Shown in pieces: positions 1 to 64,000 of a DNA stretch of 64,000 nt. The translations under genes and the position numbers were made by a program. Origin of the DNA: Dermatophagoides farinae. Lineage: Eukaryota; Arthropoda; Arachnida; Sarcoptiformes; Pyroglyphidae. Location: positions 62,001-126,000 of the forward strand of contig NW_027461518.1 of NCBI RefSeq assembly GCF_024713945.1, in the 5' to 3' direction. Every line of letters begins with the position of its first letter. Position 1 is the stretch's first letter. The notes beneath the pieces are model-generated. The model was not told the DNA's origin and ran no database searches. It was given only the letters and a program-made list of their open reading frames with translations.

Positions 1-588
1 GTTGACGACTTTACTTCTATTGATGCCGTTCAGCAAGCGGCTGAAAAGAGTCTCGGTGACAGAAAACTTTCTGAAAAAAGCGCTGGCCCGGTTTTTTTCG
101 GACCGGATATCATATCTTCTATTCGCAGAAACGAAAGACAGCTCAAAGATTATCCCAAAGGTAAATTTTTCGAAGAAAACGAAGTTGTCAACGAAATACT
201 GAACCAAAAAATAGAAAACGAATTATCGCTTGAATTAGCATCAGAAATTGATGACCAAAATAATTTTGAATCTGACTTATTGCAAAAAACAGACACCGAA
301 CTCATGGATCTCTCGTATATAGAACCAGTTCAGAGATTTTTACAGGGCCTTTTTGATAAGATCATTGGCACAGAAGCAGCTAAATCGCTAAACCGAGTTG
401 TTGGACCGGAATCAGCCGTCGAAAAAGCTGTGTTCACAAAAACTGAGTTTTTCGGATTAGATTATCCTGAAGACACTCCGTATGACTACCTGTTTGTCCA
501 TCCATCGAACAAACTCCAGGACGTTGATCATACGAACGATACTGAATTTAGACAAGAAATTCAACGCGACCCCACGAGAAGAAGTTAA
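1..588 (+). CDS. C-terminal part of an acidic hypothetical protein (5' truncated)
   Basis: The frame is open from the first base of the window to the TAA at 586-588, giving 195 residues of a protein whose start lies upstream. In-frame ATGs exist only late (around 304), so the frame is read through from the window edge. The residues are rich in Asp, Glu, Gln and Asn, with a more ordered-looking stretch around LSYIEPVQRFLQGLFDKIIG and a polar Arg-rich end. I see no signal peptide, transmembrane segment or known domain. The gene converges on the aldolase gene, with 54 nt between the two stop codons. An intron further upstream cannot be excluded. Function unknown. Confidence 0.7.
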   Translation, partial: VDDFTSIDAVQQAAEKSLGDRKLSEKSAGPVFFGPDIISSIRRNERQLKDYPKGKFFEENEVVNEILNQKIENELSLELASEIDDQNNFESDLLQKTDTELMDLSYIEPVQRFLQGLFDKIIGTEAAKSLNRVVGPESAVEKAVFTKTEFFGLDYPEDTPYDYLFVHPSNKLQDVDHTNDTEFRQEIQRDPTRRS

Positions 589-642
589 AAACAACCTATA
601 TATACAATTATATTATATATAATTCACAACGAAAATTATCAC

Positions 643-1719
643 TTAATTAGTAACGTTTAAGTTTTTGTAGGCTTCAACGATTCTCTTCGTCATATAAACC
701 TCAGCTTGACGAATAAAAACACGAGGATCGTAGTACTTTTTGTTGGGCTTCTCAGGACCATCAGGGTTACCAACCTGGGTTTGGACATAGTCCTTATTTT
801 TCTGGAAATAGTCTCGTAGCCCACTGCAGTAAGCCCACTGGGTATCTGTATCTATGTTCATTTTAACGACTCCATATTTTACGGCCGTTTTAATTTCTTC
901 GGGTGTTGATCCGCTTCCTCCGTGGAAAACGAAATAAACGGGTTTATCTTTTTTCGAATTAATCATCTTTTTCAGATAATCCTGGTGTTTGCCAAGGAGC
1001 TCTGGGTGGAGTTTGACGTTACCTGGCTTGTAAACTCCATGGACGTTTCCGAATCCAGCCGCTATGCTGAAAAGATCTGTGACAGTCGAAAATTTTTTGT
1101 AGATATCGTAAATATCTTCAGGCTGTGTGTAAAGACTCGCGTTGTCAACGCTTTCATTGTTCACTCCATCTTCTTCACCGCCAGTGATACCAATTTCCAT
1201 TTCCAACCAGCAGTTAATCTTAGCAGTTTTTTGCAAATACTTAAATGAAAGATTAATGTTGTCTTGTTTAGTTTCTTCAGAAAGATCAATCATATGTGAC
1301 GAAAAAAGAGGAACACCGAACTCCTTGAAGTGTTCTTCGTCGGCAGCGATCATTTTGTCGAGCCAGCCCAATATTTTTTTGGCACAGTGATCTGAATGCA
1401 TAATAACTGGAACGTTATAAACTTTAGCCATTTGACGCACGAACTTTGCTGCAGCGATGCTACCTTGAGCTGACGCGTTGTTAGAAGTGTTGTCTAAACT
1501 TTTTCCGACGAATGAAGCCGCACCACCGTGAGAAACCTGAATGATTATCGGACATCCAACTTCTCGTGCTGCATCCAAGCATGCCACGACCGTACTTGAC
1601 GAGGTCACGTTAATGGCTGGAATTGCAAAGTTGTGGGTTTGAGCATAGTTGAAAATTTCACGGACTTGGTCTCCAACAACTACACCTCCTGGTATTTTTA
1701 GATCGCTTATTATAGTCAT
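643..1719 (-). CDS. fructose-bisphosphate aldolase, class II (class IIA, zinc-dependent)
   Basis: Cleaves fructose 1,6-bisphosphate to dihydroxyacetone phosphate and glyceraldehyde 3-phosphate in glycolysis, and runs in reverse in gluconeogenesis; cytosolic, as no targeting extension is visible. The 358-residue length is normal for class IIA. Seen in the sequence: the catalytic/zinc segment VIMHSDHCAKK near residue 107, SSHMIDLSEE, the EIGITGGEEDGV loop, the zinc-ligand region GNVHGVYKPGN, the phosphate-binding FHGGSGST, and VKMNIDTDTQWAY followed by the conserved NKKYYDPR near the C-terminus. It resembles E. coli FbaA or yeast FBA1 rather than the Schiff-base class I enzyme that is standard in apicomplexans. 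The ATG at 1717-1719 gives the usual N-terminus. It is divergent from the N-myristoyltransferase gene, with 177 nt between starts. Confidence 0.96.
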   Translation of the reverse strand: MTIISDLKIPGGVVVGDQVREIFNYAQTHNFAIPAINVTSSSTVVACLDAAREVGCPIIIQVSHGGAASFVGKSLDNTSNNASAQGSIAAAKFVRQMAKVYNVPVIMHSDHCAKKILGWLDKMIAADEEHFKEFGVPLFSSHMIDLSEETKQDNINLSFKYLQKTAKINCWLEMEIGITGGEEDGVNNESVDNASLYTQPEDIYDIYKKFSTVTDLFSIAAGFGNVHGVYKPGNVKLHPELLGKHQDYLKKMINSKKDKPVYFVFHGGSGSTPEEIKTAVKYGVVKMNIDTDTQWAYCSGLRDYFQKNKDYVQTQVGNPDGPEKPNKKYYDPRVFIRQAEVYMTKRIVEAYKNLNVTN

Positions 1720-1896
1720 TTATTTTTTATATTACTTTAAAAAATTATCAATATAATACTGTGTGCTGCGCACTCATTCGGACACGACAGATAGCTACAT
1801 GTAATTCAACTAGTTAATTTTTCATTCTTTGTTGTAACGATAAATACATAATTATTTTTTTTGACCTTAAAATTCTGTTTGTAAAAAATAATCAGC

Positions 1897-3063
1897 ATGG
1901 ATGAATCAAAACATGTTTTTTGGTCCACACAGCCGGTAAAAAACAATCAGAATAAATTTAAACTCGACGTTGATGAGAATTCAATTGGGACAATCAAACC
2001 AATTTCGAACTTAGTACGTGATTACCCGTATGAGCTGCCCCCTAGGTTTGAATGGAGAATCTTGGACATTGAAAATAAAGACGATTTAGACCAACTGTAC
2101 TCTTTACTCAAACTTCATTATGTGGAAGACTCAGATGCGTTTTTTCGCTTGCATTACAGCAAAGATTTTCTAAAATACAATTTAAACAATTCCTCGACAC
2201 TCGAGCTTCCGTCCTGGAATATTGGAGTTTTTTATAACGAGCACTTACTTGCGTTTATTTCTGGAGTAACTATTTCTTTGCAAGTATTATCAAAACAGTT
2301 AGATAAAGTGGTTGAAGTAAACTTTCTTTGTGTCCATAAAGAATTGCGATCCCGTCGACTGGCTCCTATCATGATTCGAGAATTAACAAGAAGAGCTAAT
2401 TTGCACGGCATAGCATACGCTATTTACACTACCGGAACCAAGCTGCCTGGGTCTATTGCTGAGTGTAGATATTATCATAGGCCAATCAACCACCGTAAAT
2501 TAACCTCATACAACTTTTGCCCAAAAGTTGAGAAAGAAGAAAAATATGTGTTACCAGACAAATTTACAGCTGAAGGAATTCGCTTGATGGAAGAAAAAGA
2601 TTGTGCACGCGTGCTGGAATTGTACCATCTAGGCATGAGAACCTACAATTCTAAAATTTATCAAAAGCACACGAAAGAAACCATAGAACGACTGTTCCTT
2701 CCACGACCAAAAATAGTCTACACTTATGTCAAAGAAACGAACGATGTCGTTACTGATTATTTCAGTTTTGTCACATTCGATACTTTAATTTTAATAAACG
2801 GAAGAGAACTTGATAACATAAAAACTGCTTATTATTACTCAGCATATGGTGAAACTATGGATAAAAAAGAGTTGTTACAGAATGCAGTAATAGCTGCAAA
2901 ACTTGTCAATCAAGACGTGTTTAACGCACTGGACATAGAAAACAACAAAAAATATTTTAACGAGTTATTGTTTGAACGAGGAGACGGTGTACTTCATTAT
3001 TATTTATATAATTATTTAGTTCCCCAATTGAAACCATCAGATATTTCGATTTGTCTCCACTGA
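1897..3063 (+). CDS. NMT: glycylpeptide N-tetradecanoyltransferase (N-myristoyltransferase)
   Basis: Transfers myristate from myristoyl-CoA to the N-terminal glycine of proteins, a co-translational step needed in apicomplexans for inner-membrane-complex and motility proteins. Single frame, 388 residues, close to the short parasite NMTs that lack a long N-terminal extension. Family signatures seen: FWSTQPV at the start, VNFLCVHKELRSRRLAPIMI (the myristoyl-CoA-binding signature), LPGSIAECRYYHRPIN, and the C-terminal DVFNALDIENN and GDGVLHYYLYN. The protein ends SDISICLH rather than the usual hydrophobic ending whose carboxylate acts as catalytic base; that departure is modest. Start at ATG 1897. 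The 3' flank to 3292 holds no recognisable gene. Confidence 0.95.
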   Translation: MDESKHVFWSTQPVKNNQNKFKLDVDENSIGTIKPISNLVRDYPYELPPRFEWRILDIENKDDLDQLYSLLKLHYVEDSDAFFRLHYSKDFLKYNLNNSSTLELPSWNIGVFYNEHLLAFISGVTISLQVLSKQLDKVVEVNFLCVHKELRSRRLAPIMIRELTRRANLHGIAYAIYTTGTKLPGSIAECRYYHRPINHRKLTSYNFCPKVEKEEKYVLPDKFTAEGIRLMEEKDCARVLELYHLGMRTYNSKIYQKHTKETIERLFLPRPKIVYTYVKETNDVVTDYFSFVTFDTLILINGRELDNIKTAYYYSAYGETMDKKELLQNAVIAAKLVNQDVFNALDIENNKKYFNELLFERGDGVLHYYLYNYLVPQLKPSDISICLH

Positions 3064-3292
3064 AGGCGTATTGTCTACACAAATAGTTTTTCTGTTTTTA
3101 TTTATTATGCATAAAAATATGTCACGTCATTAAGATATAATGATGACAAAATTAGACGACGAATCTGACAAAGTAAATCTTTGTTCTTGATGATTCTGAG
3201 GCATTTGTCTGAAACACACTTACAGTTTTCATTGCATGCGTTTTTTTGATAATAACGTGATATAAAGTTTAAATATCTTATCTACTGACTCT

Positions 3293-4252
3293 ATGCCGCC
3301 GAAGCATCTTCAGATAATAAGCTATTTAAAGCGTAAGAGAAAATATTTGTGCATAACGTATTTGATACTGTTAGCAGTTCTGGCTGCTTTTCAAATCTAC
3401 TCATTTTTTCTCGACAAATTTCACTCGTATTCGTTTAAATTTTTCACTAATTATCCTATTGAACTCCAAGTCAATATGTTTAAGTGGACGGCTCAAAGCG
3501 CTTGTAAATCTTCTACTTTTGCAGACATAATTGGAAAATCTGCTCAAAACATTGATCAGTGTAAACAAATAGTCGAGAAAATAAATAATACAAGCGTTTT
3601 GGCAGCACCAAGAAAACTCAATGATTTGTCCTTAAACATAAAATCACTTGGTTTCATGTACTTCAATGCGCAGAGTGTTATGTACGGCACAATAGCTACA
3701 TTCATTTCTAGCATAATATCATTATTGGCTTGTCTTTATTCCATCTTCCTAGTAGCCAAGTTCATTAAACAACCAATAATAGCCAGAGCGAAACTTCTAA
3801 TTACTTCAGCAATTGTAATAAGTGTGTTAAGCGATATTTTTCAGCCGGTATTATATGCCACTATAACTGGTTCGATATCTCACCCAATTTTAGATGTAGA
3901 TGGCGTTTCTGCAATTAGTGCAGAAATGTTAAACACGCTCAGCACGGGATACATTTTTTTTACTGTTATCCAAGTTTTAGCTGCGATATTAAAAATAATA
4001 CTGTATGTTTTAATAACTAAATTGCCAACTATAGAAGACACTTATCACTTACTTAATAAAGTTCACAATTTAGAAAGAGACGGAGGATCTTACGCTTTAC
4101 GTAACAAATTTTCAGATTACAGCTTTGAAGAGTTAATACTAGCAGCAAGTAAACCCACCCCCAATTTCAAAAAAAAAAATTTGAAAGATCTTTATGTTCA
4201 CAAATATTCAATTGACGAAATGTCCTCTCATTCATCTGATTATGATGTATAA
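3293..4252 (+). CDS. four-transmembrane protein of unknown function
   Basis: A 319-residue protein with a basic N-terminus (LKRKRKY), a first hydrophobic helix at about 18-40, a loop of about 90 residues with two Cys, then three further hydrophobic helices at about 128-155, 162-188 and 215-242, and a hydrophilic C-terminal tail of about 75 residues ending SSHSSDYDV. This layout recalls tetraspanins (large loop between two membrane spans), but the large loop here is between TM1 and TM2 and no CCG motif is present, so I do not assign it. Its TAA stop (4250-4252) is directly followed by the reverse-strand stop of the P4-ATPase gene, with no spacer. Function unknown; probably an integral membrane protein of the endomembrane or plasma membrane. 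Confidence 0.75.
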   Translation: MPPKHLQIISYLKRKRKYLCITYLILLAVLAAFQIYSFFLDKFHSYSFKFFTNYPIELQVNMFKWTAQSACKSSTFADIIGKSAQNIDQCKQIVEKINNTSVLAAPRKLNDLSLNIKSLGFMYFNAQSVMYGTIATFISSIISLLACLYSIFLVAKFIKQPIIARAKLLITSAIVISVLSDIFQPVLYATITGSISHPILDVDGVSAISAEMLNTLSTGYIFFTVIQVLAAILKIILYVLITKLPTIEDTYHLLNKVHNLERDGGSYALRNKFSDYSFEELILAASKPTPNFKKKNLKDLYVHKYSIDEMSSHSSDYDV

Positions 4253-7200
4253 TTAAATAACATTTTGCAGTTTTCTATATCGAGCAGGCTTGATTATTCG
4301 TGACAATATGTGGTAAATATGATACGGAATCCATGCGCCGAGCGTAATTAAAACAACTTTGATCGTGAATGCCTTGTTCAACATAAAATCGATATTAAAT
4401 ATGTCTTTTAAAAATACAATACTAACTGTATAAAGCGAGATACTTAGAGTTAAACTGCTTATAATAAGTTTATTCCAAGTTTCAACTCCACTTCCTATGT
4501 TTAAAAGCTCTACAAATACAAGCGATGTGAATACGATACTAACAAAATTCACTAGTTCGTTTTCAAACAATAATAAAGAAAGCAACATTATCATCGAACC
4601 TTGGTAAATACTCAAGATTAAGATTTTAGCAAATCTTAACTCTTTTAAAGTTCGCAAATCATCGTTACTGTCTCGAATATACAATTCTGGGAATGAATAA
4701 ATTGTTTCTCTTTCGACATCTTTGTCAGACAGCTGGGCAAACCCCGCCGCCATTGTGTAGTATGTAGAATATCCAATTAGTAACCAGCTTTGGAAAATTG
4801 GGATCGGCGTAAAATAAAAAATGACGCTAAAGTAGATCTGTATTATTCCAATGATAAGGCCGCGGTGAATGATAAAACTACTTAGTTTGTGAGACCTAAA
4901 TTGCGCTAAACGACCATGATATAGCAAAAGAGGCTTCAGTTGTTTAAACGTATGTACACTCACATCAGAAATCAAGGCAGCTTGACGCCCCTCCTTACCC
5001 TCAATTCCAATTCCACAATGCGCTGCCTGCAGCATAGGAACATCATTACCGCCATCTCCAATCGCACAAATTCGCATTTTTGGCAACAAAAATTTAATTA
5101 TCTCAACTAGTTCCTTTTTTTGGTATGGACTACATCTTGTGAATATAACCGCACGTTTCGAATAACAAACCATAATAAAGTTTGATAATATTTTGCGGTA
5201 ATAATCTTGTGTCTTAGCAAGATGATATAATCTATTGATTAAATCAATGACGAAACTGTCAACACAAATCACGCAATTTTTTGAACGATGTCTAGATAAT
5301 TGATAGATTCTATAGACAAAGAATTCTAGATCTTGGCACGTAGCTTGCGTAAACTCAAAAAAAATATCAATTCGTCTTTTAAGACTGGACGAAGTGGCAA
5401 TTGATAAGGCAGTTTCAAGCTTGTCTCCTGTTAACATCCATACTTTTATTCCAGCTTGAATTAAGCACTCAATCGTTTGCGGTACTTCTAATTGCAACTT
5501 GTCGTCAACGGCTGTAGCTCCAATCAATTTGAGATCACAATCTAAATATTTGTCTACTATTTCATCTATTCGCGTTCCTCTATTGCTCATTTGCATAATG
5601 GCATCGTCAAATTCTTGCTTCATAGTTTCATAATAGTACGGTGAAAGCTCTTTATATGCGTATACCAGATTTCTCAAACCTTGGCGACTTAGTGTCTCTA
5701 ATGATTCTTGCAACCAATAATTAGGCTCGTTGCTAAAAGACGAAATCACAGTGTCAGCACCTTTGACAATATAAATAATTTTTTGTGAAACTGGATCTTT
5801 CACTATTACTCCCATTCTTTTTCTCGTACTGCTAAATTGGAACGTCTGGAGGACATTTACAGTTGTGCAGTACTCTTTTTTTGGATTTATAGTATATTTC
5901 AATGTCATATGGCTAATAGAATGCTCAGTGAGACTTAAGCCGTTTTCGCTACACCAATTCAGCAGAGCTATTTCGTCTGGAGAACTCGCTTGATAAGATA
6001 TTCTATGTGTAGAATCTTCCCTCGCAACTGGATAAACTCCGTGACAAAGCGCAATGCATGTAACAAAATGCCATAATGATGAGTTCGCTCTAGCGTCGTA
6101 ATCAATCAGTGATTGCAGATGAATGTTTTCAAAATTCAAATGAAATATTTCACGTTTCAAATTTATGTAATTATTATTAAACAAAAGGGCGGCTAAAGAC
6201 ATATCGTTTTGCGTCAACGTTCCCGTTTTATCTGTAAGTAAAATGTCAACACGTCCAAGTTCTTCATTTATGTCAGAATTTCTCACTTTTGCTCCGTAAA
6301 GTTCGTGGTCATTTTCTATATAATATTTATACACAAATTTCGCTGTGTCTAAATTAACTCGAAGAGAGATAGGAATGATACATGTAAGTAATAGGATGAA
6401 TCTAATAAAGTAAATTGCCGATCTTGACGAAATTGGACGCGATAGCGTTAATAGTAATGACATTATTATCAAAATAAAGACTAATATTTTGCAGATGTGG
6501 TTTATCTCTTCGTAGAAAATCATAACTTTTTTTTTTGATGTTTCTGATTGTAAAGAAGATTTCATGTTCTGTCCAGTGTAAATAGATAATGCAAACACAG
6601 GCCCCGAAGTCACGACAACGTTACCCCAAAGCATATTGATCAGAGAAATTCGCTCAACGACAGTTTCATTTTTAGAATTAGTGTATGTACACTTGCCTTC
6701 AAACTCGTGAATGTTCGAGTTTGGTGCTGGAATCTCGATGACGCCTTTCATATTTGTCCATTCTGCTATGTTCGTTGATTCTGTTGTAGCCAAAGCATAC
6801 TTTAGTTTCCAATCGGTTTCTCCATCAAGTTGGTCAGTTCTCACGAATGTAGAACCTACGCCGTTTAATGTCTTCAATAACAAACAGTCGCAAGGCACTC
6901 TGTCCCCTGAATGTAAACGAAGAATGTGTCCTACCATTATTTCTTCGGAACGTATAAACCTGTAATGAACAACATTGTTTATGCTAGTTTGTAACACCTC
7001 GTAGGAATGATTGTTTATTATTTTGTCTCGTTTATAACGTTTTAATTCGTCTAAAAATTCTGTACACAAAGACAGAATAACCACAAACGCTAACGGGATT
7101 GCAAAAGTATAAAAAGATCCAATCATTAACTGTGGAATTAGCTGTGAACACCCTACTATTAAATAAAATAGATTAAAGAAATGACGAAATTGGTTAAATA

Positions 7201-7453
7201 GCGAATAAGGTAGGAACGACAGCCATGAATAGCGCATGTTGTTTACTGTGTTAGGGCCAGCAATGTACTTGTGACTGTATTTAAAAGATATTTCATGCCC
7301 TTTAGCTAAATCTAAGTTATTTGACGGAAAGTACAAGTAAGATTCTTCGTTTAATTGTTTTTTGAATCTAAAACTATAAAAAAACTTGATTAGAAAGTCG
7401 AACATTCTTACTATTCGGCCTAGAAAAATTATTCGCTTTGCTGTACTGTACAT
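4253..7453 (-). CDS. P4-type phospholipid-transporting ATPase, Neo1/ATP9 type
   Basis: Membrane flippase that moves aminophospholipids to the cytosolic leaflet; Neo1/ATP9 proteins act at the Golgi/endosome and work without a Cdc50 subunit. Length 1066 residues, normal for P4-ATPases. Motifs seen: actuator-loop DQLDGETDWKLK, in which the DGETDWKL form is characteristic of the Neo1/ATP9 class; phosphorylation site DKTGTLTQND near residue 407; nucleotide-domain RKRMGVIVKDP and VKGADTVI; MLTGDKLETA; and the hinge GDGGNDVPML near residue 798. Ten membrane helices are expected and the hydrophobic clusters fit: two near the N-terminus, two before DKTGT, six at the C-terminus. It starts at the ATG at 7451-7453; a second ATG lies 16 codons inside. 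The stop abuts that of the convergent 4-TM gene. Confidence 0.95.
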   Translation of the reverse strand: MYSTAKRIIFLGRIVRMFDFLIKFFYSFRFKKQLNEESYLYFPSNNLDLAKGHEISFKYSHKYIAGPNTVNNMRYSWLSFLPYSLFNQFRHFFNLFYLIVGCSQLIPQLMIGSFYTFAIPLAFVVILSLCTEFLDELKRYKRDKIINNHSYEVLQTSINNVVHYRFIRSEEIMVGHILRLHSGDRVPCDCLLLKTLNGVGSTFVRTDQLDGETDWKLKYALATTESTNIAEWTNMKGVIEIPAPNSNIHEFEGKCTYTNSKNETVVERISLINMLWGNVVVTSGPVFALSIYTGQNMKSSLQSETSKKKVMIFYEEINHICKILVFILIIMSLLLTLSRPISSRSAIYFIRFILLLTCIIPISLRVNLDTAKFVYKYYIENDHELYGAKVRNSDINEELGRVDILLTDKTGTLTQNDMSLAALLFNNNYINLKREIFHLNFENIHLQSLIDYDARANSSLWHFVTCIALCHGVYPVAREDSTHRISYQASSPDEIALLNWCSENGLSLTEHSISHMTLKYTINPKKEYCTTVNVLQTFQFSSTRKRMGVIVKDPVSQKIIYIVKGADTVISSFSNEPNYWLQESLETLSRQGLRNLVYAYKELSPYYYETMKQEFDDAIMQMSNRGTRIDEIVDKYLDCDLKLIGATAVDDKLQLEVPQTIECLIQAGIKVWMLTGDKLETALSIATSSSLKRRIDIFFEFTQATCQDLEFFVYRIYQLSRHRSKNCVICVDSFVIDLINRLYHLAKTQDYYRKILSNFIMVCYSKRAVIFTRCSPYQKKELVEIIKFLLPKMRICAIGDGGNDVPMLQAAHCGIGIEGKEGRQAALISDVSVHTFKQLKPLLLYHGRLAQFRSHKLSSFIIHRGLIIGIIQIYFSVIFYFTPIPIFQSWLLIGYSTYYTMAAGFAQLSDKDVERETIYSFPELYIRDSNDDLRTLKELRFAKILILSIYQGSMIMLLSLLLFENELVNFVSIVFTSLVFVELLNIGSGVETWNKLIISSLTLSISLYTVSIVFLKDIFNIDFMLNKAFTIKVVLITLGAWIPYHIYHILSRIIKPARYRKLQNVI

Positions 7454-7771
7454 ATTTTAGCATACAGCTTGTCATGAATACATAATATACTAACAAACTA
7501 TGATTTAAATATGGAACTGAACTTATTTAGAATAAGTGCAATAATCAAAGTGTAATTTATTTTCCAGCAGCATTTGTTGCAAACTTATACTTAAATATTC
7601 GAGATTAAATTTTACATAAAATGTAAAAATAATAAATAATAAATCTTTTGGTTGAATCTAAATTTTACCAATGATGATTAAGCGATTAATAAAGGTTTAA
7701 GCCTTCAACAGTGCATGTTGATCATGGTGCTATTTTGAAACGTACGTGCATGTTTGATAAAATATTTTGTT
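7454..7771. promoter_or_regulatory. divergent intergenic region between P4-ATPase and alveolin genes
   Basis: 318 bases between two divergently oriented starts. AT-rich, with no open frame of note on either strand and no tRNA-like or repeat structure. By position it must hold both promoters and 5' leaders. An in-frame TTG at 7754 precedes the alveolin ATG and is not a plausible eukaryotic start. Confidence 0.4.
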
Positions 7772-9649
7772 ATGGCTGGTAAAAGCGATCATAAAATTAC
7801 ATACTTAAAAAAAAATGAAGTAACAACGGTAAACATCACTGCCAAAGCGAAAGCCAAAGAAGAAGTTGACGATAAGGTTTATAATGTCGAAAAGTTATAT
7901 AATAATTTCGAGGAAACCGGCCTAGCACCCCCGTTGCCGGATAACCCATCAATTTCACGGGGCAAAGCTCCAGTGTTAGTCGAGCCGACTGGTTACGCTA
8001 CTATTTCCTTTAACAACGATGCATTAAACGAGGAAAAAAACGAAGAATCAAGAATTAATCAATCTGATCCCAATGCGTATGCAAAGTCCAAAGAATATAA
8101 ATATCAGCTAACTGATGAGCAATTCAACAAATATGCAAAAGATATCAAAAAAACTGACTCTGAATATGTAGTTATGACTGCGTACGGCGCGATTCCGCTG
8201 CCTGACGAACTTTTGGATTCCCTGCCAGAAAAATTTGAGAAATCGCACATAGTCCACGAGCATCAAAAATTTGTTCCAAAACAGCGTGTGTACAATAGAA
8301 TTGTGGATGACGAAGTTATAGTGAAAAACCATCACTTTTTCAACATTCCGAAGGCTGCTATTGTAAATAAAATAGTTCCCGTGCTCGAAGACAATATATG
8401 TGAGATTCCGAAATACAGATACAAAGAAACAAAACGGAATAACATCATTGAATTGCCCGCTGGTATTAATTATGTTGAAACTCCTATTGACGTTCATCTT
8501 AAAAAACCTCCAAAGCTTGTTCCCGTCCAAGAAGAAATTATCATTAAACGAATTATCAAAATGACCAAGCCTGTCGTTAAATCTAAAATTGTTGAAGTTC
8601 CGGTTGTGGTTTACAATGACGTTGAACACATTATTGAAAAGGAAGTGCCTTTCTACGTACCCAACTACGTTGAAAAAGTTATCGACATTAACTACAAGCC
8701 TGGCATGAAACTACCTACGCCAAGTGGAAAGATATACACGAGCATTCCAGACGAGAAGTCGATCCACGAATATGTTGAACTTATGAATCAATACGAAAAA
8801 TCCAACGTTGATAAGAGCCTTATTTTCACAGAAGATGGAGTTGAATGCAGAATTTCAGAAACCGACAACATTATTCTAGGCAAAGACGGAAGCCCTGTGT
8901 TGAATGTCGATAACAAGCCTATACAATTGTCTGAACTGGCTTCTCCAGCCATGACAACCGGAAACATGAATATATATAAGGAAGGCGACACCATAAACCT
9001 AACCAATGTTACCGATGGACAGATATACTTAACTACGTCAGCGAGTGATTTCAAGACGATCAAATTTGCAGAAGACGTGGATATCCAAATCCAAATGGTT
9101 GAAATCGACCCTGATTCCTGTACTAAACTTATCGATACCGCCAACTTACCTGAAGTTACTAAGAAGATTATAAAGTCCAAACCAATTCACTATATACCAC
9201 CTAAACTTCTGCAAGTCGACCAAACTACTGCTCCTCAAATGCATGATACAGCCCACGATTTTTCTTCAGCCGGACTTTTAGACGGAAAGAAGGTCACTAA
9301 AAACGACATCCCAACGTACATTGCTGAACATAAAGACGGCATATACCCAGTTCCGCTTGACCCGATTACTAGAATTGATTCGCCAGTAATAAGAGCAGTC
9401 AACTGCCACACAGACGGAAATGTTAAAGTTCTGACTAAATGCGGTGAGATCCAGCAGGACTTGGTTTTACTTGCTTCGTGTTGTCAACCAGAAAAAATTT
9501 TAAGCCCGCCCTTCTCTAAACACAAAACAAGCGTTCCGCTCGACGAAGAGGGTCACGCTGATTATAAAAAAATACAAGACATACAACAAAAATATAAAGA
9601 ACACAAAAATGTAATTGGTAACCCAACTATGAAGGGAAAATCAGATTAA
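7772..9649 (+). CDS. alveolin (inner membrane complex protein)
   Basis: Alveolins form the intermediate-filament-like network under the inner membrane complex (alveolar sacs) of apicomplexans, ciliates and dinoflagellates, giving the cell its shape. The translated protein is 625 residues. The central part (about 150-320) carries the alveolin signature: alternating valine/proline and charged residues with short quasi-repeats such as IIELPAGINYVETPIDV, KPVVKSKIVEVPVVVYNDVE, KEVPFYVPNYVEKVIDINY and KPPKLVPVQEEII. Flanks are charged and low-complexity, as usual. There is no signal peptide. A Cys-Cys pair (LLASCCQPE) near the C-terminus could be palmitoylated, as in several IMC proteins. The first true ATG is 7772 (MAGKSDHK). 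It is one of the clearest lineage markers in the window. Confidence 0.92.
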   Translation: MAGKSDHKITYLKKNEVTTVNITAKAKAKEEVDDKVYNVEKLYNNFEETGLAPPLPDNPSISRGKAPVLVEPTGYATISFNNDALNEEKNEESRINQSDPNAYAKSKEYKYQLTDEQFNKYAKDIKKTDSEYVVMTAYGAIPLPDELLDSLPEKFEKSHIVHEHQKFVPKQRVYNRIVDDEVIVKNHHFFNIPKAAIVNKIVPVLEDNICEIPKYRYKETKRNNIIELPAGINYVETPIDVHLKKPPKLVPVQEEIIIKRIIKMTKPVVKSKIVEVPVVVYNDVEHIIEKEVPFYVPNYVEKVIDINYKPGMKLPTPSGKIYTSIPDEKSIHEYVELMNQYEKSNVDKSLIFTEDGVECRISETDNIILGKDGSPVLNVDNKPIQLSELASPAMTTGNMNIYKEGDTINLTNVTDGQIYLTTSASDFKTIKFAEDVDIQIQMVEIDPDSCTKLIDTANLPEVTKKIIKSKPIHYIPPKLLQVDQTTAPQMHDTAHDFSSAGLLDGKKVTKNDIPTYIAEHKDGIYPVPLDPITRIDSPVIRAVNCHTDGNVKVLTKCGEIQQDLVLLASCCQPEKILSPPFSKHKTSVPLDEEGHADYKKIQDIQQKYKEHKNVIGNPTMKGKSD

Positions 9650-9835
9650 TCTGATTCAAATTCATCTCCCAGCGGAAGATAACATCTTATGTGTGTGATT
9701 TCGATTTATAACAAATAGGTACCACTTTCACTCAAAGTTGCGGGATTCAAAAAAATTTTAAGAGAGTCTTTTTCATCATATAAATCCGGTTTTATTTTAA
9801 TTTATAGAAAACATTATAATATTCGTAACTGCAGT

Positions 9836-12652
9836 ATGAATGTGATTTCAAGCAAGGAATGTCGTGAAAAATTCATAAACTTTTTCACAGCGAGAGAACA
9901 CATGTTCTATCCTTCTTCGCCAATAAGCATAGAATCTGACAAGACTCTCCTTTTCGTAAACGCAGGAATGTGCCAATTCAAAGACATTTTTCTCGGAAAA
10001 CTTGCATTAGGGTCTGAGTTGAGAAAATTGAAGCGGGTGGCAAATTCACAGAAATGCATTCGCGCTGGTGGAAAACACAACGACTTGGAAGATGTTGGAA
10101 AAGACGTTTACCACCACACTTTTTTCGAGATGTTGGGAAACTGGTCTTTTAGAGACTACTTCAAAGAGGAAGCCATTCGTCTCGCCTGGGAGTGTTTTAC
10201 ACAAGAGTTTGGAATCAAACCTGAACGGCTTTACGTAACTTACTTTGAAGGAGACGAAAAACAAAACTTAAAACCTGACCTCGAAACCAAACAAATTTGG
10301 CTTAAATACCTTCCTGAAGATCACATTATCCCCGGATCTGCTGCGGACAATTTCTGGGAAATGGGCGACGTTGGTCCCTGTGGCCCGTGCACAGAAATTC
10401 ACTACGATAGAATCGGCGACCGGAACGCGGCGAATTTGGTGAACAAAGACGACCCTAACGTATTGGAAATTTGGAACCTAGTATTTATGCAAATGAACCG
10501 AGAAGCGAACGGACAACTGACTGAACTTCCTGGCAGATGCGTCGATACGGGTATGGGGTTGGAACGACTACTGAGCATATTAAATAACGTTACGAGCAAC
10601 TACGACACCGACTTGTTTATACCGATTTTCGAGAAAATCTTTTCCTTGTGTTCCAACTTAGCTCATAAATACAGCGGAGCAATAGGCGACGAAAAAAACG
10701 CCGAAATCGACATCGCTTACAGAATAGTTGCAGATCACATGCGAGCTGTTGTTGTCGCCATATCGGACGGCGTTCTGCCTTCAAACGAAGGAAGAGGATA
10801 CGTCATAAGACGTATTTTGAGAAGAGCTGTTTATGCTGGACAAAAACTCTCAAACTCAAACGTACCATGGCTGTACGAATTAGTCGACACGATTTCTGAT
10901 ATCCTGGGTTGTGCTTTTCCCAATTTAATAAAAACCAAAGATAATATATGTAAAATAGTCTTGGAAGAAGAAAAACAATTCTTAAAGACGCTTTCTATCG
11001 GGTTAAAGCTTTTCAACAATTCCGTTGACAAACTCGCGACAAACGTCCTAGATGGCAAAACACTTTTTAGTTTGTTCACGACTTACGGTTTCCCAATCGA
11101 CCTTTCTATCAACCTTTGTAAGGAAAAGGGAATTGTACCGAACCTTGATGAATTCCACAAGGAAATGGCGCTACATGTGCAAGTTAGCAACGCCAAGAGT
11201 TTCGCTGCTGCTGAAGAACTGATCAAACCAGAAACCCTACACTTTTTAAGTGAACAACTGCAAATCCCCCCCACTGATGACTCTTTCAAGTACGACGTAA
11301 ACGAACACAACACTGTTATGGAAAACGCCAAGTTATTGGCTATTTTGAAAAATGGAAATTTGTGCAACGTTGCAAAAAAATCCGACGAAGCCTATTGGTT
11401 TGTATTTGACAAAACCAATTTCTACGCTGAAAGTGGTGGACAATTATCAGATATGGGTAATTGTCGTTCTACCAGTGCTTTAGCCACCATTGAAAACGTT
11501 CTGCTACACGGATCGTTTGTTTTACACAAGATTCTGGTGACTGACGCGACTTTTGAAACTGGAAACCTCTATTCTTTGACTGTCGACTACGAACGACGTT
11601 TCCAGCTTTCCTCTCACCATAGTGCAACTCACGTACTTAACAACGCGTTGCGCCAAGTGCTAACCTACCCTTTTGAACAGAAAGGAAGTTTAGTAGAGCC
11701 TAACCGGCTTAAGTTCGATTACGATGCTTACGAACCTTTTTCAGACGCAGCTGTAAAGAAATTGGAAAATGAAATGCAAAAGATGATTGACGCTGAACTA
11801 GATGTCTTCACTGAGGAAGATGAGAAAAATAAAGTTATCAACATTCCAGGACTTCGATGCGTCTTTGGAGAAAAGTATCCCGAAATAGTTCGTGTTGTTT
11901 CAATCGGCGCCACACTGAGTGAACTTTTAAACGACAATATATCTGCTTTTTCTTACTCCGCCGAACTTTGCGGAGGAACTCATGTCAAAAACACACGAGA
12001 ATTGTCACGCATCGTTTTAACAAATGAAGAAAGCGTTTCTAAAGGAATTAGAAGAATAACAGCTGTTTGTGGAAAAGCTGCTCAAGACGCCATAGACCTT
12101 CACGAACAATTAACGAATGATATTTCAACCATTAAATCTAATAAAAACATACAAAACGAGGATACACTCAAGTTCAGAACCGCATATTCTGAAAAACTCG
12201 GTAACTTGTCACTATTGACCAAGAGGCTTTTCAACGCCACTATTATCGAATTACAAAAAAAGCTTGCCGCCTCGAAAAAGAAAAATCTTAATGAACTGAA
12301 AAAAAAAGCAATCGAGTACTGTGACGCTCTCCAGCTCAACGAAGTGCCTTATGTTGTAGCTGTTTTCCCTGAACAAACTGATAACTTCAAGATATTAGAA
12401 GAAATGGTAGCCAGACTCAAGACACGAACTAACCTGCCTATCTTAGCGTTTGCACAATCCGCTTCTGATCTCCTTTCCATAATTGTTTCTAATTCTGAGA
12501 AATTCGACGCTAAAGCCATAAAAGAGCACTTGTTTGAAGGCAAAACAACGCGTGGAGGAGGAAACAAATCTATTTTCCGAGCCACCACTTCCAATTGTTA
12601 CTTCAGTGATATTTCGGACAAGATAAACGAAATTTTCGTGTTAACTGTATAA
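9836..12652 (+). CDS. alanine--tRNA ligase (alanyl-tRNA synthetase)
   Basis: Charges tRNA-Ala and edits mischarged Ser/Gly. 938 residues in one frame, with the full three-part architecture. The class II catalytic core spans about 1-430: SSPISIESDKTLLFVNAGMC, KHNDLEDVGKDVYHHTFFEM, GDVGPCGPCTEIHYD, and the motif-3 region VDTGMGLERL. The editing domain holds the zinc-binding HSATH near residue 593 and CGGTH near 711 in AELCGGTHVKNT. A C-Ala region follows, with a coiled coil (about 770-840), then GKTTRGGGN near the end. The N-terminus MNVISSKECREKFINFF has no obvious organelle-targeting presequence, so this is the cytosolic form; whether it also serves the mitochondrion cannot be told. ATG 9836 fits the family start exactly. 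It is one of the less AT-biased genes here, with many C-ending codons. Confidence 0.97.
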   Translation: MNVISSKECREKFINFFTAREHMFYPSSPISIESDKTLLFVNAGMCQFKDIFLGKLALGSELRKLKRVANSQKCIRAGGKHNDLEDVGKDVYHHTFFEMLGNWSFRDYFKEEAIRLAWECFTQEFGIKPERLYVTYFEGDEKQNLKPDLETKQIWLKYLPEDHIIPGSAADNFWEMGDVGPCGPCTEIHYDRIGDRNAANLVNKDDPNVLEIWNLVFMQMNREANGQLTELPGRCVDTGMGLERLLSILNNVTSNYDTDLFIPIFEKIFSLCSNLAHKYSGAIGDEKNAEIDIAYRIVADHMRAVVVAISDGVLPSNEGRGYVIRRILRRAVYAGQKLSNSNVPWLYELVDTISDILGCAFPNLIKTKDNICKIVLEEEKQFLKTLSIGLKLFNNSVDKLATNVLDGKTLFSLFTTYGFPIDLSINLCKEKGIVPNLDEFHKEMALHVQVSNAKSFAAAEELIKPETLHFLSEQLQIPPTDDSFKYDVNEHNTVMENAKLLAILKNGNLCNVAKKSDEAYWFVFDKTNFYAESGGQLSDMGNCRSTSALATIENVLLHGSFVLHKILVTDATFETGNLYSLTVDYERRFQLSSHHSATHVLNNALRQVLTYPFEQKGSLVEPNRLKFDYDAYEPFSDAAVKKLENEMQKMIDAELDVFTEEDEKNKVINIPGLRCVFGEKYPEIVRVVSIGATLSELLNDNISAFSYSAELCGGTHVKNTRELSRIVLTNEESVSKGIRRITAVCGKAAQDAIDLHEQLTNDISTIKSNKNIQNEDTLKFRTAYSEKLGNLSLLTKRLFNATIIELQKKLAASKKKNLNELKKKAIEYCDALQLNEVPYVVAVFPEQTDNFKILEEMVARLKTRTNLPILAFAQSASDLLSIIVSNSEKFDAKAIKEHLFEGKTTRGGGNKSIFRATTSNCYFSDISDKINEIFVLTV

Positions 12653-12762
12653 CCTTTTTACAACCTATGCACCCGGCAATCTCGGGTTATTTTTTAACTA
12701 CTAGAGATTTAATTATATTTAAATATGCCACGCAAAATAAAAATGTAAGCGGATAGTCAATA

Positions 12763-13428
12763 ATGACTCAACAATCAGAGAAAAACTTTTCTAAATCGTT
12801 ATTTACGTTGATTGTTGAAAACGCTCCCATTCACTACGAGACGTATGACTATTATCGGATTTTCAGTCAATGTAAGTTTGCTGCCAACTGAGTTTTAGTT
12901 GGAAATCTCAAATTAAGCAATATTAAATTCTCAGCTTCCAACAATGAACGTCGAGTTTTCATATCGTTCACTTCCCCCAAGTCGTTGGAAAAAGCTATGA
13001 TAACTTTAAACAACAAAAATTTAGAAGAAAACGCTTACTATAAATGGAAACTAAACTATACTCAATCAACTATAAAACTATTGAGCATGCTGAAAGCCAA
13101 AGCTGCCAGTTCAAAATCTGTGACGGCGAACGAAAAAAAAAACATTCAAGAACATATCAAACGCAAAGAAATTCTCGAGGAAAAAAAGGAAAAGTTATCA
13201 CAGCTGAGGCAAAACAGAGATCTAAATCGTAATGTAGAAGCAACTCAAGAAACAAAGCTCGATTTATTTACTTACATATTGAATCTTAGAAAAGAAAAGT
13301 TAACTTCAAGCAGTTCAACTGAAGATGCAATCAGTTATTACAGTGAAATTTGGAAGAAACTACCTATTCAAATTCCTTTTAAAAAACTAAATGAGCGGTC
13401 TGTTCAAAATTTTTTATGTGATCTCTAA
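12763..13428 (+). CDS. RNA-recognition-motif protein (spliced, 27-nt intron)
   Basis: Two exons, 12763-12871 and 12899-13428, joined across a 27-nt intron (GTAAGT...TTTTAG) give 212 residues. Splicing creates one uninterrupted RRM at about 12-90: an RNP2-like strand LFTLIVENAP, the helix YDYYRIFSQFGN formed across the junction, and an RNP1-like strand RRVFISFTSPKSLEKAM. The first exon supplies the only in-frame ATG; the downstream open frame alone begins with TTG. After the RRM comes a charged coiled-coil-like stretch (about 105-145), then a C-terminal region ending NFLCDL. The likely role is RNA binding. I do not recognise the specific orthologue. It is in tandem with AlaRS (110 nt upstream) and the EGF protein (52 nt downstream). 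Confidence 0.8.
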
Positions 13429-13480
13429 CGTGTAATAAAACTTGTGCTATTTTTGTTTGTACTGGTCAGGAATCACCAAC

Positions 13481-15055
13481 ATGAAATCTCACAAATATAT
13501 TATTAGTATACTTACGCTGGTTGGCATTCAAAGCCTTGCTAGAATACCGACTTTGTGTGAAAGAGACAACCCTTGCGTGGACGAAGCCGAATGTAAAATT
13601 GACCCTAAAGCTCCAATAATTGGAAAACCTTTTTGTGTTTGTCCAAAAGGTATGTTAACGTGCAATTGATTGCTTTTAGGTTTCTCTGGAGACGGGAAGA
13701 AAGAAGGCACAGGATGTTTAGACATAAACGAATGCCATACGGAAACACATGACTGTCGACTTGATAGTGAATTATGTCATAACACGCATGGTAGTTTTGA
13801 GTGTAGATGCAAACCAGGCTACAAATTTTCTCAAAAAACCAATCATTGCGAAGACATTAACGAATGTTTACTTCCAACAGCATGTGGAAACGCAGATGCT
13901 AACTGTGTAAACACTCCAGGATCGTTTGTTTGCACATGTAATGATCCTAAACTGATTTTCGAACACGGAATTTGCCGCTTACGAAATGCCTGTATAGATG
14001 AGAATGCCAAACTGAACGTTTGTGATCGGAAGAATGGTATCTGTCTGAATCGTTTTTCAAGTACGGAGTGTATTTGCAAGCCTGGGTTTAGATTAGGTGA
14101 AGATAACTTTTGCGAAGACATTGATGAATGTGAATTAAACACTCACAACTGTCCTATACATTCAAAGTGTGTAAACACCATAGGTTCCTACAGATGCGAA
14201 TGTTCTGAGAAAGACGGATGGGAAAACGCCGATGACTTTACCTGCAAAAACTTAAACGAATGTGAAAAATATCCAGATGTTTGCCCTTCTGGTTCTGACT
14301 GTTGCTTGGATCTGGCTCCACCATACAAATATGTTTGCACAGAATTACTGACTACCAATGAAGGAGCCATGGGTTTAATGGAAACTAAGAGTAATCTCTT
14401 ATTCCCTCTTACCCTTTTGCATAATGTAAAGCTTGACTTAGGAGAACGAATTGCATCGCTTCCAGCTATTAACCCTTTACTATTAAAGTCATCTGCGAAC
14501 CCTTTTGAAGTTAAACCAGTGATAAACGCGATTGGCTTTAAGGATCGGCAGCTTGGAGCGCTTCACGAAGTGCTTTTGAACAAATATATTGAAACAATAG
14601 CACATATCATCCCTATCATCACAGGAGCTGACGCAGGTAAAATTTGTCCAAGAGGTTTTGCAGATATTAGAGAAAATAAGCGAAAAACCACGTTACGACA
14701 ATTCCCTAATGTAGTCATGATGTTTATGAAGAATGTGAAAGCTAGTCTGCCCATTGATATCGAATCCCTTACTAAGATAGACCCGACTTTGGTTTCAGAA
14801 GGTATAGGTGCAAACATTCAAAATCTCGCTGGAACTCTGGCAGATTGGACTAAGATTTTGACGAGCATCCCAGCTAACCTTGATTCTGCAAGCGAAGAAA
14901 TGGTTCAGCACATTAACTTCAAAGACGACATTAATGGCGTTCTTAATGTCATGAACCGAGCCGCTTCGCCAATCACCGACGCGATCAGTTTTCTTCGATT
15001 GATAAACCCAGCTGAAGTTGCTAGCGGCTTAGCTGGCTTATTTACTACAACTTAG
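13481..15055 (+). CDS. secreted multi-EGF-domain protein (spliced, 30-nt intron)
   Basis: Exons 13481-13649 and 13680-15055, with a 30-nt intron (GTATGT...TTTTAG), give 514 residues. The splice restores CVCPKGFSGDGK inside the first EGF domain, strong evidence for the junction. A signal peptide is visible at 1-23 (MKSHKYIISILTLVGIQSLA). About five to six EGF modules follow (about 26-300); several start DINEC or DIDEC with the later NTxGSFxCxC pattern of calcium-binding EGF. The C-terminal 220 residues lack cysteines apart from one, are predicted helical, and resemble nothing I know. No clear transmembrane or GPI segment is present. Such proteins in apicomplexans are usually surface or micronemal adhesins; that role is inferred. 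Confidence 0.88.
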
Positions 15056-15152
15056 ATAAATAATTCAGTAACAAGAAACAAATTCAAGAGCTTTATAATA
15101 TAAATATCTTATGTTAAAAAAAGTTTAATAATTTAAGAAAAAAGTTAGCAAA

Positions 15153-15596
15153 CTAAAATCTAAGGCGCTTACGTAAGAATACGAGCTCTCTTTCACACTT
15201 GCTTTCTGGAGCTGACAAAAACTTTTCTTTGAGAGCCTTAGCAATGTCAATCTTGAGCTTTTGTGAATCTTCTCTGGTGACGATGCTTGCGTTACCCAGT
15301 AAGTTGTTGATATCTAATTCTTTTGATAAAACATATCTAGTTGGCATCAAGTGAGCGTAGTTAATGTTCTTTAAAAATACTTTTACGTTGCTTCTTCTTT
15401 CGATTTTCTCAGCTCCCATTCTTTTAGTAATTTTTTTAGGGGATTGAGCAAGTCCTAACACGAAAGCGTGTGGAAAAGTTCTGTATTTGTTTCCAGAGTT
15501 GTATGCAGAAATTACAACGCATTTCTTACCGGCCATGCGGCCTGCAAGAGCAATGCAAATACGTCCTGTTTTGAAGATTTTTTGAGCAGTCGCCAT
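15153..15596 (-). CDS. RPL27: 60S ribosomal protein eL27
   Basis: Large-subunit ribosomal protein. 147 residues. Family features seen: an N-terminal KOW-type segment (FKTGRICIALAGRMAGKKCVVI), FPHAFVLGLAQSPKKITKRMG, the highly conserved YAHLMPTRYVL, and the C-terminal FLRKRLRF, which matches the usual ending of eL27. The ATG at 15594-15596 gives a short extension (MATAQKI) compared with the usual MGKFMKPGK. No intron is needed. It converges on the EGF gene (97 nt between stops), and its start faces the longest gene-free stretch in the window. Confidence 0.96.
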   Translation of the reverse strand: MATAQKIFKTGRICIALAGRMAGKKCVVISAYNSGNKYRTFPHAFVLGLAQSPKKITKRMGAEKIERRSNVKVFLKNINYAHLMPTRYVLSKELDINNLLGNASIVTREDSQKLKIDIAKALKEKFLSAPESKCERELVFLRKRLRF

Positions 15597-16492
15597 ACTT
15601 GAATTAGAGGTTGTATTCTTTTTTATTAAAAATGTTTTGTCTCACTCTAGCAAATTTTTCTTGTTGTAATTACAATTTGCTTATTTTGAAAAACCAAACG
15701 CTACACTGGCCTTATTGGCTTTTATTTTTTAATAGAAAATACAAACTTGGCATGAAATAAAGTGCGAAAAGTTAGTATTTTAAATTAGCTATAAATCATC
15801 ACTCGGTGTTTTAATTACAACACGGAAATCGTAAAAGGTTAGTTATTATATTGTTGAAAAGTGCTACGTGGCAGTTGATTTTATATTTTTTTGATGTAAA
15901 AATTTTCAGCTTAATTACTTTTATTTGTAATTTAATGCTAGTTTTATCTTGCTTAGTATAATTATTTTTAATTTATAAAGCGCAACATCAGTCGTCTTGC
16001 TCATGTATTTTTTAAAATTAGCATGACTGCAATTAGTTACTTTGATTCTTGATTATGTATTTGTTCATGAATGTGTAACAAGTTTTTTTCGTGTGTACCG
16101 AAAATTATTCAATTATACACTACATATGCATTAGCAATTGTCAACGACATAAATATAAAATTTTATCAACGATATGACTCTTTTCCATACTGTGAAAATT
16201 GAAGTTTAGGTATTATATCATAATTCAAGATCGGCACACAAATATTAGGCAATGTATAAGTTTTTTCAGGCATAATAGAATCACAAAGAAAGCGAATAAA
16301 CATATCTCACGATAGATACCTACTCAACTTTTATTGATATTTTTGCTATATGCAATCACTTAACTTTTCAAACCGCATATTTAGCGGAATTATCGCAATT
16401 TGAAACAATCGGCCTTTGAAATAAATTTGAAAAATTAGATGAACGCATTATTTTATTATTAATATAATAGATTCCACAGATATAGACATCGG
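15597..16492. other. long intergenic region between eL27 and HECT genes
   Basis: 896 bases with no open frame above about 40 codons that looks coding, and no stretch I can fold by eye into a tRNA or recognise as U1, U2, U4, U5 or U6 snRNA. It is very AT-rich with short A and T runs. It must contain the promoters of both divergent neighbours. It is about four times the usual divergent spacing in this window, so an unrecognised non-coding RNA could hide here. Confidence 0.35.
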
Positions 16493-19078
16493 ATGCTTGA
16501 TGAGGAGGCGATAAAACATACTTTACTCGACATTGTATATGTCGGAATTCTTTTTTGTAAAATTTCGAAATCCGTAGATTTTAGAAGTGTTTTTACGCAT
16601 ACGTTGAGTTGTATTAGCAAAATTGACAATTCAAAAATACGATCAGAACACGATCTTTGTGAACTCAATACGGACATTTTTCACGAATATATCAAAGGTT
16701 ATTATCTGGCTGGTAGCGATTTATTTCGCGAATACACTTCGGCCTTAATTAGTTATCACGAGTTGACTAATAAATGTTCGTCCGCTGATAAACTCGAATT
16801 GAACGAAGAATTGAAACGTATCTGTTTGAAGTTGTTAGGAAATCCTTTTTTAATTACTTTTGCCCGCACTGACGGTTTTTCAGTTTTAGATTACATTAAA
16901 GAAAGCAACGATTTAAAAATCGACTACAATCATTTAAATTTTTTTTTCCAAGTCTTAAGTAAATTATACAAGCAAGATGAAAACAAAATTCTGGCAGTTT
17001 TAAACAACACGTTAAAACAGATAGACTTTTTAGGGTATCAGTTATTGAAAGAATCAAAATCTGTTTCTACAAGTCAAAGCGAACCTCAGGTTTTCAACTT
17101 TACACCTTCAATACTACATCCATATTATTTAAGAATAATATTTTTTTATTTACTGCTGATCCCTCATATCAGCAACACAAACAATATATCTAGCTACATA
17201 GTATATCGCTGCGTAGCTTATTTTGATGAACAATATGTCTGTCGTTTGTTTTCTGAGCTTTCTGTACGTGATTTCGAAGCTTTGATCAAGCCTGCAGTGA
17301 CGGCAGCTAACTGGTTAGCAAAAAATCTGCAACAAAATGTGATTTCTTTTGAGTTAGATCAGGTAGATCAAATGTATGAGTTTTTGTTTAATAATATAAA
17401 TAATATCTGTGATGTAAACAGTTATTTGCATTTGTTATACAAAGTTAACCAAACAAGAAAAAATTGTACTTTCTTTAAGTTGGACTCAAACTTTAATGAA
17501 AACAGCAGCACTTTGAAAGCATTTAGTAAATTAAGAGATATGAAAGGAATGTTTCAAAACGCTTTAGAAGACCGAATCTTCGTTTTGGAAAATTGGAAAG
17601 ATGACACTTTGTTCAGGTATGCGTGTAACATGCTTGTGCATACAGGAATTGATTTACTTGGTATGATACAGAACTGCGAGCTTCTTACAAACACAATGTT
17701 ATCAGTTGCTCTAAATATATTTATAAAATATAATATGCGCAATTGCAATCAATTTGTGCCGATTCCTAAGATTTGTGTCCGAAGATCAAACCTCATTGAG
17801 GACGCTCTGAACAGTTTTTTAAACGAAAATTGGGATTTAAAAAGTCCCATAGCGTCATTTTTAACACAAAGTCGCTTAGTTGTGGAATTTTTAGGTGAAG
17901 TTGGGGTGGATTCTGGAGGATTACGACGTGAATTTTTTAGTTTATTAGTTGACGAACTGTTGAATTGTGAATATGGACTATTCAAGCTTTGTTCTAGAGA
18001 CACAGCGTACTGGTTAACGGGGTATGAATTAGGATTTGCCATTCAAACTGAGTTAATTGGATTTGTTATCGGTTTAGCTTTATTAAATGGTGACACGTTG
18101 AAAGTTCCTTTCCCTAAAGTTTTTTTTAGAAAATTACTGTCATCAAACCGAAACTTATTAAAATCGACTATTTTTAAAAACTATCAATCTAGTAGCGAAC
18201 AACACATTATGTTTAAACCAGTAACATACACAAATTTTATAGTTCAGAAAGTTATGGAGAAAGATCAGCTCATACTACGTAGCAATTACAACCCAGATTT
18301 AACAAAATTTATTTATTTGCGACAAATAGATAAGGTGTACAAAAGCCTCACTCAGCTTCCAGAATACACACCCACTCTGCAAGATCTAGAAGAAATTGAA
18401 CCAGAAATTGCGGATAGCATATACAAGCTTTACCTCATGTCATGTGATTCAAACATAGCTAACTTAAATTTAACATTTTCCGTCACCAAAGACTGTTTAG
18501 GTGAGTTTCAAGAAATTCCGTTAAAGGATAAAAACGGTAATGAATATTCTATGGAGAAACTTGTAACCAATCAAAATGTATTGGAATACATAGAAGCGTT
18601 ATTGAACTATTATTTGATATACAACATTGAAACCCAATTTGACAACTTTTATCTCGGCTTCCATCGAGCTTGTGCTTGTTCACTTTTTATGCATTTGACT
18701 CCAGAACAATTAGCTTTTACACTAAACGGAATCGAAGGTGAAATCGATGTAAACCACTTAGAAAAAGTTACACAATATTTAAACGGATATGATGAACACA
18801 GTCAAGTTATCAAGTGGTTTTGGGTTTGTTTTAGAATGCTAAGTTCCTCAGACAAAAAAAAACTATTGATGTTTATCACAGGTTCAGAACGAATTCCATT
18901 GGGTGGACCAGAAGCGCTTGAACTTAAAATTACCAACCCTGGTGGTTCGTCCGACCGGCTTCCCTGGGCTCACACCTGCGAGAAAATTTTGTTATTGCCT
19001 AATTATCCCAGCTATGAGTTACTCAGTGATAAGTTACGAATAGCAATAGAACATAACAGAGGCTTTGGCCTGTATTAA
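16493..19078 (+). CDS. HECT-domain E3 ubiquitin ligase
   Basis: Transfers ubiquitin from an E2 to its own cysteine and then to substrate. 861 residues. The HECT domain occupies about 450-861: FLGEVGVDSGGLRREFFSLL at the N-lobe start, YELGFAIQTELIGFVIGLAL, the LNYYLIYNIETQFDNFYLGF region at the lobe boundary, and the catalytic C-lobe with LPWAHTCEKILLLPNYPSY. The active-site Cys is near residue 829, followed by LRIAIEHNRGFGLY at the extreme C-terminus, which is the usual HECT ending. The N-terminal half is helical and not assignable; no WW, C2 or RCC1 repeats are seen. Small UBE3A/HECTD-like architecture is plausible. ATG 16493 follows a stop-rich stretch. Substrates unknown. Confidence 0.93.
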   Translation: MLDEEAIKHTLLDIVYVGILFCKISKSVDFRSVFTHTLSCISKIDNSKIRSEHDLCELNTDIFHEYIKGYYLAGSDLFREYTSALISYHELTNKCSSADKLELNEELKRICLKLLGNPFLITFARTDGFSVLDYIKESNDLKIDYNHLNFFFQVLSKLYKQDENKILAVLNNTLKQIDFLGYQLLKESKSVSTSQSEPQVFNFTPSILHPYYLRIIFFYLLLIPHISNTNNISSYIVYRCVAYFDEQYVCRLFSELSVRDFEALIKPAVTAANWLAKNLQQNVISFELDQVDQMYEFLFNNINNICDVNSYLHLLYKVNQTRKNCTFFKLDSNFNENSSTLKAFSKLRDMKGMFQNALEDRIFVLENWKDDTLFRYACNMLVHTGIDLLGMIQNCELLTNTMLSVALNIFIKYNMRNCNQFVPIPKICVRRSNLIEDALNSFLNENWDLKSPIASFLTQSRLVVEFLGEVGVDSGGLRREFFSLLVDELLNCEYGLFKLCSRDTAYWLTGYELGFAIQTELIGFVIGLALLNGDTLKVPFPKVFFRKLLSSNRNLLKSTIFKNYQSSSEQHIMFKPVTYTNFIVQKVMEKDQLILRSNYNPDLTKFIYLRQIDKVYKSLTQLPEYTPTLQDLEEIEPEIADSIYKLYLMSCDSNIANLNLTFSVTKDCLGEFQEIPLKDKNGNEYSMEKLVTNQNVLEYIEALLNYYLIYNIETQFDNFYLGFHRACACSLFMHLTPEQLAFTLNGIEGEIDVNHLEKVTQYLNGYDEHSQVIKWFWVCFRMLSSSDKKKLLMFITGSERIPLGGPEALELKITNPGGSSDRLPWAHTCEKILLLPNYPSYELLSDKLRIAIEHNRGFGLY

Positions 19079-19220
19079 TTAATAATATAAAAATAAAGTA
19101 ATTAATTGTCAGTAATTTATTTATCGAGCATGTGATAATGCTTCGTAAGTATAGATTGATGTTTGTGAAATTAGAATTAATGTTTACAGCTCAAATTTAA
19201 CTGCATAAACTATTTTTGCT

Positions 19221-20045
19221 ATGGATCACACCAAATATCTTAAAAGCAAACTGAATAACAGTGAATCTTCGAGTTCTTCTGCAGCAGCAGGCGCAGAAAA
19301 TGAGTTTCAGGAATTAGTAAAAGAAAAAACCAACAGTATACAAAATCTACTGAATAGTATAGACGCTATTTTGGCTCGTCTCAATGTATTGTTGGGCTCG
19401 AATAATTTGTTTAACAGAAACAGAGATGAGATAAACTCCATCATTACTTTAGCTCGAAACCTTTCTGAATCGATCTCCATTCAGTTTAAAGAAGCTGACG
19501 ATTTAAACGACAAGCAAAAAAACGAACAACTAAAACAATATTTTTCTTCCATTATTCAGATGCTTAAGCAAAAATTTGAATTAAAAACCAAACTCTTTAC
19601 TCAATTACTTTGCAAATACAAAAAAACCGTTCAAGAATTGGAATCTCGTAGACGCCAGTACGGAAAAAGACAAATTATGTATCAGGAAGATGATGATATC
19701 AATGCAAAGGCGCACATGAGTACGACAAATGTCAATTCCATTTTATTCAAGCCACCTAAGCCGAAAACCACACTTAGACAAGCTGGAAGCGACGTACTTG
19801 ACCATATTCAAAGCACTATTGCAGACGTTTCTAGGCTCTTTAAAAACATGGCAACTCTAGTGTCTCATCAAGAAGAAATGCTCACGCGTATTGATTTAAC
19901 CCTGGAGGAAGGGTATTCCCAATTCAATCTGGGGCAAAAACATTTGCAAAAATATTACAGAAACTTAAAACGCAAAAGCTGGTTTTTTTTCAAAATATTC
20001 CTAATCGTTCTTTTCTTCGCAACGATTTTATTTTTAATGAAGTAA
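19221..20045 (+). CDS. Qa-SNARE (syntaxin, probably Sed5/syntaxin-5 group)
   Basis: Tail-anchored membrane-fusion SNARE. 274 residues: a polar Ser/Ala-rich N-terminus, an Habc-like helical region (about 30-150), a linker, a SNARE motif (about 188-245) and a C-terminal transmembrane anchor (about 254-272) followed by a single Lys. The zero-layer glutamine is in LVSHQEEMLTRIDLTLEEG, the classical Qa pattern (Q, then the RID element). The SRRRQYGKRQ stretch before the linker resembles the Sed5/syntaxin-5 region, suggesting ER-Golgi traffic, but syntaxin 16 or 18 groups cannot be excluded. Its stop is 36 nt from the convergent CPW-WPC gene's terminal exon. Confidence 0.85.
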   Translation: MDHTKYLKSKLNNSESSSSSAAAGAENEFQELVKEKTNSIQNLLNSIDAILARLNVLLGSNNLFNRNRDEINSIITLARNLSESISIQFKEADDLNDKQKNEQLKQYFSSIIQMLKQKFELKTKLFTQLLCKYKKTVQELESRRRQYGKRQIMYQEDDDINAKAHMSTTNVNSILFKPPKPKTTLRQAGSDVLDHIQSTIADVSRLFKNMATLVSHQEEMLTRIDLTLEEGYSQFNLGQKHLQKYYRNLKRKSWFFFKIFLIVLFFATILFLMK

Positions 20046-20081
20046 CGAAGAAAAGAAATAATTTACATTTAACCAACTACG

Positions 20082-20763
20082 TTACACACATGGCCATGCT
20101 AAAGAAATATTTAAATATTAATTAACCTACTAGTTTCGCATTTTTCCGCCCAAAGTATTTTTTGATTAATAATTTCAATACTTGTGTTTGCAGTTCTGGG
20201 TAAAAAATTTTTATTGACACAATTGCCAAAGTATTTGTTTTTATTAGGCACGCATGAATTGTCGGTTGGATTGTAAATAAAGTTCTCAGGACATTGGGAA
20301 AAGTTTCTAACACAACTGATCATATTTCCGGTAACATAAGTAAGCAATTCCGACTGCGATTTAAACAGTTTGAGCTTACATGGATACTTGGAATTGCAGA
20401 TTAGGGAAAATAAAGCTTTTTTTTCTTTCGAAAAATTAGTCACATCAATTGTATCGAAAGGACAAGAATCTTTTTTTTTCACTAATTTACAAATAGTTTT
20501 ATCCTCACTTGACTTAATTTCTCGCCAGTTTAAAGGGCAGTTTAAGTTGAAATCCGGATAACATTCTTTCAATTCATCTGAATCAACTACGTATTCTGCG
20601 TTTAACGCCAGCTTTTCTAATGAACTGCGCTAAAAACTTAAATTAACTTTTTACTTACGTCAGGCATGGAAACAATGCTGTTTGTTACATTTTTAAGCTG
20701 ATCAAGTTCTGTAAAACGGCATTTTGTACTTTGTAGTAATTGCATTATGTATAAAATAAACAT
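20082..20763 (-). CDS. CPW-WPC cysteine-rich protein, short form (three exons)
   Basis: Three exons in transcript order: 20763-20659, 20629-20131 and 20098-20082, with introns of 29 nt (GTAAGT...TAG) and 32 nt (GTAGGT...TAG). The product is 206 residues. It has the apicomplexan CPW-WPC pattern: CYPDFNLNCPLNW opening one module, CNSKYPC closing it, then QCPENFIYNPTDNSC and YFGNCVNK opening a second that ends KCETTWPCV. The last Trp-Pro-Cys exists only after splicing the 17-nt terminal exon, which is strong support for that intron. Unspliced, the frame would end in SRLINI instead. The start at 20763 gives a short hydrophobic MFILYIMQLL; an alternative ATG is 20745. In Plasmodium, members are surface proteins of zygote/ookinete stages; the role here is inferred. 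Confidence 0.83.
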
Positions 20764-21106
20764 ATTATCCCAGATAGACCGGAAAATCTATTTCATTTTT
20801 ATTAAACGTAAAAAAACCATAGAAAACGCTTGAATTGATCGGCGGAAATGTGTATAATTTGCACTCAATGAATTATTAAATTCAAAGAAAAACCGTTATT
20901 AGTTTAAATGAGTAAAGAGATTGGAATAATCTACACCCAATAGGAAAAGTCAAGAGTCCGTGTCAGGAAAACCATTTTTGACACACGTAAACAAAACATT
21001 CCAACAACAGAAAACTATTTTTAACATTAAGAAAATCCGGTAACGTTTAAAATAAGCTTCGTATAAGTAGTGTTTGATGGTTTATTGATAAACAATCGTG
21101 TCAGAT
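20764..21106. promoter_or_regulatory. divergent intergenic region between CPW-WPC and GSK3 genes
   Basis: 343 bases between two divergent starts. A short open stretch around 20943-21020 (26 codons) lacks a start codon. A TATA-like element near the GSK3 start is not distinguishable from the general AT-richness. Otherwise nothing recognisable. Confidence 0.3.
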
Positions 21107-22168
21107 ATGGTAAATACAACATCTGGTTTTTCGAAATACAAAATTGGTAAAATTGTAGGCAATGGTTCTTTTGGTACGGTTTCTCAAGCAAAATGTAGTG
21201 AAACCGGGGAAACAGTCGCGATTAAACGTGTATTACAAGATCCAAGGTATAAAAATCGAGAACTTGCAATAATGGAACAGCTTTATCATCCCAACATCAT
21301 TTTACTAAAAGATTTTTATTACACAGAAACCAAAGTTCCTGATTCAAGCTTGATGCAAAGATACCTCTGCTTAGTAATGCCGTACATTCCATATAATTTA
21401 TATTCCAGTATAAGAGAAGCTTCTAGACACAACAACGGATTTGGCCTAAGTGAGCCTTACATTAAATTGTACTCTTACCAACTTCTTCGTGCGTTGGGTT
21501 ACATGCATTCGCTAGGAATATGTCACCGTGATTTAAAACCGCAGAATGTTTTGGTTGATCCTGAAACTAACGCAGTACGGCTTTGCGACTTGGGCAGTGC
21601 GAAACGGCTACACCCAGGTGAGGTTTCAGTTGCCTACATATGTAGTAGATTTTACCGTGCTCCAGAACTTATGTTAGGATCATGCGACTACACATGCGCT
21701 ATCGATTTATGGTCAATTGGCTGTGTCATTGCAGAAATGGCGCTAGGAAAACCGTTTTTCGCAGGTTCGACCAGTGTTGAACAATTTGTCAAAATAATTC
21801 AAGTCTTAGGGTCTCCCACTAAACAACAAATCGAGAGTATGAATCCAGAATATTCTAACTTTAATTTTCCAGAATACAAAAAAGTGGATCTTCGTCAATT
21901 GTTCAAGAAAAATCCGGATTTACCGGACAGTTTCTACGAACTCTTATCTAATCTGTTTAAGTATGATCCCTCAAGCCGCATACATCCTTTCGACGCTTTA
22001 GCTTTGCCGTTTTTTGACGAACTGCGCGATGAACACTACCGCTTACCAAATGGAAAAATTCCGCCACCAATTTACAACTTTTCCGAACATGAACTCAACC
22101 AAATGTCGCAAGAAACGAAATATAAGGTTATACCAAAATGGTTACTGAAAGCAAAAAATAAGTATTAA
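21107..22168 (+). CDS. GSK3: GSK3/shaggy-type protein kinase
   Basis: CMGC-group Ser/Thr kinase. 353 residues, nearly all kinase domain. Seen: glycine loop IVGNGSFGTVSQAKC, catalytic Lys in VAIKRV, catalytic loop CHRDLKPQNVLVD, the DLGSAKRL version of DFG (DLG is typical of GSK3-like kinases in several protists), and the activation-loop signature VAYICSRFYRAPELMLG, whose Tyr corresponds to the GSK3 autophosphorylated tyrosine. IDLWSIGCVIAEMALGKPFF follows, then the C-terminal CMGC element. The first in-frame ATG is 21107; the GTG three codons upstream is not a start. Apicomplexan GSK3 acts in invasion and cytoskeletal signalling; the substrates here are unknown. Confidence 0.95.
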   Translation: MVNTTSGFSKYKIGKIVGNGSFGTVSQAKCSETGETVAIKRVLQDPRYKNRELAIMEQLYHPNIILLKDFYYTETKVPDSSLMQRYLCLVMPYIPYNLYSSIREASRHNNGFGLSEPYIKLYSYQLLRALGYMHSLGICHRDLKPQNVLVDPETNAVRLCDLGSAKRLHPGEVSVAYICSRFYRAPELMLGSCDYTCAIDLWSIGCVIAEMALGKPFFAGSTSVEQFVKIIQVLGSPTKQQIESMNPEYSNFNFPEYKKVDLRQLFKKNPDLPDSFYELLSNLFKYDPSSRIHPFDALALPFFDELRDEHYRLPNGKIPPPIYNFSEHELNQMSQETKYKVIPKWLLKAKNKY

Positions 22169-22362
22169 TCATTTAGTAAGAGCACAGTCGTAAAAACCGA
22201 AAAATAATGTTAATTAAGTATTGCGAGCTAGTATAAGTTATAAGTTTTATTGAGTTCCTTTGACTGATAAAATCTATTTATGCAAGCAACCGTTTAACAA
22301 TGGCAAAATGAAGGTACTAAGCATACTCATACAGCGAACAAGCAGCTGAACACGATTTTTTA

Positions 22363-22962
22363 CTAATTTTTATTTTCAGAGTCAAACAGTTCATTTACTC
22401 TGACGGGTGCAGGAAGACCAAATTGCTGGCTTATAGTCTTAAGATCGTATAGCTCAGGTTTCCAGTAGCTCGTAGAATAGTTTACGACGTACGCCTTGTA
22501 TGCATTGACTGCATTCGAATAAAGCTCTTGTGAACTTTGAATTGCTTTAACAAGTTCTTCATAAGGAACTATAGAAATCTTTATTTTTACATAATTGATG
22601 GGCAAAAACACTTGAGAAATATGTTCTATTTCAGATTTATGAATAATAAAAAATAATAGATTGACATTTTTCAAACTACTTATTTTTTCCAAATCACTCT
22701 CACTTCTAACGCAATTGAAAACAACACAAGGAACATCATCCTTTAGCTCGATCTCAGAAATCTTATTCAGCGTATTGAACACCACTAGGGACAACACCTT
22801 TTCGTGATTTTTCTTGAATAGCAAAGTTAAAAACTTAACTTGAGCATCGTTCCTGACTAATACAAGTGATTTAAAGTTGCTATTGCTTCGATTCAAAATG
22901 AAGTTATAAAAATATTCCAACAATTCTTTCCCAGATGAACCAGATGAATAAAAAACCTTCAT
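22363..22962 (-). CDS. degenerate RecA2-only protein related to Has1/DDX18-type DEAD-box helicases
   Basis: 199 residues, complete with its own ATG (22960-22962) and an AT-rich upstream region without coding character. The C-terminal 50 residues resemble the C-terminal extension of DEAD-box ribosome-biogenesis helicases of the Has1/DDX18 kind: NAVNAYKAYVVNYSTS, then DLKTISQQFGLPAPVRVNEL. The first 130 residues look like a helicase C-terminal (RecA2) fold: FKSLVLVRNDAQVKFLTLLF matches the motif-IV strand-helix. The expected motif V (ARGxD) and motif VI (HRxGRxxR) are absent, and the ATP-binding RecA1 domain is missing altogether. It therefore cannot be an active helicase; it may be a structural subunit of preribosomes or a decaying copy. 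The family assignment rests on the C-terminal block only. Confidence 0.5.
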   Translation of the reverse strand: MKVFYSSGSSGKELLEYFYNFILNRSNSNFKSLVLVRNDAQVKFLTLLFKKNHEKVLSLVVFNTLNKISEIELKDDVPCVVFNCVRSESDLEKISSLKNVNLLFFIIHKSEIEHISQVFLPINYVKIKISIVPYEELVKAIQSSQELYSNAVNAYKAYVVNYSTSYWKPELYDLKTISQQFGLPAPVRVNELFDSENKN

Positions 22963-23200
22963 TGGCAACACATATTTCCCTGGTTTAAAAGAAACCCCAA
23001 ATAATTTATTATTTATTATTTCTCTGAAAAATCATTTTTAAATTATTTATATTTAATATACCATTTATCAAAGAAAATAGTTTCTGATTATTCATTATAG
23101 TATTCAAAAATCTAAAAGTCACTGAGAGTCTCGCCTTGTTTTTAGATTGATGTGTCTGCATTAGTTTAACTGAGTTCAATTACATTTCAACCAGTTATTT

Positions 23201-24455
23201 ATGAGTTGTACAGCATTTAGTGAATCAATTCTAGGACAAAATCTGCGAAGCTTCATAGAGTATTTTTACCAATGTCTGTCTTTGGCTTCGCCAGAGATAT
23301 TCGATCTATACTCGAAACAAGCGCACCTGATGCATATTGGTAAGTGTTACGGGACCGGAAAGCCGCCTTTTCAATCTTTTTTTAGGTATGTGCAACCAAA
23401 ACGACGCATATGAAGCGATAGACCAATGTGAGATAATGAAACTGTATAATTTCGTGCTGTTCAAGCGCTATCACCAAGCTCAGTTCACAATCCAGCTGTT
23501 TCACTTACTTAATTGTGGAAACATGGGGTTGCTCAAAACTCTTGTAATCCGGGGTCACATGCGTTGTACGAACAACGGAGCGCCTGATTACGAATCCGAT
23601 TTCGTACACACGTTCACGCTAATCATGCCTGACGGACTTTGGCTAGGCGGCGACTCTAGCTACATGGTCCCCAACCTCAAAGTTGCCAGCATTGCCAGCG
23701 AATTCATGAACCTGTTGCAAACCCCCATCAACCTCAAAATTAACTATGTCCACACTTCTGACTCAACTAACCAAAACTTGAGCTACGCCAGTGTCACCAG
23801 CGAAACCGTTTCTGAGTCACACAAACCTAAGCTTGCCGAACCAGCTGCATCGCCGCCTGATGAACTTTATCGCGAAGAAGTCGAGACTCGACAACTTCGA
23901 GTAGCTCTTGTTGACATCAAAGACGATATGGAAGCACGTAAACTAACGGACCAAACCATCAACGACGAATTAATTCGTAACTTTGGAGACCACGGGTACA
24001 AATCTTTTTTGAAGAGCACTGGGACAAACAACTCCAAAAAAAACTTTTTCATTATCAAATTCAACGCCGACGAAAACCGGCTCAATATGATGGTGAAGAA
24101 CAAGCCCCGGTTTGACATCCAAGGACTTAAGTTTTACTTTTTGACTCGCAATGTGTACAATAACGCTCCCCACCGCAAGCAAACGACCCATAACAGAACT
24201 GAGAACAATGCTCAAACTTCGTCTGACTCCAAAATTAACGCCGAGCACGCTTCCAACGGAGCTTCTGGCGAACTTCAAACAACAGGCGCCAAGCAACCAG
24301 AAGCTGTTTCCACCTCCAAACAGTACAACAATACCAAATACAAGTCCAAAAAAAACCAAAATGATGATATGAAAGGCAATTTAAACGAAACCAACAACAA
24401 TAAAACTAACCAGGCTAAACTCAAGAAACAGGAGGAAAAAAAGTTCATAAAATAA
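23201..24455 (+). CDS. G3BP-like protein with NTF2 and putative RRM domains (spliced, 46-nt intron)
   Basis: Exons 23201-23339 and 23386-24455 around a 46-nt intron (GTAAGT...TTTTAG) give 402 residues; the join restores a continuous NTF2-like domain. NTF2-like fold (about 8-130): RSFIEYFYQCLSLASPEIFD at the start with a histidine-containing strand (AHLMHIG), and the closing strands FVHTFTLIMPDGLWLGGDSS. A divergent RRM-like region covers about 200-280, followed by a long Asn/Lys/Gln-rich C-terminal tail of low complexity. This order (NTF2, linker, RRM, disordered tail) is that of G3BP/Bre5/NTF2-RRM proteins, which organise stress granules and mRNPs. The second exon has clearly more C-ending codons than neighbouring genes, suggesting high expression. 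Confidence 0.75.
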
Positions 24456-24567
24456 AACCACCATTGTTTCAGCAGCAATGTGTAGTCTTTAATTAACATA
24501 TACACGTTATAAAATAATTTTGGTATCCTAATAAATATTTAGTACACTCGACCGAGACGTGCTGAAG

Positions 24568-25779
24568 TCAGATCAGCCGGTTCAGACTCTTATTTTTGTA
24601 AAGCAACAAAGTCTGCAGCTCTGACTTTTCAGCTTCCAGCTTATAAACCAGTTTCTGAGTCTCGTCCAGTCTGCATGTGTATTCCGCTAAAATTCGCGAG
24701 TTCTTTTCGCTCGACTTGTTGAACTCCAGTAGTTCCTGCTCGATCAATTCAAGTTTTTCACACACCTCGTCCAATGCGTTGTTTTTGCACTCTATCGACT
24801 TCATCAATTCTTGTTTTGCTTGCTCCAAGTCTGCTAGCTGCCTCTTACACGAGGTGTGCTTAGCTTGTTCTGCCAACTCGTTCATCTGCATTTCCAGCTC
24901 TTCGATGCGTTTCTGGTTCACGCAATTGATTCCAGCAATTCGCTCGGTGAAAGCGTCTGCCTGAGTCTTTAGCTGTTTTTCGTAATCGTTCTTTTGATGT
25001 GTTAGTTCGTGAGATAGCGATTCACTCTGCAATTCTAACGACTGAAGATATTCGATTTTATTTTGCAGCATAGTCGTTTCACGGAAGTGTTCTTGCTCTA
25101 GAGTCATCAACTTATTTGACGCAGCCAACAGCTGTTTTTGTAACATCTCGTTACGAAAAATTAAGTCTGCGTTCTGCTTGTTCAGTAGTTTATTGTCACT
25201 CAACAGCTTGTTGTTTTGTTCCGTGCTCATAACTTTAAATTCATCATACTCGCGCTGCAAGCGAACAAAGTCGGAAAATGAAATATTATTTTCTACAAAC
25301 TTATCCGCTTCTACCAACGCGTAATGATTGATGATTGTTTGCATCTTAGTTTCATATCCATTAATAATACTCATTTTTTGCTCTTCCAATCCTTGAATTT
25401 GAGAACGAAACGCTGATAACTCAGGATTGACTTCACGATCTACGGCAATTCCTCGTTGCACATTAGCTCCCTCTTTAGCCTGTTTGGTCGCAAAATTACT
25501 ATGCGCGTTTTCTGCGTTTGACAAGTTTCCAATGTGAAACTGGTTTACTGCGTAACCTTGCTTTTCATTTTGAAAATCCTGCCAAAAATGAGGCACGTAT
25601 TGACTGGCATCAGTCAAAAGCTCTTTTGTGGTTTTGGATACTTCTATACCTGAAGCGTCACAAGCCCCGAAATTAGTCTCAATTACGGGACTACTACCAT
25701 AGACTTTATCTTGATCGATACTGATAATTTCTTCTGCACGACACAACCATTCTTTTAAACTTGAATCGTCAAAATGCAT
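24568..25779 (-). CDS. coiled-coil protein of unknown function
   Basis: 403 residues, one frame, start at ATG 25777-25779. The first 120 residues are acidic and polar, with a short motif-like start (MHFDDSSLKEWLCRAEEI). From about 130 to the end the protein is almost entirely heptad-patterned coiled coil rich in Glu, Gln, Lys and Leu (for example LTHQKNDYEKQLKTQADAF and CVNQKRIEELEMQMNELAEQ). No transmembrane segment or known domain is seen. Its codon use is rather C-rich, as in the convergent G3BP-like gene (112 nt between stops). A structural cytoskeletal or centrosomal role would fit but is not shown. Confidence 0.75.
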   Translation of the reverse strand: MHFDDSSLKEWLCRAEEIISIDQDKVYGSSPVIETNFGACDASGIEVSKTTKELLTDASQYVPHFWQDFQNEKQGYAVNQFHIGNLSNAENAHSNFATKQAKEGANVQRGIAVDREVNPELSAFRSQIQGLEEQKMSIINGYETKMQTIINHYALVEADKFVENNISFSDFVRLQREYDEFKVMSTEQNNKLLSDNKLLNKQNADLIFRNEMLQKQLLAASNKLMTLEQEHFRETTMLQNKIEYLQSLELQSESLSHELTHQKNDYEKQLKTQADAFTERIAGINCVNQKRIEELEMQMNELAEQAKHTSCKRQLADLEQAKQELMKSIECKNNALDEVCEKLELIEQELLEFNKSSEKNSRILAEYTCRLDETQKLVYKLEAEKSELQTLLLYKNKSLNRLI

Positions 25780-25883
25780 TTAAATTAAAATAACTGATGC
25801 TTCATCACGCGTAGTAGGAAAGATTTGTAAACTACAGCCAAAATCGCATATTATCTAATTTTAAATAATTTCTTAATAATAAA

Positions 25884-27749
25884 TCATAATCGACTGATTA
25901 TTTTAGACACTACTTCGTCTAAAAGTTTGATCATGACCCGGTAATCAGATGGTTTCGAATTAGCGTTCACGGCTTTACCAGACTTGATGCAGTCTTTAAG
26001 ACGTTCAATGTCCAACTTGCTTAGTTTGTCGCGAACATTCTCAATAAAATTTTCTGCACGTTCGATAGACTGTTCGAGTTTAGATCGTAAATCCATGATC
26101 TCGATTTCGTCTAAATCTTCTTGCTTCATCTCTTCTGCCTGTTTTATCATTGAATCTATTTCTTCTTTGGTCAAGCCACTGTTGGCTTCAATCACGATTT
26201 CTTGCTTTTTATTGGTCGTCTTGTCTAAGGTTGTAACGTGTAAAAGACCGTCTGCGTCAATTCTGAATTTAACCAGAATTTGAGGCACGCCTTTAGGAGC
26301 TTTCGGGATGTCTTGCAAAACTAGCTGGCCGAGATATTTGTTTTTCGACGACATTTCGCGCTCGCCCTGGTAAATCTTAATTAATACTTGTTCTTGATTG
26401 TCAACTGCAGTAGAAAAAATGCTCGACTTTTCTGTGGGAATAGTAGTATTTCTGTTTATCAATCGCGTGAAAACACCGCCAACAGTTTCGATTCCGAGAG
26501 ACAACGGAGCTACATCGAGTAACAATACTTCCTTGTTAGAACCTCCTAAAATGGAGCCTTGAATTGCAGCCCCCAAAGCAACTGCCTCGTCCGGATTCAC
26601 TGTCGTTATCGGCTTTTTACCAAATATTTTTTCAACTGTTTCTAAGACCGCTGGACACCTAGTCATGCCTCCAACTAAAATAATTTCGTCGATGTCTGAC
26701 TTTTCTAAGTTGCTGTCTTGCAAACAACGAATACAGGGTTCGACCGTTTTTTCAGTAATATCAGCGACGAGATTCGAAAAGAACTTTCTTGTGATTTCTT
26801 TTTTAAAGTCAACCATCTTGTCATTTTTAGTCTTGATGAACGGAATGCAAATTTCAACGCTCGTAACTTTAGATAGCTGTTTTTTCGCGGTTTCACAAGC
26901 TTCGCGAATACGTAGTAATAATGTTGCGTCTTTTTCAATGTCGACTTTCAACTCTTTTTTTATCTCATCTTCGATATATGATTGTAAACGTCGATCGAAG
27001 TCTTCACCTCCTAGACTGCTGTCCCCATTTGTAGCCTTTACTTCGATCACAGAACCGTTAATTTCTAATATGGAAATATCGAACGTCCCGCCTCCCAAAT
27101 CAAATACAGCTACGCGAAGTTGCTTATTATCGTTTTTCAACGAATTTATGCCGTAAGCAAGCGCAGCCGACGTAGGTTCGTTTATAAGACGCATAACATT
27201 TAGCCCAGCTATTTTTCCTGCGTCTTTCGTTGCCTGGCGTTGAGATTCATTGAAGTAAGCCGGCACGGTAATTACGGCGTCTTTAACCTCTTTTCCTAGA
27301 TATCGCTCGCTGATACCCTTCATTTCTTTCAGAATTTCAGCGGCAACCTGGCACGGACTGACTTTCTTTCCGTCTATTTCAATCCAAGCGTCACCGTTAG
27401 GGCCTGGAACCACTTTGTAAGGTAACGATTTAGCTTTTTCGGCCATTTCATTGTATTTACGCCCAATAAATCGTTTTGTAGCAAACAACGTGTTGTTTGC
27501 ATTTATTAAGCCTTGATTCTTTGCAGAATGCCCTCTAACAACATCATTTCCAGAGATAGAAATCATACTTGGCACGGTAGCGTGTCCTTCATCGTCTTTA
27601 ATCACTTTTGATTCGCCATTTTCAAACACAGCTACACAGCTATTCGTCGTGCCCAAATCGATCCCTATAATGGGGGGCTCTTTGACTCTATTTACAGTTG
27701 TTGTTGTTTCGTTATTTTTACTATTTTTTTTAGTAAAAACACTAAGCAT
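25884..27749 (-). CDS. mitochondrial-type Hsp70 (DnaK/SSC1 family)
   Basis: ATP-dependent chaperone that drives protein import and folding in the mitochondrial matrix. 621 residues. A short basic, hydroxylated N-terminus (about 1-25: MLSVFTKKNSKNNETTTT) precedes the ATPase domain, consistent with a mitochondrial presequence. Seen: IGIDLGTTNSCVAVFENGE, AVITVPAYFNESQRQATKDA, NEPTSAALAYG, VFDLGGGTFDISILE, and EIILVGGMTRCPAV. The GPNGDAWIEIDGKKVSP segment is the mitochondrial/bacterial form, not the cytosolic one. The substrate-binding domain contains LLLDVAPLSLGIET and ends at SRL with no EEVD or ER-retention signal, excluding cytosolic and ER Hsp70. Codon use is C-enriched. It lies 130 nt downstream of Sec61 on the same strand. 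Confidence 0.96.
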   Translation of the reverse strand: MLSVFTKKNSKNNETTTTVNRVKEPPIIGIDLGTTNSCVAVFENGESKVIKDDEGHATVPSMISISGNDVVRGHSAKNQGLINANNTLFATKRFIGRKYNEMAEKAKSLPYKVVPGPNGDAWIEIDGKKVSPCQVAAEILKEMKGISERYLGKEVKDAVITVPAYFNESQRQATKDAGKIAGLNVMRLINEPTSAALAYGINSLKNDNKQLRVAVFDLGGGTFDISILEINGSVIEVKATNGDSSLGGEDFDRRLQSYIEDEIKKELKVDIEKDATLLLRIREACETAKKQLSKVTSVEICIPFIKTKNDKMVDFKKEITRKFFSNLVADITEKTVEPCIRCLQDSNLEKSDIDEIILVGGMTRCPAVLETVEKIFGKKPITTVNPDEAVALGAAIQGSILGGSNKEVLLLDVAPLSLGIETVGGVFTRLINRNTTIPTEKSSIFSTAVDNQEQVLIKIYQGEREMSSKNKYLGQLVLQDIPKAPKGVPQILVKFRIDADGLLHVTTLDKTTNKKQEIVIEANSGLTKEEIDSMIKQAEEMKQEDLDEIEIMDLRSKLEQSIERAENFIENVRDKLSKLDIERLKDCIKSGKAVNANSKPSDYRVMIKLLDEVVSKIISRL

Positions 27750-27879
27750 GTTGGAATATTAATATTGATGGTTCGACGAATTAAATTAAAAAATACCAAA
27801 TTTTCTTTGTTATCATTAATTTGCGATATTTATAAAATGTATTAGGTAACACCTTGATAGTTAAACTACACACTGAAAT

Positions 27880-29357
27880 TTAGGCATCAGCAGTTTTATA
27901 TTCTCTATATATTTGTTCATAAAATTGGTATATTGTAGTAACGGTAACGAGCAAACCCGTTCCACCTCCAATGACGCCGAAGAAGTCGGCCATTATTGTA
28001 AGCACAGCGAGTAAAACACCGCTGAGAACGGCCGCAGTGGGAATTATCGACTGGAACACGTTGTAAATGGACGTTTCTCTTTGGCCTCGAATGGTGAAGC
28101 CTGCATCTCGAATTTGCTTAGTTACTTCACGAGGGCCGGTGTTGCTAATATCAAGGTACAGTTTGGAAATAAAAGCACAGTTAATTATAACAAACAAAAC
28201 ATAAATGACTGTGTGAAACGGTTGGGTAACGTAATCCTTGGCACTCATTGGCGCATGGATGTAATAAGACAGTCCACCAATGGGTTTTTTTCTGCCGTTT
28301 GGAAGTTCCTGCCACTGACCTAGCAAATTGACAAACGGGTTGCTTCGCATTTGTCGGTAGAGTACATGCGATAAATAAAACAAGTGAGAAGTCAAAGTGG
28401 TTTGGATCAACATGGGCGAGCTATGCGTGTAAAAGAGTTTAACGGGGAAAACTCCGACTTGTCCACCATTCGTTCTGTGTTTGATAGGAATGTCGACTCT
28501 AAAACACTGCAAATAGATAATGACTCCAAGCATAGTTAAGGTAGCTAGCACGTTCGTTATATTGATGGCCGATTCTCGGTAAAATGCTTCTTTTAGCGCA
28601 ATCAGTTTGTTTTTTCTAACGATCAAAAAGTGCATCAGCGCTACGAAAGCCCCTTCAAATTCCGTACCGTTCTTGGTGTGCAGAGTTGTCGGCGAAAACA
28701 TACTCCAAACCAATTTTTCACAAATCGATGTAGTAATAAACATTGAGACTCCGCCACCAAAGCCGTAGCCCTTCGTAAGCAAGTCGTCCATTAACATTAC
28801 AATGACGCCGGAAGTTAACAACTGAGTAATGATGATTACAGACACAAATAAGGAGATTTTTCCGAAAGCACCTGACAGCACGTAGGCAATAGACGTACCA
28901 AAACAAATAACCAGGCTTAACCATTTTTGCGCGTCATTGTACAACTCTCTGTCTTCGCTGAGCGACATGTCACACGCAATCGCTTTGAGTCCAACCAGGA
29001 AATGCATTATCATCGATGCAGTCATTATTGGCGAAATACCCAGCTCCATCAGAGAGCCTTTGTTACTCGCAAGCATTACTCTCGCCCAGTAAAACGGATC
29101 TGCCGAACTGTTCATCGTCACACCGAATATCGGGATTTGCGAGCATACTAAGAAAATAAACAAACAAACTAGAGTCCAAAAAACCTTTTCATTTCCTGAC
29201 ACCGGTCTTTTTGGCGTTCTAATTGAAGGCAAGATGCCACTCAGCGGTTTTATTATATCTAAAACTCGAACTACAATAAAGTTTAATCTTTCCGGAAAAA
29301 GCTGGGTATTCAATGTTTACCTACGTTGAATATAAGCCAGTACTTACATTTGCCCAT
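27880..29357 (-). CDS. SEC61A: Sec61 alpha translocon subunit (spliced; 10-nt first exon)
   Basis: Channel-forming subunit of the ER protein translocon. The long open frame begins with TTG and lacks a start. The best model joins a 10-nt first exon (29348-29357: ATG GGC AAA T) to 27880-29270 across a 77-nt GTAAGT...TAG intron, producing MGKFRVLDIIKPLSGILPSI, which matches the conserved Sec61 N-terminus. The product is 466 residues, close to the usual 473-476. Other features: VFWTLVCLFIFLVCSQIPIFG, the plug region SSADPFYWARVMLASNKGSL, MELGISPIMTASMI, YGFGGGVSMFI, and ten hydrophobic helices. An alternative 23-nt intron within the same span would add residues not seen in the family and is less likely. 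It is divergent from the gene at 29606. Confidence 0.9.
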
Positions 29358-29605
29358 TTTAATCAATTGTCACGCAACCTTTTCTTCGTTAAAATTTATA
29401 AATATATAAATTAATGAAGATCTTCAATTTACTTATACAAAATTAACAAAAATCTAATAAATTAATATAATAATGCTTATTCACCAATTAATAGCTTCGA
29501 TATAAAAGAAACAAAATGTTTTTTTCAATGCGCAAACCTGTTTGCTCTTTAATATATAGGACCCGTTTTATTAACTAATAAAATAAACTTTAGAAAAATT
29601 AAAAT

Positions 29606-30205
29606 ATGAATGTTGAAGATGTATCTTCGCTCCAAAGAAGTAACGAAAACTCCGATTGCACAATTTCACGGCCTCAAAAGCTTAGCTGTTCGTACAATAG
29701 TGACTATAGCTCTCCAAGAAGCTCTGGCAGCATAATTCAGCGCATAAACACAAGAAATGCTTTAATAGTAAAGTTAACCAATCAAATCTTGGAGTCCTAC
29801 ATCGTTTTTTTTTCCGAGCAACTGATAATAGGCAGAATCTATTCAGTGTATTCCAGTTGGGACACTTCAAACAACTCACTGTTGAACAATCTGGCGACGA
29901 AAAGCTCATCGTTCGAAAGACCTGACCCCGATGTAAATGATTTTTACACGAATGAAGCTTCAAGGTTGACCAGCATGATGAATTTCGTCAATGAAAAAAC
30001 ACCAAAACAGTTTAGTACGAACGACAGCATAAGACTCATAGACAAAATAAACACAGACTGGCTAGTAGTGAAAAAAACTTCGGACTACAGCGACCTAAAG
30101 CGTAACGAGCTGTATTTCGTTCCTACAGTAATTTTAATAAATAACCGGGTCTTGGGCGACATAATTTCTTCACTAAGCGACTTGTTCTACAACATGTACA
30201 TTTAG
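29606..30205 (+). CDS. hypothetical protein
   Basis: 199 residues, start ATG 29606, no introns needed. The first 45 residues are Ser/Asn-rich and probably disordered. The rest is mixed alpha/beta in look, with ALIVKLTNQILESYIVFFSE and a C-terminal block VPTVILINNRVLGDIISSLS. No signal peptide, transmembrane helix or domain is recognised. Its TAG stop shares bases with the reverse-strand TAA of the next gene (TTAG at 30202-30205). Function unknown. Confidence 0.65.
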   Translation: MNVEDVSSLQRSNENSDCTISRPQKLSCSYNSDYSSPRSSGSIIQRINTRNALIVKLTNQILESYIVFFSEQLIIGRIYSVYSSWDTSNNSLLNNLATKSSSFERPDPDVNDFYTNEASRLTSMMNFVNEKTPKQFSTNDSIRLIDKINTDWLVVKKTSDYSDLKRNELYFVPTVILINNRVLGDIISSLSDLFYNMYI

Positions 30206-30387
30206 TTTCGTCGCTCGTATTCAGTTCGCAACTGCAGCTCGTACATTTTGTACAAAGGCTCGCTCAATAATTCAGTTAACTCAGCGTTATTCAAAACTTG
30301 CTTCAACTCATAATTTTTGGCAAGTTCGTTTTTATAGATTTCAATGGACTCGGCTAGCTTCTCAGCTAAGCTCCTTTCCTCACCCAT
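30202..30387 (-). CDS. small helical hypothetical protein (61 residues)
   Basis: Starts at the ATG at 30385-30387 (MGEERSLAEKL); the longer frame upstream begins only with TTG. The product is a highly charged, probably all-helical polypeptide, with a run of Leu/Glu/Lys heptads to the end (YKMYELQLRTEYERRN). Its stop overlaps the convergent gene's stop by four bases. The size and helix content fit a small complex subunit, but I recognise no family. Coding status is inferred from the clean open frame and tight packing. Confidence 0.5.
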   Translation of the reverse strand: MGEERSLAEKLAESIEIYKNELAKNYELKQVLNNAELTELLSEPLYKMYELQLRTEYERRN

Positions 30388-30486
30388 GAGGGTAGTTGAA
30401 CACAAACAATTATGTTAAAGGGACAGTAAATGGAAAGTTGATTTACGCAAACCAAAAGTTGATGAAATGTAACTTTCTAATAAATA

Positions 30487-31158
30487 TTAATAAAAATCTA
30501 TTGGGTTATTATTAAATAATAATTGAACAATATATTTTTTATTTACTGGATCATACTTAGACAAAAGTTCCTCGGGAGCTCGCGAGATCGAAGCCGCTGG
30601 AATCATAATTCCAATGTTGGAATAAGGCGGACAACTAATAACTAGAAAACAAACTTTAGGATTTTCAGGCACAACCGTTTGTTCAAATGAATTCAGTATG
30701 CGAAACTTTGGTGGAAAGTCTTCGAGTGACGTTGGCACGTCGACTACCACTTTCAAGCCAAATCGATCCGTGCTATACTCTCTTACTTTAATGATTTCAA
30801 ATTTTGGAATAGTGTTCAATTTTTTAGTGACCGCCTTTGTGACTTTGCTCTTGGCGTTTTGTTTGTTTGCGATATGGTCTACATACTTTATTTCTTTTAT
30901 AGCACGAACTCTCAAATTGTTCTGGTGTTTTTTACACTGCGTGTGGGTCAAATAACTGGCCTCGTTTGGATGCAACGTTAAACACAACTTGCATTCAAAT
31001 TTTCCGACGTGGTTTTTTTTAATATACGGATCGTTGGCCAAGTTTATTGTTTCCAACGCCAAGCGTTTTAAGCGTTCTTGCCGTAAAGCCTCTAGTTGCT
31101 GCGGCGTCGCAATAGCTCCCGAACCGGTTTTGTGGCCAACCCTAGTACTATAATCCAT
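30487..31158 (-). CDS. SF3A2: splicing factor 3A subunit 2 (SF3A66/Prp11)
   Basis: U2 snRNP component that helps place U2 on the branch site. 223 residues, close to the conserved core, without the proline-rich metazoan tail. Features: the N-terminal GHKTGSGAIA, RLALETINLANDPYIKKNH, the C2H2 zinc finger FECKLCLTLHPNEASYLTHT followed by KKH, and a C-terminal beta-rich domain (FGLKVVVDVPTSLE; FPPKFRILNSFEQTV; VCFLVISCPPYSNIGIMIPA). Start ATG 31156-31158. Its start is only 65 bp from the oppositely oriented RNase P protein start, so both promoters share that gap. With SF1 in the same window, it shows that normal branch-site recognition machinery is kept despite very short introns. Confidence 0.95.
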   Translation of the reverse strand: MDYSTRVGHKTGSGAIATPQQLEALRQERLKRLALETINLANDPYIKKNHVGKFECKLCLTLHPNEASYLTHTQCKKHQNNLRVRAIKEIKYVDHIANKQNAKSKVTKAVTKKLNTIPKFEIIKVREYSTDRFGLKVVVDVPTSLEDFPPKFRILNSFEQTVVPENPKVCFLVISCPPYSNIGIMIPAASISRAPEELLSKYDPVNKKYIVQLLFNNNPIDFY

Positions 31159-31223
31159 TTACTATACACATTTGTTTATTTATACAATTAGCCCAAATAA
31201 AAAAATAAACTTTATTTTTATTA

Positions 31224-31610
31224 ATGGGTAAGAAAGCAGAAAGACGAGATGTGATAATATCTAATAACGCAAAACACCTTCTTTCTGTCGCTCATTTCAT
31301 TTCGAAATACAGCGCTGAGAACTGCTTGGACGCTTCTTTAATATCGCATTGCCGCGAACTAGCAAAAAGCGCTGTTTACACCATCAGTAAAGAACAGAAA
31401 GCCTTCTTTTGCAAAAAATGCAGTACATCTTTTTTCAATGTGGACAGCATCGATAATTCTGACTTTTGCAAATTGGAAAGGGACAAAGTCACGCTAACAT
31501 GTCCGCGATGCCAATTTTATCGGACCTTTAAAAAAGACCAGTTCATAAGGTACTTGACTGTCTTTCACTCTGCACATCGCGCTGCTGAACCCACTAATCA
31601 ACCGAAATAG
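31224..31610 (+). CDS. RNase P/MRP protein subunit, Rpp21/Snm1/Rpr2-like
   Basis: 128 residues. The N-terminal half is helical with a basic start (MGKKAERRD) and HLLSVAHFISKYSAENCLDA. The C-terminal half has two CxxC pairs (FFCKKCSTSF and LTCPRCQFY) spaced about 37 residues apart, with VTLTCPRC typical of the zinc ribbon of the Rpr2/Rpp21/Snm1 family. This subunit helps RNase P process pre-tRNA 5' ends (or MRP process pre-rRNA). The assignment rests on size, two-helix-plus-ribbon layout and cysteine spacing. The last 17 nt of the coding region overlap the end of the convergent Kri1-like gene. Confidence 0.75.
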   Translation: MGKKAERRDVIISNNAKHLLSVAHFISKYSAENCLDASLISHCRELAKSAVYTISKEQKAFFCKKCSTSFFNVDSIDNSDFCKLERDKVTLTCPRCQFYRTFKKDQFIRYLTVFHSAHRAAEPTNQPK

Positions 31611-32943
31611 TTTCAATATCATCCAGCTCCGCAGTTCGTTTATTGTTCTTTTTAAATTTCTTAGTTTTAGTTTCGTCAAATTTATCTTCCAGTAACTCCT
31701 GCACGATTTCTTCCGGCTTTCGCTTGTCTTTGTCCACCGAAGTAGCTTGAACGTAGACAAACTCTTCGTCTGGCTTGAACTTCAACGAACTAACAATGTA
31801 GTTTGCAAATATTTCGGGCTCTCGTTCTTTAATCATATCTCGCACGATTAATTTCCAATTTTTCGGAGGACGTTGTTGACATTTAGTCTTTCGCAGCGAG
31901 TGTTCGTGTATGACTTTTTTCTGACAAGCTGTGCAATAACACATCTCACATTCGACACAGGTGTAAAATGCTTTACCTTCTTCGATCGCGGTATAGCAAT
32001 TATCACACAAGAACCACTCTTGATCGTCCGCAAAGTCGCTGTCACTAGACACGTTGTCGTCAATGGAATTCAGCAGCTTATTTATATCAGCTATTTTTCT
32101 TTTCACTTTTTTTTTGTTGAGCTCCACATTGGCTTCTAGCTCGAGCTTCTTCTTGCGTCTGCGTCGCATACGCTTTGTCTCTTTGAAAATCTTGTCGAAT
32201 CCAAAACCTTCAGTTCGCGCGTGTTTTTCGACGTGAGTTCCCCCGTGGTTGAAATCATCCTCGGCATCTTCCGCTGCTTGAACCATTTTCTCGTCAACTT
32301 CATCGTTGATAACGACTGAGTAGTTTTCTTTTTTCAAGTCTCCACTTGAATCTATAAGATTTATGTTTTCAACGGCGTCTTTTGTTTTCCACAGTGCCTT
32401 GCCGAAATAATCGAGCAACCACTTGTCTTCATTTTCGTTTGATACTGGTAAGTTTTGCCAGGCATTAGATTTGGTATCGGCTTTTTCTTCTGTTGTCGTT
32501 TTTTTGAAAGAAGTTAAAGCCAAAACGTGCTTGTCTTCGTCGTCCGACGTGATCTCGTCCAGAGCTTCAATTTCTTCCTGGAGTGACTTTTTAAGCTTAC
32601 CAATATTTTTATCTTTATTTAGATTTGTCCTCGCCTCGTCCTCGCTTTCATTAACCTTATCTTCTTCTAGACTAAAATTTTTCACGTTTTCAATCATACA
32701 GTCACGAATCGAAACAAAATTGTCTTTCTGTTCTTCTGCTGAATTTAGTTTCTGCAATTTTTCTTGGCTCTTTTTCGAAATCTGCGACATCAGTTCAGAG
32801 ACCTTTTCCAATCTGTTTTTTTTTATTAAGCTAATGGCTTCAACTAACAGAGTGTCGTCTTCCTCGTCCAGCAAGTCTCCCTCATCCGAAAAACCTGAAC
32901 TATCTGTGGAATCAGCGTTCGGGTATTCATCTTCTGGCCTCAT
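31594..32943 (-). CDS. Kri1-like ribosome-biogenesis protein with a C-terminal zinc-binding segment
   Basis: 449 residues. The first 250 are strongly acidic (DSTDSSGFSDEGDLLDEEDD and similar), with a Kri1-like element NEDKWLLDYFGKALWK. A basic stretch MRRRRKKKLELEAN then ISDINKLL-like helices follow (KRKIADINKLLNSIDD). A Cys/His cluster at about 318-360 (FLCDNCYTAIEEG, YTCVECEMCYCTACQKK, then HEHSLRK) looks like a small zinc module. The C-terminus is basic with nuclear-localisation character (KKFKKNNKR). Kri1 acts in 40S subunit assembly in the nucleolus. The match is by composition, order and a few motifs, so it is tentative. It starts at ATG 32941-32943. Confidence 0.5.
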   Translation of the reverse strand: MRPEDEYPNADSTDSSGFSDEGDLLDEEDDTLLVEAISLIKKNRLEKVSELMSQISKKSQEKLQKLNSAEEQKDNFVSIRDCMIENVKNFSLEEDKVNESEDEARTNLNKDKNIGKLKKSLQEEIEALDEITSDDEDKHVLALTSFKKTTTEEKADTKSNAWQNLPVSNENEDKWLLDYFGKALWKTKDAVENINLIDSSGDLKKENYSVVINDEVDEKMVQAAEDAEDDFNHGGTHVEKHARTEGFGFDKIFKETKRMRRRRKKKLELEANVELNKKKVKRKIADINKLLNSIDDNVSSDSDFADDQEWFLCDNCYTAIEEGKAFYTCVECEMCYCTACQKKVIHEHSLRKTKCQQRPPKNWKLIVRDMIKEREPEIFANYIVSSLKFKPDEEFVYVQATSVDKDKRKPEEIVQELLEDKFDETKTKKFKKNNKRTAELDDIETISVD

Positions 32944-33639
32944 TTGCGATATTTATATTTTTTAAACTAGTTTGACGAGTCTGCTCTAAAATATTTTACC
33001 ACAAAACTCTTATATTCCACATTTTAATAAAATTGCATAATTTTTCATACATTAAACAACTTAGTTAAATTTAGTGTGCTCAGTCTACCTACTAACTATT
33101 CTGCAAATATACATTTTCTATTTTTTTGTGTATTTATCTTTTTCACAAACACATATAGAAAATCACAATAATACATATGTGCAATCAATGAATTGTCAAA
33201 ATGCAACCACAGCGTATTATAATATTAATAACATTAAAAACTGATAGTAACGCTTAACTGGTATTTAATATCGATCCTTCACAATAAACCCAAGGACCGC
33301 GATTAGTAACAAATTTGTAAATTGTTAGTGAAAATCAATTGAGCCTTGCAATTCAACCGGAGAAATGTCATATTGCCCATCCTAACTGGATCAGCATTTA
33401 AGTCTGAATTATCGTGAACTGTACCGTTATACAACCGGGTAGGTGGAGTAAAAAACTCCATAGAGCAAGCCACAACCAGAGTGTGTTTAGTTCTTTGTTA
33501 TTTTTGGCAATCAAATCTTTATTGAAAGAATACACTAAGTACACTCTTTTCTTGATAATAGACAACATAACCCGATCCCAGTCCAATGTTCAGACGATAT
33601 TTAGACCGAAATTTTGTTTTAGCTTTTCGTTCAAAGTTA
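32944..33639. other. long intergenic region upstream of the Kri1-like gene
   Basis: 696 bases. An open frame on the reverse strand (about 33398-33565, starting MLSIIKKRVYLVYS and with a Trp/Leu-rich hydrophobic part) could be a small membrane peptide, but nothing else supports it. No tRNA or snRNA was recognised. It contains the promoter of the Kri1-like gene and the 3' flank of the gene at 33640. Confidence 0.3.
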
Positions 33640-34179
33640 TCAGATAAACTCGAGCTCCATGTCGCGTTTGGCATTGTTATTTTCTTCGTTTTGAACGATT
33701 TCCGCGAACGGAGAAACCGTGATCACCTCGTAAACTTTTTTTTGTTCGGCGTTACATTTGAAAAATTCACATTCTTCAATGTAACGAGCAAAGTGGTTTC
33801 TCGTTTGAACTGTGTTTACCAACTTGTTTATAGACACATATTCCTGATTTGGGGCTAACGATACCAAATAATACATTTTAGAATTTTCGTCGATAGTTAT
33901 CAGGCTCACATTTGTGTCACGAAGTGCCTGAATCATATTTTCGTTGTTGACGACTATGCCGAAAAAACTCAGTAAATCACAGGTTAAGATTATTTCTTGC
34001 TTGTTTTCTATTGAAGCTATAAATTTCAAAATAGGAATATCAGTGTGATCAGGTTGAAATTGGTATGTTTTGAAAAACACTACAAGATCAACAACGCTTC
34101 CATTTGGAAAAACAATACACGACGTAAAATTGTATTTGCATTTACAAAGTTCATTCAGCCCCGAAGCACATTCATTCAT
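33640..34179 (-). CDS. hypothetical protein (179 residues)
   Basis: Single frame from ATG 34177-34179. The sequence alternates beta-like hydrophobic strands (FTSCIVFPNGSVVDLVVFF; IILTCDLLSFFGIVV; MYYLVSLAPNQEYVSI) and ends in a charged tail. Six cysteines occur, most near the N-terminus, without a signal peptide, so it is probably intracellular. No family recognised. It is in the same orientation as the two small genes upstream of it. Confidence 0.6.
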   Translation of the reverse strand: MNECASGLNELCKCKYNFTSCIVFPNGSVVDLVVFFKTYQFQPDHTDIPILKFIASIENKQEIILTCDLLSFFGIVVNNENMIQALRDTNVSLITIDENSKMYYLVSLAPNQEYVSINKLVNTVQTRNHFARYIEECEFFKCNAEQKKVYEVITVSPFAEIVQNEENNNAKRDMELEFI

Positions 34180-34308
34180 CTCACATTGCTTTCATCTTAT
34201 CAATTTTTAGCAGCGCCTAGATTGTCAAATTATAATTACTAATACAAAAATATACAATTATTTTGCGAATAAATTAAATTTTTTTCGAATTTATTTATAT
34301 ATAATATA

Positions 34309-34711
34309 TTATGATTGTTTTTGTTTAGCGATAATTTCACGTATCGTTACCACTATTACTTGAGCCAACGTCTGCAAACTATACATCTCTTTTTTTATTT
34401 TAGCGGAATCCATATTAATTAGTTTTTCGTCCTCATGGCTTTTTTTTGCTTCAGAGTAATCAATCTTTCTTACATTGGAATTCAGCAAAGCATTTTGTAT
34501 ATCTTCCATGTTTGAAAAAACTGTGTTTTCAGCAGATATGCTGTCTTTTTCTGTGCTAACTTGGTTTTTAAGCTTTGCATTTTCAGTAACAATGTCGGAA
34601 GTCTTCACCTCGTTTTGAGAACTTTGAACGGTACATAAAACATTGACTATAAGACAACTAGATATAATCAAAAATTAGCATTAAATTTTAACGTACAATT
34701 TTTGCAAGCAT
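34309..34711 (-). CDS. small, possibly secreted hypothetical protein (start exon uncertain)
   Basis: The open frame 34309-34671 starts with TTG and its first in-frame ATG is far inside. A model with first exon 34693-34711 (ATG CTT GCA AAA ATT GTA C), a 46-nt intron 34647-34692 and second exon 34309-34646 gives 118 residues beginning MLAKIVLNVLCTVQSS, a plausible signal peptide. The donor GTTAAA is weaker than the GTAAGT usual here, so this start is uncertain. The rest is charged and helical, ending VIVVTIREIIAKQKQS. No domain recognised. Confidence 0.35.
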
Positions 34712-34830
34712 GTTTAGCGAATTTGGTTTTTTGACTTATATTGTTGCCCGTTTAATTTGTGATCAATTAAGAGATGTAAAATTTTAAAGAAAATATTCTA
34801 TGAGTTATTATTAAATATTTAATTATTATT

Positions 34831-35021
34831 TTAAGAATTATTTTGGTCTGAATTCTTTTTTTGCTCCAGCAAATACGATTGTACTAATTTTGAAAAAACA
34901 AATTTACTCTCGAAATTGTCTAAAATATAAAATATATATTATACATACCTTTGTTCTCAACATCATGTGAATCATCTATCGATTCCTCATTTATTGTTTT
35001 ACTTGATGTTGTAGTGTTCAT
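34831..35021 (-). CDS. very small spliced protein (53 residues)
   Basis: Two exons, 34949-35021 and 34831-34919, around a 29-nt intron (GTATGT...TTTTAG), keep one frame from ATG to TAA. Product: a polar Thr/Ser start (MNTTTSSKTINEESIDD), then VENKDNFESKFVFSKLVQS across and after the junction, ending KKNSDQNNS. The intron matches the length and end bases of the well-supported ones, and the frame is open on both sides. There is no homology support, so it may be a 5' part of a longer gene or a chance frame. Confidence 0.4.
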
Positions 35022-35219
35022 GAAAATGTCGTTCAATTTGAGCCACCTAACTAAGCATGTGCACCTCGTCAAGAAAGTTTGTCAAAAGAAGATATCTAAT
35101 TAATCAATACAAAAGATAAACATTTTCTCGAATTTCTGGGCTAGTTTAAAAAGTAAACGCTGGTATTGGGAAAAACGAAAATAGCATACTGAAATTTGGT
35201 TAGAGTTGCATGCAAGTTT

Positions 35220-36104
35220 ATGGCTAACCAGTATTATCCTCCTGTCGTCAACGACGATCGTTATTACTATATTGAAAATAACAACGGCGGGCTCGATGAG
35301 TGCAACAATCTGCCGTACATGATAGAACAATCTGTGGCTGTATCTTGTATGGTTTGCGATGTAGTTGTGCGAAGCACTGCCGTTATTGCGAAAAATGTAT
35401 TCCATTTTTTGACTGACAAAGACTCAATTACAAAACCGATTTATGAAAACATCGGTAACTGGACGCTTTTACAGTTTCAAAAGCTGTCAAACAAATTATT
35501 CAACCAGAATGCTGACCAGCTCTTGAATGAAAATTTCAACAACCATTTCGAGGAAAGATATCTCGACGAGCCCGCTTTGTACCAAATTTATTCTTTAAAT
35601 TCTGTCGTAAGTCATGAAGAATTCAATGATCAGTATTCAAAACTCGATATACCTATGAATTCCAATTGCGATCCTTACGAAGGGACAAATGGCCAGGTTT
35701 TAAGCACAAACCCGTTGTTAGAAGAACCTATTGAATTATCGAAAGATAAATTTGCTTCTCTAAACGATAAAGCAAACGAAGCTTCAATAAAAATTGCAGA
35801 AAAAAAATGTACTGAAGAAACATATGTTACTTCTGTGCAGGAAGACAGCGATCAGCTTACTAAAACAAAAACAATCGAAACTACTGTTGAAACTAAAAAA
35901 GAAGAAAATGACGTAGAAAAAAAGCAACGAACATCCACGGTTGAAGTGAATAAAGAATTTGTCAATAAAGCTATTCCAGCGGAACCGTTTAATCCGGCTC
36001 AACATGACAATAACGTTTCAGCCCGCAAAAGCTGTTTCGGAGCTCGTAGAATTCCTATGAGAAAAAATCTAAAAACTTCTGACCAGTTAAAATCCGGTGT
36101 GTAA
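35220..36104 (+). CDS. hypothetical protein with a disordered Lys/Glu/Thr-rich C-terminal half
   Basis: 294 residues from the first ATG at 35220 (MANQYYPPVV); the upstream in-frame TTG is not a start. The N-terminal 110 residues contain a moderately hydrophobic segment (SVAVSCMVCDVVVRSTAVIA) and a helix (GNWTLLQFQKLSNKLFNQNA). The C-terminal half is low complexity (TKTKTIETTVETKKEENDVE). No recognised domain. The N-terminal cysteines near the hydrophobic stretch could be acylated, as in inner-membrane-complex proteins, but that is speculation. Its last 18 coding bases overlap the reverse-strand CPW-WPC gene. Confidence 0.6.
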   Translation: MANQYYPPVVNDDRYYYIENNNGGLDECNNLPYMIEQSVAVSCMVCDVVVRSTAVIAKNVFHFLTDKDSITKPIYENIGNWTLLQFQKLSNKLFNQNADQLLNENFNNHFEERYLDEPALYQIYSLNSVVSHEEFNDQYSKLDIPMNSNCDPYEGTNGQVLSTNPLLEEPIELSKDKFASLNDKANEASIKIAEKKCTEETYVTSVQEDSDQLTKTKTIETTVETKKEENDVEKKQRTSTVEVNKEFVNKAIPAEPFNPAQHDNNVSARKSCFGARRIPMRKNLKTSDQLKSGV

Positions 36105-38429
36105 ATTCGACATTACACTTTTTAATTTTGATTTAGCAACACTTTTAAAATTTTTTTTATCACTCTCGTTTTTACAATGCCATCTAATGCCGTACGCAGA
36201 AATTAAAAATTCTTGCGTTTCTTCTGTTAATTCATCTAAATAAAACGCTTCTGTGTTGTTAATCTAAAAATGATTGTTAAGACTACTTACCGCTAAAAAA
36301 CTATTAGGTTTGCATAAAATTCGATTATCTATGAAATGATCTTCCCAACCAATTGGACAACGCGTACGATCATCTACACAATCGTTTTTAATAGGCCACA
36401 GTATCCCGCATGAACTACTTAAGCGCATCTTGTCTAGGTAGCTTAAGTTAGCGGGTCTGAAATTGTGTTTAAGAAATAAAACTTACATCTCGTTTAACTG
36501 ACAAACATTTGAAATTTTCAATTCGTTCATACATGTATCATTTTTTTTGACAAAACCTTCTGGACAAGAAGAACTGAAGCGTTGCCGTTTTCCAAGCAAA
36601 CAAGGGTAGACTACGGCACATTGGTCTTCATAAGAAACTTTATCTTCTAAAACTTTTCTTAACTTGTGTATAGTAAATGCTTTATTTATTTCATCAATAG
36701 AGAGTTCTGATTGACAAGGTCCTGAATATGTTTTTGAAATACAAATGGACTCTTCCCTATCCAAGATCAATTCAGTGAACCCAATGGGGCATTTATTCAG
36801 GTAGTTTTGTATACAATAGGGATTTTTATTTATACAGGGAAATTGCACTTCGTATTTGTTTGCGGCATTTATTTTTGCTTGAGTCGTTTCCAGTTTTAAA
36901 CTAAAAGGTCCTGGCAAACTTGGCATAACTTTACGACAAAGTGTGTAATTGTTATCGTAGATGTAGCCTATTGGGCAGTCTGCAGTTACGTAGTTACGAC
37001 TGCAGTCAGTTACAGGCCACTTTAGCTTGCATTTCTGCATTATTTCTCGTTTTTCGTAAATATCCATAGTGGCTGAAAATAAGTTACACGCACTGCCATA
37101 ATCTGTTACATGAGTTTTGTAACAATAATTACCCATGCGTTCCGTACCAATTGGACAGGCAAAATCAAACAAATAATATTGTTTGTTGTTTGAGTACGGC
37201 TTGTACATTTCACTCAGTTTGCCGAGATGATTTTTATATCTTTTAAAATTATCTCTCTGTTTTATAAACTTTACCGACGAATTTAAAATTGATTGAAACT
37301 TATTTTTAGCTTTTTGTGTTTTTGACAATTTTTTTATCGCAGACAATTCTCTCGTCTTTAGAGTTTGAGAGTTAAAAAAACCAAAACGCCTACTTTTTAG
37401 TTTTGGCGTGTAATTACATACGGCTATAAGTGTCAAAGTCAAATCCTCTAACTTGAAACTCGAAGGACATTTCTTATTCGGTTTATATTTGAGCTTCTTG
37501 ATTTTGCTTGAAATTTCACATGTTTTAAGCTTTTTATTGTAACGAAATCCCATAGGACAACTTAGAAAATCAATTGACTTACCTGATTTGATTAGATCAT
37601 GTTGTACTAGAATCCATTCTTCTATTTCTGCCGCGGAAATATGCTCGTTTATGTGTCGTAAAAAATAGTCCGTTGTAGAAATATAACCGTTAAATTTAGA
37701 AATTTTTCTATTGTTCCAGAGCCTTGCATTATAAGTTTTCATGAAATCATTTTCATCTTGAGCTGCTATTTTGGGGTCAAAAAAATAATTTAAACTGTAC
37801 AAATCTTTCGTTTCAACTTGAACTGAATCGACGTCATTATTCGAACTCAAGTATGGATTGAAGCAACCATTATTCCTTTCATTGATTTCTTTCATTGCTA
37901 AGGATACTAGTGAATTGTATTTTGGAACTTCTTCTTCACAAATCAAACCACATATGTTGTTTTCACAAACATATTCATTCACGCCAAAAGTGGGAAATTC
38001 AACAAAGCAGTTCTCCTGCATAAACATAATATCATTAAAATCTTTCATAAACACTCGAGATGCACATGTATCATTTTTGTTAGCTATGCATTGATCTCCT
38101 GCAATTTTCCAAGAAATTGGACATCGAGCAGCGATGCTTATAAATTTTGTGCTAGCTTTTGTGTGATTATTCGCTAGAGAATCGATGAAGCTCGACATAG
38201 GATTTGCTTTTTTTTGCGTGAACCCATTGACACACTCGTCATTTAGCAAGGCTTCTTTTCTACTACACGGAGCCCATATAGAAGGTGATATAACGTCATT
38301 TATGCTCTCTACTGGCAGATTTAAGTCTTTAATGGCTTTATCTAGTGCAACGTAAAATTGAGAATCAAAATTAGCAGTTCGTGTTCTTACTATTTCCTGA
38401 GCTACATAATTATAAATCCACGATTTCAT
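36087..38429 (-). CDS. large multi-module CPW-WPC protein (three exons)
   Basis: Exons in transcript order: 38429-36487, 36456-36291 and 36263-36087, with introns of 30 nt (GTAAGT...CAG) and 27 nt (GTAAGT...TAG), give 761 residues. It consists of about six or more cysteine modules of the CPW-WPC type: RCPISWKIAGDQCIANKNDT, SCPMGFRYNKKLKTCEI, ACPIGTERMGNYCYKTHV, DCPIGYIYDNNYTLC, KCPIGFTELI with YSGPC, and SCPEGFVKKNDTC, each closed by a Trp/aromatic-Pro-Cys-like element (KLKWPVTDC, AVVYPC, SIWAPC). The two small downstream exons supply another module (CGILWPIKNDC, RCPIGWEDHF, IRWHC), confirming both introns. A signal peptide is not seen, so a short upstream exon may be missing. It is probably a surface or secreted protein of a mosquito/gut-stage-like type in other apicomplexans; the role here is unknown. 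Confidence 0.8.
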
Positions 38430-38561
38430 CCCTACTAAAATAGATCATTCTTTTTTATTGTTTTTTAGAAATATTTCCGAAATTTATTTTATAGCGTTGC
38501 AATGCAAATATTTGCAACCAACAACGCAATTTTACAATATTTTTGGCGAACGTTTCTGTTT

Positions 38562-38732
38562 TTAGACATTCTCGGTGTACGTAAAAAAAATCTCTTCATT
38601 GTAGGTTGCCATATATATATCATCTAGAAAACTAGAATGTGACCGACCTTTATCCGCATGGTTGCTATCGACTCTTGTACTCAGCACACCTACCACTTTT
38701 GTGTTAGCGTACTTTAAAAATTCGAAAGTCAT
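38562..38732 (-). CDS. possible very small protein (56 residues)
   Basis: Open frame from ATG 38730-38732 to TAA 38562-38564 in an otherwise gene-free stretch. The peptide (MTFEFLKYANTKVVGVLSTR, then a charged middle, then DDIYMATYNEEIFFTYTENV) is less repetitive and less Lys/Asn-biased than chance frames nearby. No homology recognised and no intron; it could be a fragment of a longer spliced gene. Listed with low confidence. Confidence 0.3.
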   Translation of the reverse strand: MTFEFLKYANTKVVGVLSTRVDSNHADKGRSHSSFLDDIYMATYNEEIFFTYTENV

Positions 38733-38866
38733 TTTGTTAGTTGAGTTTTTACTTTTAATAGCGACTTTTATAGTGAGTTAGTTTGTGAAATTATCTTTTA
38801 GTTGACGATCATAGGCACGTTTTGGACAAACACGTGTATATTTTGTCAGAGTACTGCTCCGTTACT

Positions 38867-39065
38867 ATGGTACGTTTTTAAGTTAATAAATATTTAGGTG
38901 GACATGTTTTATCGTCACCACTACGACGTGGACAATTATAATAAATTGCTTATGCGTAATTATTATTGTTGCCGCATTATCAACAATATAAGTAAGAGCA
39001 AAACATTACATTTTATAAAGTTACCGATTTATAAGTATTGTGACGAAATCACTCTTTGGATTTAA
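38867..39065 (+). CDS. possible very small protein with an intron right after the start codon
   Basis: ATG at 38867-38869, then a 28-nt GTACGT...TTTAG intron (38870-38897), then an open exon 38898-39065, giving 56 residues (MVDMFYRHHYDVDNYNKLLM, later RNYYCCRIINN). A downstream ATG at 38904 would give a single-exon version. Start-codon introns occur in short conserved genes, but I recognise no family. Low confidence. Confidence 0.3.
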
Positions 39066-39112
39066 ATATGTCTTTTAAAATGAATTTAAAGATTTATTTT
39101 AAAATTTGATTA

Positions 39113-40956
39113 ATGCAAAATACCATCAATGAAAATAACAATCAATTCGTTAATTTAATTGAAAAATTATCATGTAAGGTAGGGCTTTGACTTTTATTGC
39201 TTATATATTGTAGAAAAAGATTTCTTCATTGAAACCAATTTTAAGAAATATTGCTACACTATTTGGTTCTCATATAAAGGTAGCTAACTGTATTAGATTT
39301 TTAGCTGTTTTAAACAAGTGCGAACGTAATATTGGAGATTGGAACAAACAGTTTTTTTATTCAGATTTAGAGCCTATTAAAAATGTTTTAATATCGATAG
39401 TTTCAACAACTATTTCGAACTTAAATGAAGTTTTTTTGTCTTTGATAATTTCAGAAACTTTACAAATTTTTGAAAATCAACATAACATTTTGGATGATGA
39501 AGAAAAATCTTTTTTGAAGTTACATATACGTGATTTGGAGGCGGAATTAAAACATCATCTTGAAAAAAATTTTGAAAAAATTATTTTAAACGGCGGGCTT
39601 TCATTTTCATTAAATCCACTATTTGACGTTGAAGCTTTTTCTTACCTAATTAAGTTTTATTTTAATTTTGAAAAGTTATTTGGCAAGTTATCTTTTTTGC
39701 TTCAGTTAAAAGATAAATTCAACTTAGATGAGCGTTCAGTTCAACTGCTAAAAGATACAATTGATCTATTTTCAAAGTTTTATCATGACAATCTTTCATC
39801 TGATAACGACGTTACTACATTAATGGATTTTTACAGCAAATCTTATAAGGCGTGTTCTGTATTGCTATACTACGTTTGCGATATAGAGGAATTCAATTGG
39901 TATAGTGACTATAGTTTTGACGACATTTTAATTGTATTGTTTGATTTATATGACTTGAACGAAACAGATTTTAAATTTGCGACTGAAAAAAAACCTATTC
40001 TATTAGTGAATGTAATACGTACTTATTTAAAAAATCACATTATGAAACGGAAATACTTATTATCTTGCAGAGTAGTTAATGAACTAGCCGATTTGAGTGT
40101 ATATAGTAACTATCAAGTCTGTTTTATCTATTTGGCAGAACTAATATTCAATAATTATTTAAACGCAACAGATCGAGTAAAAAAAGCTTTTACAAGTTTT
40201 GCTAATAATTTTATTGATTTCAGATGGGAATATTCTAATTTTCTTCGTGACGAAAAAAACTTAATGTTTAAACAGTTTCTGGAGTTACAAGAAAAATTCA
40301 ACAGCAGACTAGACTTTTTTGTTAACAACGGAGAGTTATCCTCGAAACTTTTACTTGATCAAATCAAAAAAATAGATTCTTACTTGGTTAGTGACGAACC
40401 TTGCAAAGCAAATTGTTTGACCAGTGATTACTTTTTCATTTCTATTGATAATAACAAATGCATCTGCTGCTCCGATAGGTTAACAAAATGTGATAAAAAA
40501 GAAAAAGAATTGGGTTTGCTAATGCATAACCTCGACAATTTAATTTTGTATACTGGATCTGTGCATAACACGAACTCGTTAAAAGCCAATGACAAATATT
40601 TAATGGCTTGCAGAGAACTATTGCTTGATGAAACTTGTGGCGTATTGCAATATCTCTTATCTAAGACACCAATTCACACGCAAGCACAGAAATTAGCCGA
40701 CGATAGTATTGATTTGCTGAACTTGTTAAATATATTGAAAATGGTCGACTCGGAAAATAACGAAAATTTTTTTATGTCTAGAAAATGCATTCATCTTATT
40801 AATCCAACAGAACATGGCATAGAAAAAAGTTCGTTCAAAGCAGCTCAAAACATTTTTTGTGACTTGATAAGCAAGCTGAGTGAAACCAATAGCTATGGTT
40901 TCATGCATTTACACTGTCTAAGAAAATTTTTAAAAAATTATTCTGAAGATTTCTAA
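39113..40956 (+). CDS. large helical hypothetical protein (spliced, 35-nt intron)
   Basis: Exons 39113-39178 and 39214-40956 around a 35-nt intron (GTAGGG...TGTAG) give 602 residues. The long frame alone starts with TTG; the first exon adds MQNTINENNNQFVNLIEKL and keeps phase. The protein is almost all helix, rich in Leu, Phe, Asp and Lys, with a Cys cluster near 405-435 (CKANC and CICCSDRLTKC). Such long-helix proteins include vesicle tethering (COG/exocyst/GARP) subunits; the start LIEKLSCKKKISSLKPILR followed by FLAVLNKCER is loosely like those, but I cannot assign it. Its TAA overlaps the RFC gene's TAG (CTAA at 40953-40956). Confidence 0.65.
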
Positions 40957-41964
40957 TTTTGCTGCTTAATGCTGCACAGTTGGCAGAGTAAAGAACTAAA
41001 AAATATATCGTTTCTCAACTTACTCAAATTGCAAATCTGAAATGCCTGTTTCATTGGCGATAATTGATTCTGTTATCATACCATGATAAATCATTTTCAT
41101 GGAGTTGCTCATATCATCTGTTTCGATAATTTTTAGCAAAGAGGCTAATATTTCTTGATTCGAATACCCTTCATCAAGTATTTTGCCGGTGGCTGTGTTT
41201 GCTTGTTTAAATTTTCCTTCTTGTATATGCAAGAATAACTCTTTAATTAAAGGTAATGGCAGAATATCACAGATATTATATACATTTTCAATTTCGAGCT
41301 TGTCGTACAGCGAAGCTGCCATTTGAACATATCCTATAGCTTTTCGACAATCTCCTTCACAAGAATCGACAAGCAGAGCAAGTGCATCTTCGCTGTAATT
41401 ATAGTTTTGTGCATCACAAATTTTTTTAAGCCGGTTTAATATTGCATCATTTTTAATTTTACTAAACCTTAAAATAATGCTTCGACTTTGCAAAGGTTCA
41501 ATTATTTTTTCACTAGAATTACAGATCATGAAATATCTAGTTGTGTCTGCGTATATTTCGTATATTCTACGTAAAGATTGTTGTGCAGTCGTCGTCATAG
41601 CTTCTACTTCATCCATTATTACTATTTTGTATTTTCTTTCTGGCAATACTATTTTTTCCTGTGAAAAAATTTTAATTTTTTCTCTGACCGTTTCTATCCC
41701 TCGTTCACTAGCTGCATTAAGTTCGAGAACGCCATCTGCATAGTACTCTCCTAACAATTGTCTCGCAAAACACTTTGCAGCAGAAGTTTTTCCTACACCT
41801 GGCGGCCCGCAAATTAATAAATTAAATATTATATTCGTCTCAAGCATATCTTTCAACTTATTAATTTGATCCTCGTTCCCAACAAGGTCGTCAAGGGTTT
41901 TTGGCCGGTATTTTTCGATCCAAATTGAGTCTTTGCTTGTATTAACTACACCATAAGCAGACAT
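40953..41964 (-). CDS. replication factor C small subunit (human RFC2 / yeast Rfc4 type), spliced near the stop
   Basis: AAA+ clamp-loader subunit that opens and loads PCNA. Exon 1 41024-41964 and a 43-nt terminal exon 40953-40995 around a 28-nt intron (GTAAGT...TTTTAG) give 327 residues. Without splicing the protein ends SDLQFE; with it the end becomes LQFDSLLCQLCSIKQQ, which matches the RFC2 C-terminal LLARLCQ block. Seen: WIEKYRPKTLDDLVGNEDQI, Walker A CGPPGVGKTSAAK, NAASERGIETVR, Walker B IVIMDEVEAMT (DEVE rather than DEAD), RRIYEIYADTTRYFMICN, and the SRx sensor LQSRSIILRF, where the usual third residue Cys is Ser. Start ATG 41962-41964. It is divergent from PLAA (118 bp). Confidence 0.93.
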
Positions 41965-42082
41965 TTATTCAAGGAAATATGTACAATAAAAAATATATGT
42001 TCGTATTTTTATAATTTATAATATTTGTAGTTTGAAACTCTCAAATAGTAGATTAAGAATCTATATTGTTTGTTAATAACTA

Positions 42083-44191
42083 ATGACAGAAGACAAACAA
42101 TTATATTTTAGTTCTTATAAAAAAGTTTCTGATTACTCCATACGCAGTTTGATTGTTTTATCAACAGACCGAGAAAGTTACGAATTTTTTTTGTGTGGGT
42201 CAGAAAAATTAACGGGAATTTATCGCTTATCGACTGGTTTGCTTGAACCTTTAAACTATTTTGGAACTTGTTTTAGCGTTTTATCTAACGAAGATTTTTT
42301 ATTTGTTGGTACATCAAATGCTTATCTACTAATTATTGATAAATCAAATTTTCAAATAATTAACGAAACGTATATAACAGATGCAGTAATAGGTTCAATT
42401 TCGTTTGATCTTACAGATCTAGATAAAAAAACGCTTTTGTTAGGCGCGTGGGATGGAACAGTTTACAAATTTTGTTGTGAGACCAATAAAGTCATAGATG
42501 TTTTTAAGCACGATGAACTAAGATACGCTGTGACGATTTTGAGTTTACTGGACTGTAACCTGTACGGTAGCCAAAAAGGGTCTATTGTATGTGAAAAGCC
42601 GAATCGAGAAATATCTGTTGTGAAAAATGTAAATGACGATATTATTAGGTCGATAAAACATCTAGCTGACACGCCTATTGTGTGTACTTGTTCAAACGAT
42701 GGATTTTTTAGCTTTGTTAATTATGAGACTGAAGAATCGCTTGGCAGAATTTTTGGTTCAAAATATTTTATTTACGCTTTCCACATTAGAAAATGTTCTA
42801 CAAATCAATTACAATACGAAATAATTTACTCTACTGAGTATGAAATAATGCATTTAAAAATCGAGGTGACTAAGGACTTGAAGATTGTTATTTGCGTTGA
42901 CGATCCTAAAACAATACTAGAGGCTCCTGGAACAACCTGGTCAATAGTACCGTTATTTGATAATGGCGATCACTATAAGCTAGCCTGTGGTAACGAGAAA
43001 GGTTTAATATTTACTTTGTCAAACAATGTAATTGATGCACTACCGGACTCAGAGGTAAAAGCATTCGTTTCGAAGTATAAAAAAAACCGAATAAAAATTT
43101 CAAGAAACTTGTTGCCGTTATTTAACGACCGTGATAAGAAAGTTGGAAGCCAAATAAATAAAATGATGATGTTTAATGATTTTGAAAACGAAGTGATTAA
43201 AATCTGCAGTTGGAATGGCACAGGCTGGGATATTGTTGGTGATATGGATGAATCAGACGGGTGTGTTATGGATAAAAATCAAGAGTTTTATGAAGGGGAT
43301 GATGTATTTGAACAAGGAACATATGAATTCGTTGCTCAAGTAGAACTTCCGGACAGAAGCTATGTAAAACTTCCTTTTAACTCATTTGATAATGAAACAA
43401 TTGTAACAGAAAAATTTTGCAAATTATATAATGTACCTTTGGATCACTTTTCTGAAATATTAGATTTTATTCGTCAGACAAAAGCTCAAGCGCAAAAATC
43501 TAAAACACATTCTGACGAGCTACCCGAAGCTCCATTAAGCGTCCCGACCAAACCGACCGTTTTAGAACAAGCAAAAATACAAATTAACTCAACAGTTAGT
43601 TTCCTTAATATAAATTCATTCTGTAAGGCTTGTGAAGTAATAGAAAAAATGTCCGATGTTATTGACGTAAATAATCGTAGAAGGCTTGTCTCATTGGCTC
43701 AAGACGTCAGGGAAAATCCTAAACAAAAACTAAGTGCAAAGCGCTATAACACGTGTCTGATTGATGCTTTCTTCAGCAAGAACAATTATCTCACAAAAAT
43801 GGACCGTAGCCAAATACTACCGTTTCTTGATGTTATGGCAATTATGGTTTTGAGTGATGACGTTTTTGAAATATTTTTTTTTACGGATACATTTTTAAGT
43901 ACCGTTAATCAGGTGTATTGCTTGATCTCTCCGCCGTGGGGTAACGTTCCTTTACTTGCAGCACGTTTTCTTGCCAATTTATCTAGACATGCTCAAACCG
44001 TAAGTAAACTGTTGCAGCTTGACCTAAGTAAATTGAAAACATACACGGATATTCCAGAAAAAACGCGATCCTCAATAAAAGGCTTTATCAGTAACTTGCT
44101 TTTTTATTTAAGTAAAGAAGAAAATAACTGTGTGACACCGATTGACACAACAAAAATTAATATGCTAATCGAGTTGTACAAACACTTCTAA
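42083..44191 (+). CDS. PLAA/Doa1/Ufd3 family ubiquitin-binding WD-repeat protein
   Basis: Cofactor of the Cdc48/p97 ATPase in ubiquitin-dependent degradation and sorting. 702 residues with the three expected parts: an N-terminal WD40 propeller (about 10-330; strands such as DKKTLLLGAWDGTVYKF and PIVCTCSNDGFFSFVN), a PFU ubiquitin-binding domain at about 375-470 (GWDIVGDMDESDG, FVAQVELPDRSYVKLPFN, NVPLDHFSEILDFI), and a C-terminal PUL armadillo-like domain (about 530-700; FLNINSFCKACEVI, LLAARFLANLSRHAQTVSKL) that binds Cdc48. The WD repeats are divergent. One frame, ATG 42083. Its stop lies 10 nt from the convergent gene. Confidence 0.88.
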   Translation: MTEDKQLYFSSYKKVSDYSIRSLIVLSTDRESYEFFLCGSEKLTGIYRLSTGLLEPLNYFGTCFSVLSNEDFLFVGTSNAYLLIIDKSNFQIINETYITDAVIGSISFDLTDLDKKTLLLGAWDGTVYKFCCETNKVIDVFKHDELRYAVTILSLLDCNLYGSQKGSIVCEKPNREISVVKNVNDDIIRSIKHLADTPIVCTCSNDGFFSFVNYETEESLGRIFGSKYFIYAFHIRKCSTNQLQYEIIYSTEYEIMHLKIEVTKDLKIVICVDDPKTILEAPGTTWSIVPLFDNGDHYKLACGNEKGLIFTLSNNVIDALPDSEVKAFVSKYKKNRIKISRNLLPLFNDRDKKVGSQINKMMMFNDFENEVIKICSWNGTGWDIVGDMDESDGCVMDKNQEFYEGDDVFEQGTYEFVAQVELPDRSYVKLPFNSFDNETIVTEKFCKLYNVPLDHFSEILDFIRQTKAQAQKSKTHSDELPEAPLSVPTKPTVLEQAKIQINSTVSFLNINSFCKACEVIEKMSDVIDVNNRRRLVSLAQDVRENPKQKLSAKRYNTCLIDAFFSKNNYLTKMDRSQILPFLDVMAIMVLSDDVFEIFFFTDTFLSTVNQVYCLISPPWGNVPLLAARFLANLSRHAQTVSKLLQLDLSKLKTYTDIPEKTRSSIKGFISNLLFYLSKEENNCVTPIDTTKINMLIELYKHF

Positions 44192-44201
44192 TTGTAATTC
44201 G

Positions 44202-44597
44202 TTAAACATTTGTTTTAAAATAATATTCTCGAGCCGTAGGAGGCGGGGATCTTAATAAGTACTTACTTATCTCTTTTAAAGAATTTTTACCTACTGTTTT
44301 TATATATTTACGCATGTCTAGGTTGGATTTATTTATGTTTGTGACCACATACGTAAGCAATTGTAAAATTTGATCTTTACTCCAGCTTGAATTTTCAGAA
44401 TTTAACGATACAATTTTAAAAACGAGTGAATTGGTAAGTTCTGTGATGGCCGATTTCTTTGCATCTAGTTCAGCTAGTTGGAAAGAATCCTTGATATTTA
44501 AGCCTTTTCTAAAATTGAAAAAAGTTGTTTTTAACAAGCTATTCAAATATGAAAATGTGTACGTAGCTCCTAACTCTCCTGCAATCCGATTATTCAT
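44202..44597 (-). CDS. small helical hypothetical protein (131 residues)
   Basis: Single frame from ATG 44595-44597. The sequence is helical: GATYTFSYLNSLLKTTFFNF, then LAELDAKKSAITELTNSLVF, ILQLLTYVVTNINKSNLDMR and a Lys-rich third helix, with the tail SPPPTAREYYF. No known domain. A shape like a small complex subunit is possible; I considered ARPC5 and rejected it. Convergent with PLAA (10 nt) and divergent from the gene at 44727 (129 bp). Confidence 0.6.
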   Translation of the reverse strand: MNNRIAGELGATYTFSYLNSLLKTTFFNFRKGLNIKDSFQLAELDAKKSAITELTNSLVFKIVSLNSENSSWSKDQILQLLTYVVTNINKSNLDMRKYIKTVGKNSLKEISKYLLRSPPPTAREYYFKTNV

Positions 44598-44726
44598 TAA
44601 AAATTCTAATTTGATTGGCGTTAATATTTTAAATTTAGCTAATTATTTATTAACGCTTTGGTTTGAAAATAATTATGAAAAAGATATGATTGCTTGCTAA
44701 TGTGGAAAATAGTCATTGAGTAGTTC

Positions 44727-45164
44727 ATGAAAAAGCAAAACGTCGATTGGAGTGAGATTTCTAACAAAAAAATTTTTGAAAGAGAATCTTACCTAGGTCA
44801 ATCCTTGCGAATAGGAACAAAAAAATATAAAAACATATTTGAAAAGGGTGATTGGTGGTTTACAGAAAATGAAAACAAAGTCATTAAAAACGAAGAAATA
44901 CAGAAAATTGAATCGAAATGGTTTGATATTTTACTAAATGAAAATATAGATATAAAAAAAGAAGACGCTACTTTAGACGTAATAAAGCCAGTAGATACTT
45001 CGTCGAAAAAAGAAACTGACGATAATTTTAATAATGAAGTGGTAGGTAAACCTTCTAATGTGATTAATAGCTCAGTGAAACCTGTAGTTCAGGTTAATAA
45101 ACAAATTAAAGAAAAAAAGCGACTTAAGCCTTTGAGTAGATTAAAACAAAAAAAGAATAGCTAA
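44727..45164 (+). CDS. basic hypothetical protein (145 residues)
   Basis: Start ATG 44727. The N-terminal 70 residues have a distinctive conserved look (YLGQSLRIGTKKYKNIFEKG, then DWWFTENENK), followed by a charged linker and a strongly basic C-terminus (KEKKRLKPLSRLKQKKNS) that could be a nuclear signal. No recognised family. The TAA (45162-45164) overlaps the neighbouring reverse gene's TAG (45161-45163). Confidence 0.6.
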   Translation: MKKQNVDWSEISNKKIFERESYLGQSLRIGTKKYKNIFEKGDWWFTENENKVIKNEEIQKIESKWFDILLNENIDIKKEDATLDVIKPVDTSSKKETDDNFNNEVVGKPSNVINSSVKPVVQVNKQIKEKKRLKPLSRLKQKKNS

Positions 45165-46258
45165 GTGTCTTTTTTGTTTGGTTTAAACTTTCGTGTTTTA
45201 TATGACGTAGGCTTGGATAACACAACTGAGACACAGTAAATACAGCTTAGCCAAAAGACAAATATTGATATTATAACGCTAATAGCGAATGGGAAGCTAT
45301 AAGGGTAGTTTTGCGTAAACTTCGAAAAGCCTTCAGAATGTTGTTTGTATTTAATCAACATTTCTATTGTGTTTTTCGGTGCTAAAATCTTTATAAATTT
45401 AGTGTCGTACGTGACACAAGGTTTATTTATTTTTTTGAGAATTGTTCGTTCTTCATTGATAAAAAGTTCAAGTAAATACTGGATTATTTTATCTTTAATG
45501 TTTTTGGGTTTGATAATGTTTGACTCTAAAACAAGGCTATGGGTGACAACGTTTTTGCACCAGCCCCTGTTTAAAAGTGAACTGATGAATATGTCGATAG
45601 GTAGAAACGAAAACATCATTTGCACTGCATCTTTTAGGGTGGCGCAAAAATGCTTGTGAAACACACTATTATAGTTATTTTGTACAGACAATTGCGTAAA
45701 GCCTTTTAAGTTACCTTCTTCAGAATAACAATACAATGATATGTTGTATGTGTTTATAGTAGGTTCTTTGTAAAACTTGGCTAAAAATTCAATAGTTTCA
45801 TATCTCCAAGAATCTATGCTCTTCTGATCTAATTCAAGCCATGTAATTTTACTGTGTTGTAGCTGGTTGTTTCTATCTATTATGTGCAGCGAGTCAGTAC
45901 TGTATTGAGTGAGTCCAAGCTTGTTGATTGTCTGATAGTAATTATTAATTATGTCGACACATTCATCGCTTGGAATGGCTGCGTTCAAGCAGCTGTGTAC
46001 CGCTCTGAGTTCTGGAACAATCATATTATCTGGTATTTCCACGATATAAAACGGGTGTCGCAGTTCTCTATATCTGTAGACGTTGAAATTTAAATGGTCA
46101 AAATACAGCAGATTAGGAATTAAAATAATTACAAATATTCTCAGAACAATATAGCTTAAAAACAGCGATATCCCCGCCGTTATAAAACTAAAGCTAACGC
46201 AAAAAACATATCTGAACAGATACAGAGTAAACGTATTGAGATAAGAAAACAGCTGCAT
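45161..46258 (-). CDS. two-transmembrane protein, possibly seipin-like
   Basis: 365 residues from the ATG at 46256-46258; the TTG upstream is not used. A long hydrophobic N-terminal region (about 12-52) is followed by a large non-membrane domain (about 55-310) and a second hydrophobic helix near the C-terminus (about 322-350), then a basic tail ending RKFKPNKKDT. This two-TM hairpin with a big lumenal domain, the LYFDHLNFNVYRYRELRHPF segment after TM1, and the FSKFTQNYPYSFPFAI lead into TM2 resemble seipin, the ER lipid-droplet protein. The lumenal beta-sandwich is too divergent to confirm by eye. Alternatives are other ER two-TM proteins. Confidence 0.4.
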   Translation of the reverse strand: MQLFSYLNTFTLYLFRYVFCVSFSFITAGISLFLSYIVLRIFVIILIPNLLYFDHLNFNVYRYRELRHPFYIVEIPDNMIVPELRAVHSCLNAAIPSDECVDIINNYYQTINKLGLTQYSTDSLHIIDRNNQLQHSKITWLELDQKSIDSWRYETIEFLAKFYKEPTINTYNISLYCYSEEGNLKGFTQLSVQNNYNSVFHKHFCATLKDAVQMMFSFLPIDIFISSLLNRGWCKNVVTHSLVLESNIIKPKNIKDKIIQYLLELFINEERTILKKINKPCVTYDTKFIKILAPKNTIEMLIKYKQHSEGFSKFTQNYPYSFPFAISVIISIFVFWLSCIYCVSVVLSKPTSYKTRKFKPNKKDT

Positions 46259-46552
46259 CAAGTTTAACAAATAACTTTTGGTATTGTCAGGCTAAAAAGC
46301 AGCGCAAAGATCTAACAAAAAGTCGTTAGAAACATTGTGATGACTTTAGTTTATTTTAATAACACAAAAAATAGCGTTGAGTGTATAAATTAATATAAAT
46401 TTCTGTTCACTTAATTTGGTTTCCTAAAAAATATAAAACATCTCTAAATTTATTTTTTTTTAAAACAAAAACGTGACTGGTAGCTCGTTCTCTTTTTCTA
46501 TGGCAGATAGAGTAGCACGTACACTTTATAAATTTTAGTCACACATTACATT

Positions 46553-47018
46553 TTAATTATTATCAGACTCGTACTCATTTGAAGAAATTTGAACACTCGC
46601 TCGTGTCGACAACGAACAAAAATGTGGTTCTGGAGCAAAATTCAGTGATTTTGAAAACTTGAAACTGGAATCGTTCATCGCCATTGTCGCCTGTAAATGT
46701 TTTTTTGTGTCTTCCAACTGCGCCTTCAATATGAATCGCTCTTGTGTCAGGTTACATATGATTAACTTAGATTTATTGATTTCTAGCTCTAGTTTTTTCA
46801 CCTTGACGTCTGCAGACTCCAAACCAGATCTGAGTCCAAATTTATATTCACTGTCCAACATAAGTTGCAAAACACTAAAATCACTGCTGCGAACTTCTTC
46901 GATTAACTCCAAAAAACTCTGAACAATTCTGCTGTCTACGACATGTGGTAGCTAAATTTAACTTACAGTAATAGTCCTGATACTTTGCAATTTTATATAA
47001 GCTCAATTCACGCATCAT
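46553..47018 (-). CDS. coiled-coil protein (spliced, 31-nt intron)
   Basis: Exons 46967-47018 and 46553-46935 around a 31-nt intron (GTAAGT...GTAG) give 144 residues. The long frame alone begins with TTG; the first exon begins ATG ATG and reads MMRELSLYKIAKYQDYY, continuing in phase across the junction (YYSRIVQSFLELIEEVRSSD). The middle forms a coiled coil (VKVKKLELEINKSKLIICNL) and the tail is Ser/Asn-rich. No family recognised. Confidence 0.65.
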
Positions 47019-47254
47019 TTTCGCTAGCTATGCTGTCATCAAAAAAAGTCTCAAATATATTGCATAGTCTGTTTAGATGCTAAACTAATTGGCCCTAGAA
47101 ATAAAAAAAAACATTTTTATAATTGTACAAATATTATTTTTGTCGACGATTACTGTATTTTGCGTACATGATTTTTGGAATTGATCAAGTTTTTTTTGAT
47201 TTATGGATCGATTGAGTTTCGTGTGGAGCACTATTTTTTTGATAACTTATTGAG

Positions 47255-49120
47255 ATGCGCGCTAACGAATGTAAAAAAAAAGAATTTTTTAGCAACATGA
47301 ACTTTAGATTAAGATTAGATGTCATCGATGATTTATTGGTTTCTTTGACTCAAGAGATCAATGATTCCTTATTTCTTCACTGGTGTGGAGACTTGATTAA
47401 CAGTATTTCAATAGATTTATTTAGCAAAATTAATTTAGACAGTGGCATCAGTAAATTTTTGGGTTCTTCCTGTGTGTCGAATACGCTAAATTTACGGAGA
47501 AACGCCAACAAACCCTTGTTCATTACGTATAACGAATGGATGGATTTCATTTCCACGGCATTTGAAATAGATGCGGCAACAAAAGAAATCGTGTGGCTCA
47601 AATTAGTGCATATTTTATTAGACCTTCAGGAAACTAATCAACTTTCAAACTGCATCAAATTTAAACAGTTGCCTGACATTGAAATAACAAAGAATCTTAA
47701 AATAAACTCACTTACTCGCCTTCAAAATATAAAAAATGAAAATAAAGCCGGCGAGTTGTATAACAATTTATATTATACTGTTTCAGTTGAAGTTAGATAT
47801 TTTTTGCTTTCAATTTATTTATCGTTTCTGAAAAAACGCATTAATCAATTCCATAAACCAGTAGACGAAGTAACTGTTTCAACGCAACAGATGCCCAATT
47901 TTATCGAAATGGGGAGTTCTAATACTTTAACGCCTAGAATTCTTAACACGGCACTCACCCCTAGACCAGCAAATTTTATGTTTGAAACCAAACAAAAAAA
48001 AGAATTGTTAACATCTCTGCTTGCAGAGATTCAAAACGCACTACCTATAATCATTATGATGATCAATTTTAACTTTAAAACTTGTACTAGCAACACGTTT
48101 CCGCTTAGTAATTTAAAATACCTAGGATTTTTTTTTTCTGGCGTCAATTTGAAACCAAACCATTTATGTAGCGAATTTGAAGATTATATAAAAAAGTTGC
48201 TTGTGCAAGAAACGGTTTTGATCGATAACTTTGTGAGAATAAAAGATTTAGACTCTATCTTGCAATCAGCGTTCAGACTTGATCTTTGCAACCCAGTTGA
48301 TTTAGCTATTTCAAAAAACTTCATAGATGAAGTAGAAAGTCACAAACTCTTGAAAAACGCTCCTATAAATTCTAGTTCATATATTACTAAAATGTTTTCA
48401 TTTGAAAACAGCACAAAGATAATCGGAGGCTCGAATTCAAAAAATCTGCTGTTGTTCATGAATTGTCGTCGTTCAACTATTTTCGTGACTTATGCAGTTA
48501 AAGAAATTGTCATCAACAATTGTAATGGTTGCGCGTTTATTTTTTCAGTAGTTAAGGGGAAAATCAAAGTTGTAAATTCTAAAAACCTTACTGTCCATGG
48601 TTGTGCTACGCTTTTAGAACTGTCAAAAACGCATGATACGACGCTATTTGTTAACACAATGACGAAACCAATGATCTTAAATGAAACTAAAAATCTCAAA
48701 TTTGCTCCATTTAACGTAGTTATAGAAAACCATTTAAAAAAGCTAAAAGGCACCGAATTTAAAATCTTCGAAAATACTGTTAACTCATTTAAAACTCCTC
48801 TTTTCCTGTCTGCATGCGAAGAAAGCGAAAAGATAATTTGTGCTGCTACATTGTTGCCATTGTCTAAGTTTACTTTGTGTGATTTATCGGTTACAAAATC
48901 TAATGATCTAGCGTTACCACGTGAGTACGTCAGCGCAATTCAAAAATCGCGGAGAAAAGGTCAGCAAGTCTTGGAAAAAATATTTAAAATGCTGAAAAAC
49001 GCAGACGATACTACGCAAGAGAAAGTTTTTGTATTAGTAACTACAAGGTTTTCTGACTGGTTACGTTCGTCTGAGCAAGTCAAATCTTTATTATATGATA
49101 AAATAGTTTACGTGCAATAG
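47255..49120 (+). CDS. TBCCD1: TBCC domain-containing protein 1 (TBCCD1)
   Basis: TBCCD1 localises to centrosomes and basal bodies and ties the centriole to the nucleus and Golgi in animals, algae and trypanosomatids. 621 residues. The C-terminal TBCC beta-helix lies at about 385-490: FENSTKIIGGSNSKNLLLFM, KEIVINNCNGCAFIFSVVKG, KIKVVNSKNLTVHGCATLLE, then the diagnostic NLKFAPFNVVIENHLKKL end seen in TBCCD1 rather than TBCC or RP2. The N-terminal half is helical and conserved in the family (YNEWMDFIST). The arginine finger typical of GAP-active TBCC is not seen, as expected for TBCCD1. Start ATG 47255. Confidence 0.88.
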   Translation: MRANECKKKEFFSNMNFRLRLDVIDDLLVSLTQEINDSLFLHWCGDLINSISIDLFSKINLDSGISKFLGSSCVSNTLNLRRNANKPLFITYNEWMDFISTAFEIDAATKEIVWLKLVHILLDLQETNQLSNCIKFKQLPDIEITKNLKINSLTRLQNIKNENKAGELYNNLYYTVSVEVRYFLLSIYLSFLKKRINQFHKPVDEVTVSTQQMPNFIEMGSSNTLTPRILNTALTPRPANFMFETKQKKELLTSLLAEIQNALPIIIMMINFNFKTCTSNTFPLSNLKYLGFFFSGVNLKPNHLCSEFEDYIKKLLVQETVLIDNFVRIKDLDSILQSAFRLDLCNPVDLAISKNFIDEVESHKLLKNAPINSSSYITKMFSFENSTKIIGGSNSKNLLLFMNCRRSTIFVTYAVKEIVINNCNGCAFIFSVVKGKIKVVNSKNLTVHGCATLLELSKTHDTTLFVNTMTKPMILNETKNLKFAPFNVVIENHLKKLKGTEFKIFENTVNSFKTPLFLSACEESEKIICAATLLPLSKFTLCDLSVTKSNDLALPREYVSAIQKSRRKGQQVLEKIFKMLKNADDTTQEKVFVLVTTRFSDWLRSSEQVKSLLYDKIVYVQ

Positions 49121-49318
49121 CTAATCGCAATTTTTTTTCGCGAAAGAAATTCTATCTTATAATTAGAGCATAATTAATATGGTGTAATAATTATTAGACT
49201 AGCTGCAAAGCTCAACCGTTTGATTTTAAGTTACGTTATAACTATTTAGTATATTGTATTTGAGCTGAGAAAGATCATTAATGAATGTTTTTAAAATTTA
49301 TTTGTGAAGTAATTAGAA

Positions 49319-50419
49319 ATGAGTAAATATTCAATCGCAAATGAATGTGTGCCTTTTGAGCGAATAAAAAAAGCTTCTTTACTGCAGACACGGTGGGAAT
49401 CTTCACAGCAATATGAAACGATAAACGAACATAACACAAATATAACGCACAGGGACCAATACGTTCCGGTTGTAATAGCGGACGTTCCTAAAATATTTGA
49501 TAAAAAATCAGTCGATATAATGATGTTACAAATGAGACTTGATGAAATAAATCAAGAATTGGCGTTTAACGATCCGATGGATTCGATTTTATGCGACTCC
49601 AAGTTTTCTTATAAGAATCTGAAAACAAACAGTTCAGAGTACACGAAGAATGAAACCTTATTGAGGCAACACAGGTTAGATGAACAGCTACGAGTTGTGA
49701 ACCAATTGGAATTGAAGAATGTGGTTCTGGCTTCGTGCTTAGAACTAAGAAACCAGCGGCGAGTACGCCGAATTATCATTCCTGTAGACGAATATCCGGA
49801 TTATAATTTCATGGGGCTGTTGATTGGACCAAAAGGTTGTAATCACAAGCGTTTAGAGCTTGAGTCTGGCGCGCAAATTAGCATTAGAGGCGCGGGAAGT
49901 CAATGTGATTTGCGGAAAGCTGATATTCAGTCGTTATTAGAGGCTGAAATGCCTCTGCACATTCATATAACTGCGGACACTATTGAAAAAGTAGATAAAG
50001 CTGTTGAGCTATTAGACCCATTGCTGGATCCAACTCACCCTATACATAACGAATACAAACAAAAAGGTTTGAAGCAACTGATTTCGCTTTCTTCAAACAC
50101 TGACCAATTAATAAACACCGCTTCTGGAATGGCAATAAACAAGAGCACTGCCCGGTGTACAGCATGTGGAGAACTTGGGCATTACAGTTTCACTTGTCCG
50201 AATCTCAATATTGTTTCGTACAAAAAGGTTGAGCTCGTTTGTGGATTCTGCGGCGATATGGGTCATGTCACCACGGATTGTTTGAAAGCCAAGAATTCCA
50301 ATTTAACAGATGTAGAGTTGGCTAATTTAATTAAATCGACGTTTGCCCATTCAAACGTGAAGAAGCCAGAAGAAAACAAAATTAGTGAAGAATTTTTCGT
50401 GATAAATAGAGGGAAATAA
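49319..50419 (+). CDS. SF1: splicing factor 1 / branchpoint-binding protein
   Basis: Binds the intron branch-point sequence in early spliceosome assembly. 366 residues. Seen in order: the helix-hairpin region ending LQMRLDEINQELAFND, a KH domain plus QUA2 (about 145-265: RRIIIPVDEYPDYNFMGLLI, GPKGCNHKRLELESGAQISI, RGAGSQ), and two CCHC zinc knuckles (CTACGELGHYSFTC and CGFCGDMGHVTTDC). The N-terminal U2AF65-binding peptide (SPSPxP, RW) is weak: only LLQTRWESSQ contains a tryptophan motif. ATG 49319. It is convergent with RPC8, with 27 nt between stops. Keeping both knuckles and the KH domain suggests branch points are still read by SF1 in these 27-37-nt introns. Confidence 0.95.
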   Translation: MSKYSIANECVPFERIKKASLLQTRWESSQQYETINEHNTNITHRDQYVPVVIADVPKIFDKKSVDIMMLQMRLDEINQELAFNDPMDSILCDSKFSYKNLKTNSSEYTKNETLLRQHRLDEQLRVVNQLELKNVVLASCLELRNQRRVRRIIIPVDEYPDYNFMGLLIGPKGCNHKRLELESGAQISIRGAGSQCDLRKADIQSLLEAEMPLHIHITADTIEKVDKAVELLDPLLDPTHPIHNEYKQKGLKQLISLSSNTDQLINTASGMAINKSTARCTACGELGHYSFTCPNLNIVSYKKVELVCGFCGDMGHVTTDCLKAKNSNLTDVELANLIKSTFAHSNVKKPEENKISEEFFVINRGK

Positions 50420-50446
50420 CGTATTATTTGAAACTGTGCACTAAAA

Positions 50447-51045
50447 TCACCACCAATCGATGCATCCCAATCCCGAATCGTCGAATGAACCCTAAGAATA
50501 TTCAGAATAGAAAAACTTACTAAGATTGACATGGGAGCAAAGTTTGTTTTGGTTTCGGTATTATCATTATTGAAAATAACATCGATTACCTTAACTCTGC
50601 AAATCAGATTTTTTTCATAAATTAAATGCGTCTTTGAATCGTAGTTCCAGATGAAATTTTCGTATTCGTCGTTGTATTGAGTGTTTGCTGGCAAAAACTC
50701 AATAGGCACTTTAATGTTTTTGAAATTCGCAATTCGCAGGTTTATGCCCGTACGATCACAAGAATCTATGATGACGGTTAGAATGGAATTGACCGACGGC
50801 TTAAATACGATGAGATCGGCTTCCTGTCTAAACCACGGCCGTCCGTCATTGGAACTTTGAATCGGCAGAGTTTCTTTGATATGAAGGTCCAAAACATTAA
50901 CAACAAGTCCAATTTCATTAATTACACGGTCGATAAATTTAATTTCAGCTTGGTGTTTAAGGTAAGTCAACAATTCTTCGACATTGGCGGCTGCAAATTC
51001 ACAAGATATCGAAGACTCATATTTTAGAGTAACTAGCAAAAACAT
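50447..51045 (-). CDS. RPC8: RNA polymerase III subunit RPC8 (Rpb7-like), spliced near the stop
   Basis: Stalk subunit of RNA polymerase III. Exon 1 50521-51045 and a 45-nt last exon 50447-50491 around a 29-nt intron (GTAAGT...TTAG) give 189 residues. The unspliced frame would run on into the convergent SF1 gene; splicing yields the ending SILGSFDDSGLGCIDWW, matching the family's GSxxxxGLGxxxWW. Other features: MFLLVTLKYESSISCEFAAA, VINEIGLVVNVLDLHIKE, FKNIKVPIEFLPANTQYND, NFIWNYDSKTHLIYEKNLIC. Start ATG 51043-51045. This is one of the strongest proofs of the very short introns. Confidence 0.93.
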
Positions 51046-51180
51046 ACTCCTGACATGAAAAAAAATTAAATTTTTGACGGGGAAATATATTTTGGTTTCA
51101 CGAGACTAAATAACGAGATAAAAGAATTAGCGTATATAATATAATTTGTATGCAGATCAGAGAAAAACAGTGTTACAATA

Positions 51181-52213
51181 TCAAATAGGATAATTATAGT
51201 TTTTATTTTTTCCTTGGTTGAAACGTGCATTTACAGGTCCGTAGAAATCGGAGTTATAAGTCGAATTTACCAGTTCTTGTGAAAACTGATCTTCGGCGAG
51301 TCTTTGAGCTAACTCGCTTTTTCTAGATTTAGGGGATTCAATTAAGACATCGTCATTTGTTTCGTCATATATTTGTTCAGGTGCGTAGTCATTAGCTGTG
51401 AAATTATTAATTTTTTTAACAATTTCTTCTGGAAGCGGTACTCGAATAAAAATACTGGAGTCTTTCATTTTCAAACTTGATGTGAGTGCGATAGCTAGTT
51501 TCAAACCCGTAGTGTCGTTGATATATCCAGGTATCACGAAAATTTCGCTTCCTGCGTGAATGCCTAAACTATCGAGCGTCCTGACTTTATAGTCGTTGTC
51601 TACAAAAATTATTGTTGTGCGTGCGCAGTTACTTACAGTATGTTTGGTTGGAAAGGATCACTAGAGAGTTTTTCCATTGTTGAAATATAAACTCTTCATC
51701 TTTGTTAATTGCATTAATTAGGCCAAGTTTGTTCTCCAGCATGTTCTCTGTAAACACTTGCAGCAAGTGTGGCTCGATATTGAAGTGGATCGACAAAAGC
51801 TTAAACAGTTCCTTGACAGGCATTTTATCTGTCACGTCTAGACAAACGGTTTGCACTATAAAAGCACTTGTTTGGTCGTTGCCTAAAACGAGTCTGTGAA
51901 CGAAAACAGCGCCATGCAAAAACGTCTTGGGGTTGGCCACTGAAATGACCAAGTCGTCGCGGCATTGGGCGTCTAAAAACGCATTCCGATCGTTGACAGC
52001 TAGGCGTAAAGCGTTGATAATAACTGGATGCAAAATACCTGTGTTGTCGCTTTTAAGAAATCTCTCCAAATTTACAAATGTCCTGATGAAGTTAGAGAAC
52101 AATACATTGATTATATGAATTTTTTCTTCTTCGTTGAGATGCAAAATTGTTTCAATTTCTTCAATAACCCAAATCAACTCAGTATCTTGAATTAGTGCTG
52201 CGTTTTTATTCAT
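51181..52213 (-). CDS. hypothetical protein (spliced, 37-nt intron)
   Basis: Exons 51637-52213 and 51181-51599 around a 37-nt intron (GTAAGT...TGTAG) give 331 residues. The junction joins NSLVILSNQTYYNDYKVRTL and continues LGIHAGSEIFVIPGY, which reads like one beta-rich ubiquitin-like fold (about 140-260) split by the intron. The N-terminal part is helical (ELIWVIEEIETILHLNEEEK) and the C-terminal tail is charged and disordered. The upstream GTG at 52241 is not a start; ATG 52211-52213 is. I do not recognise the protein. The ubiquitin-like idea comes from the strand pattern and IHAGSEIFVI only. Confidence 0.65.
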
Positions 52214-52406
52214 AAAGATGATATAATTTTTCCAACGGCGCACCTTTCGAACTATTTATTTGAGTAGCCAGTGAGAAATTTGTTAAGGCTCAAATAAGCT
52301 TCTTGATCGGCATCTAGACGTTTATTGATTTTAAAACGATATATACCATTATAAAACTAAGATTTTCAAATATTTATTAAAGGTTAAAAACACAAGTTTA
52401 TAAGTC

Positions 52407-53867
52407 TTAAAAGAACGAATAAGATCTGAAACTGCCTAGCGATTGTGCGTTGGCCACGAGTACGGCCGTTCCTATTGTAGTTGCGTTTGGCTGGACGTGG
52501 AAATGAACTAGGTTGCTGATTACTGGCCCGAGTAACGTGACAAGGTTTCTCTTGACTTCTGCTTGATATTCGGGGTGATTTGCAAATAGTTCTCCGCAAA
52601 TACCTATTGTAACGCCACCAACGGCTGGCTGTAGCTTACCAGACATGCTGGCGTATCCGGCGATTATAACTGAAAACAGCTTAGCTGAACGCGTGAGTAC
52701 CACTCTGAAGATGTCTCGAATGATTTTTAATGATTCTAAATCGGTTATTTTTTTGTCAAGCATAATGGCAGTCATTTGTTGCGCCTGCTCAAAATTCGGA
52801 CTTTCGTCGTATGCTACCGCACAACATGCCTCAAGAGTTAAGACACCAAACGACCAAAGCAATTCTGGACTGTCTGCGCGGAAAATGCGGAGTAATGTTC
52901 GTCTACACAACTCCGGAATGTACAACCCCGCTATCATTTTTTCAGCAAGCTGTTTACCTTTGTTGCTGTCGAAACAATCAATTTGCAAATCAATAATGTT
53001 ACGTTTGAAAGCTGTGTAAGACCCACATTCTGTCACTAACACAAAACCTGTGTAACCGTGTCTCTTACTGGCGCGTTCAACGTAGCACAAGTTAATTCCG
53101 TCACTTAATGAAACTCCTATTGTACATCTTGGCGACTTGCTGTCATTGCAGTAGTTGCTGGACATAAGTACCGAAGGCGTGTCATTTGTCAACGTCGAAA
53201 TTTCCAGTGGTATTTGTTTTCTTTCAAATGCTGCAATCAAAAACTCGGTTATGTCGGCAGATCGTTCCACTGGATCGTTTGTAGCGCGTCCTGTTTCAAA
53301 ACCTTTAGACCAATCTATCAATGTACCTGTTTCAAGGTCATATTTCTCCAAAGCAAACCCAAAACTGACACCACAAGAAAATGCGCGCTCTTCTGCAGTT
53401 TCCGAATCTAAATTTAAATCACCACATTCTATCATAAATTCCCTCACAAACATAGCAATGCAGTCGAAAAACTCCGTTGCAGTTACCTGCGCGTCTTTAA
53501 TTCCGTTGGAATAAGGAAGGCGTTCGTTGAATTCTTCAATTGAAAAAACATGGTTTTTCAACGAGTACTGTCTTCGTCCTTTTAGGTGTACCTTGCTTAC
53601 TTCTAACCCTGACGAATCAAATGTGATAATGTAAAAAGTACCTCGTTCATTTCCTTTACTTGAAGATAAAATGAACGTGTCGTAGTATTGCAGACCTTTA
53701 GAGCTGTTGGGCTCAACCACAGCTGATGTTGCGTCCCTAACGAAGTTTCGGAAATAGTTGATCAATTCGTCATCTGTAATACTGAAAAGACGCTGATACT
53801 TTTTAAATCGGACGTCGACCTTGTCGTAAACTACGTTTGGTCGTTCAAACTTCACTTGAACGTCCAT
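52407..53867 (-). CDS. hexokinase-family protein with degenerate ATP- and sugar-binding motifs
   Basis: 486 residues, start ATG 53865-53867. Clear hexokinase family by order and spacing: LIDWSKGF (WTKGF, about 184-190), the STLTNDTPSVLM block with the catalytic Asp (about 225-235), LCYVERASK, TECGSYTAF (EWGAF), QLAEKMIAGLYIPELCRRTL, and a C-terminal IGICGELFANHPEYQ. However, several key motifs are changed: the phosphate-1 DLGGTNFR is replaced by LSSSKGNERG (about 67-76); the GTGTN phosphate-2 loop by SLSDGIN; the adenosine-binding DGS by CGE; and the final GKGAAL by TIGTAVL. The general base Asp and substrate Lys remain. It is probably a pseudo-hexokinase, or one with altered substrate or regulation. 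Confidence 0.85.
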   Translation of the reverse strand: MDVQVKFERPNVVYDKVDVRFKKYQRLFSITDDELINYFRNFVRDATSAVVEPNSSKGLQYYDTFILSSSKGNERGTFYIITFDSSGLEVSKVHLKGRRQYSLKNHVFSIEEFNERLPYSNGIKDAQVTATEFFDCIAMFVREFMIECGDLNLDSETAEERAFSCGVSFGFALEKYDLETGTLIDWSKGFETGRATNDPVERSADITEFLIAAFERKQIPLEISTLTNDTPSVLMSSNYCNDSKSPRCTIGVSLSDGINLCYVERASKRHGYTGFVLVTECGSYTAFKRNIIDLQIDCFDSNKGKQLAEKMIAGLYIPELCRRTLLRIFRADSPELLWSFGVLTLEACCAVAYDESPNFEQAQQMTAIMLDKKITDLESLKIIRDIFRVVLTRSAKLFSVIIAGYASMSGKLQPAVGGVTIGICGELFANHPEYQAEVKRNLVTLLGPVISNLVHFHVQPNATTIGTAVLVANAQSLGSFRSYSFF

Positions 53868-53947
53868 TTTTACTTTGTATAGCTAAATTTCTAATAATCT
53901 CAAGCTATTTTATCAACATAAAATAAAAAGTAATAAATTATTTATTA

Positions 53948-54895
53948 TTATTTAAAAGCAACACATGCGTTAAATCTACGTTTCACTAGTTTTTTAACGG
54001 GAAACGCTAGCGGATTTAGCACAGCCGTTAAATAATCTGGAGTGTTTAACTTCAAAATGACCGTATTTTCGTTTACTTCTGAACCATTAGTGTTAACCTG
54101 ATCCAAATTATCTTTTTTCTCATACAAAGCGGCTTGCTCACTTGATTGCTTATTAAAAAGATTATTATTGGCACTAATGCTAGAATTATTCCAGTCTATA
54201 GGTTTTAATCCTTGCGCAATCAAAAAATCGTTCGCTTTTTGAAAACATCTACACCCAATAAAATCGCCTTTCGTGCAGAGTGGGCTTGGGTGGGAGTTAA
54301 GCACAATGTAATGTTTTCTTGTATCTATAAATTTTTTCTTTTCTTGAGCTTTCGCGCCCCATAATAAAAACACCAAACTTCGATCATTGGTGTCTTTACT
54401 TAGGCTATAGATTATGCCGTTTGTGATACTTTCCCAATTCATGAAATGATGAGAAAAAGCTTTGTGTGCTTGAACAGTTAATATGGAATTCAAAAGTAAA
54501 ACTCCTTGTTTTGCCCAATTCGTAAGATCGCCGTTATTTAAATCGGTCACACATGCTTCTCTCAAAATTCTTTTGAGTGAGGGAGGGAATTTGCACGTTC
54601 CGTTATTAACACTAAACGCCAAACCATTGGCCTGGTTTTCATCATGATATGGGTCTTGACCTACAATTATTACTTTGACATCATTGAACTTAGTCAGTCT
54701 TAAAGCTTGAAACACCTTATCAACTGGCGGAAATATTTTTTTTTTTTGTTTCAGTTCATTGTACAACAATTTTATTGGACTGTTGTCTGAGAGTTCGATT
54801 ACCTTTTGTTTAATTATTGATAAATAACTTTCGTCTATGTCGGCAAGAATTTGTTTTTCAAACAGCTCTAACCCGGTCTCTTCTTCTGTTTGCAT
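53948..54895 (-). CDS. UNG: uracil-DNA glycosylase (family 1) with a C-terminal extension
   Basis: Removes uracil from DNA, starting base-excision repair. 315 residues. All family-1 motifs are intact: the water-activating VGQDPYHDENQANGLAFSV near residue 78, LLNSILTV, FLLWGAKAQ, and the leucine-intercalation loop NSHPSPLCTKGDF near 200, followed by the closing LKPIDWN near 235. The catalytic Asp and His are therefore present. About 80 residues follow the usual end, mostly polar, with a basic finish (KKLVKRRFNACVAFK); most UDGs carry extra sequence at the N-terminus instead. Start ATG 54893-54895; the upstream gene on the same strand ends only 16 nt before it. Confidence 0.95.
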   Translation of the reverse strand: MQTEEETGLELFEKQILADIDESYLSIIKQKVIELSDNSPIKLLYNELKQKKKIFPPVDKVFQALRLTKFNDVKVIIVGQDPYHDENQANGLAFSVNNGTCKFPPSLKRILREACVTDLNNGDLTNWAKQGVLLLNSILTVQAHKAFSHHFMNWESITNGIIYSLSKDTNDRSLVFLLWGAKAQEKKKFIDTRKHYIVLNSHPSPLCTKGDFIGCRCFQKANDFLIAQGLKPIDWNNSSISANNNLFNKQSSEQAALYEKKDNLDQVNTNGSEVNENTVILKLNTPDYLTAVLNPLAFPVKKLVKRRFNACVAFK

Positions 54896-54911
54896 TTTAA
54901 ATTTAGTTTGA

Positions 54912-55370
54912 TTATTCTACTAATTCCTGAAGCAAACTCCAAACTACATATTGATTTTTTATGTGGTTAAGCTGGCTAATGTTGTATTGAAAACATATAA
55001 TTTTTGCAAACTGACAGTTTTTTTTTAATATTTTTTTAATTATATCATCGTGAACGACAACAAAGCCGAGTTCATTATTTTTGTTACAACATGCTATGAT
55101 TTGTGAGTTTTTTAGTTTATTAATTTCTAACAAAACTAATTCAATGTTGGTATTTTGATTTATAGTTTTGTTTTTCAGGTTCAGCAACTGTTTTTGATGA
55201 AATGCTATTTTTCTGTTTTTTAAATTTATGACGTCAAAATTTAATAAAATATTGCGACGTTTTGGATATTGATCACCACTACATCCGTTTGGTGACACAT
55301 ATTTAAAAACAATATGATTTAAGCCAACACTTTGGTTTGCTTCCACACTTCTGCGAGAATAACTATTCAT
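54912..55370 (-). CDS. hypothetical protein (152 residues)
   Basis: Single frame from ATG 55368-55370. Lys/Asn/Ile-rich, with a possible beta-strand pattern (VGLNHIVFKYVSPNG; NTNIELVLLEINKLKNSQII; ELGFVVVHDDIIKKIL) but no known domain. It ends 16 nt before the UDG start on the same strand. A fusion with UDG through an intron was tested: the candidate GTAGAA...ACAG intron does not keep frame, so they are treated as two genes, perhaps with overlapping transcripts. Confidence 0.55.
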   Translation of the reverse strand: MNSYSRRSVEANQSVGLNHIVFKYVSPNGCSGDQYPKRRNILLNFDVINLKNRKIAFHQKQLLNLKNKTINQNTNIELVLLEINKLKNSQIIACCNKNNELGFVVVHDDIIKKILKKNCQFAKIICFQYNISQLNHIKNQYVVWSLLQELVE

Positions 55371-55611
55371 AAAAAAATAAGTTTACGGAAAACTCGTAAG
55401 TTTTCTATAAAATAAACGGAGCATTTAGTTCGATTATACAGTATTTAGACACCGAGTTTTTGTAATCATTATTTCTGGATTTATTACTTTTCATATATTT
55501 ATAAAAATAATGGTGCTTTTTTAGAACATTAATGACGTCACAAACACTCGTTATAAAAATTTATCACACTTTTTAATATTAGATTTCTTGCGTATTACAT
55601 ATGACTAGTTT

Positions 55612-58600
55612 ATGAACTTTCTAGAAACTGATTTATCAGATCGGAAGGCGAGTTTGAATAATGTGGGTAGCATTCAAGATGAATCGTTGGATGTAGAAAC
55701 TATTACAATGCCTTGTGTCCATGTTAACAACAATCTGATTCGATCCTCTGAAGGTTTTGATTTCATAATTAATGAAAATGAAGAATTTAATTCTTCTTCT
55801 GTCTGTACGTTCAACCCAGAAATGGTTAATTATTTGAACAATTGCCAAAAGAGAGAAGACGAAGAAGCTCATAATATGTTAGAAGAAGAAGTCAGAAATC
55901 CAGATTATTTATTAATTTATGCCTTACATAATGTACAACCTTATACCGTTGGTAATGTGCAGGCTAAATTACATTCATGGAATAATAAAATAACTACTGC
56001 AAAATTCAAATACTGGAATATGTTTTTCATTTTGATATTGTTAAGTTTAAAAACAGAACTAAACGTCATTTTTTTGTTTTTTAACTTCATCCAGTTGTTT
56101 CCCATACTGCAACAAACCAACTACCAAGTATTGAACTTCATTCCTCTTATGTTTGTTGTATTACTTTCTGTGATACGAGAAGCATGGGAAGAAATCAAAA
56201 GACACAGAATGGATAAGATCGAAAATCAAAAGTTGATATACAAGCTGTGCTCAAATCGAAGAGAATGGATGTTGATTGAAAATTGGAAACTTAAACCTGG
56301 CGACATTATTTGTTTGCATCAAGACCAAGAAGTTCCGGCCGACATTGTACTCTTGATTTCTTCAGAACCCAGTAATGCAGTATATATAAACACAGTACAA
56401 CTTGATGGCGAATCGAATATTAAAGTGAAGTCCTGTATACCAGACTTTTCTAATAATTTGATTGCTAACTACGACATTAGATGTGTTTATTCAGTTGTTA
56501 GCAGTGTTATATCTAGTTTTCGAGCACGCATAAGTATTACTCCCTTAGTGGACAATAATTCTTCAGCGCAAAAAAATGGCGTGGATGTTTTGGATAATAA
56601 TGGATTTTTACAAATACGAAGCTCTAACGCTGACATAGTTTACAATACAAAAAATTCTCGCGCTAAACGCTGGTACAAACCTATTCAATATATCAAAGAT
56701 CGCAGGTCTAATAAAAAAAAATTTAATGGTGAACCTTACTTGGAATGGGCAAAAAAAGCAGTCAAGTCTTATCGAGTCGACTTTAATAATTTTATTCCTA
56801 GAGGGACCAAAATAGTTGCAACAGAAAAGGCAATCGGCTTAGTAGTTTATACTGGAAACAAAACTAAGATTTTTCAGAATACTTATAAGGCTAGATATAA
56901 GAAATCTTTATTAATTTTGTTGATTGGCAAATGTATCAGATTTTCAATTGTGCTAGAGATTCTTTTATGCACGCTCGCAGCGTCTATGTATGTTTATTTC
57001 ATAATTAGTACCTTTACTCATGCTTGGTATTTAAACACTGGGTCGCTTATTGAACTACGAAATTCTTATACTGGATACGCGGTAGCGTTTGGATACTCCT
57101 TTTTACGACATCTAGTTTCGCTTAGTACTATGACACCAATATCGATTGTGGTTGAAATTGAAATTTTGAGAGCGTGCCAACACCGACATTTAAAAAATGA
57201 TGAGGAAATGAAAGACATTGAAATAAAAAATTTATCAATCGTCGAATATTTGGGGAATATTACACATATATTTTCAGATAAAACTGGAACACTTACAAAA
57301 AACATTATGCAGCTGCAGGGAATCGTTCTCGACGATTTTTTTTACGTGAACGATCCAAGGTTCGATTCAACTAGCGAACTAGATCAATTATTCAGTTCTG
57401 TTAAGGATAATAGATTTAGTGATAATGCGTTTCCAGAAAATAACAAGACAGATGGTCGCGAGTCATTTACGAGTCTGAAATATCTCTTGAATTTAGAGCG
57501 AAAATTTTATATTTTACAGCAAAAAAGTGCTTTTCACTCTCAAATCAACGTTGAAAAAATTCGTACAAACCCCAATGTATACGTTAACTTTGATGCTAGT
57601 TACATTAGAGCTTTGTATATGAAAAACAAAATTAATAAAGAAGTGTTCAAAAGATTTTTAATGATATTAGCGCTTTGTCACACACTACTGCCAAAAAAAA
57701 AAAACAATTTCATTCGTACAGAAGAGCCTGTAAATATAAATCCAAAAAAATTTGGAATTCAAATTGGTTTTGCTAAAGCGGAATATACAAATGAAATAGA
57801 CCATGACGCAAGTTCCGCTGACGAGCTGGCAATAATCGCTGCGGCGAAACACTTTGGAATTGAGTTTATCGACAGACCAAATTTAAACACAATTGAAATT
57901 TGTATTTTGTGCAAAAACTTATTGCCAGTATTTTTAGATTACGAGCAACTCGACTATGTTCAATCTAAAGAAGCGGAGTATAACGATTTTACTATATTTC
58001 CTACACTGTTGTTTCCAGTAATAGAAATATTAGAGTTTGATAGTTTCAGAAAATGCATGAGTGTTATAACTGTCGACAATCAAATGAACACCGTGTTGTT
58101 AACTAAAGGTGCGGATTCGGCAATATTGTCTAATTTGACTGAAAAAAGCAGCCATCAAAAAAAAGCTAAAGCTAAGAAATACCTCAGTGACTTAGCTTCT
58201 CGAGGTTTAAGGACTTTAGTTCTTGCTTATCGGATTATATCTAGTGAAGAACTCAATCAGTTCCAAAAGAAATTGATGGAAGCAAAGTTTTCAAACGGTG
58301 TGGAAGATCATATCCAGTCTATTTATTCTTCATTAGAAAAATCTCTAGAATATGTAGGATGCACCGGTATTGATGACAAACTGCACGACGATGTTCCTGA
58401 AGTTATTCAAAGTTTTCAAAATGCAGGCATAAAATTCTGGGTGTTAACAGGTGATAAAGTAGATACCGCTTTAGCAATTGCAAGAAGTTCGAGTATCATC
58501 AAGCCGACAACGAATAATATCATGTTAGTAGACTCGTCTTTGGACGAACTTAGAAAAACAATGGAAGAAACGATGGCATTTATTATTGCTGGTCAGCTAG

Positions 58601-60444
58601 CCTCTATTGCTTTTTTAAAGGATGAAGATGAGACATTTTTGAACCTTGGTAAGCTGGCCGAATTAAAAAAAACCACCTCGGGTGAATCAAATGACGCTAA
58701 GACCAAAAATTTCGTTTGCCAAAGTGCAAACAAACTTAGAAAGGCAAAGTCAAAGTTAGAATACGGTGAAGGCTCAAAATTATTTTCTTCCAAAAGTGAG
58801 TTTGACGATCAAGCCAAAATTGTTTCTACTGAAAATAAAAAAATCAGGTACATGTCTTCAAATGATTTTTTGCAAATTTTAGCGAACATTCCCGAGAATA
58901 TTTTGGTAAATGCTCCAATAAATGGCAAAATTCAGCAGCACAAGCTGAAGAAAGAAGAAATAAATTACCTGATAAACGTGTATACAAGTTATTTTAATAG
59001 TTCTTCTCGTGAGAAAAATAAAAGTTCGTCTCACTTATTCTCGTCCGTATTGTGTAAAACTAATTCTAAAGAGACACTTAAACAGAAGATTAGTATGATT
59101 ATGGATCAACAAGATTCTGAAATAAACACTCCTGATTCTTTGTCTTCCAAAAGTAATACCACGGGTAGTTTCGAGCAAATTAACAACGTTGTCGAGCAGT
59201 ATACCTCGATATCAATTACAATTAACGGCGACAGTTTGTCTGCCATTCTGTCTGACGAAGAAACGACTAAATTTTTTTTTGGGTTGGCCTATCTAGCCAA
59301 ATCAGTCATAGCTTGTCGTCTCACGCCGATTCAAAAAGCCAAATTAATCGAGAAGTGTAAAAAGTATTGTCCGGAACCAAATTTAACGAGTTTAGCGGTG
59401 GGAGACGGTGCAAACGATGCAAGTATGATTGTTCAGGCAGATGTTGGAGTGGGAATACAGTCGTTAGATGGTTCTCAGGCGGCTAGAATTAGCGATGTTT
59501 CGATACCAAATTTCTGCTATCTGAGAAAACTCTTACTTTATTATGGACATCAATTTCATCGCAAAAATATTGATCTAACCTACTTGAGCTTTTTCAAAAG
59601 TTTCATTTTCGCTTTTGCTAACTTCTATCTTAGCATAGCAACGGGAGCATCTGGATCGAGCGTGTACCATCCGTTGTTAAATCAATTTTACAATGTGACT
59701 TTTACTCCTTGGATTCTTTTAGCAATAGCGCTATACGACAAACCGTTTCCGGCTTATTTGTTTGTAAAATGTGCATCACTCTACCCAATTAATAATAGTC
59801 AAAAAAAGTCAAAGTACTTGTCTTTTAGAAGGTATAAAGTTTACACATTCGTCAGTTTCTTCATTTCGTTCTTGGTCTTCATTTTATTATACAAGTTGGG
59901 TTCATCAACAGGGTTGACTTATTCATCGTCAATAAACTCAACATGGTTGAGTTTGGGTATCGAGGCGCTTTTAGTTACGATTATGATTGCGAACATTATT
60001 CCGATTCCCTTCACGCACGGAATTAACTATTTAATCGTGGAAGCTTGGATACTTAATATAGGATCTTTCGTCTTAGGCTGTTACGCCACTTCCTTTTTGA
60101 AGGGACTAGACTTTAGTTATTCCATACTATTTACCTCAGTGTACGCGCAAACTGGATTTTTAATTGTAGTGATTTACTTTCTGATGACATTTATAACTTG
60201 GAAATACTCAATAATTTTCAACCCTAGCCCAGGTACAGTCATCAGAGAAAGAGTCAAAAAAGGCGTTTTCGATGTTGTTTTGATGAATTCGAATCAAAAC
60301 GAGGCCATAGTAGTTGTGCCGCGTAAATCACAAAACTACAACAGTTTTGCGTACAGTGCCAACTACTCAAAACTTTTGTTTTTTAGAAATCAAATAAATA
60401 AATCAAACCCTACTATTATGCAAAAGGCTAGATCTATTAATTAG
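55612..60444 (+). CDS. very large P4-type phospholipid-transporting ATPase
   Basis: Aminophospholipid flippase. 1610 residues, well above the usual 1100-1300. Motifs: membrane entry EEIKRHRMDKIENQ, actuator-loop NTVQLDGESNIKVK, phosphorylation site IFSDKTGTLTKNIM near residue 558, TKGADSAIL, WVLTGDKVDTALAIA, and GDGANDASMI near 1264. The phosphorylation site and GDGAND are some 700 residues apart, about 320 more than in the other flippase of this window; the excess sits in the N/P region, mainly about 1000-1200 in polar low-complexity sequence (KKTTSGESNDAKTKN; KSKLEYGEGSKLFSSKSEF). A further insert lies after the actuator loop (about 310-390). C-terminal membrane helices are present. Start ATG 55612. 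Unlike the Neo1-type neighbour it would be expected to need a Cdc50 partner. Confidence 0.93.
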   Translation: MNFLETDLSDRKASLNNVGSIQDESLDVETITMPCVHVNNNLIRSSEGFDFIINENEEFNSSSVCTFNPEMVNYLNNCQKREDEEAHNMLEEEVRNPDYLLIYALHNVQPYTVGNVQAKLHSWNNKITTAKFKYWNMFFILILLSLKTELNVIFLFFNFIQLFPILQQTNYQVLNFIPLMFVVLLSVIREAWEEIKRHRMDKIENQKLIYKLCSNRREWMLIENWKLKPGDIICLHQDQEVPADIVLLISSEPSNAVYINTVQLDGESNIKVKSCIPDFSNNLIANYDIRCVYSVVSSVISSFRARISITPLVDNNSSAQKNGVDVLDNNGFLQIRSSNADIVYNTKNSRAKRWYKPIQYIKDRRSNKKKFNGEPYLEWAKKAVKSYRVDFNNFIPRGTKIVATEKAIGLVVYTGNKTKIFQNTYKARYKKSLLILLIGKCIRFSIVLEILLCTLAASMYVYFIISTFTHAWYLNTGSLIELRNSYTGYAVAFGYSFLRHLVSLSTMTPISIVVEIEILRACQHRHLKNDEEMKDIEIKNLSIVEYLGNITHIFSDKTGTLTKNIMQLQGIVLDDFFYVNDPRFDSTSELDQLFSSVKDNRFSDNAFPENNKTDGRESFTSLKYLLNLERKFYILQQKSAFHSQINVEKIRTNPNVYVNFDASYIRALYMKNKINKEVFKRFLMILALCHTLLPKKKNNFIRTEEPVNINPKKFGIQIGFAKAEYTNEIDHDASSADELAIIAAAKHFGIEFIDRPNLNTIEICILCKNLLPVFLDYEQLDYVQSKEAEYNDFTIFPTLLFPVIEILEFDSFRKCMSVITVDNQMNTVLLTKGADSAILSNLTEKSSHQKKAKAKKYLSDLASRGLRTLVLAYRIISSEELNQFQKKLMEAKFSNGVEDHIQSIYSSLEKSLEYVGCTGIDDKLHDDVPEVIQSFQNAGIKFWVLTGDKVDTALAIARSSSIIKPTTNNIMLVDSSLDELRKTMEETMAFIIAGQLASIAFLKDEDETFLNLGKLAELKKTTSGESNDAKTKNFVCQSANKLRKAKSKLEYGEGSKLFSSKSEFDDQAKIVSTENKKIRYMSSNDFLQILANIPENILVNAPINGKIQQHKLKKEEINYLINVYTSYFNSSSREKNKSSSHLFSSVLCKTNSKETLKQKISMIMDQQDSEINTPDSLSSKSNTTGSFEQINNVVEQYTSISITINGDSLSAILSDEETTKFFFGLAYLAKSVIACRLTPIQKAKLIEKCKKYCPEPNLTSLAVGDGANDASMIVQADVGVGIQSLDGSQAARISDVSIPNFCYLRKLLLYYGHQFHRKNIDLTYLSFFKSFIFAFANFYLSIATGASGSSVYHPLLNQFYNVTFTPWILLAIALYDKPFPAYLFVKCASLYPINNSQKKSKYLSFRRYKVYTFVSFFISFLVFILLYKLGSSTGLTYSSSINSTWLSLGIEALLVTIMIANIIPIPFTHGINYLIVEAWILNIGSFVLGCYATSFLKGLDFSYSILFTSVYAQTGFLIVVIYFLMTFITWKYSIIFNPSPGTVIRERVKKGVFDVVLMNSNQNEAIVVVPRKSQNYNSFAYSANYSKLLFFRNQINKSNPTIMQKARSIN

Positions 60445-60590
60445 TTGGTTTATTGATAGTTTATGGAGACGTTGTGACCGTTTGTGTAAGTCGAATTCGA
60501 GTAAAGGAGATTTGGGCTCTGACCCTAAAATATTAAATTAGTTTTTTGTGTGCTTAGAACGAATTATTCATTAATTAAGACATGTAATTC

Positions 60591-63500
60591 ATGGTGATAA
60601 AATTTATATATATAGAATTATCAGGTTATAAATCGTATAAAAACAGAACAAGGTTTGACTGGTCTGAGTTTATCAACTTGGTAACGGGCACAAATGGCAC
60701 GGGGAAGTCAACACTGATAAATGCAATATCTTTATTCATAAATGAATCTGAAAAAGAGTTCTCAGCTCAAAATGTTTTGCATCGAGGTAGTGAGTTGCCG
60801 GTTTCTAGCGGTTATGTGGAAGTTTGTTTCGAATTTAACCAGAATTCATCAAGAGATAGCATTTCTCGTGTCGTTTTGAAGAGATATTTTACATTGTTGG
60901 AAACCCAGAGCGAAAAATTTTACGAAAATAACGTAGAGATAACCCGTGCATCATTTGAGAAGATTTGTAAAAAGCTACGGAACCATATAGTAATCATAAA
61001 GCAAAACATGGCTACTAAGTTTCCCAACTGGTCAACGTCGTATTTAAAATTGTTTTCGTTCCCTTGTACTTTGACGTATAATTTGACGACAGAAGTCAAT
61101 AACTCGTTGAAAAGTTTAAAACATATAACTCAGTTGGTCGAGAGTTCTTTTGCGAACTTAAAAAAAAACATCTATGCTCCATTGATGCTACTAGTTAGCG
61201 AAAATAACTTGTGTAGAGTCGATGAGATTCAAATACTGGATTGTTCAAAAAAATTTATGAAACTAATTGAATTAGCGGTTGAAAAAAAAAATCACTCAGT
61301 TTTAAACAATAGACTTATCTCCTTAAAAGTGGAATATGATAAAATAACTTTGCTTAACGAGGAAAAAACTCCGACGCCTTCTGATAAACTAGTTATACAT
61401 TTAGATAGTCAAGAACTAACAGCTGGGGTCAATAAGATCAAGCAACAGATAAAAGAACTGAACACCATTAATGAAGCGATTGAAAGCGAGTTAAAAAAAA
61501 TTCAAAAGAAAAATTCTGAAATAACTCGAAAACTAAACAGACCAGAGCTGAACGAGTATGGCAGGCTGAAACGAAAATTCGAAATATTGATCGACGAAAA
61601 AAAAAAATTACAAAAATCACTGGAAGGTAAAAAAACAAACTTTTTAAACGATTGTAATCGAGATGATTGCAATAATAACTCGACCGCGTCTAAGATCTGC
61701 ACGGGAAAATTAAATATTCGAATCAAAAGAAAATTTGAAAATTTGTCTAAATTTAATTTAGAAAGAACAAAAAACTTTGAAAAAACTAATTGCGTAAATG
61801 CTTACCTTTCTTCTGTGGGGTATAACTATCACAAGTTTACTGAGAATGTTTTTGCTACACTTTGCCCTGAAGTTTCCCTTATTCAACTAAAGACGTTGAA
61901 TTATTCAGCGATAATAACAAATGAAAAATTTGTTGGTCCGTTGTTTTGGCACATTAACTGTGAAAAAATGTACGAGCAAGCTATAATTTCTGCATTAAAC
62001 AACTACTTTCTAGCTTTTGTTGTAAGAAAGAAATCTAACGTTTCTGAAGTATTGAATTGTCGAACTGAGAATAGTTTGCTTAAATACACGAATGTATTGT
62101 GCTTAGAATCGTATTTGGCTACAGTTGTTTGTGCAGAGGTAAAGTTTCAACAAGATTTACATTTCATTTCTACTAATATCAGTAACAACTGTTTCTCTTT
62201 AAGCTCAGTTATAAGTAATTCTGTTGACGAAAGCATTAACATTGTTTTGAGAGATTTAGTCAAAAATTATATTTTTGTTCCTTCACTTGAAGTGGCCTAT
62301 GAAATCGTTTCCCAGTTCGACTGGTATAGCTGTGTTATAGAGGATGGCACGATTCTCGATCGAAATTGTGTTTTGAGACCCTTCAATGATTTTAAAAAAC
62401 ACAACTTGAAAAAATTCAAGGTTTGGCAAGCATTGAAAAATTGTTTCAAGCTAAATTTACCAATGTTGAACAATGAACTAGTGTCTGATAATGAAACGCA
62501 ATTAGACGAGGCACTTCAGAAAACTTCAAAAAGTATAACAAGTGAGATCAGGTCTGACTTGAGCTTTTCACGTTCGACTGATGAAATGAGTCTCAATGAA
62601 AAAATTTCTCTGCACAAAAAACTAGATAAACAAATCCGTAAATCAGAATTAGAGATACAACAGTGGAAAAAGTCCTACAGCAAGCTTTTAACTCATGAAG
62701 AAGATCAATTTTTGTTATTGAAAAATGTAAAACAAATGGACGAACTCAAAAACTATCAAGTAAAAATAAAAAAACTAAAGCATAAGTTCAGCGAAGAACT
62801 TGTTGCTCTCAATAAAAAAGACTTGAAGAAAAAGTCTGGCCCAGAATTGCAGGACTATAAAAACAACGTTGACAAAATATATTACTTAGAAAGACAAGCA
62901 AAGTTGCAAACAGAAATTCAGCAAATAGAAACTCAATGTATAATGTTTGACAAGTATTTCGCAAAACAAGTAAACATGCTTGAAAACGAATTGACTGACG
63001 AGTCTATAGAAAATATTAAACACGTTTTGGGGGAAAATGTCAGATTTACCATGAATGAAAAAACTAAACAAAACATACTAGATATTTTGTTTAGCTTAAC
63101 TATGACTCAATTAGTTGAGATTCGTCAGTTTTTGAAAAACAAAATATTTTCAATTAGCAACAGCACCAGCGTGAGCAGCACTCAATTGAAATCTAACGAA
63201 AGTCACATAAAAAAATTGTATGCGGAGTTTGATGTGCTTAGTAAACAGTTAATGCGGGCTGCAGAAATTTTTAATAGCATTTTAGAAATCAACACCATGT
63301 TTGTAAAGTTTTATTGTGAACTCGCTCAGGATAAGTTCAACAAACTGATGCTGACTTTAGATTTGAACAATTACATTATAGATTTAAAAGTTGATGAGAA
63401 TGGGCAGGTGTCAGAGCTTGCGCTACTTGACAACAAACAAAACATTTCCGCTGTCAGCACCCTAAGTGCTGGGCAGCGGACGCTTTTAGGGCTGTGCTTT

Positions 63501-63758
63501 ATAATAGCGAACTATATTCATGCTGTTTGCGTTTTCATATTTGATGAAGCTGATTCAGCACTGGACTATACAAACAAAGCTATTTTTACTGAGTTCCTTA
63601 CAAAGCTGAAGTGCCAAGTTATCACAACCAGTTTGTGTGACACGATGAAAAATGACGTAAGTTGCCACTACCACTTAAACGTTATTAATAAAAGTTCAAC
63701 CGGCACTTTAATGAGCAAGGACAAATTGTTGCCAAATAGCATCAATTATTTGAATTAA
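60591..63758 (+). CDS. SMC-family ATPase, probably SMC3 (cohesin)
   Basis: Chromosome-structuring ATPase. 1055 residues, shorter than a typical SMC (about 1200). Walker A GTNGTGKSTLINAISLF at about 33-49; LHRGSELPVSSGYVEVCFEF fits the SMC3 LLHEG...VEIIFD pattern. Two coiled-coil arms (about 240-370 and 690-890) flank a hinge-like middle that lacks the conserved GG patch. The signature motif reads TLSAGQRTLLGLC (usual LSGGQ), and Walker B is VFIFDEADSALDYTN (usual DExDAALD). The final QVITTSL matches SMC3 (QFITTTF) better than SMC1/2/4. SMC membership is certain; SMC3 is the best guess, as SMC2 remains possible. ATG 60591. Confidence 0.85.
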   Translation: MVIKFIYIELSGYKSYKNRTRFDWSEFINLVTGTNGTGKSTLINAISLFINESEKEFSAQNVLHRGSELPVSSGYVEVCFEFNQNSSRDSISRVVLKRYFTLLETQSEKFYENNVEITRASFEKICKKLRNHIVIIKQNMATKFPNWSTSYLKLFSFPCTLTYNLTTEVNNSLKSLKHITQLVESSFANLKKNIYAPLMLLVSENNLCRVDEIQILDCSKKFMKLIELAVEKKNHSVLNNRLISLKVEYDKITLLNEEKTPTPSDKLVIHLDSQELTAGVNKIKQQIKELNTINEAIESELKKIQKKNSEITRKLNRPELNEYGRLKRKFEILIDEKKKLQKSLEGKKTNFLNDCNRDDCNNNSTASKICTGKLNIRIKRKFENLSKFNLERTKNFEKTNCVNAYLSSVGYNYHKFTENVFATLCPEVSLIQLKTLNYSAIITNEKFVGPLFWHINCEKMYEQAIISALNNYFLAFVVRKKSNVSEVLNCRTENSLLKYTNVLCLESYLATVVCAEVKFQQDLHFISTNISNNCFSLSSVISNSVDESINIVLRDLVKNYIFVPSLEVAYEIVSQFDWYSCVIEDGTILDRNCVLRPFNDFKKHNLKKFKVWQALKNCFKLNLPMLNNELVSDNETQLDEALQKTSKSITSEIRSDLSFSRSTDEMSLNEKISLHKKLDKQIRKSELEIQQWKKSYSKLLTHEEDQFLLLKNVKQMDELKNYQVKIKKLKHKFSEELVALNKKDLKKKSGPELQDYKNNVDKIYYLERQAKLQTEIQQIETQCIMFDKYFAKQVNMLENELTDESIENIKHVLGENVRFTMNEKTKQNILDILFSLTMTQLVEIRQFLKNKIFSISNSTSVSSTQLKSNESHIKKLYAEFDVLSKQLMRAAEIFNSILEINTMFVKFYCELAQDKFNKLMLTLDLNNYIIDLKVDENGQVSELALLDNKQNISAVSTLSAGQRTLLGLCFIIANYIHAVCVFIFDEADSALDYTNKAIFTEFLTKLKCQVITTSLCDTMKNDVSCHYHLNVINKSSTGTLMSKDKLLPNSINYLN

Positions 63759-63799
63759 ATTTTTATATTTGTCTGAATTTTAAGGATTCAACGTTCTAA

Positions 63800-64000
63800 A
63801 TGAATGAAGATTTCAGCAATTTTACAGACAACGAAGGCAGGGTTTATGTATACAACGAGGAGTTAGACGAAAATCGTAAGTCCGATACATTTGACGTTTT
63901 GCAGAAACTTACTACACGACTTATGTGGATACACAGCAAAAAGTAAATACTGAAGCCATATATAATTTGAGTTTTGATCGCGTTCTACTTTCGTCGTCAA
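63800..64000 (+). CDS. 5' part of a spliced hypothetical gene (runs off the window)
   Basis: Exon 1 63800-63875, a 29-nt intron (GTAAGT...GCAG, 63876-63904), then an exon open to the window edge. The join reads NEEDFSNF-like start (MNEDFSNFTDNEGRVYVYNE), then DENQTYYTTYVDTQQKVNT and AIYNLSFDRVLLSSS. Without splicing the frame stops shortly after the donor. The intron matches the others in length and ends. About 57 residues are visible; function not recognised. Confidence 0.6.

Follow-up and report, generated by a model that had tools for sequence, protein, structure and literature searches.

Introns of the window and the evidence at their junctions

The window analysed here is a stretch of 64,000 nucleotides that corresponds to positions 62001-126000 of contig NW_027461518.1 (C15) in a Dermatophagoides farinae assembly of 62,435,336 bases and 22 contigs. 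Its protein-coding genes are interrupted by 15 very short predicted introns, which are listed below in window positions. A first-pass annotation had proposed these introns with lengths of 27, 27, 28, 29, 29, 29, 29, 30, 30, 31, 32, 35, 37, 46 and 77 nt. We located all of them, five from its coordinates and the other 10 by frame analysis combined with its lengths, and found every length to be identical.

12872-12898, plus strand: 27-nt intron of an RRM gene (12763-13428); in-frame stop if retained
13650-13679, plus strand: 30-nt intron of an EGF-repeat gene (13481-15055); stop if retained
20099-20130, minus strand: 32-nt intron 2 of a CPW_WPC gene (20082-20763)
20630-20658, minus strand: 29-nt intron 1 of the same CPW_WPC gene (20082-20763); frame only
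23340-23385, plus strand: 46-nt intron of a gene (23201-24455) without Pfam support; frame only
29271-29347, minus strand: 77-nt intron of the SEC61 alpha gene (27880-29357), exon 1 being about 3 codons long
34920-34948, minus strand: putative 29-nt intron of an open reading frame (34831-35021, 53 amino acids); frame only, weak
36264-36290, minus strand: 27-nt intron 2 of a CPW_WPC gene (36087-38429); frame only, in-frame stop if retained
36457-36486, minus strand: 30-nt intron 1 of the same CPW_WPC gene (36087-38429)
39179-39213, plus strand: putative 35-nt intron with a GTAGGG donor in a gene at 39113-40956; frame only
40996-41023, minus strand: 28-nt intron of the RFC2 gene (40953-41964)
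46936-46966, minus strand: 31-nt intron of a gene (46553-47018) without a convincing Pfam match; frame only
50492-50520, minus strand: 29-nt intron of the RPC8 gene (50447-51045)
51600-51636, minus strand: 37-nt intron between two long open exons of a gene (51181-52213) without Pfam match; frame only
63876-63904, plus strand: 29-nt intron of a HAT-repeat gene (63800-64347)

All 15 introns are of the GT..AG type, and their splice sites are as first described, with the donors GTAAGT (11), GTATGT (2), GTAGGT (1) and GTAGGG (1) and the acceptors TAG (13) and CAG (2). Homology supports eight of the 15 junctions (those starting at 12872, 13650, 20099, 29271, 36457, 40996, 50492 and 63876), some of it weakly, whereas the reading frame is the sole support at the seven marked above. 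At 12872-12898 the RRM_1 model scores 22.6 bits on the spliced product (cut-off 20.7), and 14.1 on the downstream piece when the intron is retained. CPW_WPC scores 65.3 bits spliced versus 55.8 retained at 20099-20130, and 45.7 bits across the 36457-36486 junction versus 17.9 when cut there. For RPC8 the Rpc25 model gives 68.6 bits spliced versus 50.0 without exon 2, and the C-terminus of the protein, ending in WW, aligns to a solved RPC8 chain. The alignment to solved RFC2 extends about 9 residues beyond the 40996-41023 junction, while removal of 29271-29347 gives SEC61 alpha the start MGKFRVLDIIKP, with matches to solved Sec61 chains beginning at query residues 1-7, and in several chains at residues 1-3. 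The spliced fragment at 13650-13679 reaches 20-23 bits with EGF-family models, below that fragment's cut-offs, and its retained form is unmatched; HAT_PRP39_C is matched at 63876-63904 only when spliced (22.7 bits, below the cut-off of 33). Part of this homology support is weak, namely the HAT and EGF fragments under cut-off, the Sec61 exon of 3 codons and the short RFC2 tail. The weakest of the 15 introns are 34920-34948 and 39179-39213. An NTF2 domain in the gene at 23201-24455 was our own reading, and was rejected as unsupported by Pfam.

Retention of the introns would in 14 of the 15 cases bring an in-frame stop, either within the intron or at most about 20 codons downstream; in RPC8 it shifts the frame without an early stop. 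All four introns whose length is divisible by three hold an in-frame stop, but stop-free introns of such lengths would evade a frame-based search.

Introns compared with chance expectation

To the window we added 142 kb more of the same contig (together C15:1-206000), and scanned all hexamers as donors of an 18-50 nt deletion that ends at TAG or CAG and fuses two open stretches, each 40 codons or longer, with read-through limited to 17 codons. Of all hexamers GTAAGT ranked first, with 13 of its 110 sites against a background of 1.24% (log10 p -8.9), the runner-up reaching a log10 p of -4.7 and the best hexamer under the reversed-acceptor control -3.0. On the same region we ran a gene finder whose length prior was flat between 15 and 150 nt. 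An early form of it, built on a plain codon model, lacked power and produced spurious long introns; stop-codon information and motif costs improved matters. With the true donor it placed 26 introns at a gain of 226, of which 22 measured 26-37 nt; the shortest was 26 nt, although 15 nt was permitted. Each of 24 scrambled donors yielded 9-20 introns, only 0-9 of them of 26-37 nt, with gains of at most 162. In a previous run the true donor had reached a gain of 224, with 20 of 26 introns measuring 27-32 nt, and 12 scrambled donors had given evenly spread lengths and gains between 101 and 156. As a class the 15 introns are far above chance. The hexamer scan, the scrambled-donor controls and the junction homology bear out the original proposal of very short GT-AG introns of spliceosomal type.

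Agreement between the gene finder and the 15 introns was exact for only eight (12872, 13650, 20630, 36457, 46936, 50492, 51600 and 63876), and those it overlooked mostly adjoin short terminal exons. In place of 39179-39213 it chose 39174-39283 (110 nt), and it proposed a 56-nt intron at 45084-45139 that we did not accept. These two are left out of a catalogue of 31 introns for C15:1-206000, which comprises the 15 of the window and 16 gene-finder introns beyond it. Over this region the program predicted 136 genes, 23 of them with introns, at 86.5% coding and with a median gap between genes of 146 bases. The first-pass annotation had called the introns genome-wide, a claim examined on these 206 kb and on a 64-kb sample from nine other contigs, where 10 introns were predicted, 5 of them of 26-37 nt, but only 3 with an exact GTAAGT.

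Splice signals and splicing machinery

The 31 catalogued introns have a median length of 30 nt, with 27 at or below 40 nt and four of 46-89 nt. Their donor is GTAAGT in 24 cases, and their acceptors are TAG (27), CAG (3) and AAG (1). Intron interiors have a G+C content of 0.23. Within the 27 short introns T is in excess at -9 to -4, with 106 of 162 positions where shuffles average 71.3, and so is A at -15 to -11, with 72 of 135 where they average 45.3; none of 5000 interior shuffles reached the observed value for either. Adenine is scarce at -6, in 1 of 27 where shuffles average 9.0, and it occurs at -7, -8 and -9 in 9, 8 and 9 of the 27. From this layout we infer that the branch point lies in the A-rich block, some 11-15 nt ahead of the 3' end.

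Two genes of the window encode splicing factors:

30487-31158, minus strand: SF3A2 (Prp11) splicing factor (Pfam SF3A2, 1.2e-18)
49319-50419, plus strand: SF1/BBP-like branch-point-binding protein (KHDC4-BBP KH domain, 2.7e-20, and zinc knuckle)

Because SF1/BBP and SF3A2 are both encoded here, the introns are best explained by U2-type splicing of the ordinary kind. On other contigs we found a Prp8 gene (C14, open frame of 2341 codons) and, across C11-C21, 11 loci with LSM domains. Among the candidates that were scored (46 of 3769 and 48 of 7910, in an incomplete assembly), copies of the U2 and U6 RNAs lay only on C1-C10, and a search of 276 kb of the putative second organism's sequence, considered below, found no U6 core. 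We tentatively read the missing U2 and U6 genes of C11-C21 as incomplete assembly rather than absence. Neither Rfam nor ARAGORN found RNA genes in C15:1-206000.

A probable second organism in the mite assembly

The source of this DNA is a larger surprise than the length of its introns. The mite chromosomes C1-C10 total 58.83 Mb, and 11 unplaced scaffolds, C11-C21, total 3,593,788 bases (3.59 Mb); the start of the remaining contig, C22, reads as mitochondrial cox1. Once neighbouring pieces are merged, C1-C10 have 14 loci with proteasome domains and C11-C21 have 11, and the assembly contains two Prp8 genes. The CCT/Hsp60 family has 8 loci on C14-C21. CPW_WPC domains gave 9 matches, on C15, C18 and C21, and the alveolin (IMCp) domain one, on C14, neither domain being found on C1-C10. 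In a control the IMCp model also matched Caulobacter. We take CPW_WPC and alveolin domains to mark apicomplexans and their relatives, and their presence supports an apicomplexan origin. From the duplicate proteasome set and the distribution of CCT/Hsp60, LSM, CPW_WPC and alveolin loci, C11-C21 look like a second organism, apicomplexan-like, unrecognised and incompletely assembled. The least certain member is C13, with one fragmented proteasome locus and low coding density in 3 kb.

Of the 15 ends of C14-C21 that could be read, only two, the starts of C14 and C16, bear telomere-type CCCTAAA repeats, for which reason we rejected the small contigs as complete chromosomes; C11 opens with degenerate repeats of a different unit, CCTAACC. 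A complete genome of 2.7 Mb made up of C14-C21 was likewise rejected, because the proteasome and LSM loci implicate C11-C13 too. Placement of the lineage by solved structures failed: a proteasome alpha-2 scored higher with several chains, at up to 235 bits, than with the group that includes Plasmodium entries (221.5 bits).

In the D. farinae genome paper (PMC11074847) the words apicomplexa, gregarine, protist and protozoa are all absent, and among the papers listed by our searches of the open-licence literature none reports such an organism. A gregarine 18S sequence is known from another mite, Caparinia, according to the accessible part of PMC6321676.

Interpretation and alternatives

The introns with their splice sites and length peak, the domains restored at eight junctions and the genes for SF1/BBP, SF3A2, Prp8 and Sm/Lsm proteins are accounted for, very probably, by ordinary U2-type spliceosomal introns of reduced length (about 27-32 nt) that lie in nuclear DNA of a very compact apicomplexan-like organism, mixed into the assembly of a house dust mite. 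U1 would recognise the GTAAGT 5' site. One of the adenosines of the A-rich block, 11-15 nt upstream of the 3' end, would serve as branch point, to which SF1/BBP and later SF3/U2 would bind, and the 3' site would be defined by the T-rich run at -9 to -4 plus TAG. Weighing against this reading are the location of U2 and U6 RNAs on mite chromosomes only, the seven introns placed by frame, the weaker of the eight homology-supported junctions, the gene finder's exact recovery of just eight of the 15, and the four catalogued introns of 46-89 nt.

One could instead suppose that the gaps stem from indels made in sequencing or assembly, or that these genes are pseudogenes in decay, and that the GT..AG segments are chance picks, given that some of the proposed introns are placed by frame only and that scrambled donors also bridge 9-20 gaps each. 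Indels, however, would neither favour GTAAGT nor restore domains at eight junctions, and the peak at 26-37 nt (22 of 26, against 0-9 of the 9-20 in controls) renders this account exceedingly improbable. Other organisms have internal eliminated sequences and bypass elements, about 26-55 nt in size, and the segments might by analogy be cut from the DNA, as in ciliates, or skipped in translation. We hold this to be extremely unlikely, as the segments are bounded by GT..AG, not by the TA direct repeats that are a hallmark of ciliate eliminated elements, and carry a splice consensus on the 5' side and a T tract on the 3' side, and as SF1/BBP and SF3A2 are encoded nearby.

It could also be that the introns are real but that the DNA belongs to the mite genome itself. 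The contigs do sit in the D. farinae assembly, and the degenerate repeats at the start of C11 are possibly an arthropod-type telomere. Against this stand the two sets of proteasome loci, the two Prp8 genes and the restriction of CPW_WPC and alveolin to C14, C15, C18 and C21, and we judge a mite origin very unlikely.

If U2-type introns of a second, apicomplexan-like organism are indeed what lies here, the genome of an allergen source appears to contain much of a parasite genome, and parasite genes could pass for mite genes. The organism may be more reduced than any other apicomplexan yet sequenced, and its introns would represent a further apicomplexan-like lineage with near-minimal introns, whose 3' end is unlike that of the published gregarine case. 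Such introns help in asking what minimum of sequence a spliceosome requires.

Comparison with known tiny introns

The introns had been described as among the shortest known, which is only broadly true, as shorter or similar ones are on record: in the sections of the reports available to us, ciliate introns measure 15 nt in Stentor, 20-33 nt in Paramecium tetraurelia and 21-29 nt in Nyctotherus (PMC2633312, PMC12862383), and those of Babesia microti mostly 18-21 nt (PMC5082761). As in Nyctotherus and P. tetraurelia, retention of the tiny introns leads to stops or frame changes, although the ciliates are another lineage and their introns are generally shorter than those described here (PMC2633312, PMC12862383). 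Babesia microti, an apicomplexan, resembles our case in its gene-dense genome and very short introns, but the shortest intron predicted here is 26 nt; its genome of about 6.5 Mb was described in 2016, as the accessible text has it, as the smallest then known for an apicomplexan (PMC5082761). C11-C21 are about 87% coding where sampled, and the genome they derive from is possibly below that size. We lean towards the view that an undescribed mite-associated apicomplexan has most of its nuclear genome in these scaffolds, and that this genome in full would come to perhaps 4-5 Mb and so be smaller than that of B. microti (size and completeness being rough estimates from three gene families), with sparse introns of 26-32 nt whose 3' layout is unlike that of Porospora and may have a separate origin.

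Another close comparison is with the gregarine Porospora cf. gigantea A and B, whose introns, in the available part of the report (PMC9250747), have a median of 28 nt [27-30] and a mode of 28. They share with ours a class of small introns, 25-30 bp long, the medians being 28 nt in Porospora and 30 nt for our 31 catalogued introns, and a high gene density (84% coding there, 86.5% of C15:1-206000 here). Introns are detected in 23 of 136 genes here as against 2957 of 5270 in Porospora, and its small introns keep a strong A 6 bp before the acceptor, a position at which we found A in 1 of 27, with A enriched at -15 to -11 instead (PMC9250747). The suggestion that such introns are unusual within apicomplexans does not survive this comparison: the lengths in Porospora and Babesia microti place the length class among those already known in Apicomplexa, and it is the 3' architecture that differs.

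Apparent apicomplexan-like sequence in the mite assembly

Eleven unplaced scaffolds (C11 to C21) of the assembly, which matches D. farinae GCA_024713945.1, are apparently apicomplexan-like in sequence and together span approximately 3.59 Mb, which is about the entire surplus of this assembly over a 58.8 Mb mite assembly. Scaffold C13 may represent a different, or poorly assembled, part: its coding density was low in the 3 kb examined, and its proteasome alpha gene is fragmented and contains a stop.

Features discussed in this section (coordinates on C12 and C16 count within the sequence pieces L040, L041 and L028)
L040:154-1137 (C12), alternative oxidase gene (Pfam AOX, 3.4e-84)
L041:962-2863 (C16), long ORF, candidate secreted family-18 chitinase (sequence inspection)
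L028:3428-3500 (C16), tRNA-Gln
C14:1055-2536, CCT/Hsp60-family gene
Window 643-1719, minus strand, class II fructose-bisphosphate aldolase (Pfam, 4e-79)

RNA genes and chromosome ends

Searches with Rfam and ARAGORN found no tRNA or Rfam RNA genes in 206 kb of gene-dense sequence (C15:1-206000). The tRNA-Gln gene lies within the 10 kb behind the telomere-type repeat of C16, a region that is AT-rich (23% GC), and RNA genes may be clustered near chromosome ends. The CCT/Hsp60-family gene is located approximately 1 kb from the corresponding repeat at the start of C14.

Candidate chitinase and metabolic genes

The long ORF on C16 reads like a secreted family-18 chitinase. Since apicomplexans usually possess a class I fructose-bisphosphate aldolase, the class II gene of the window may have been acquired by transfer. 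The alternative oxidase gene sits on C12, a scaffold of the apparent second organism; for Cryptosporidium, this oxidase is discussed in a published paper (PMC8051059).
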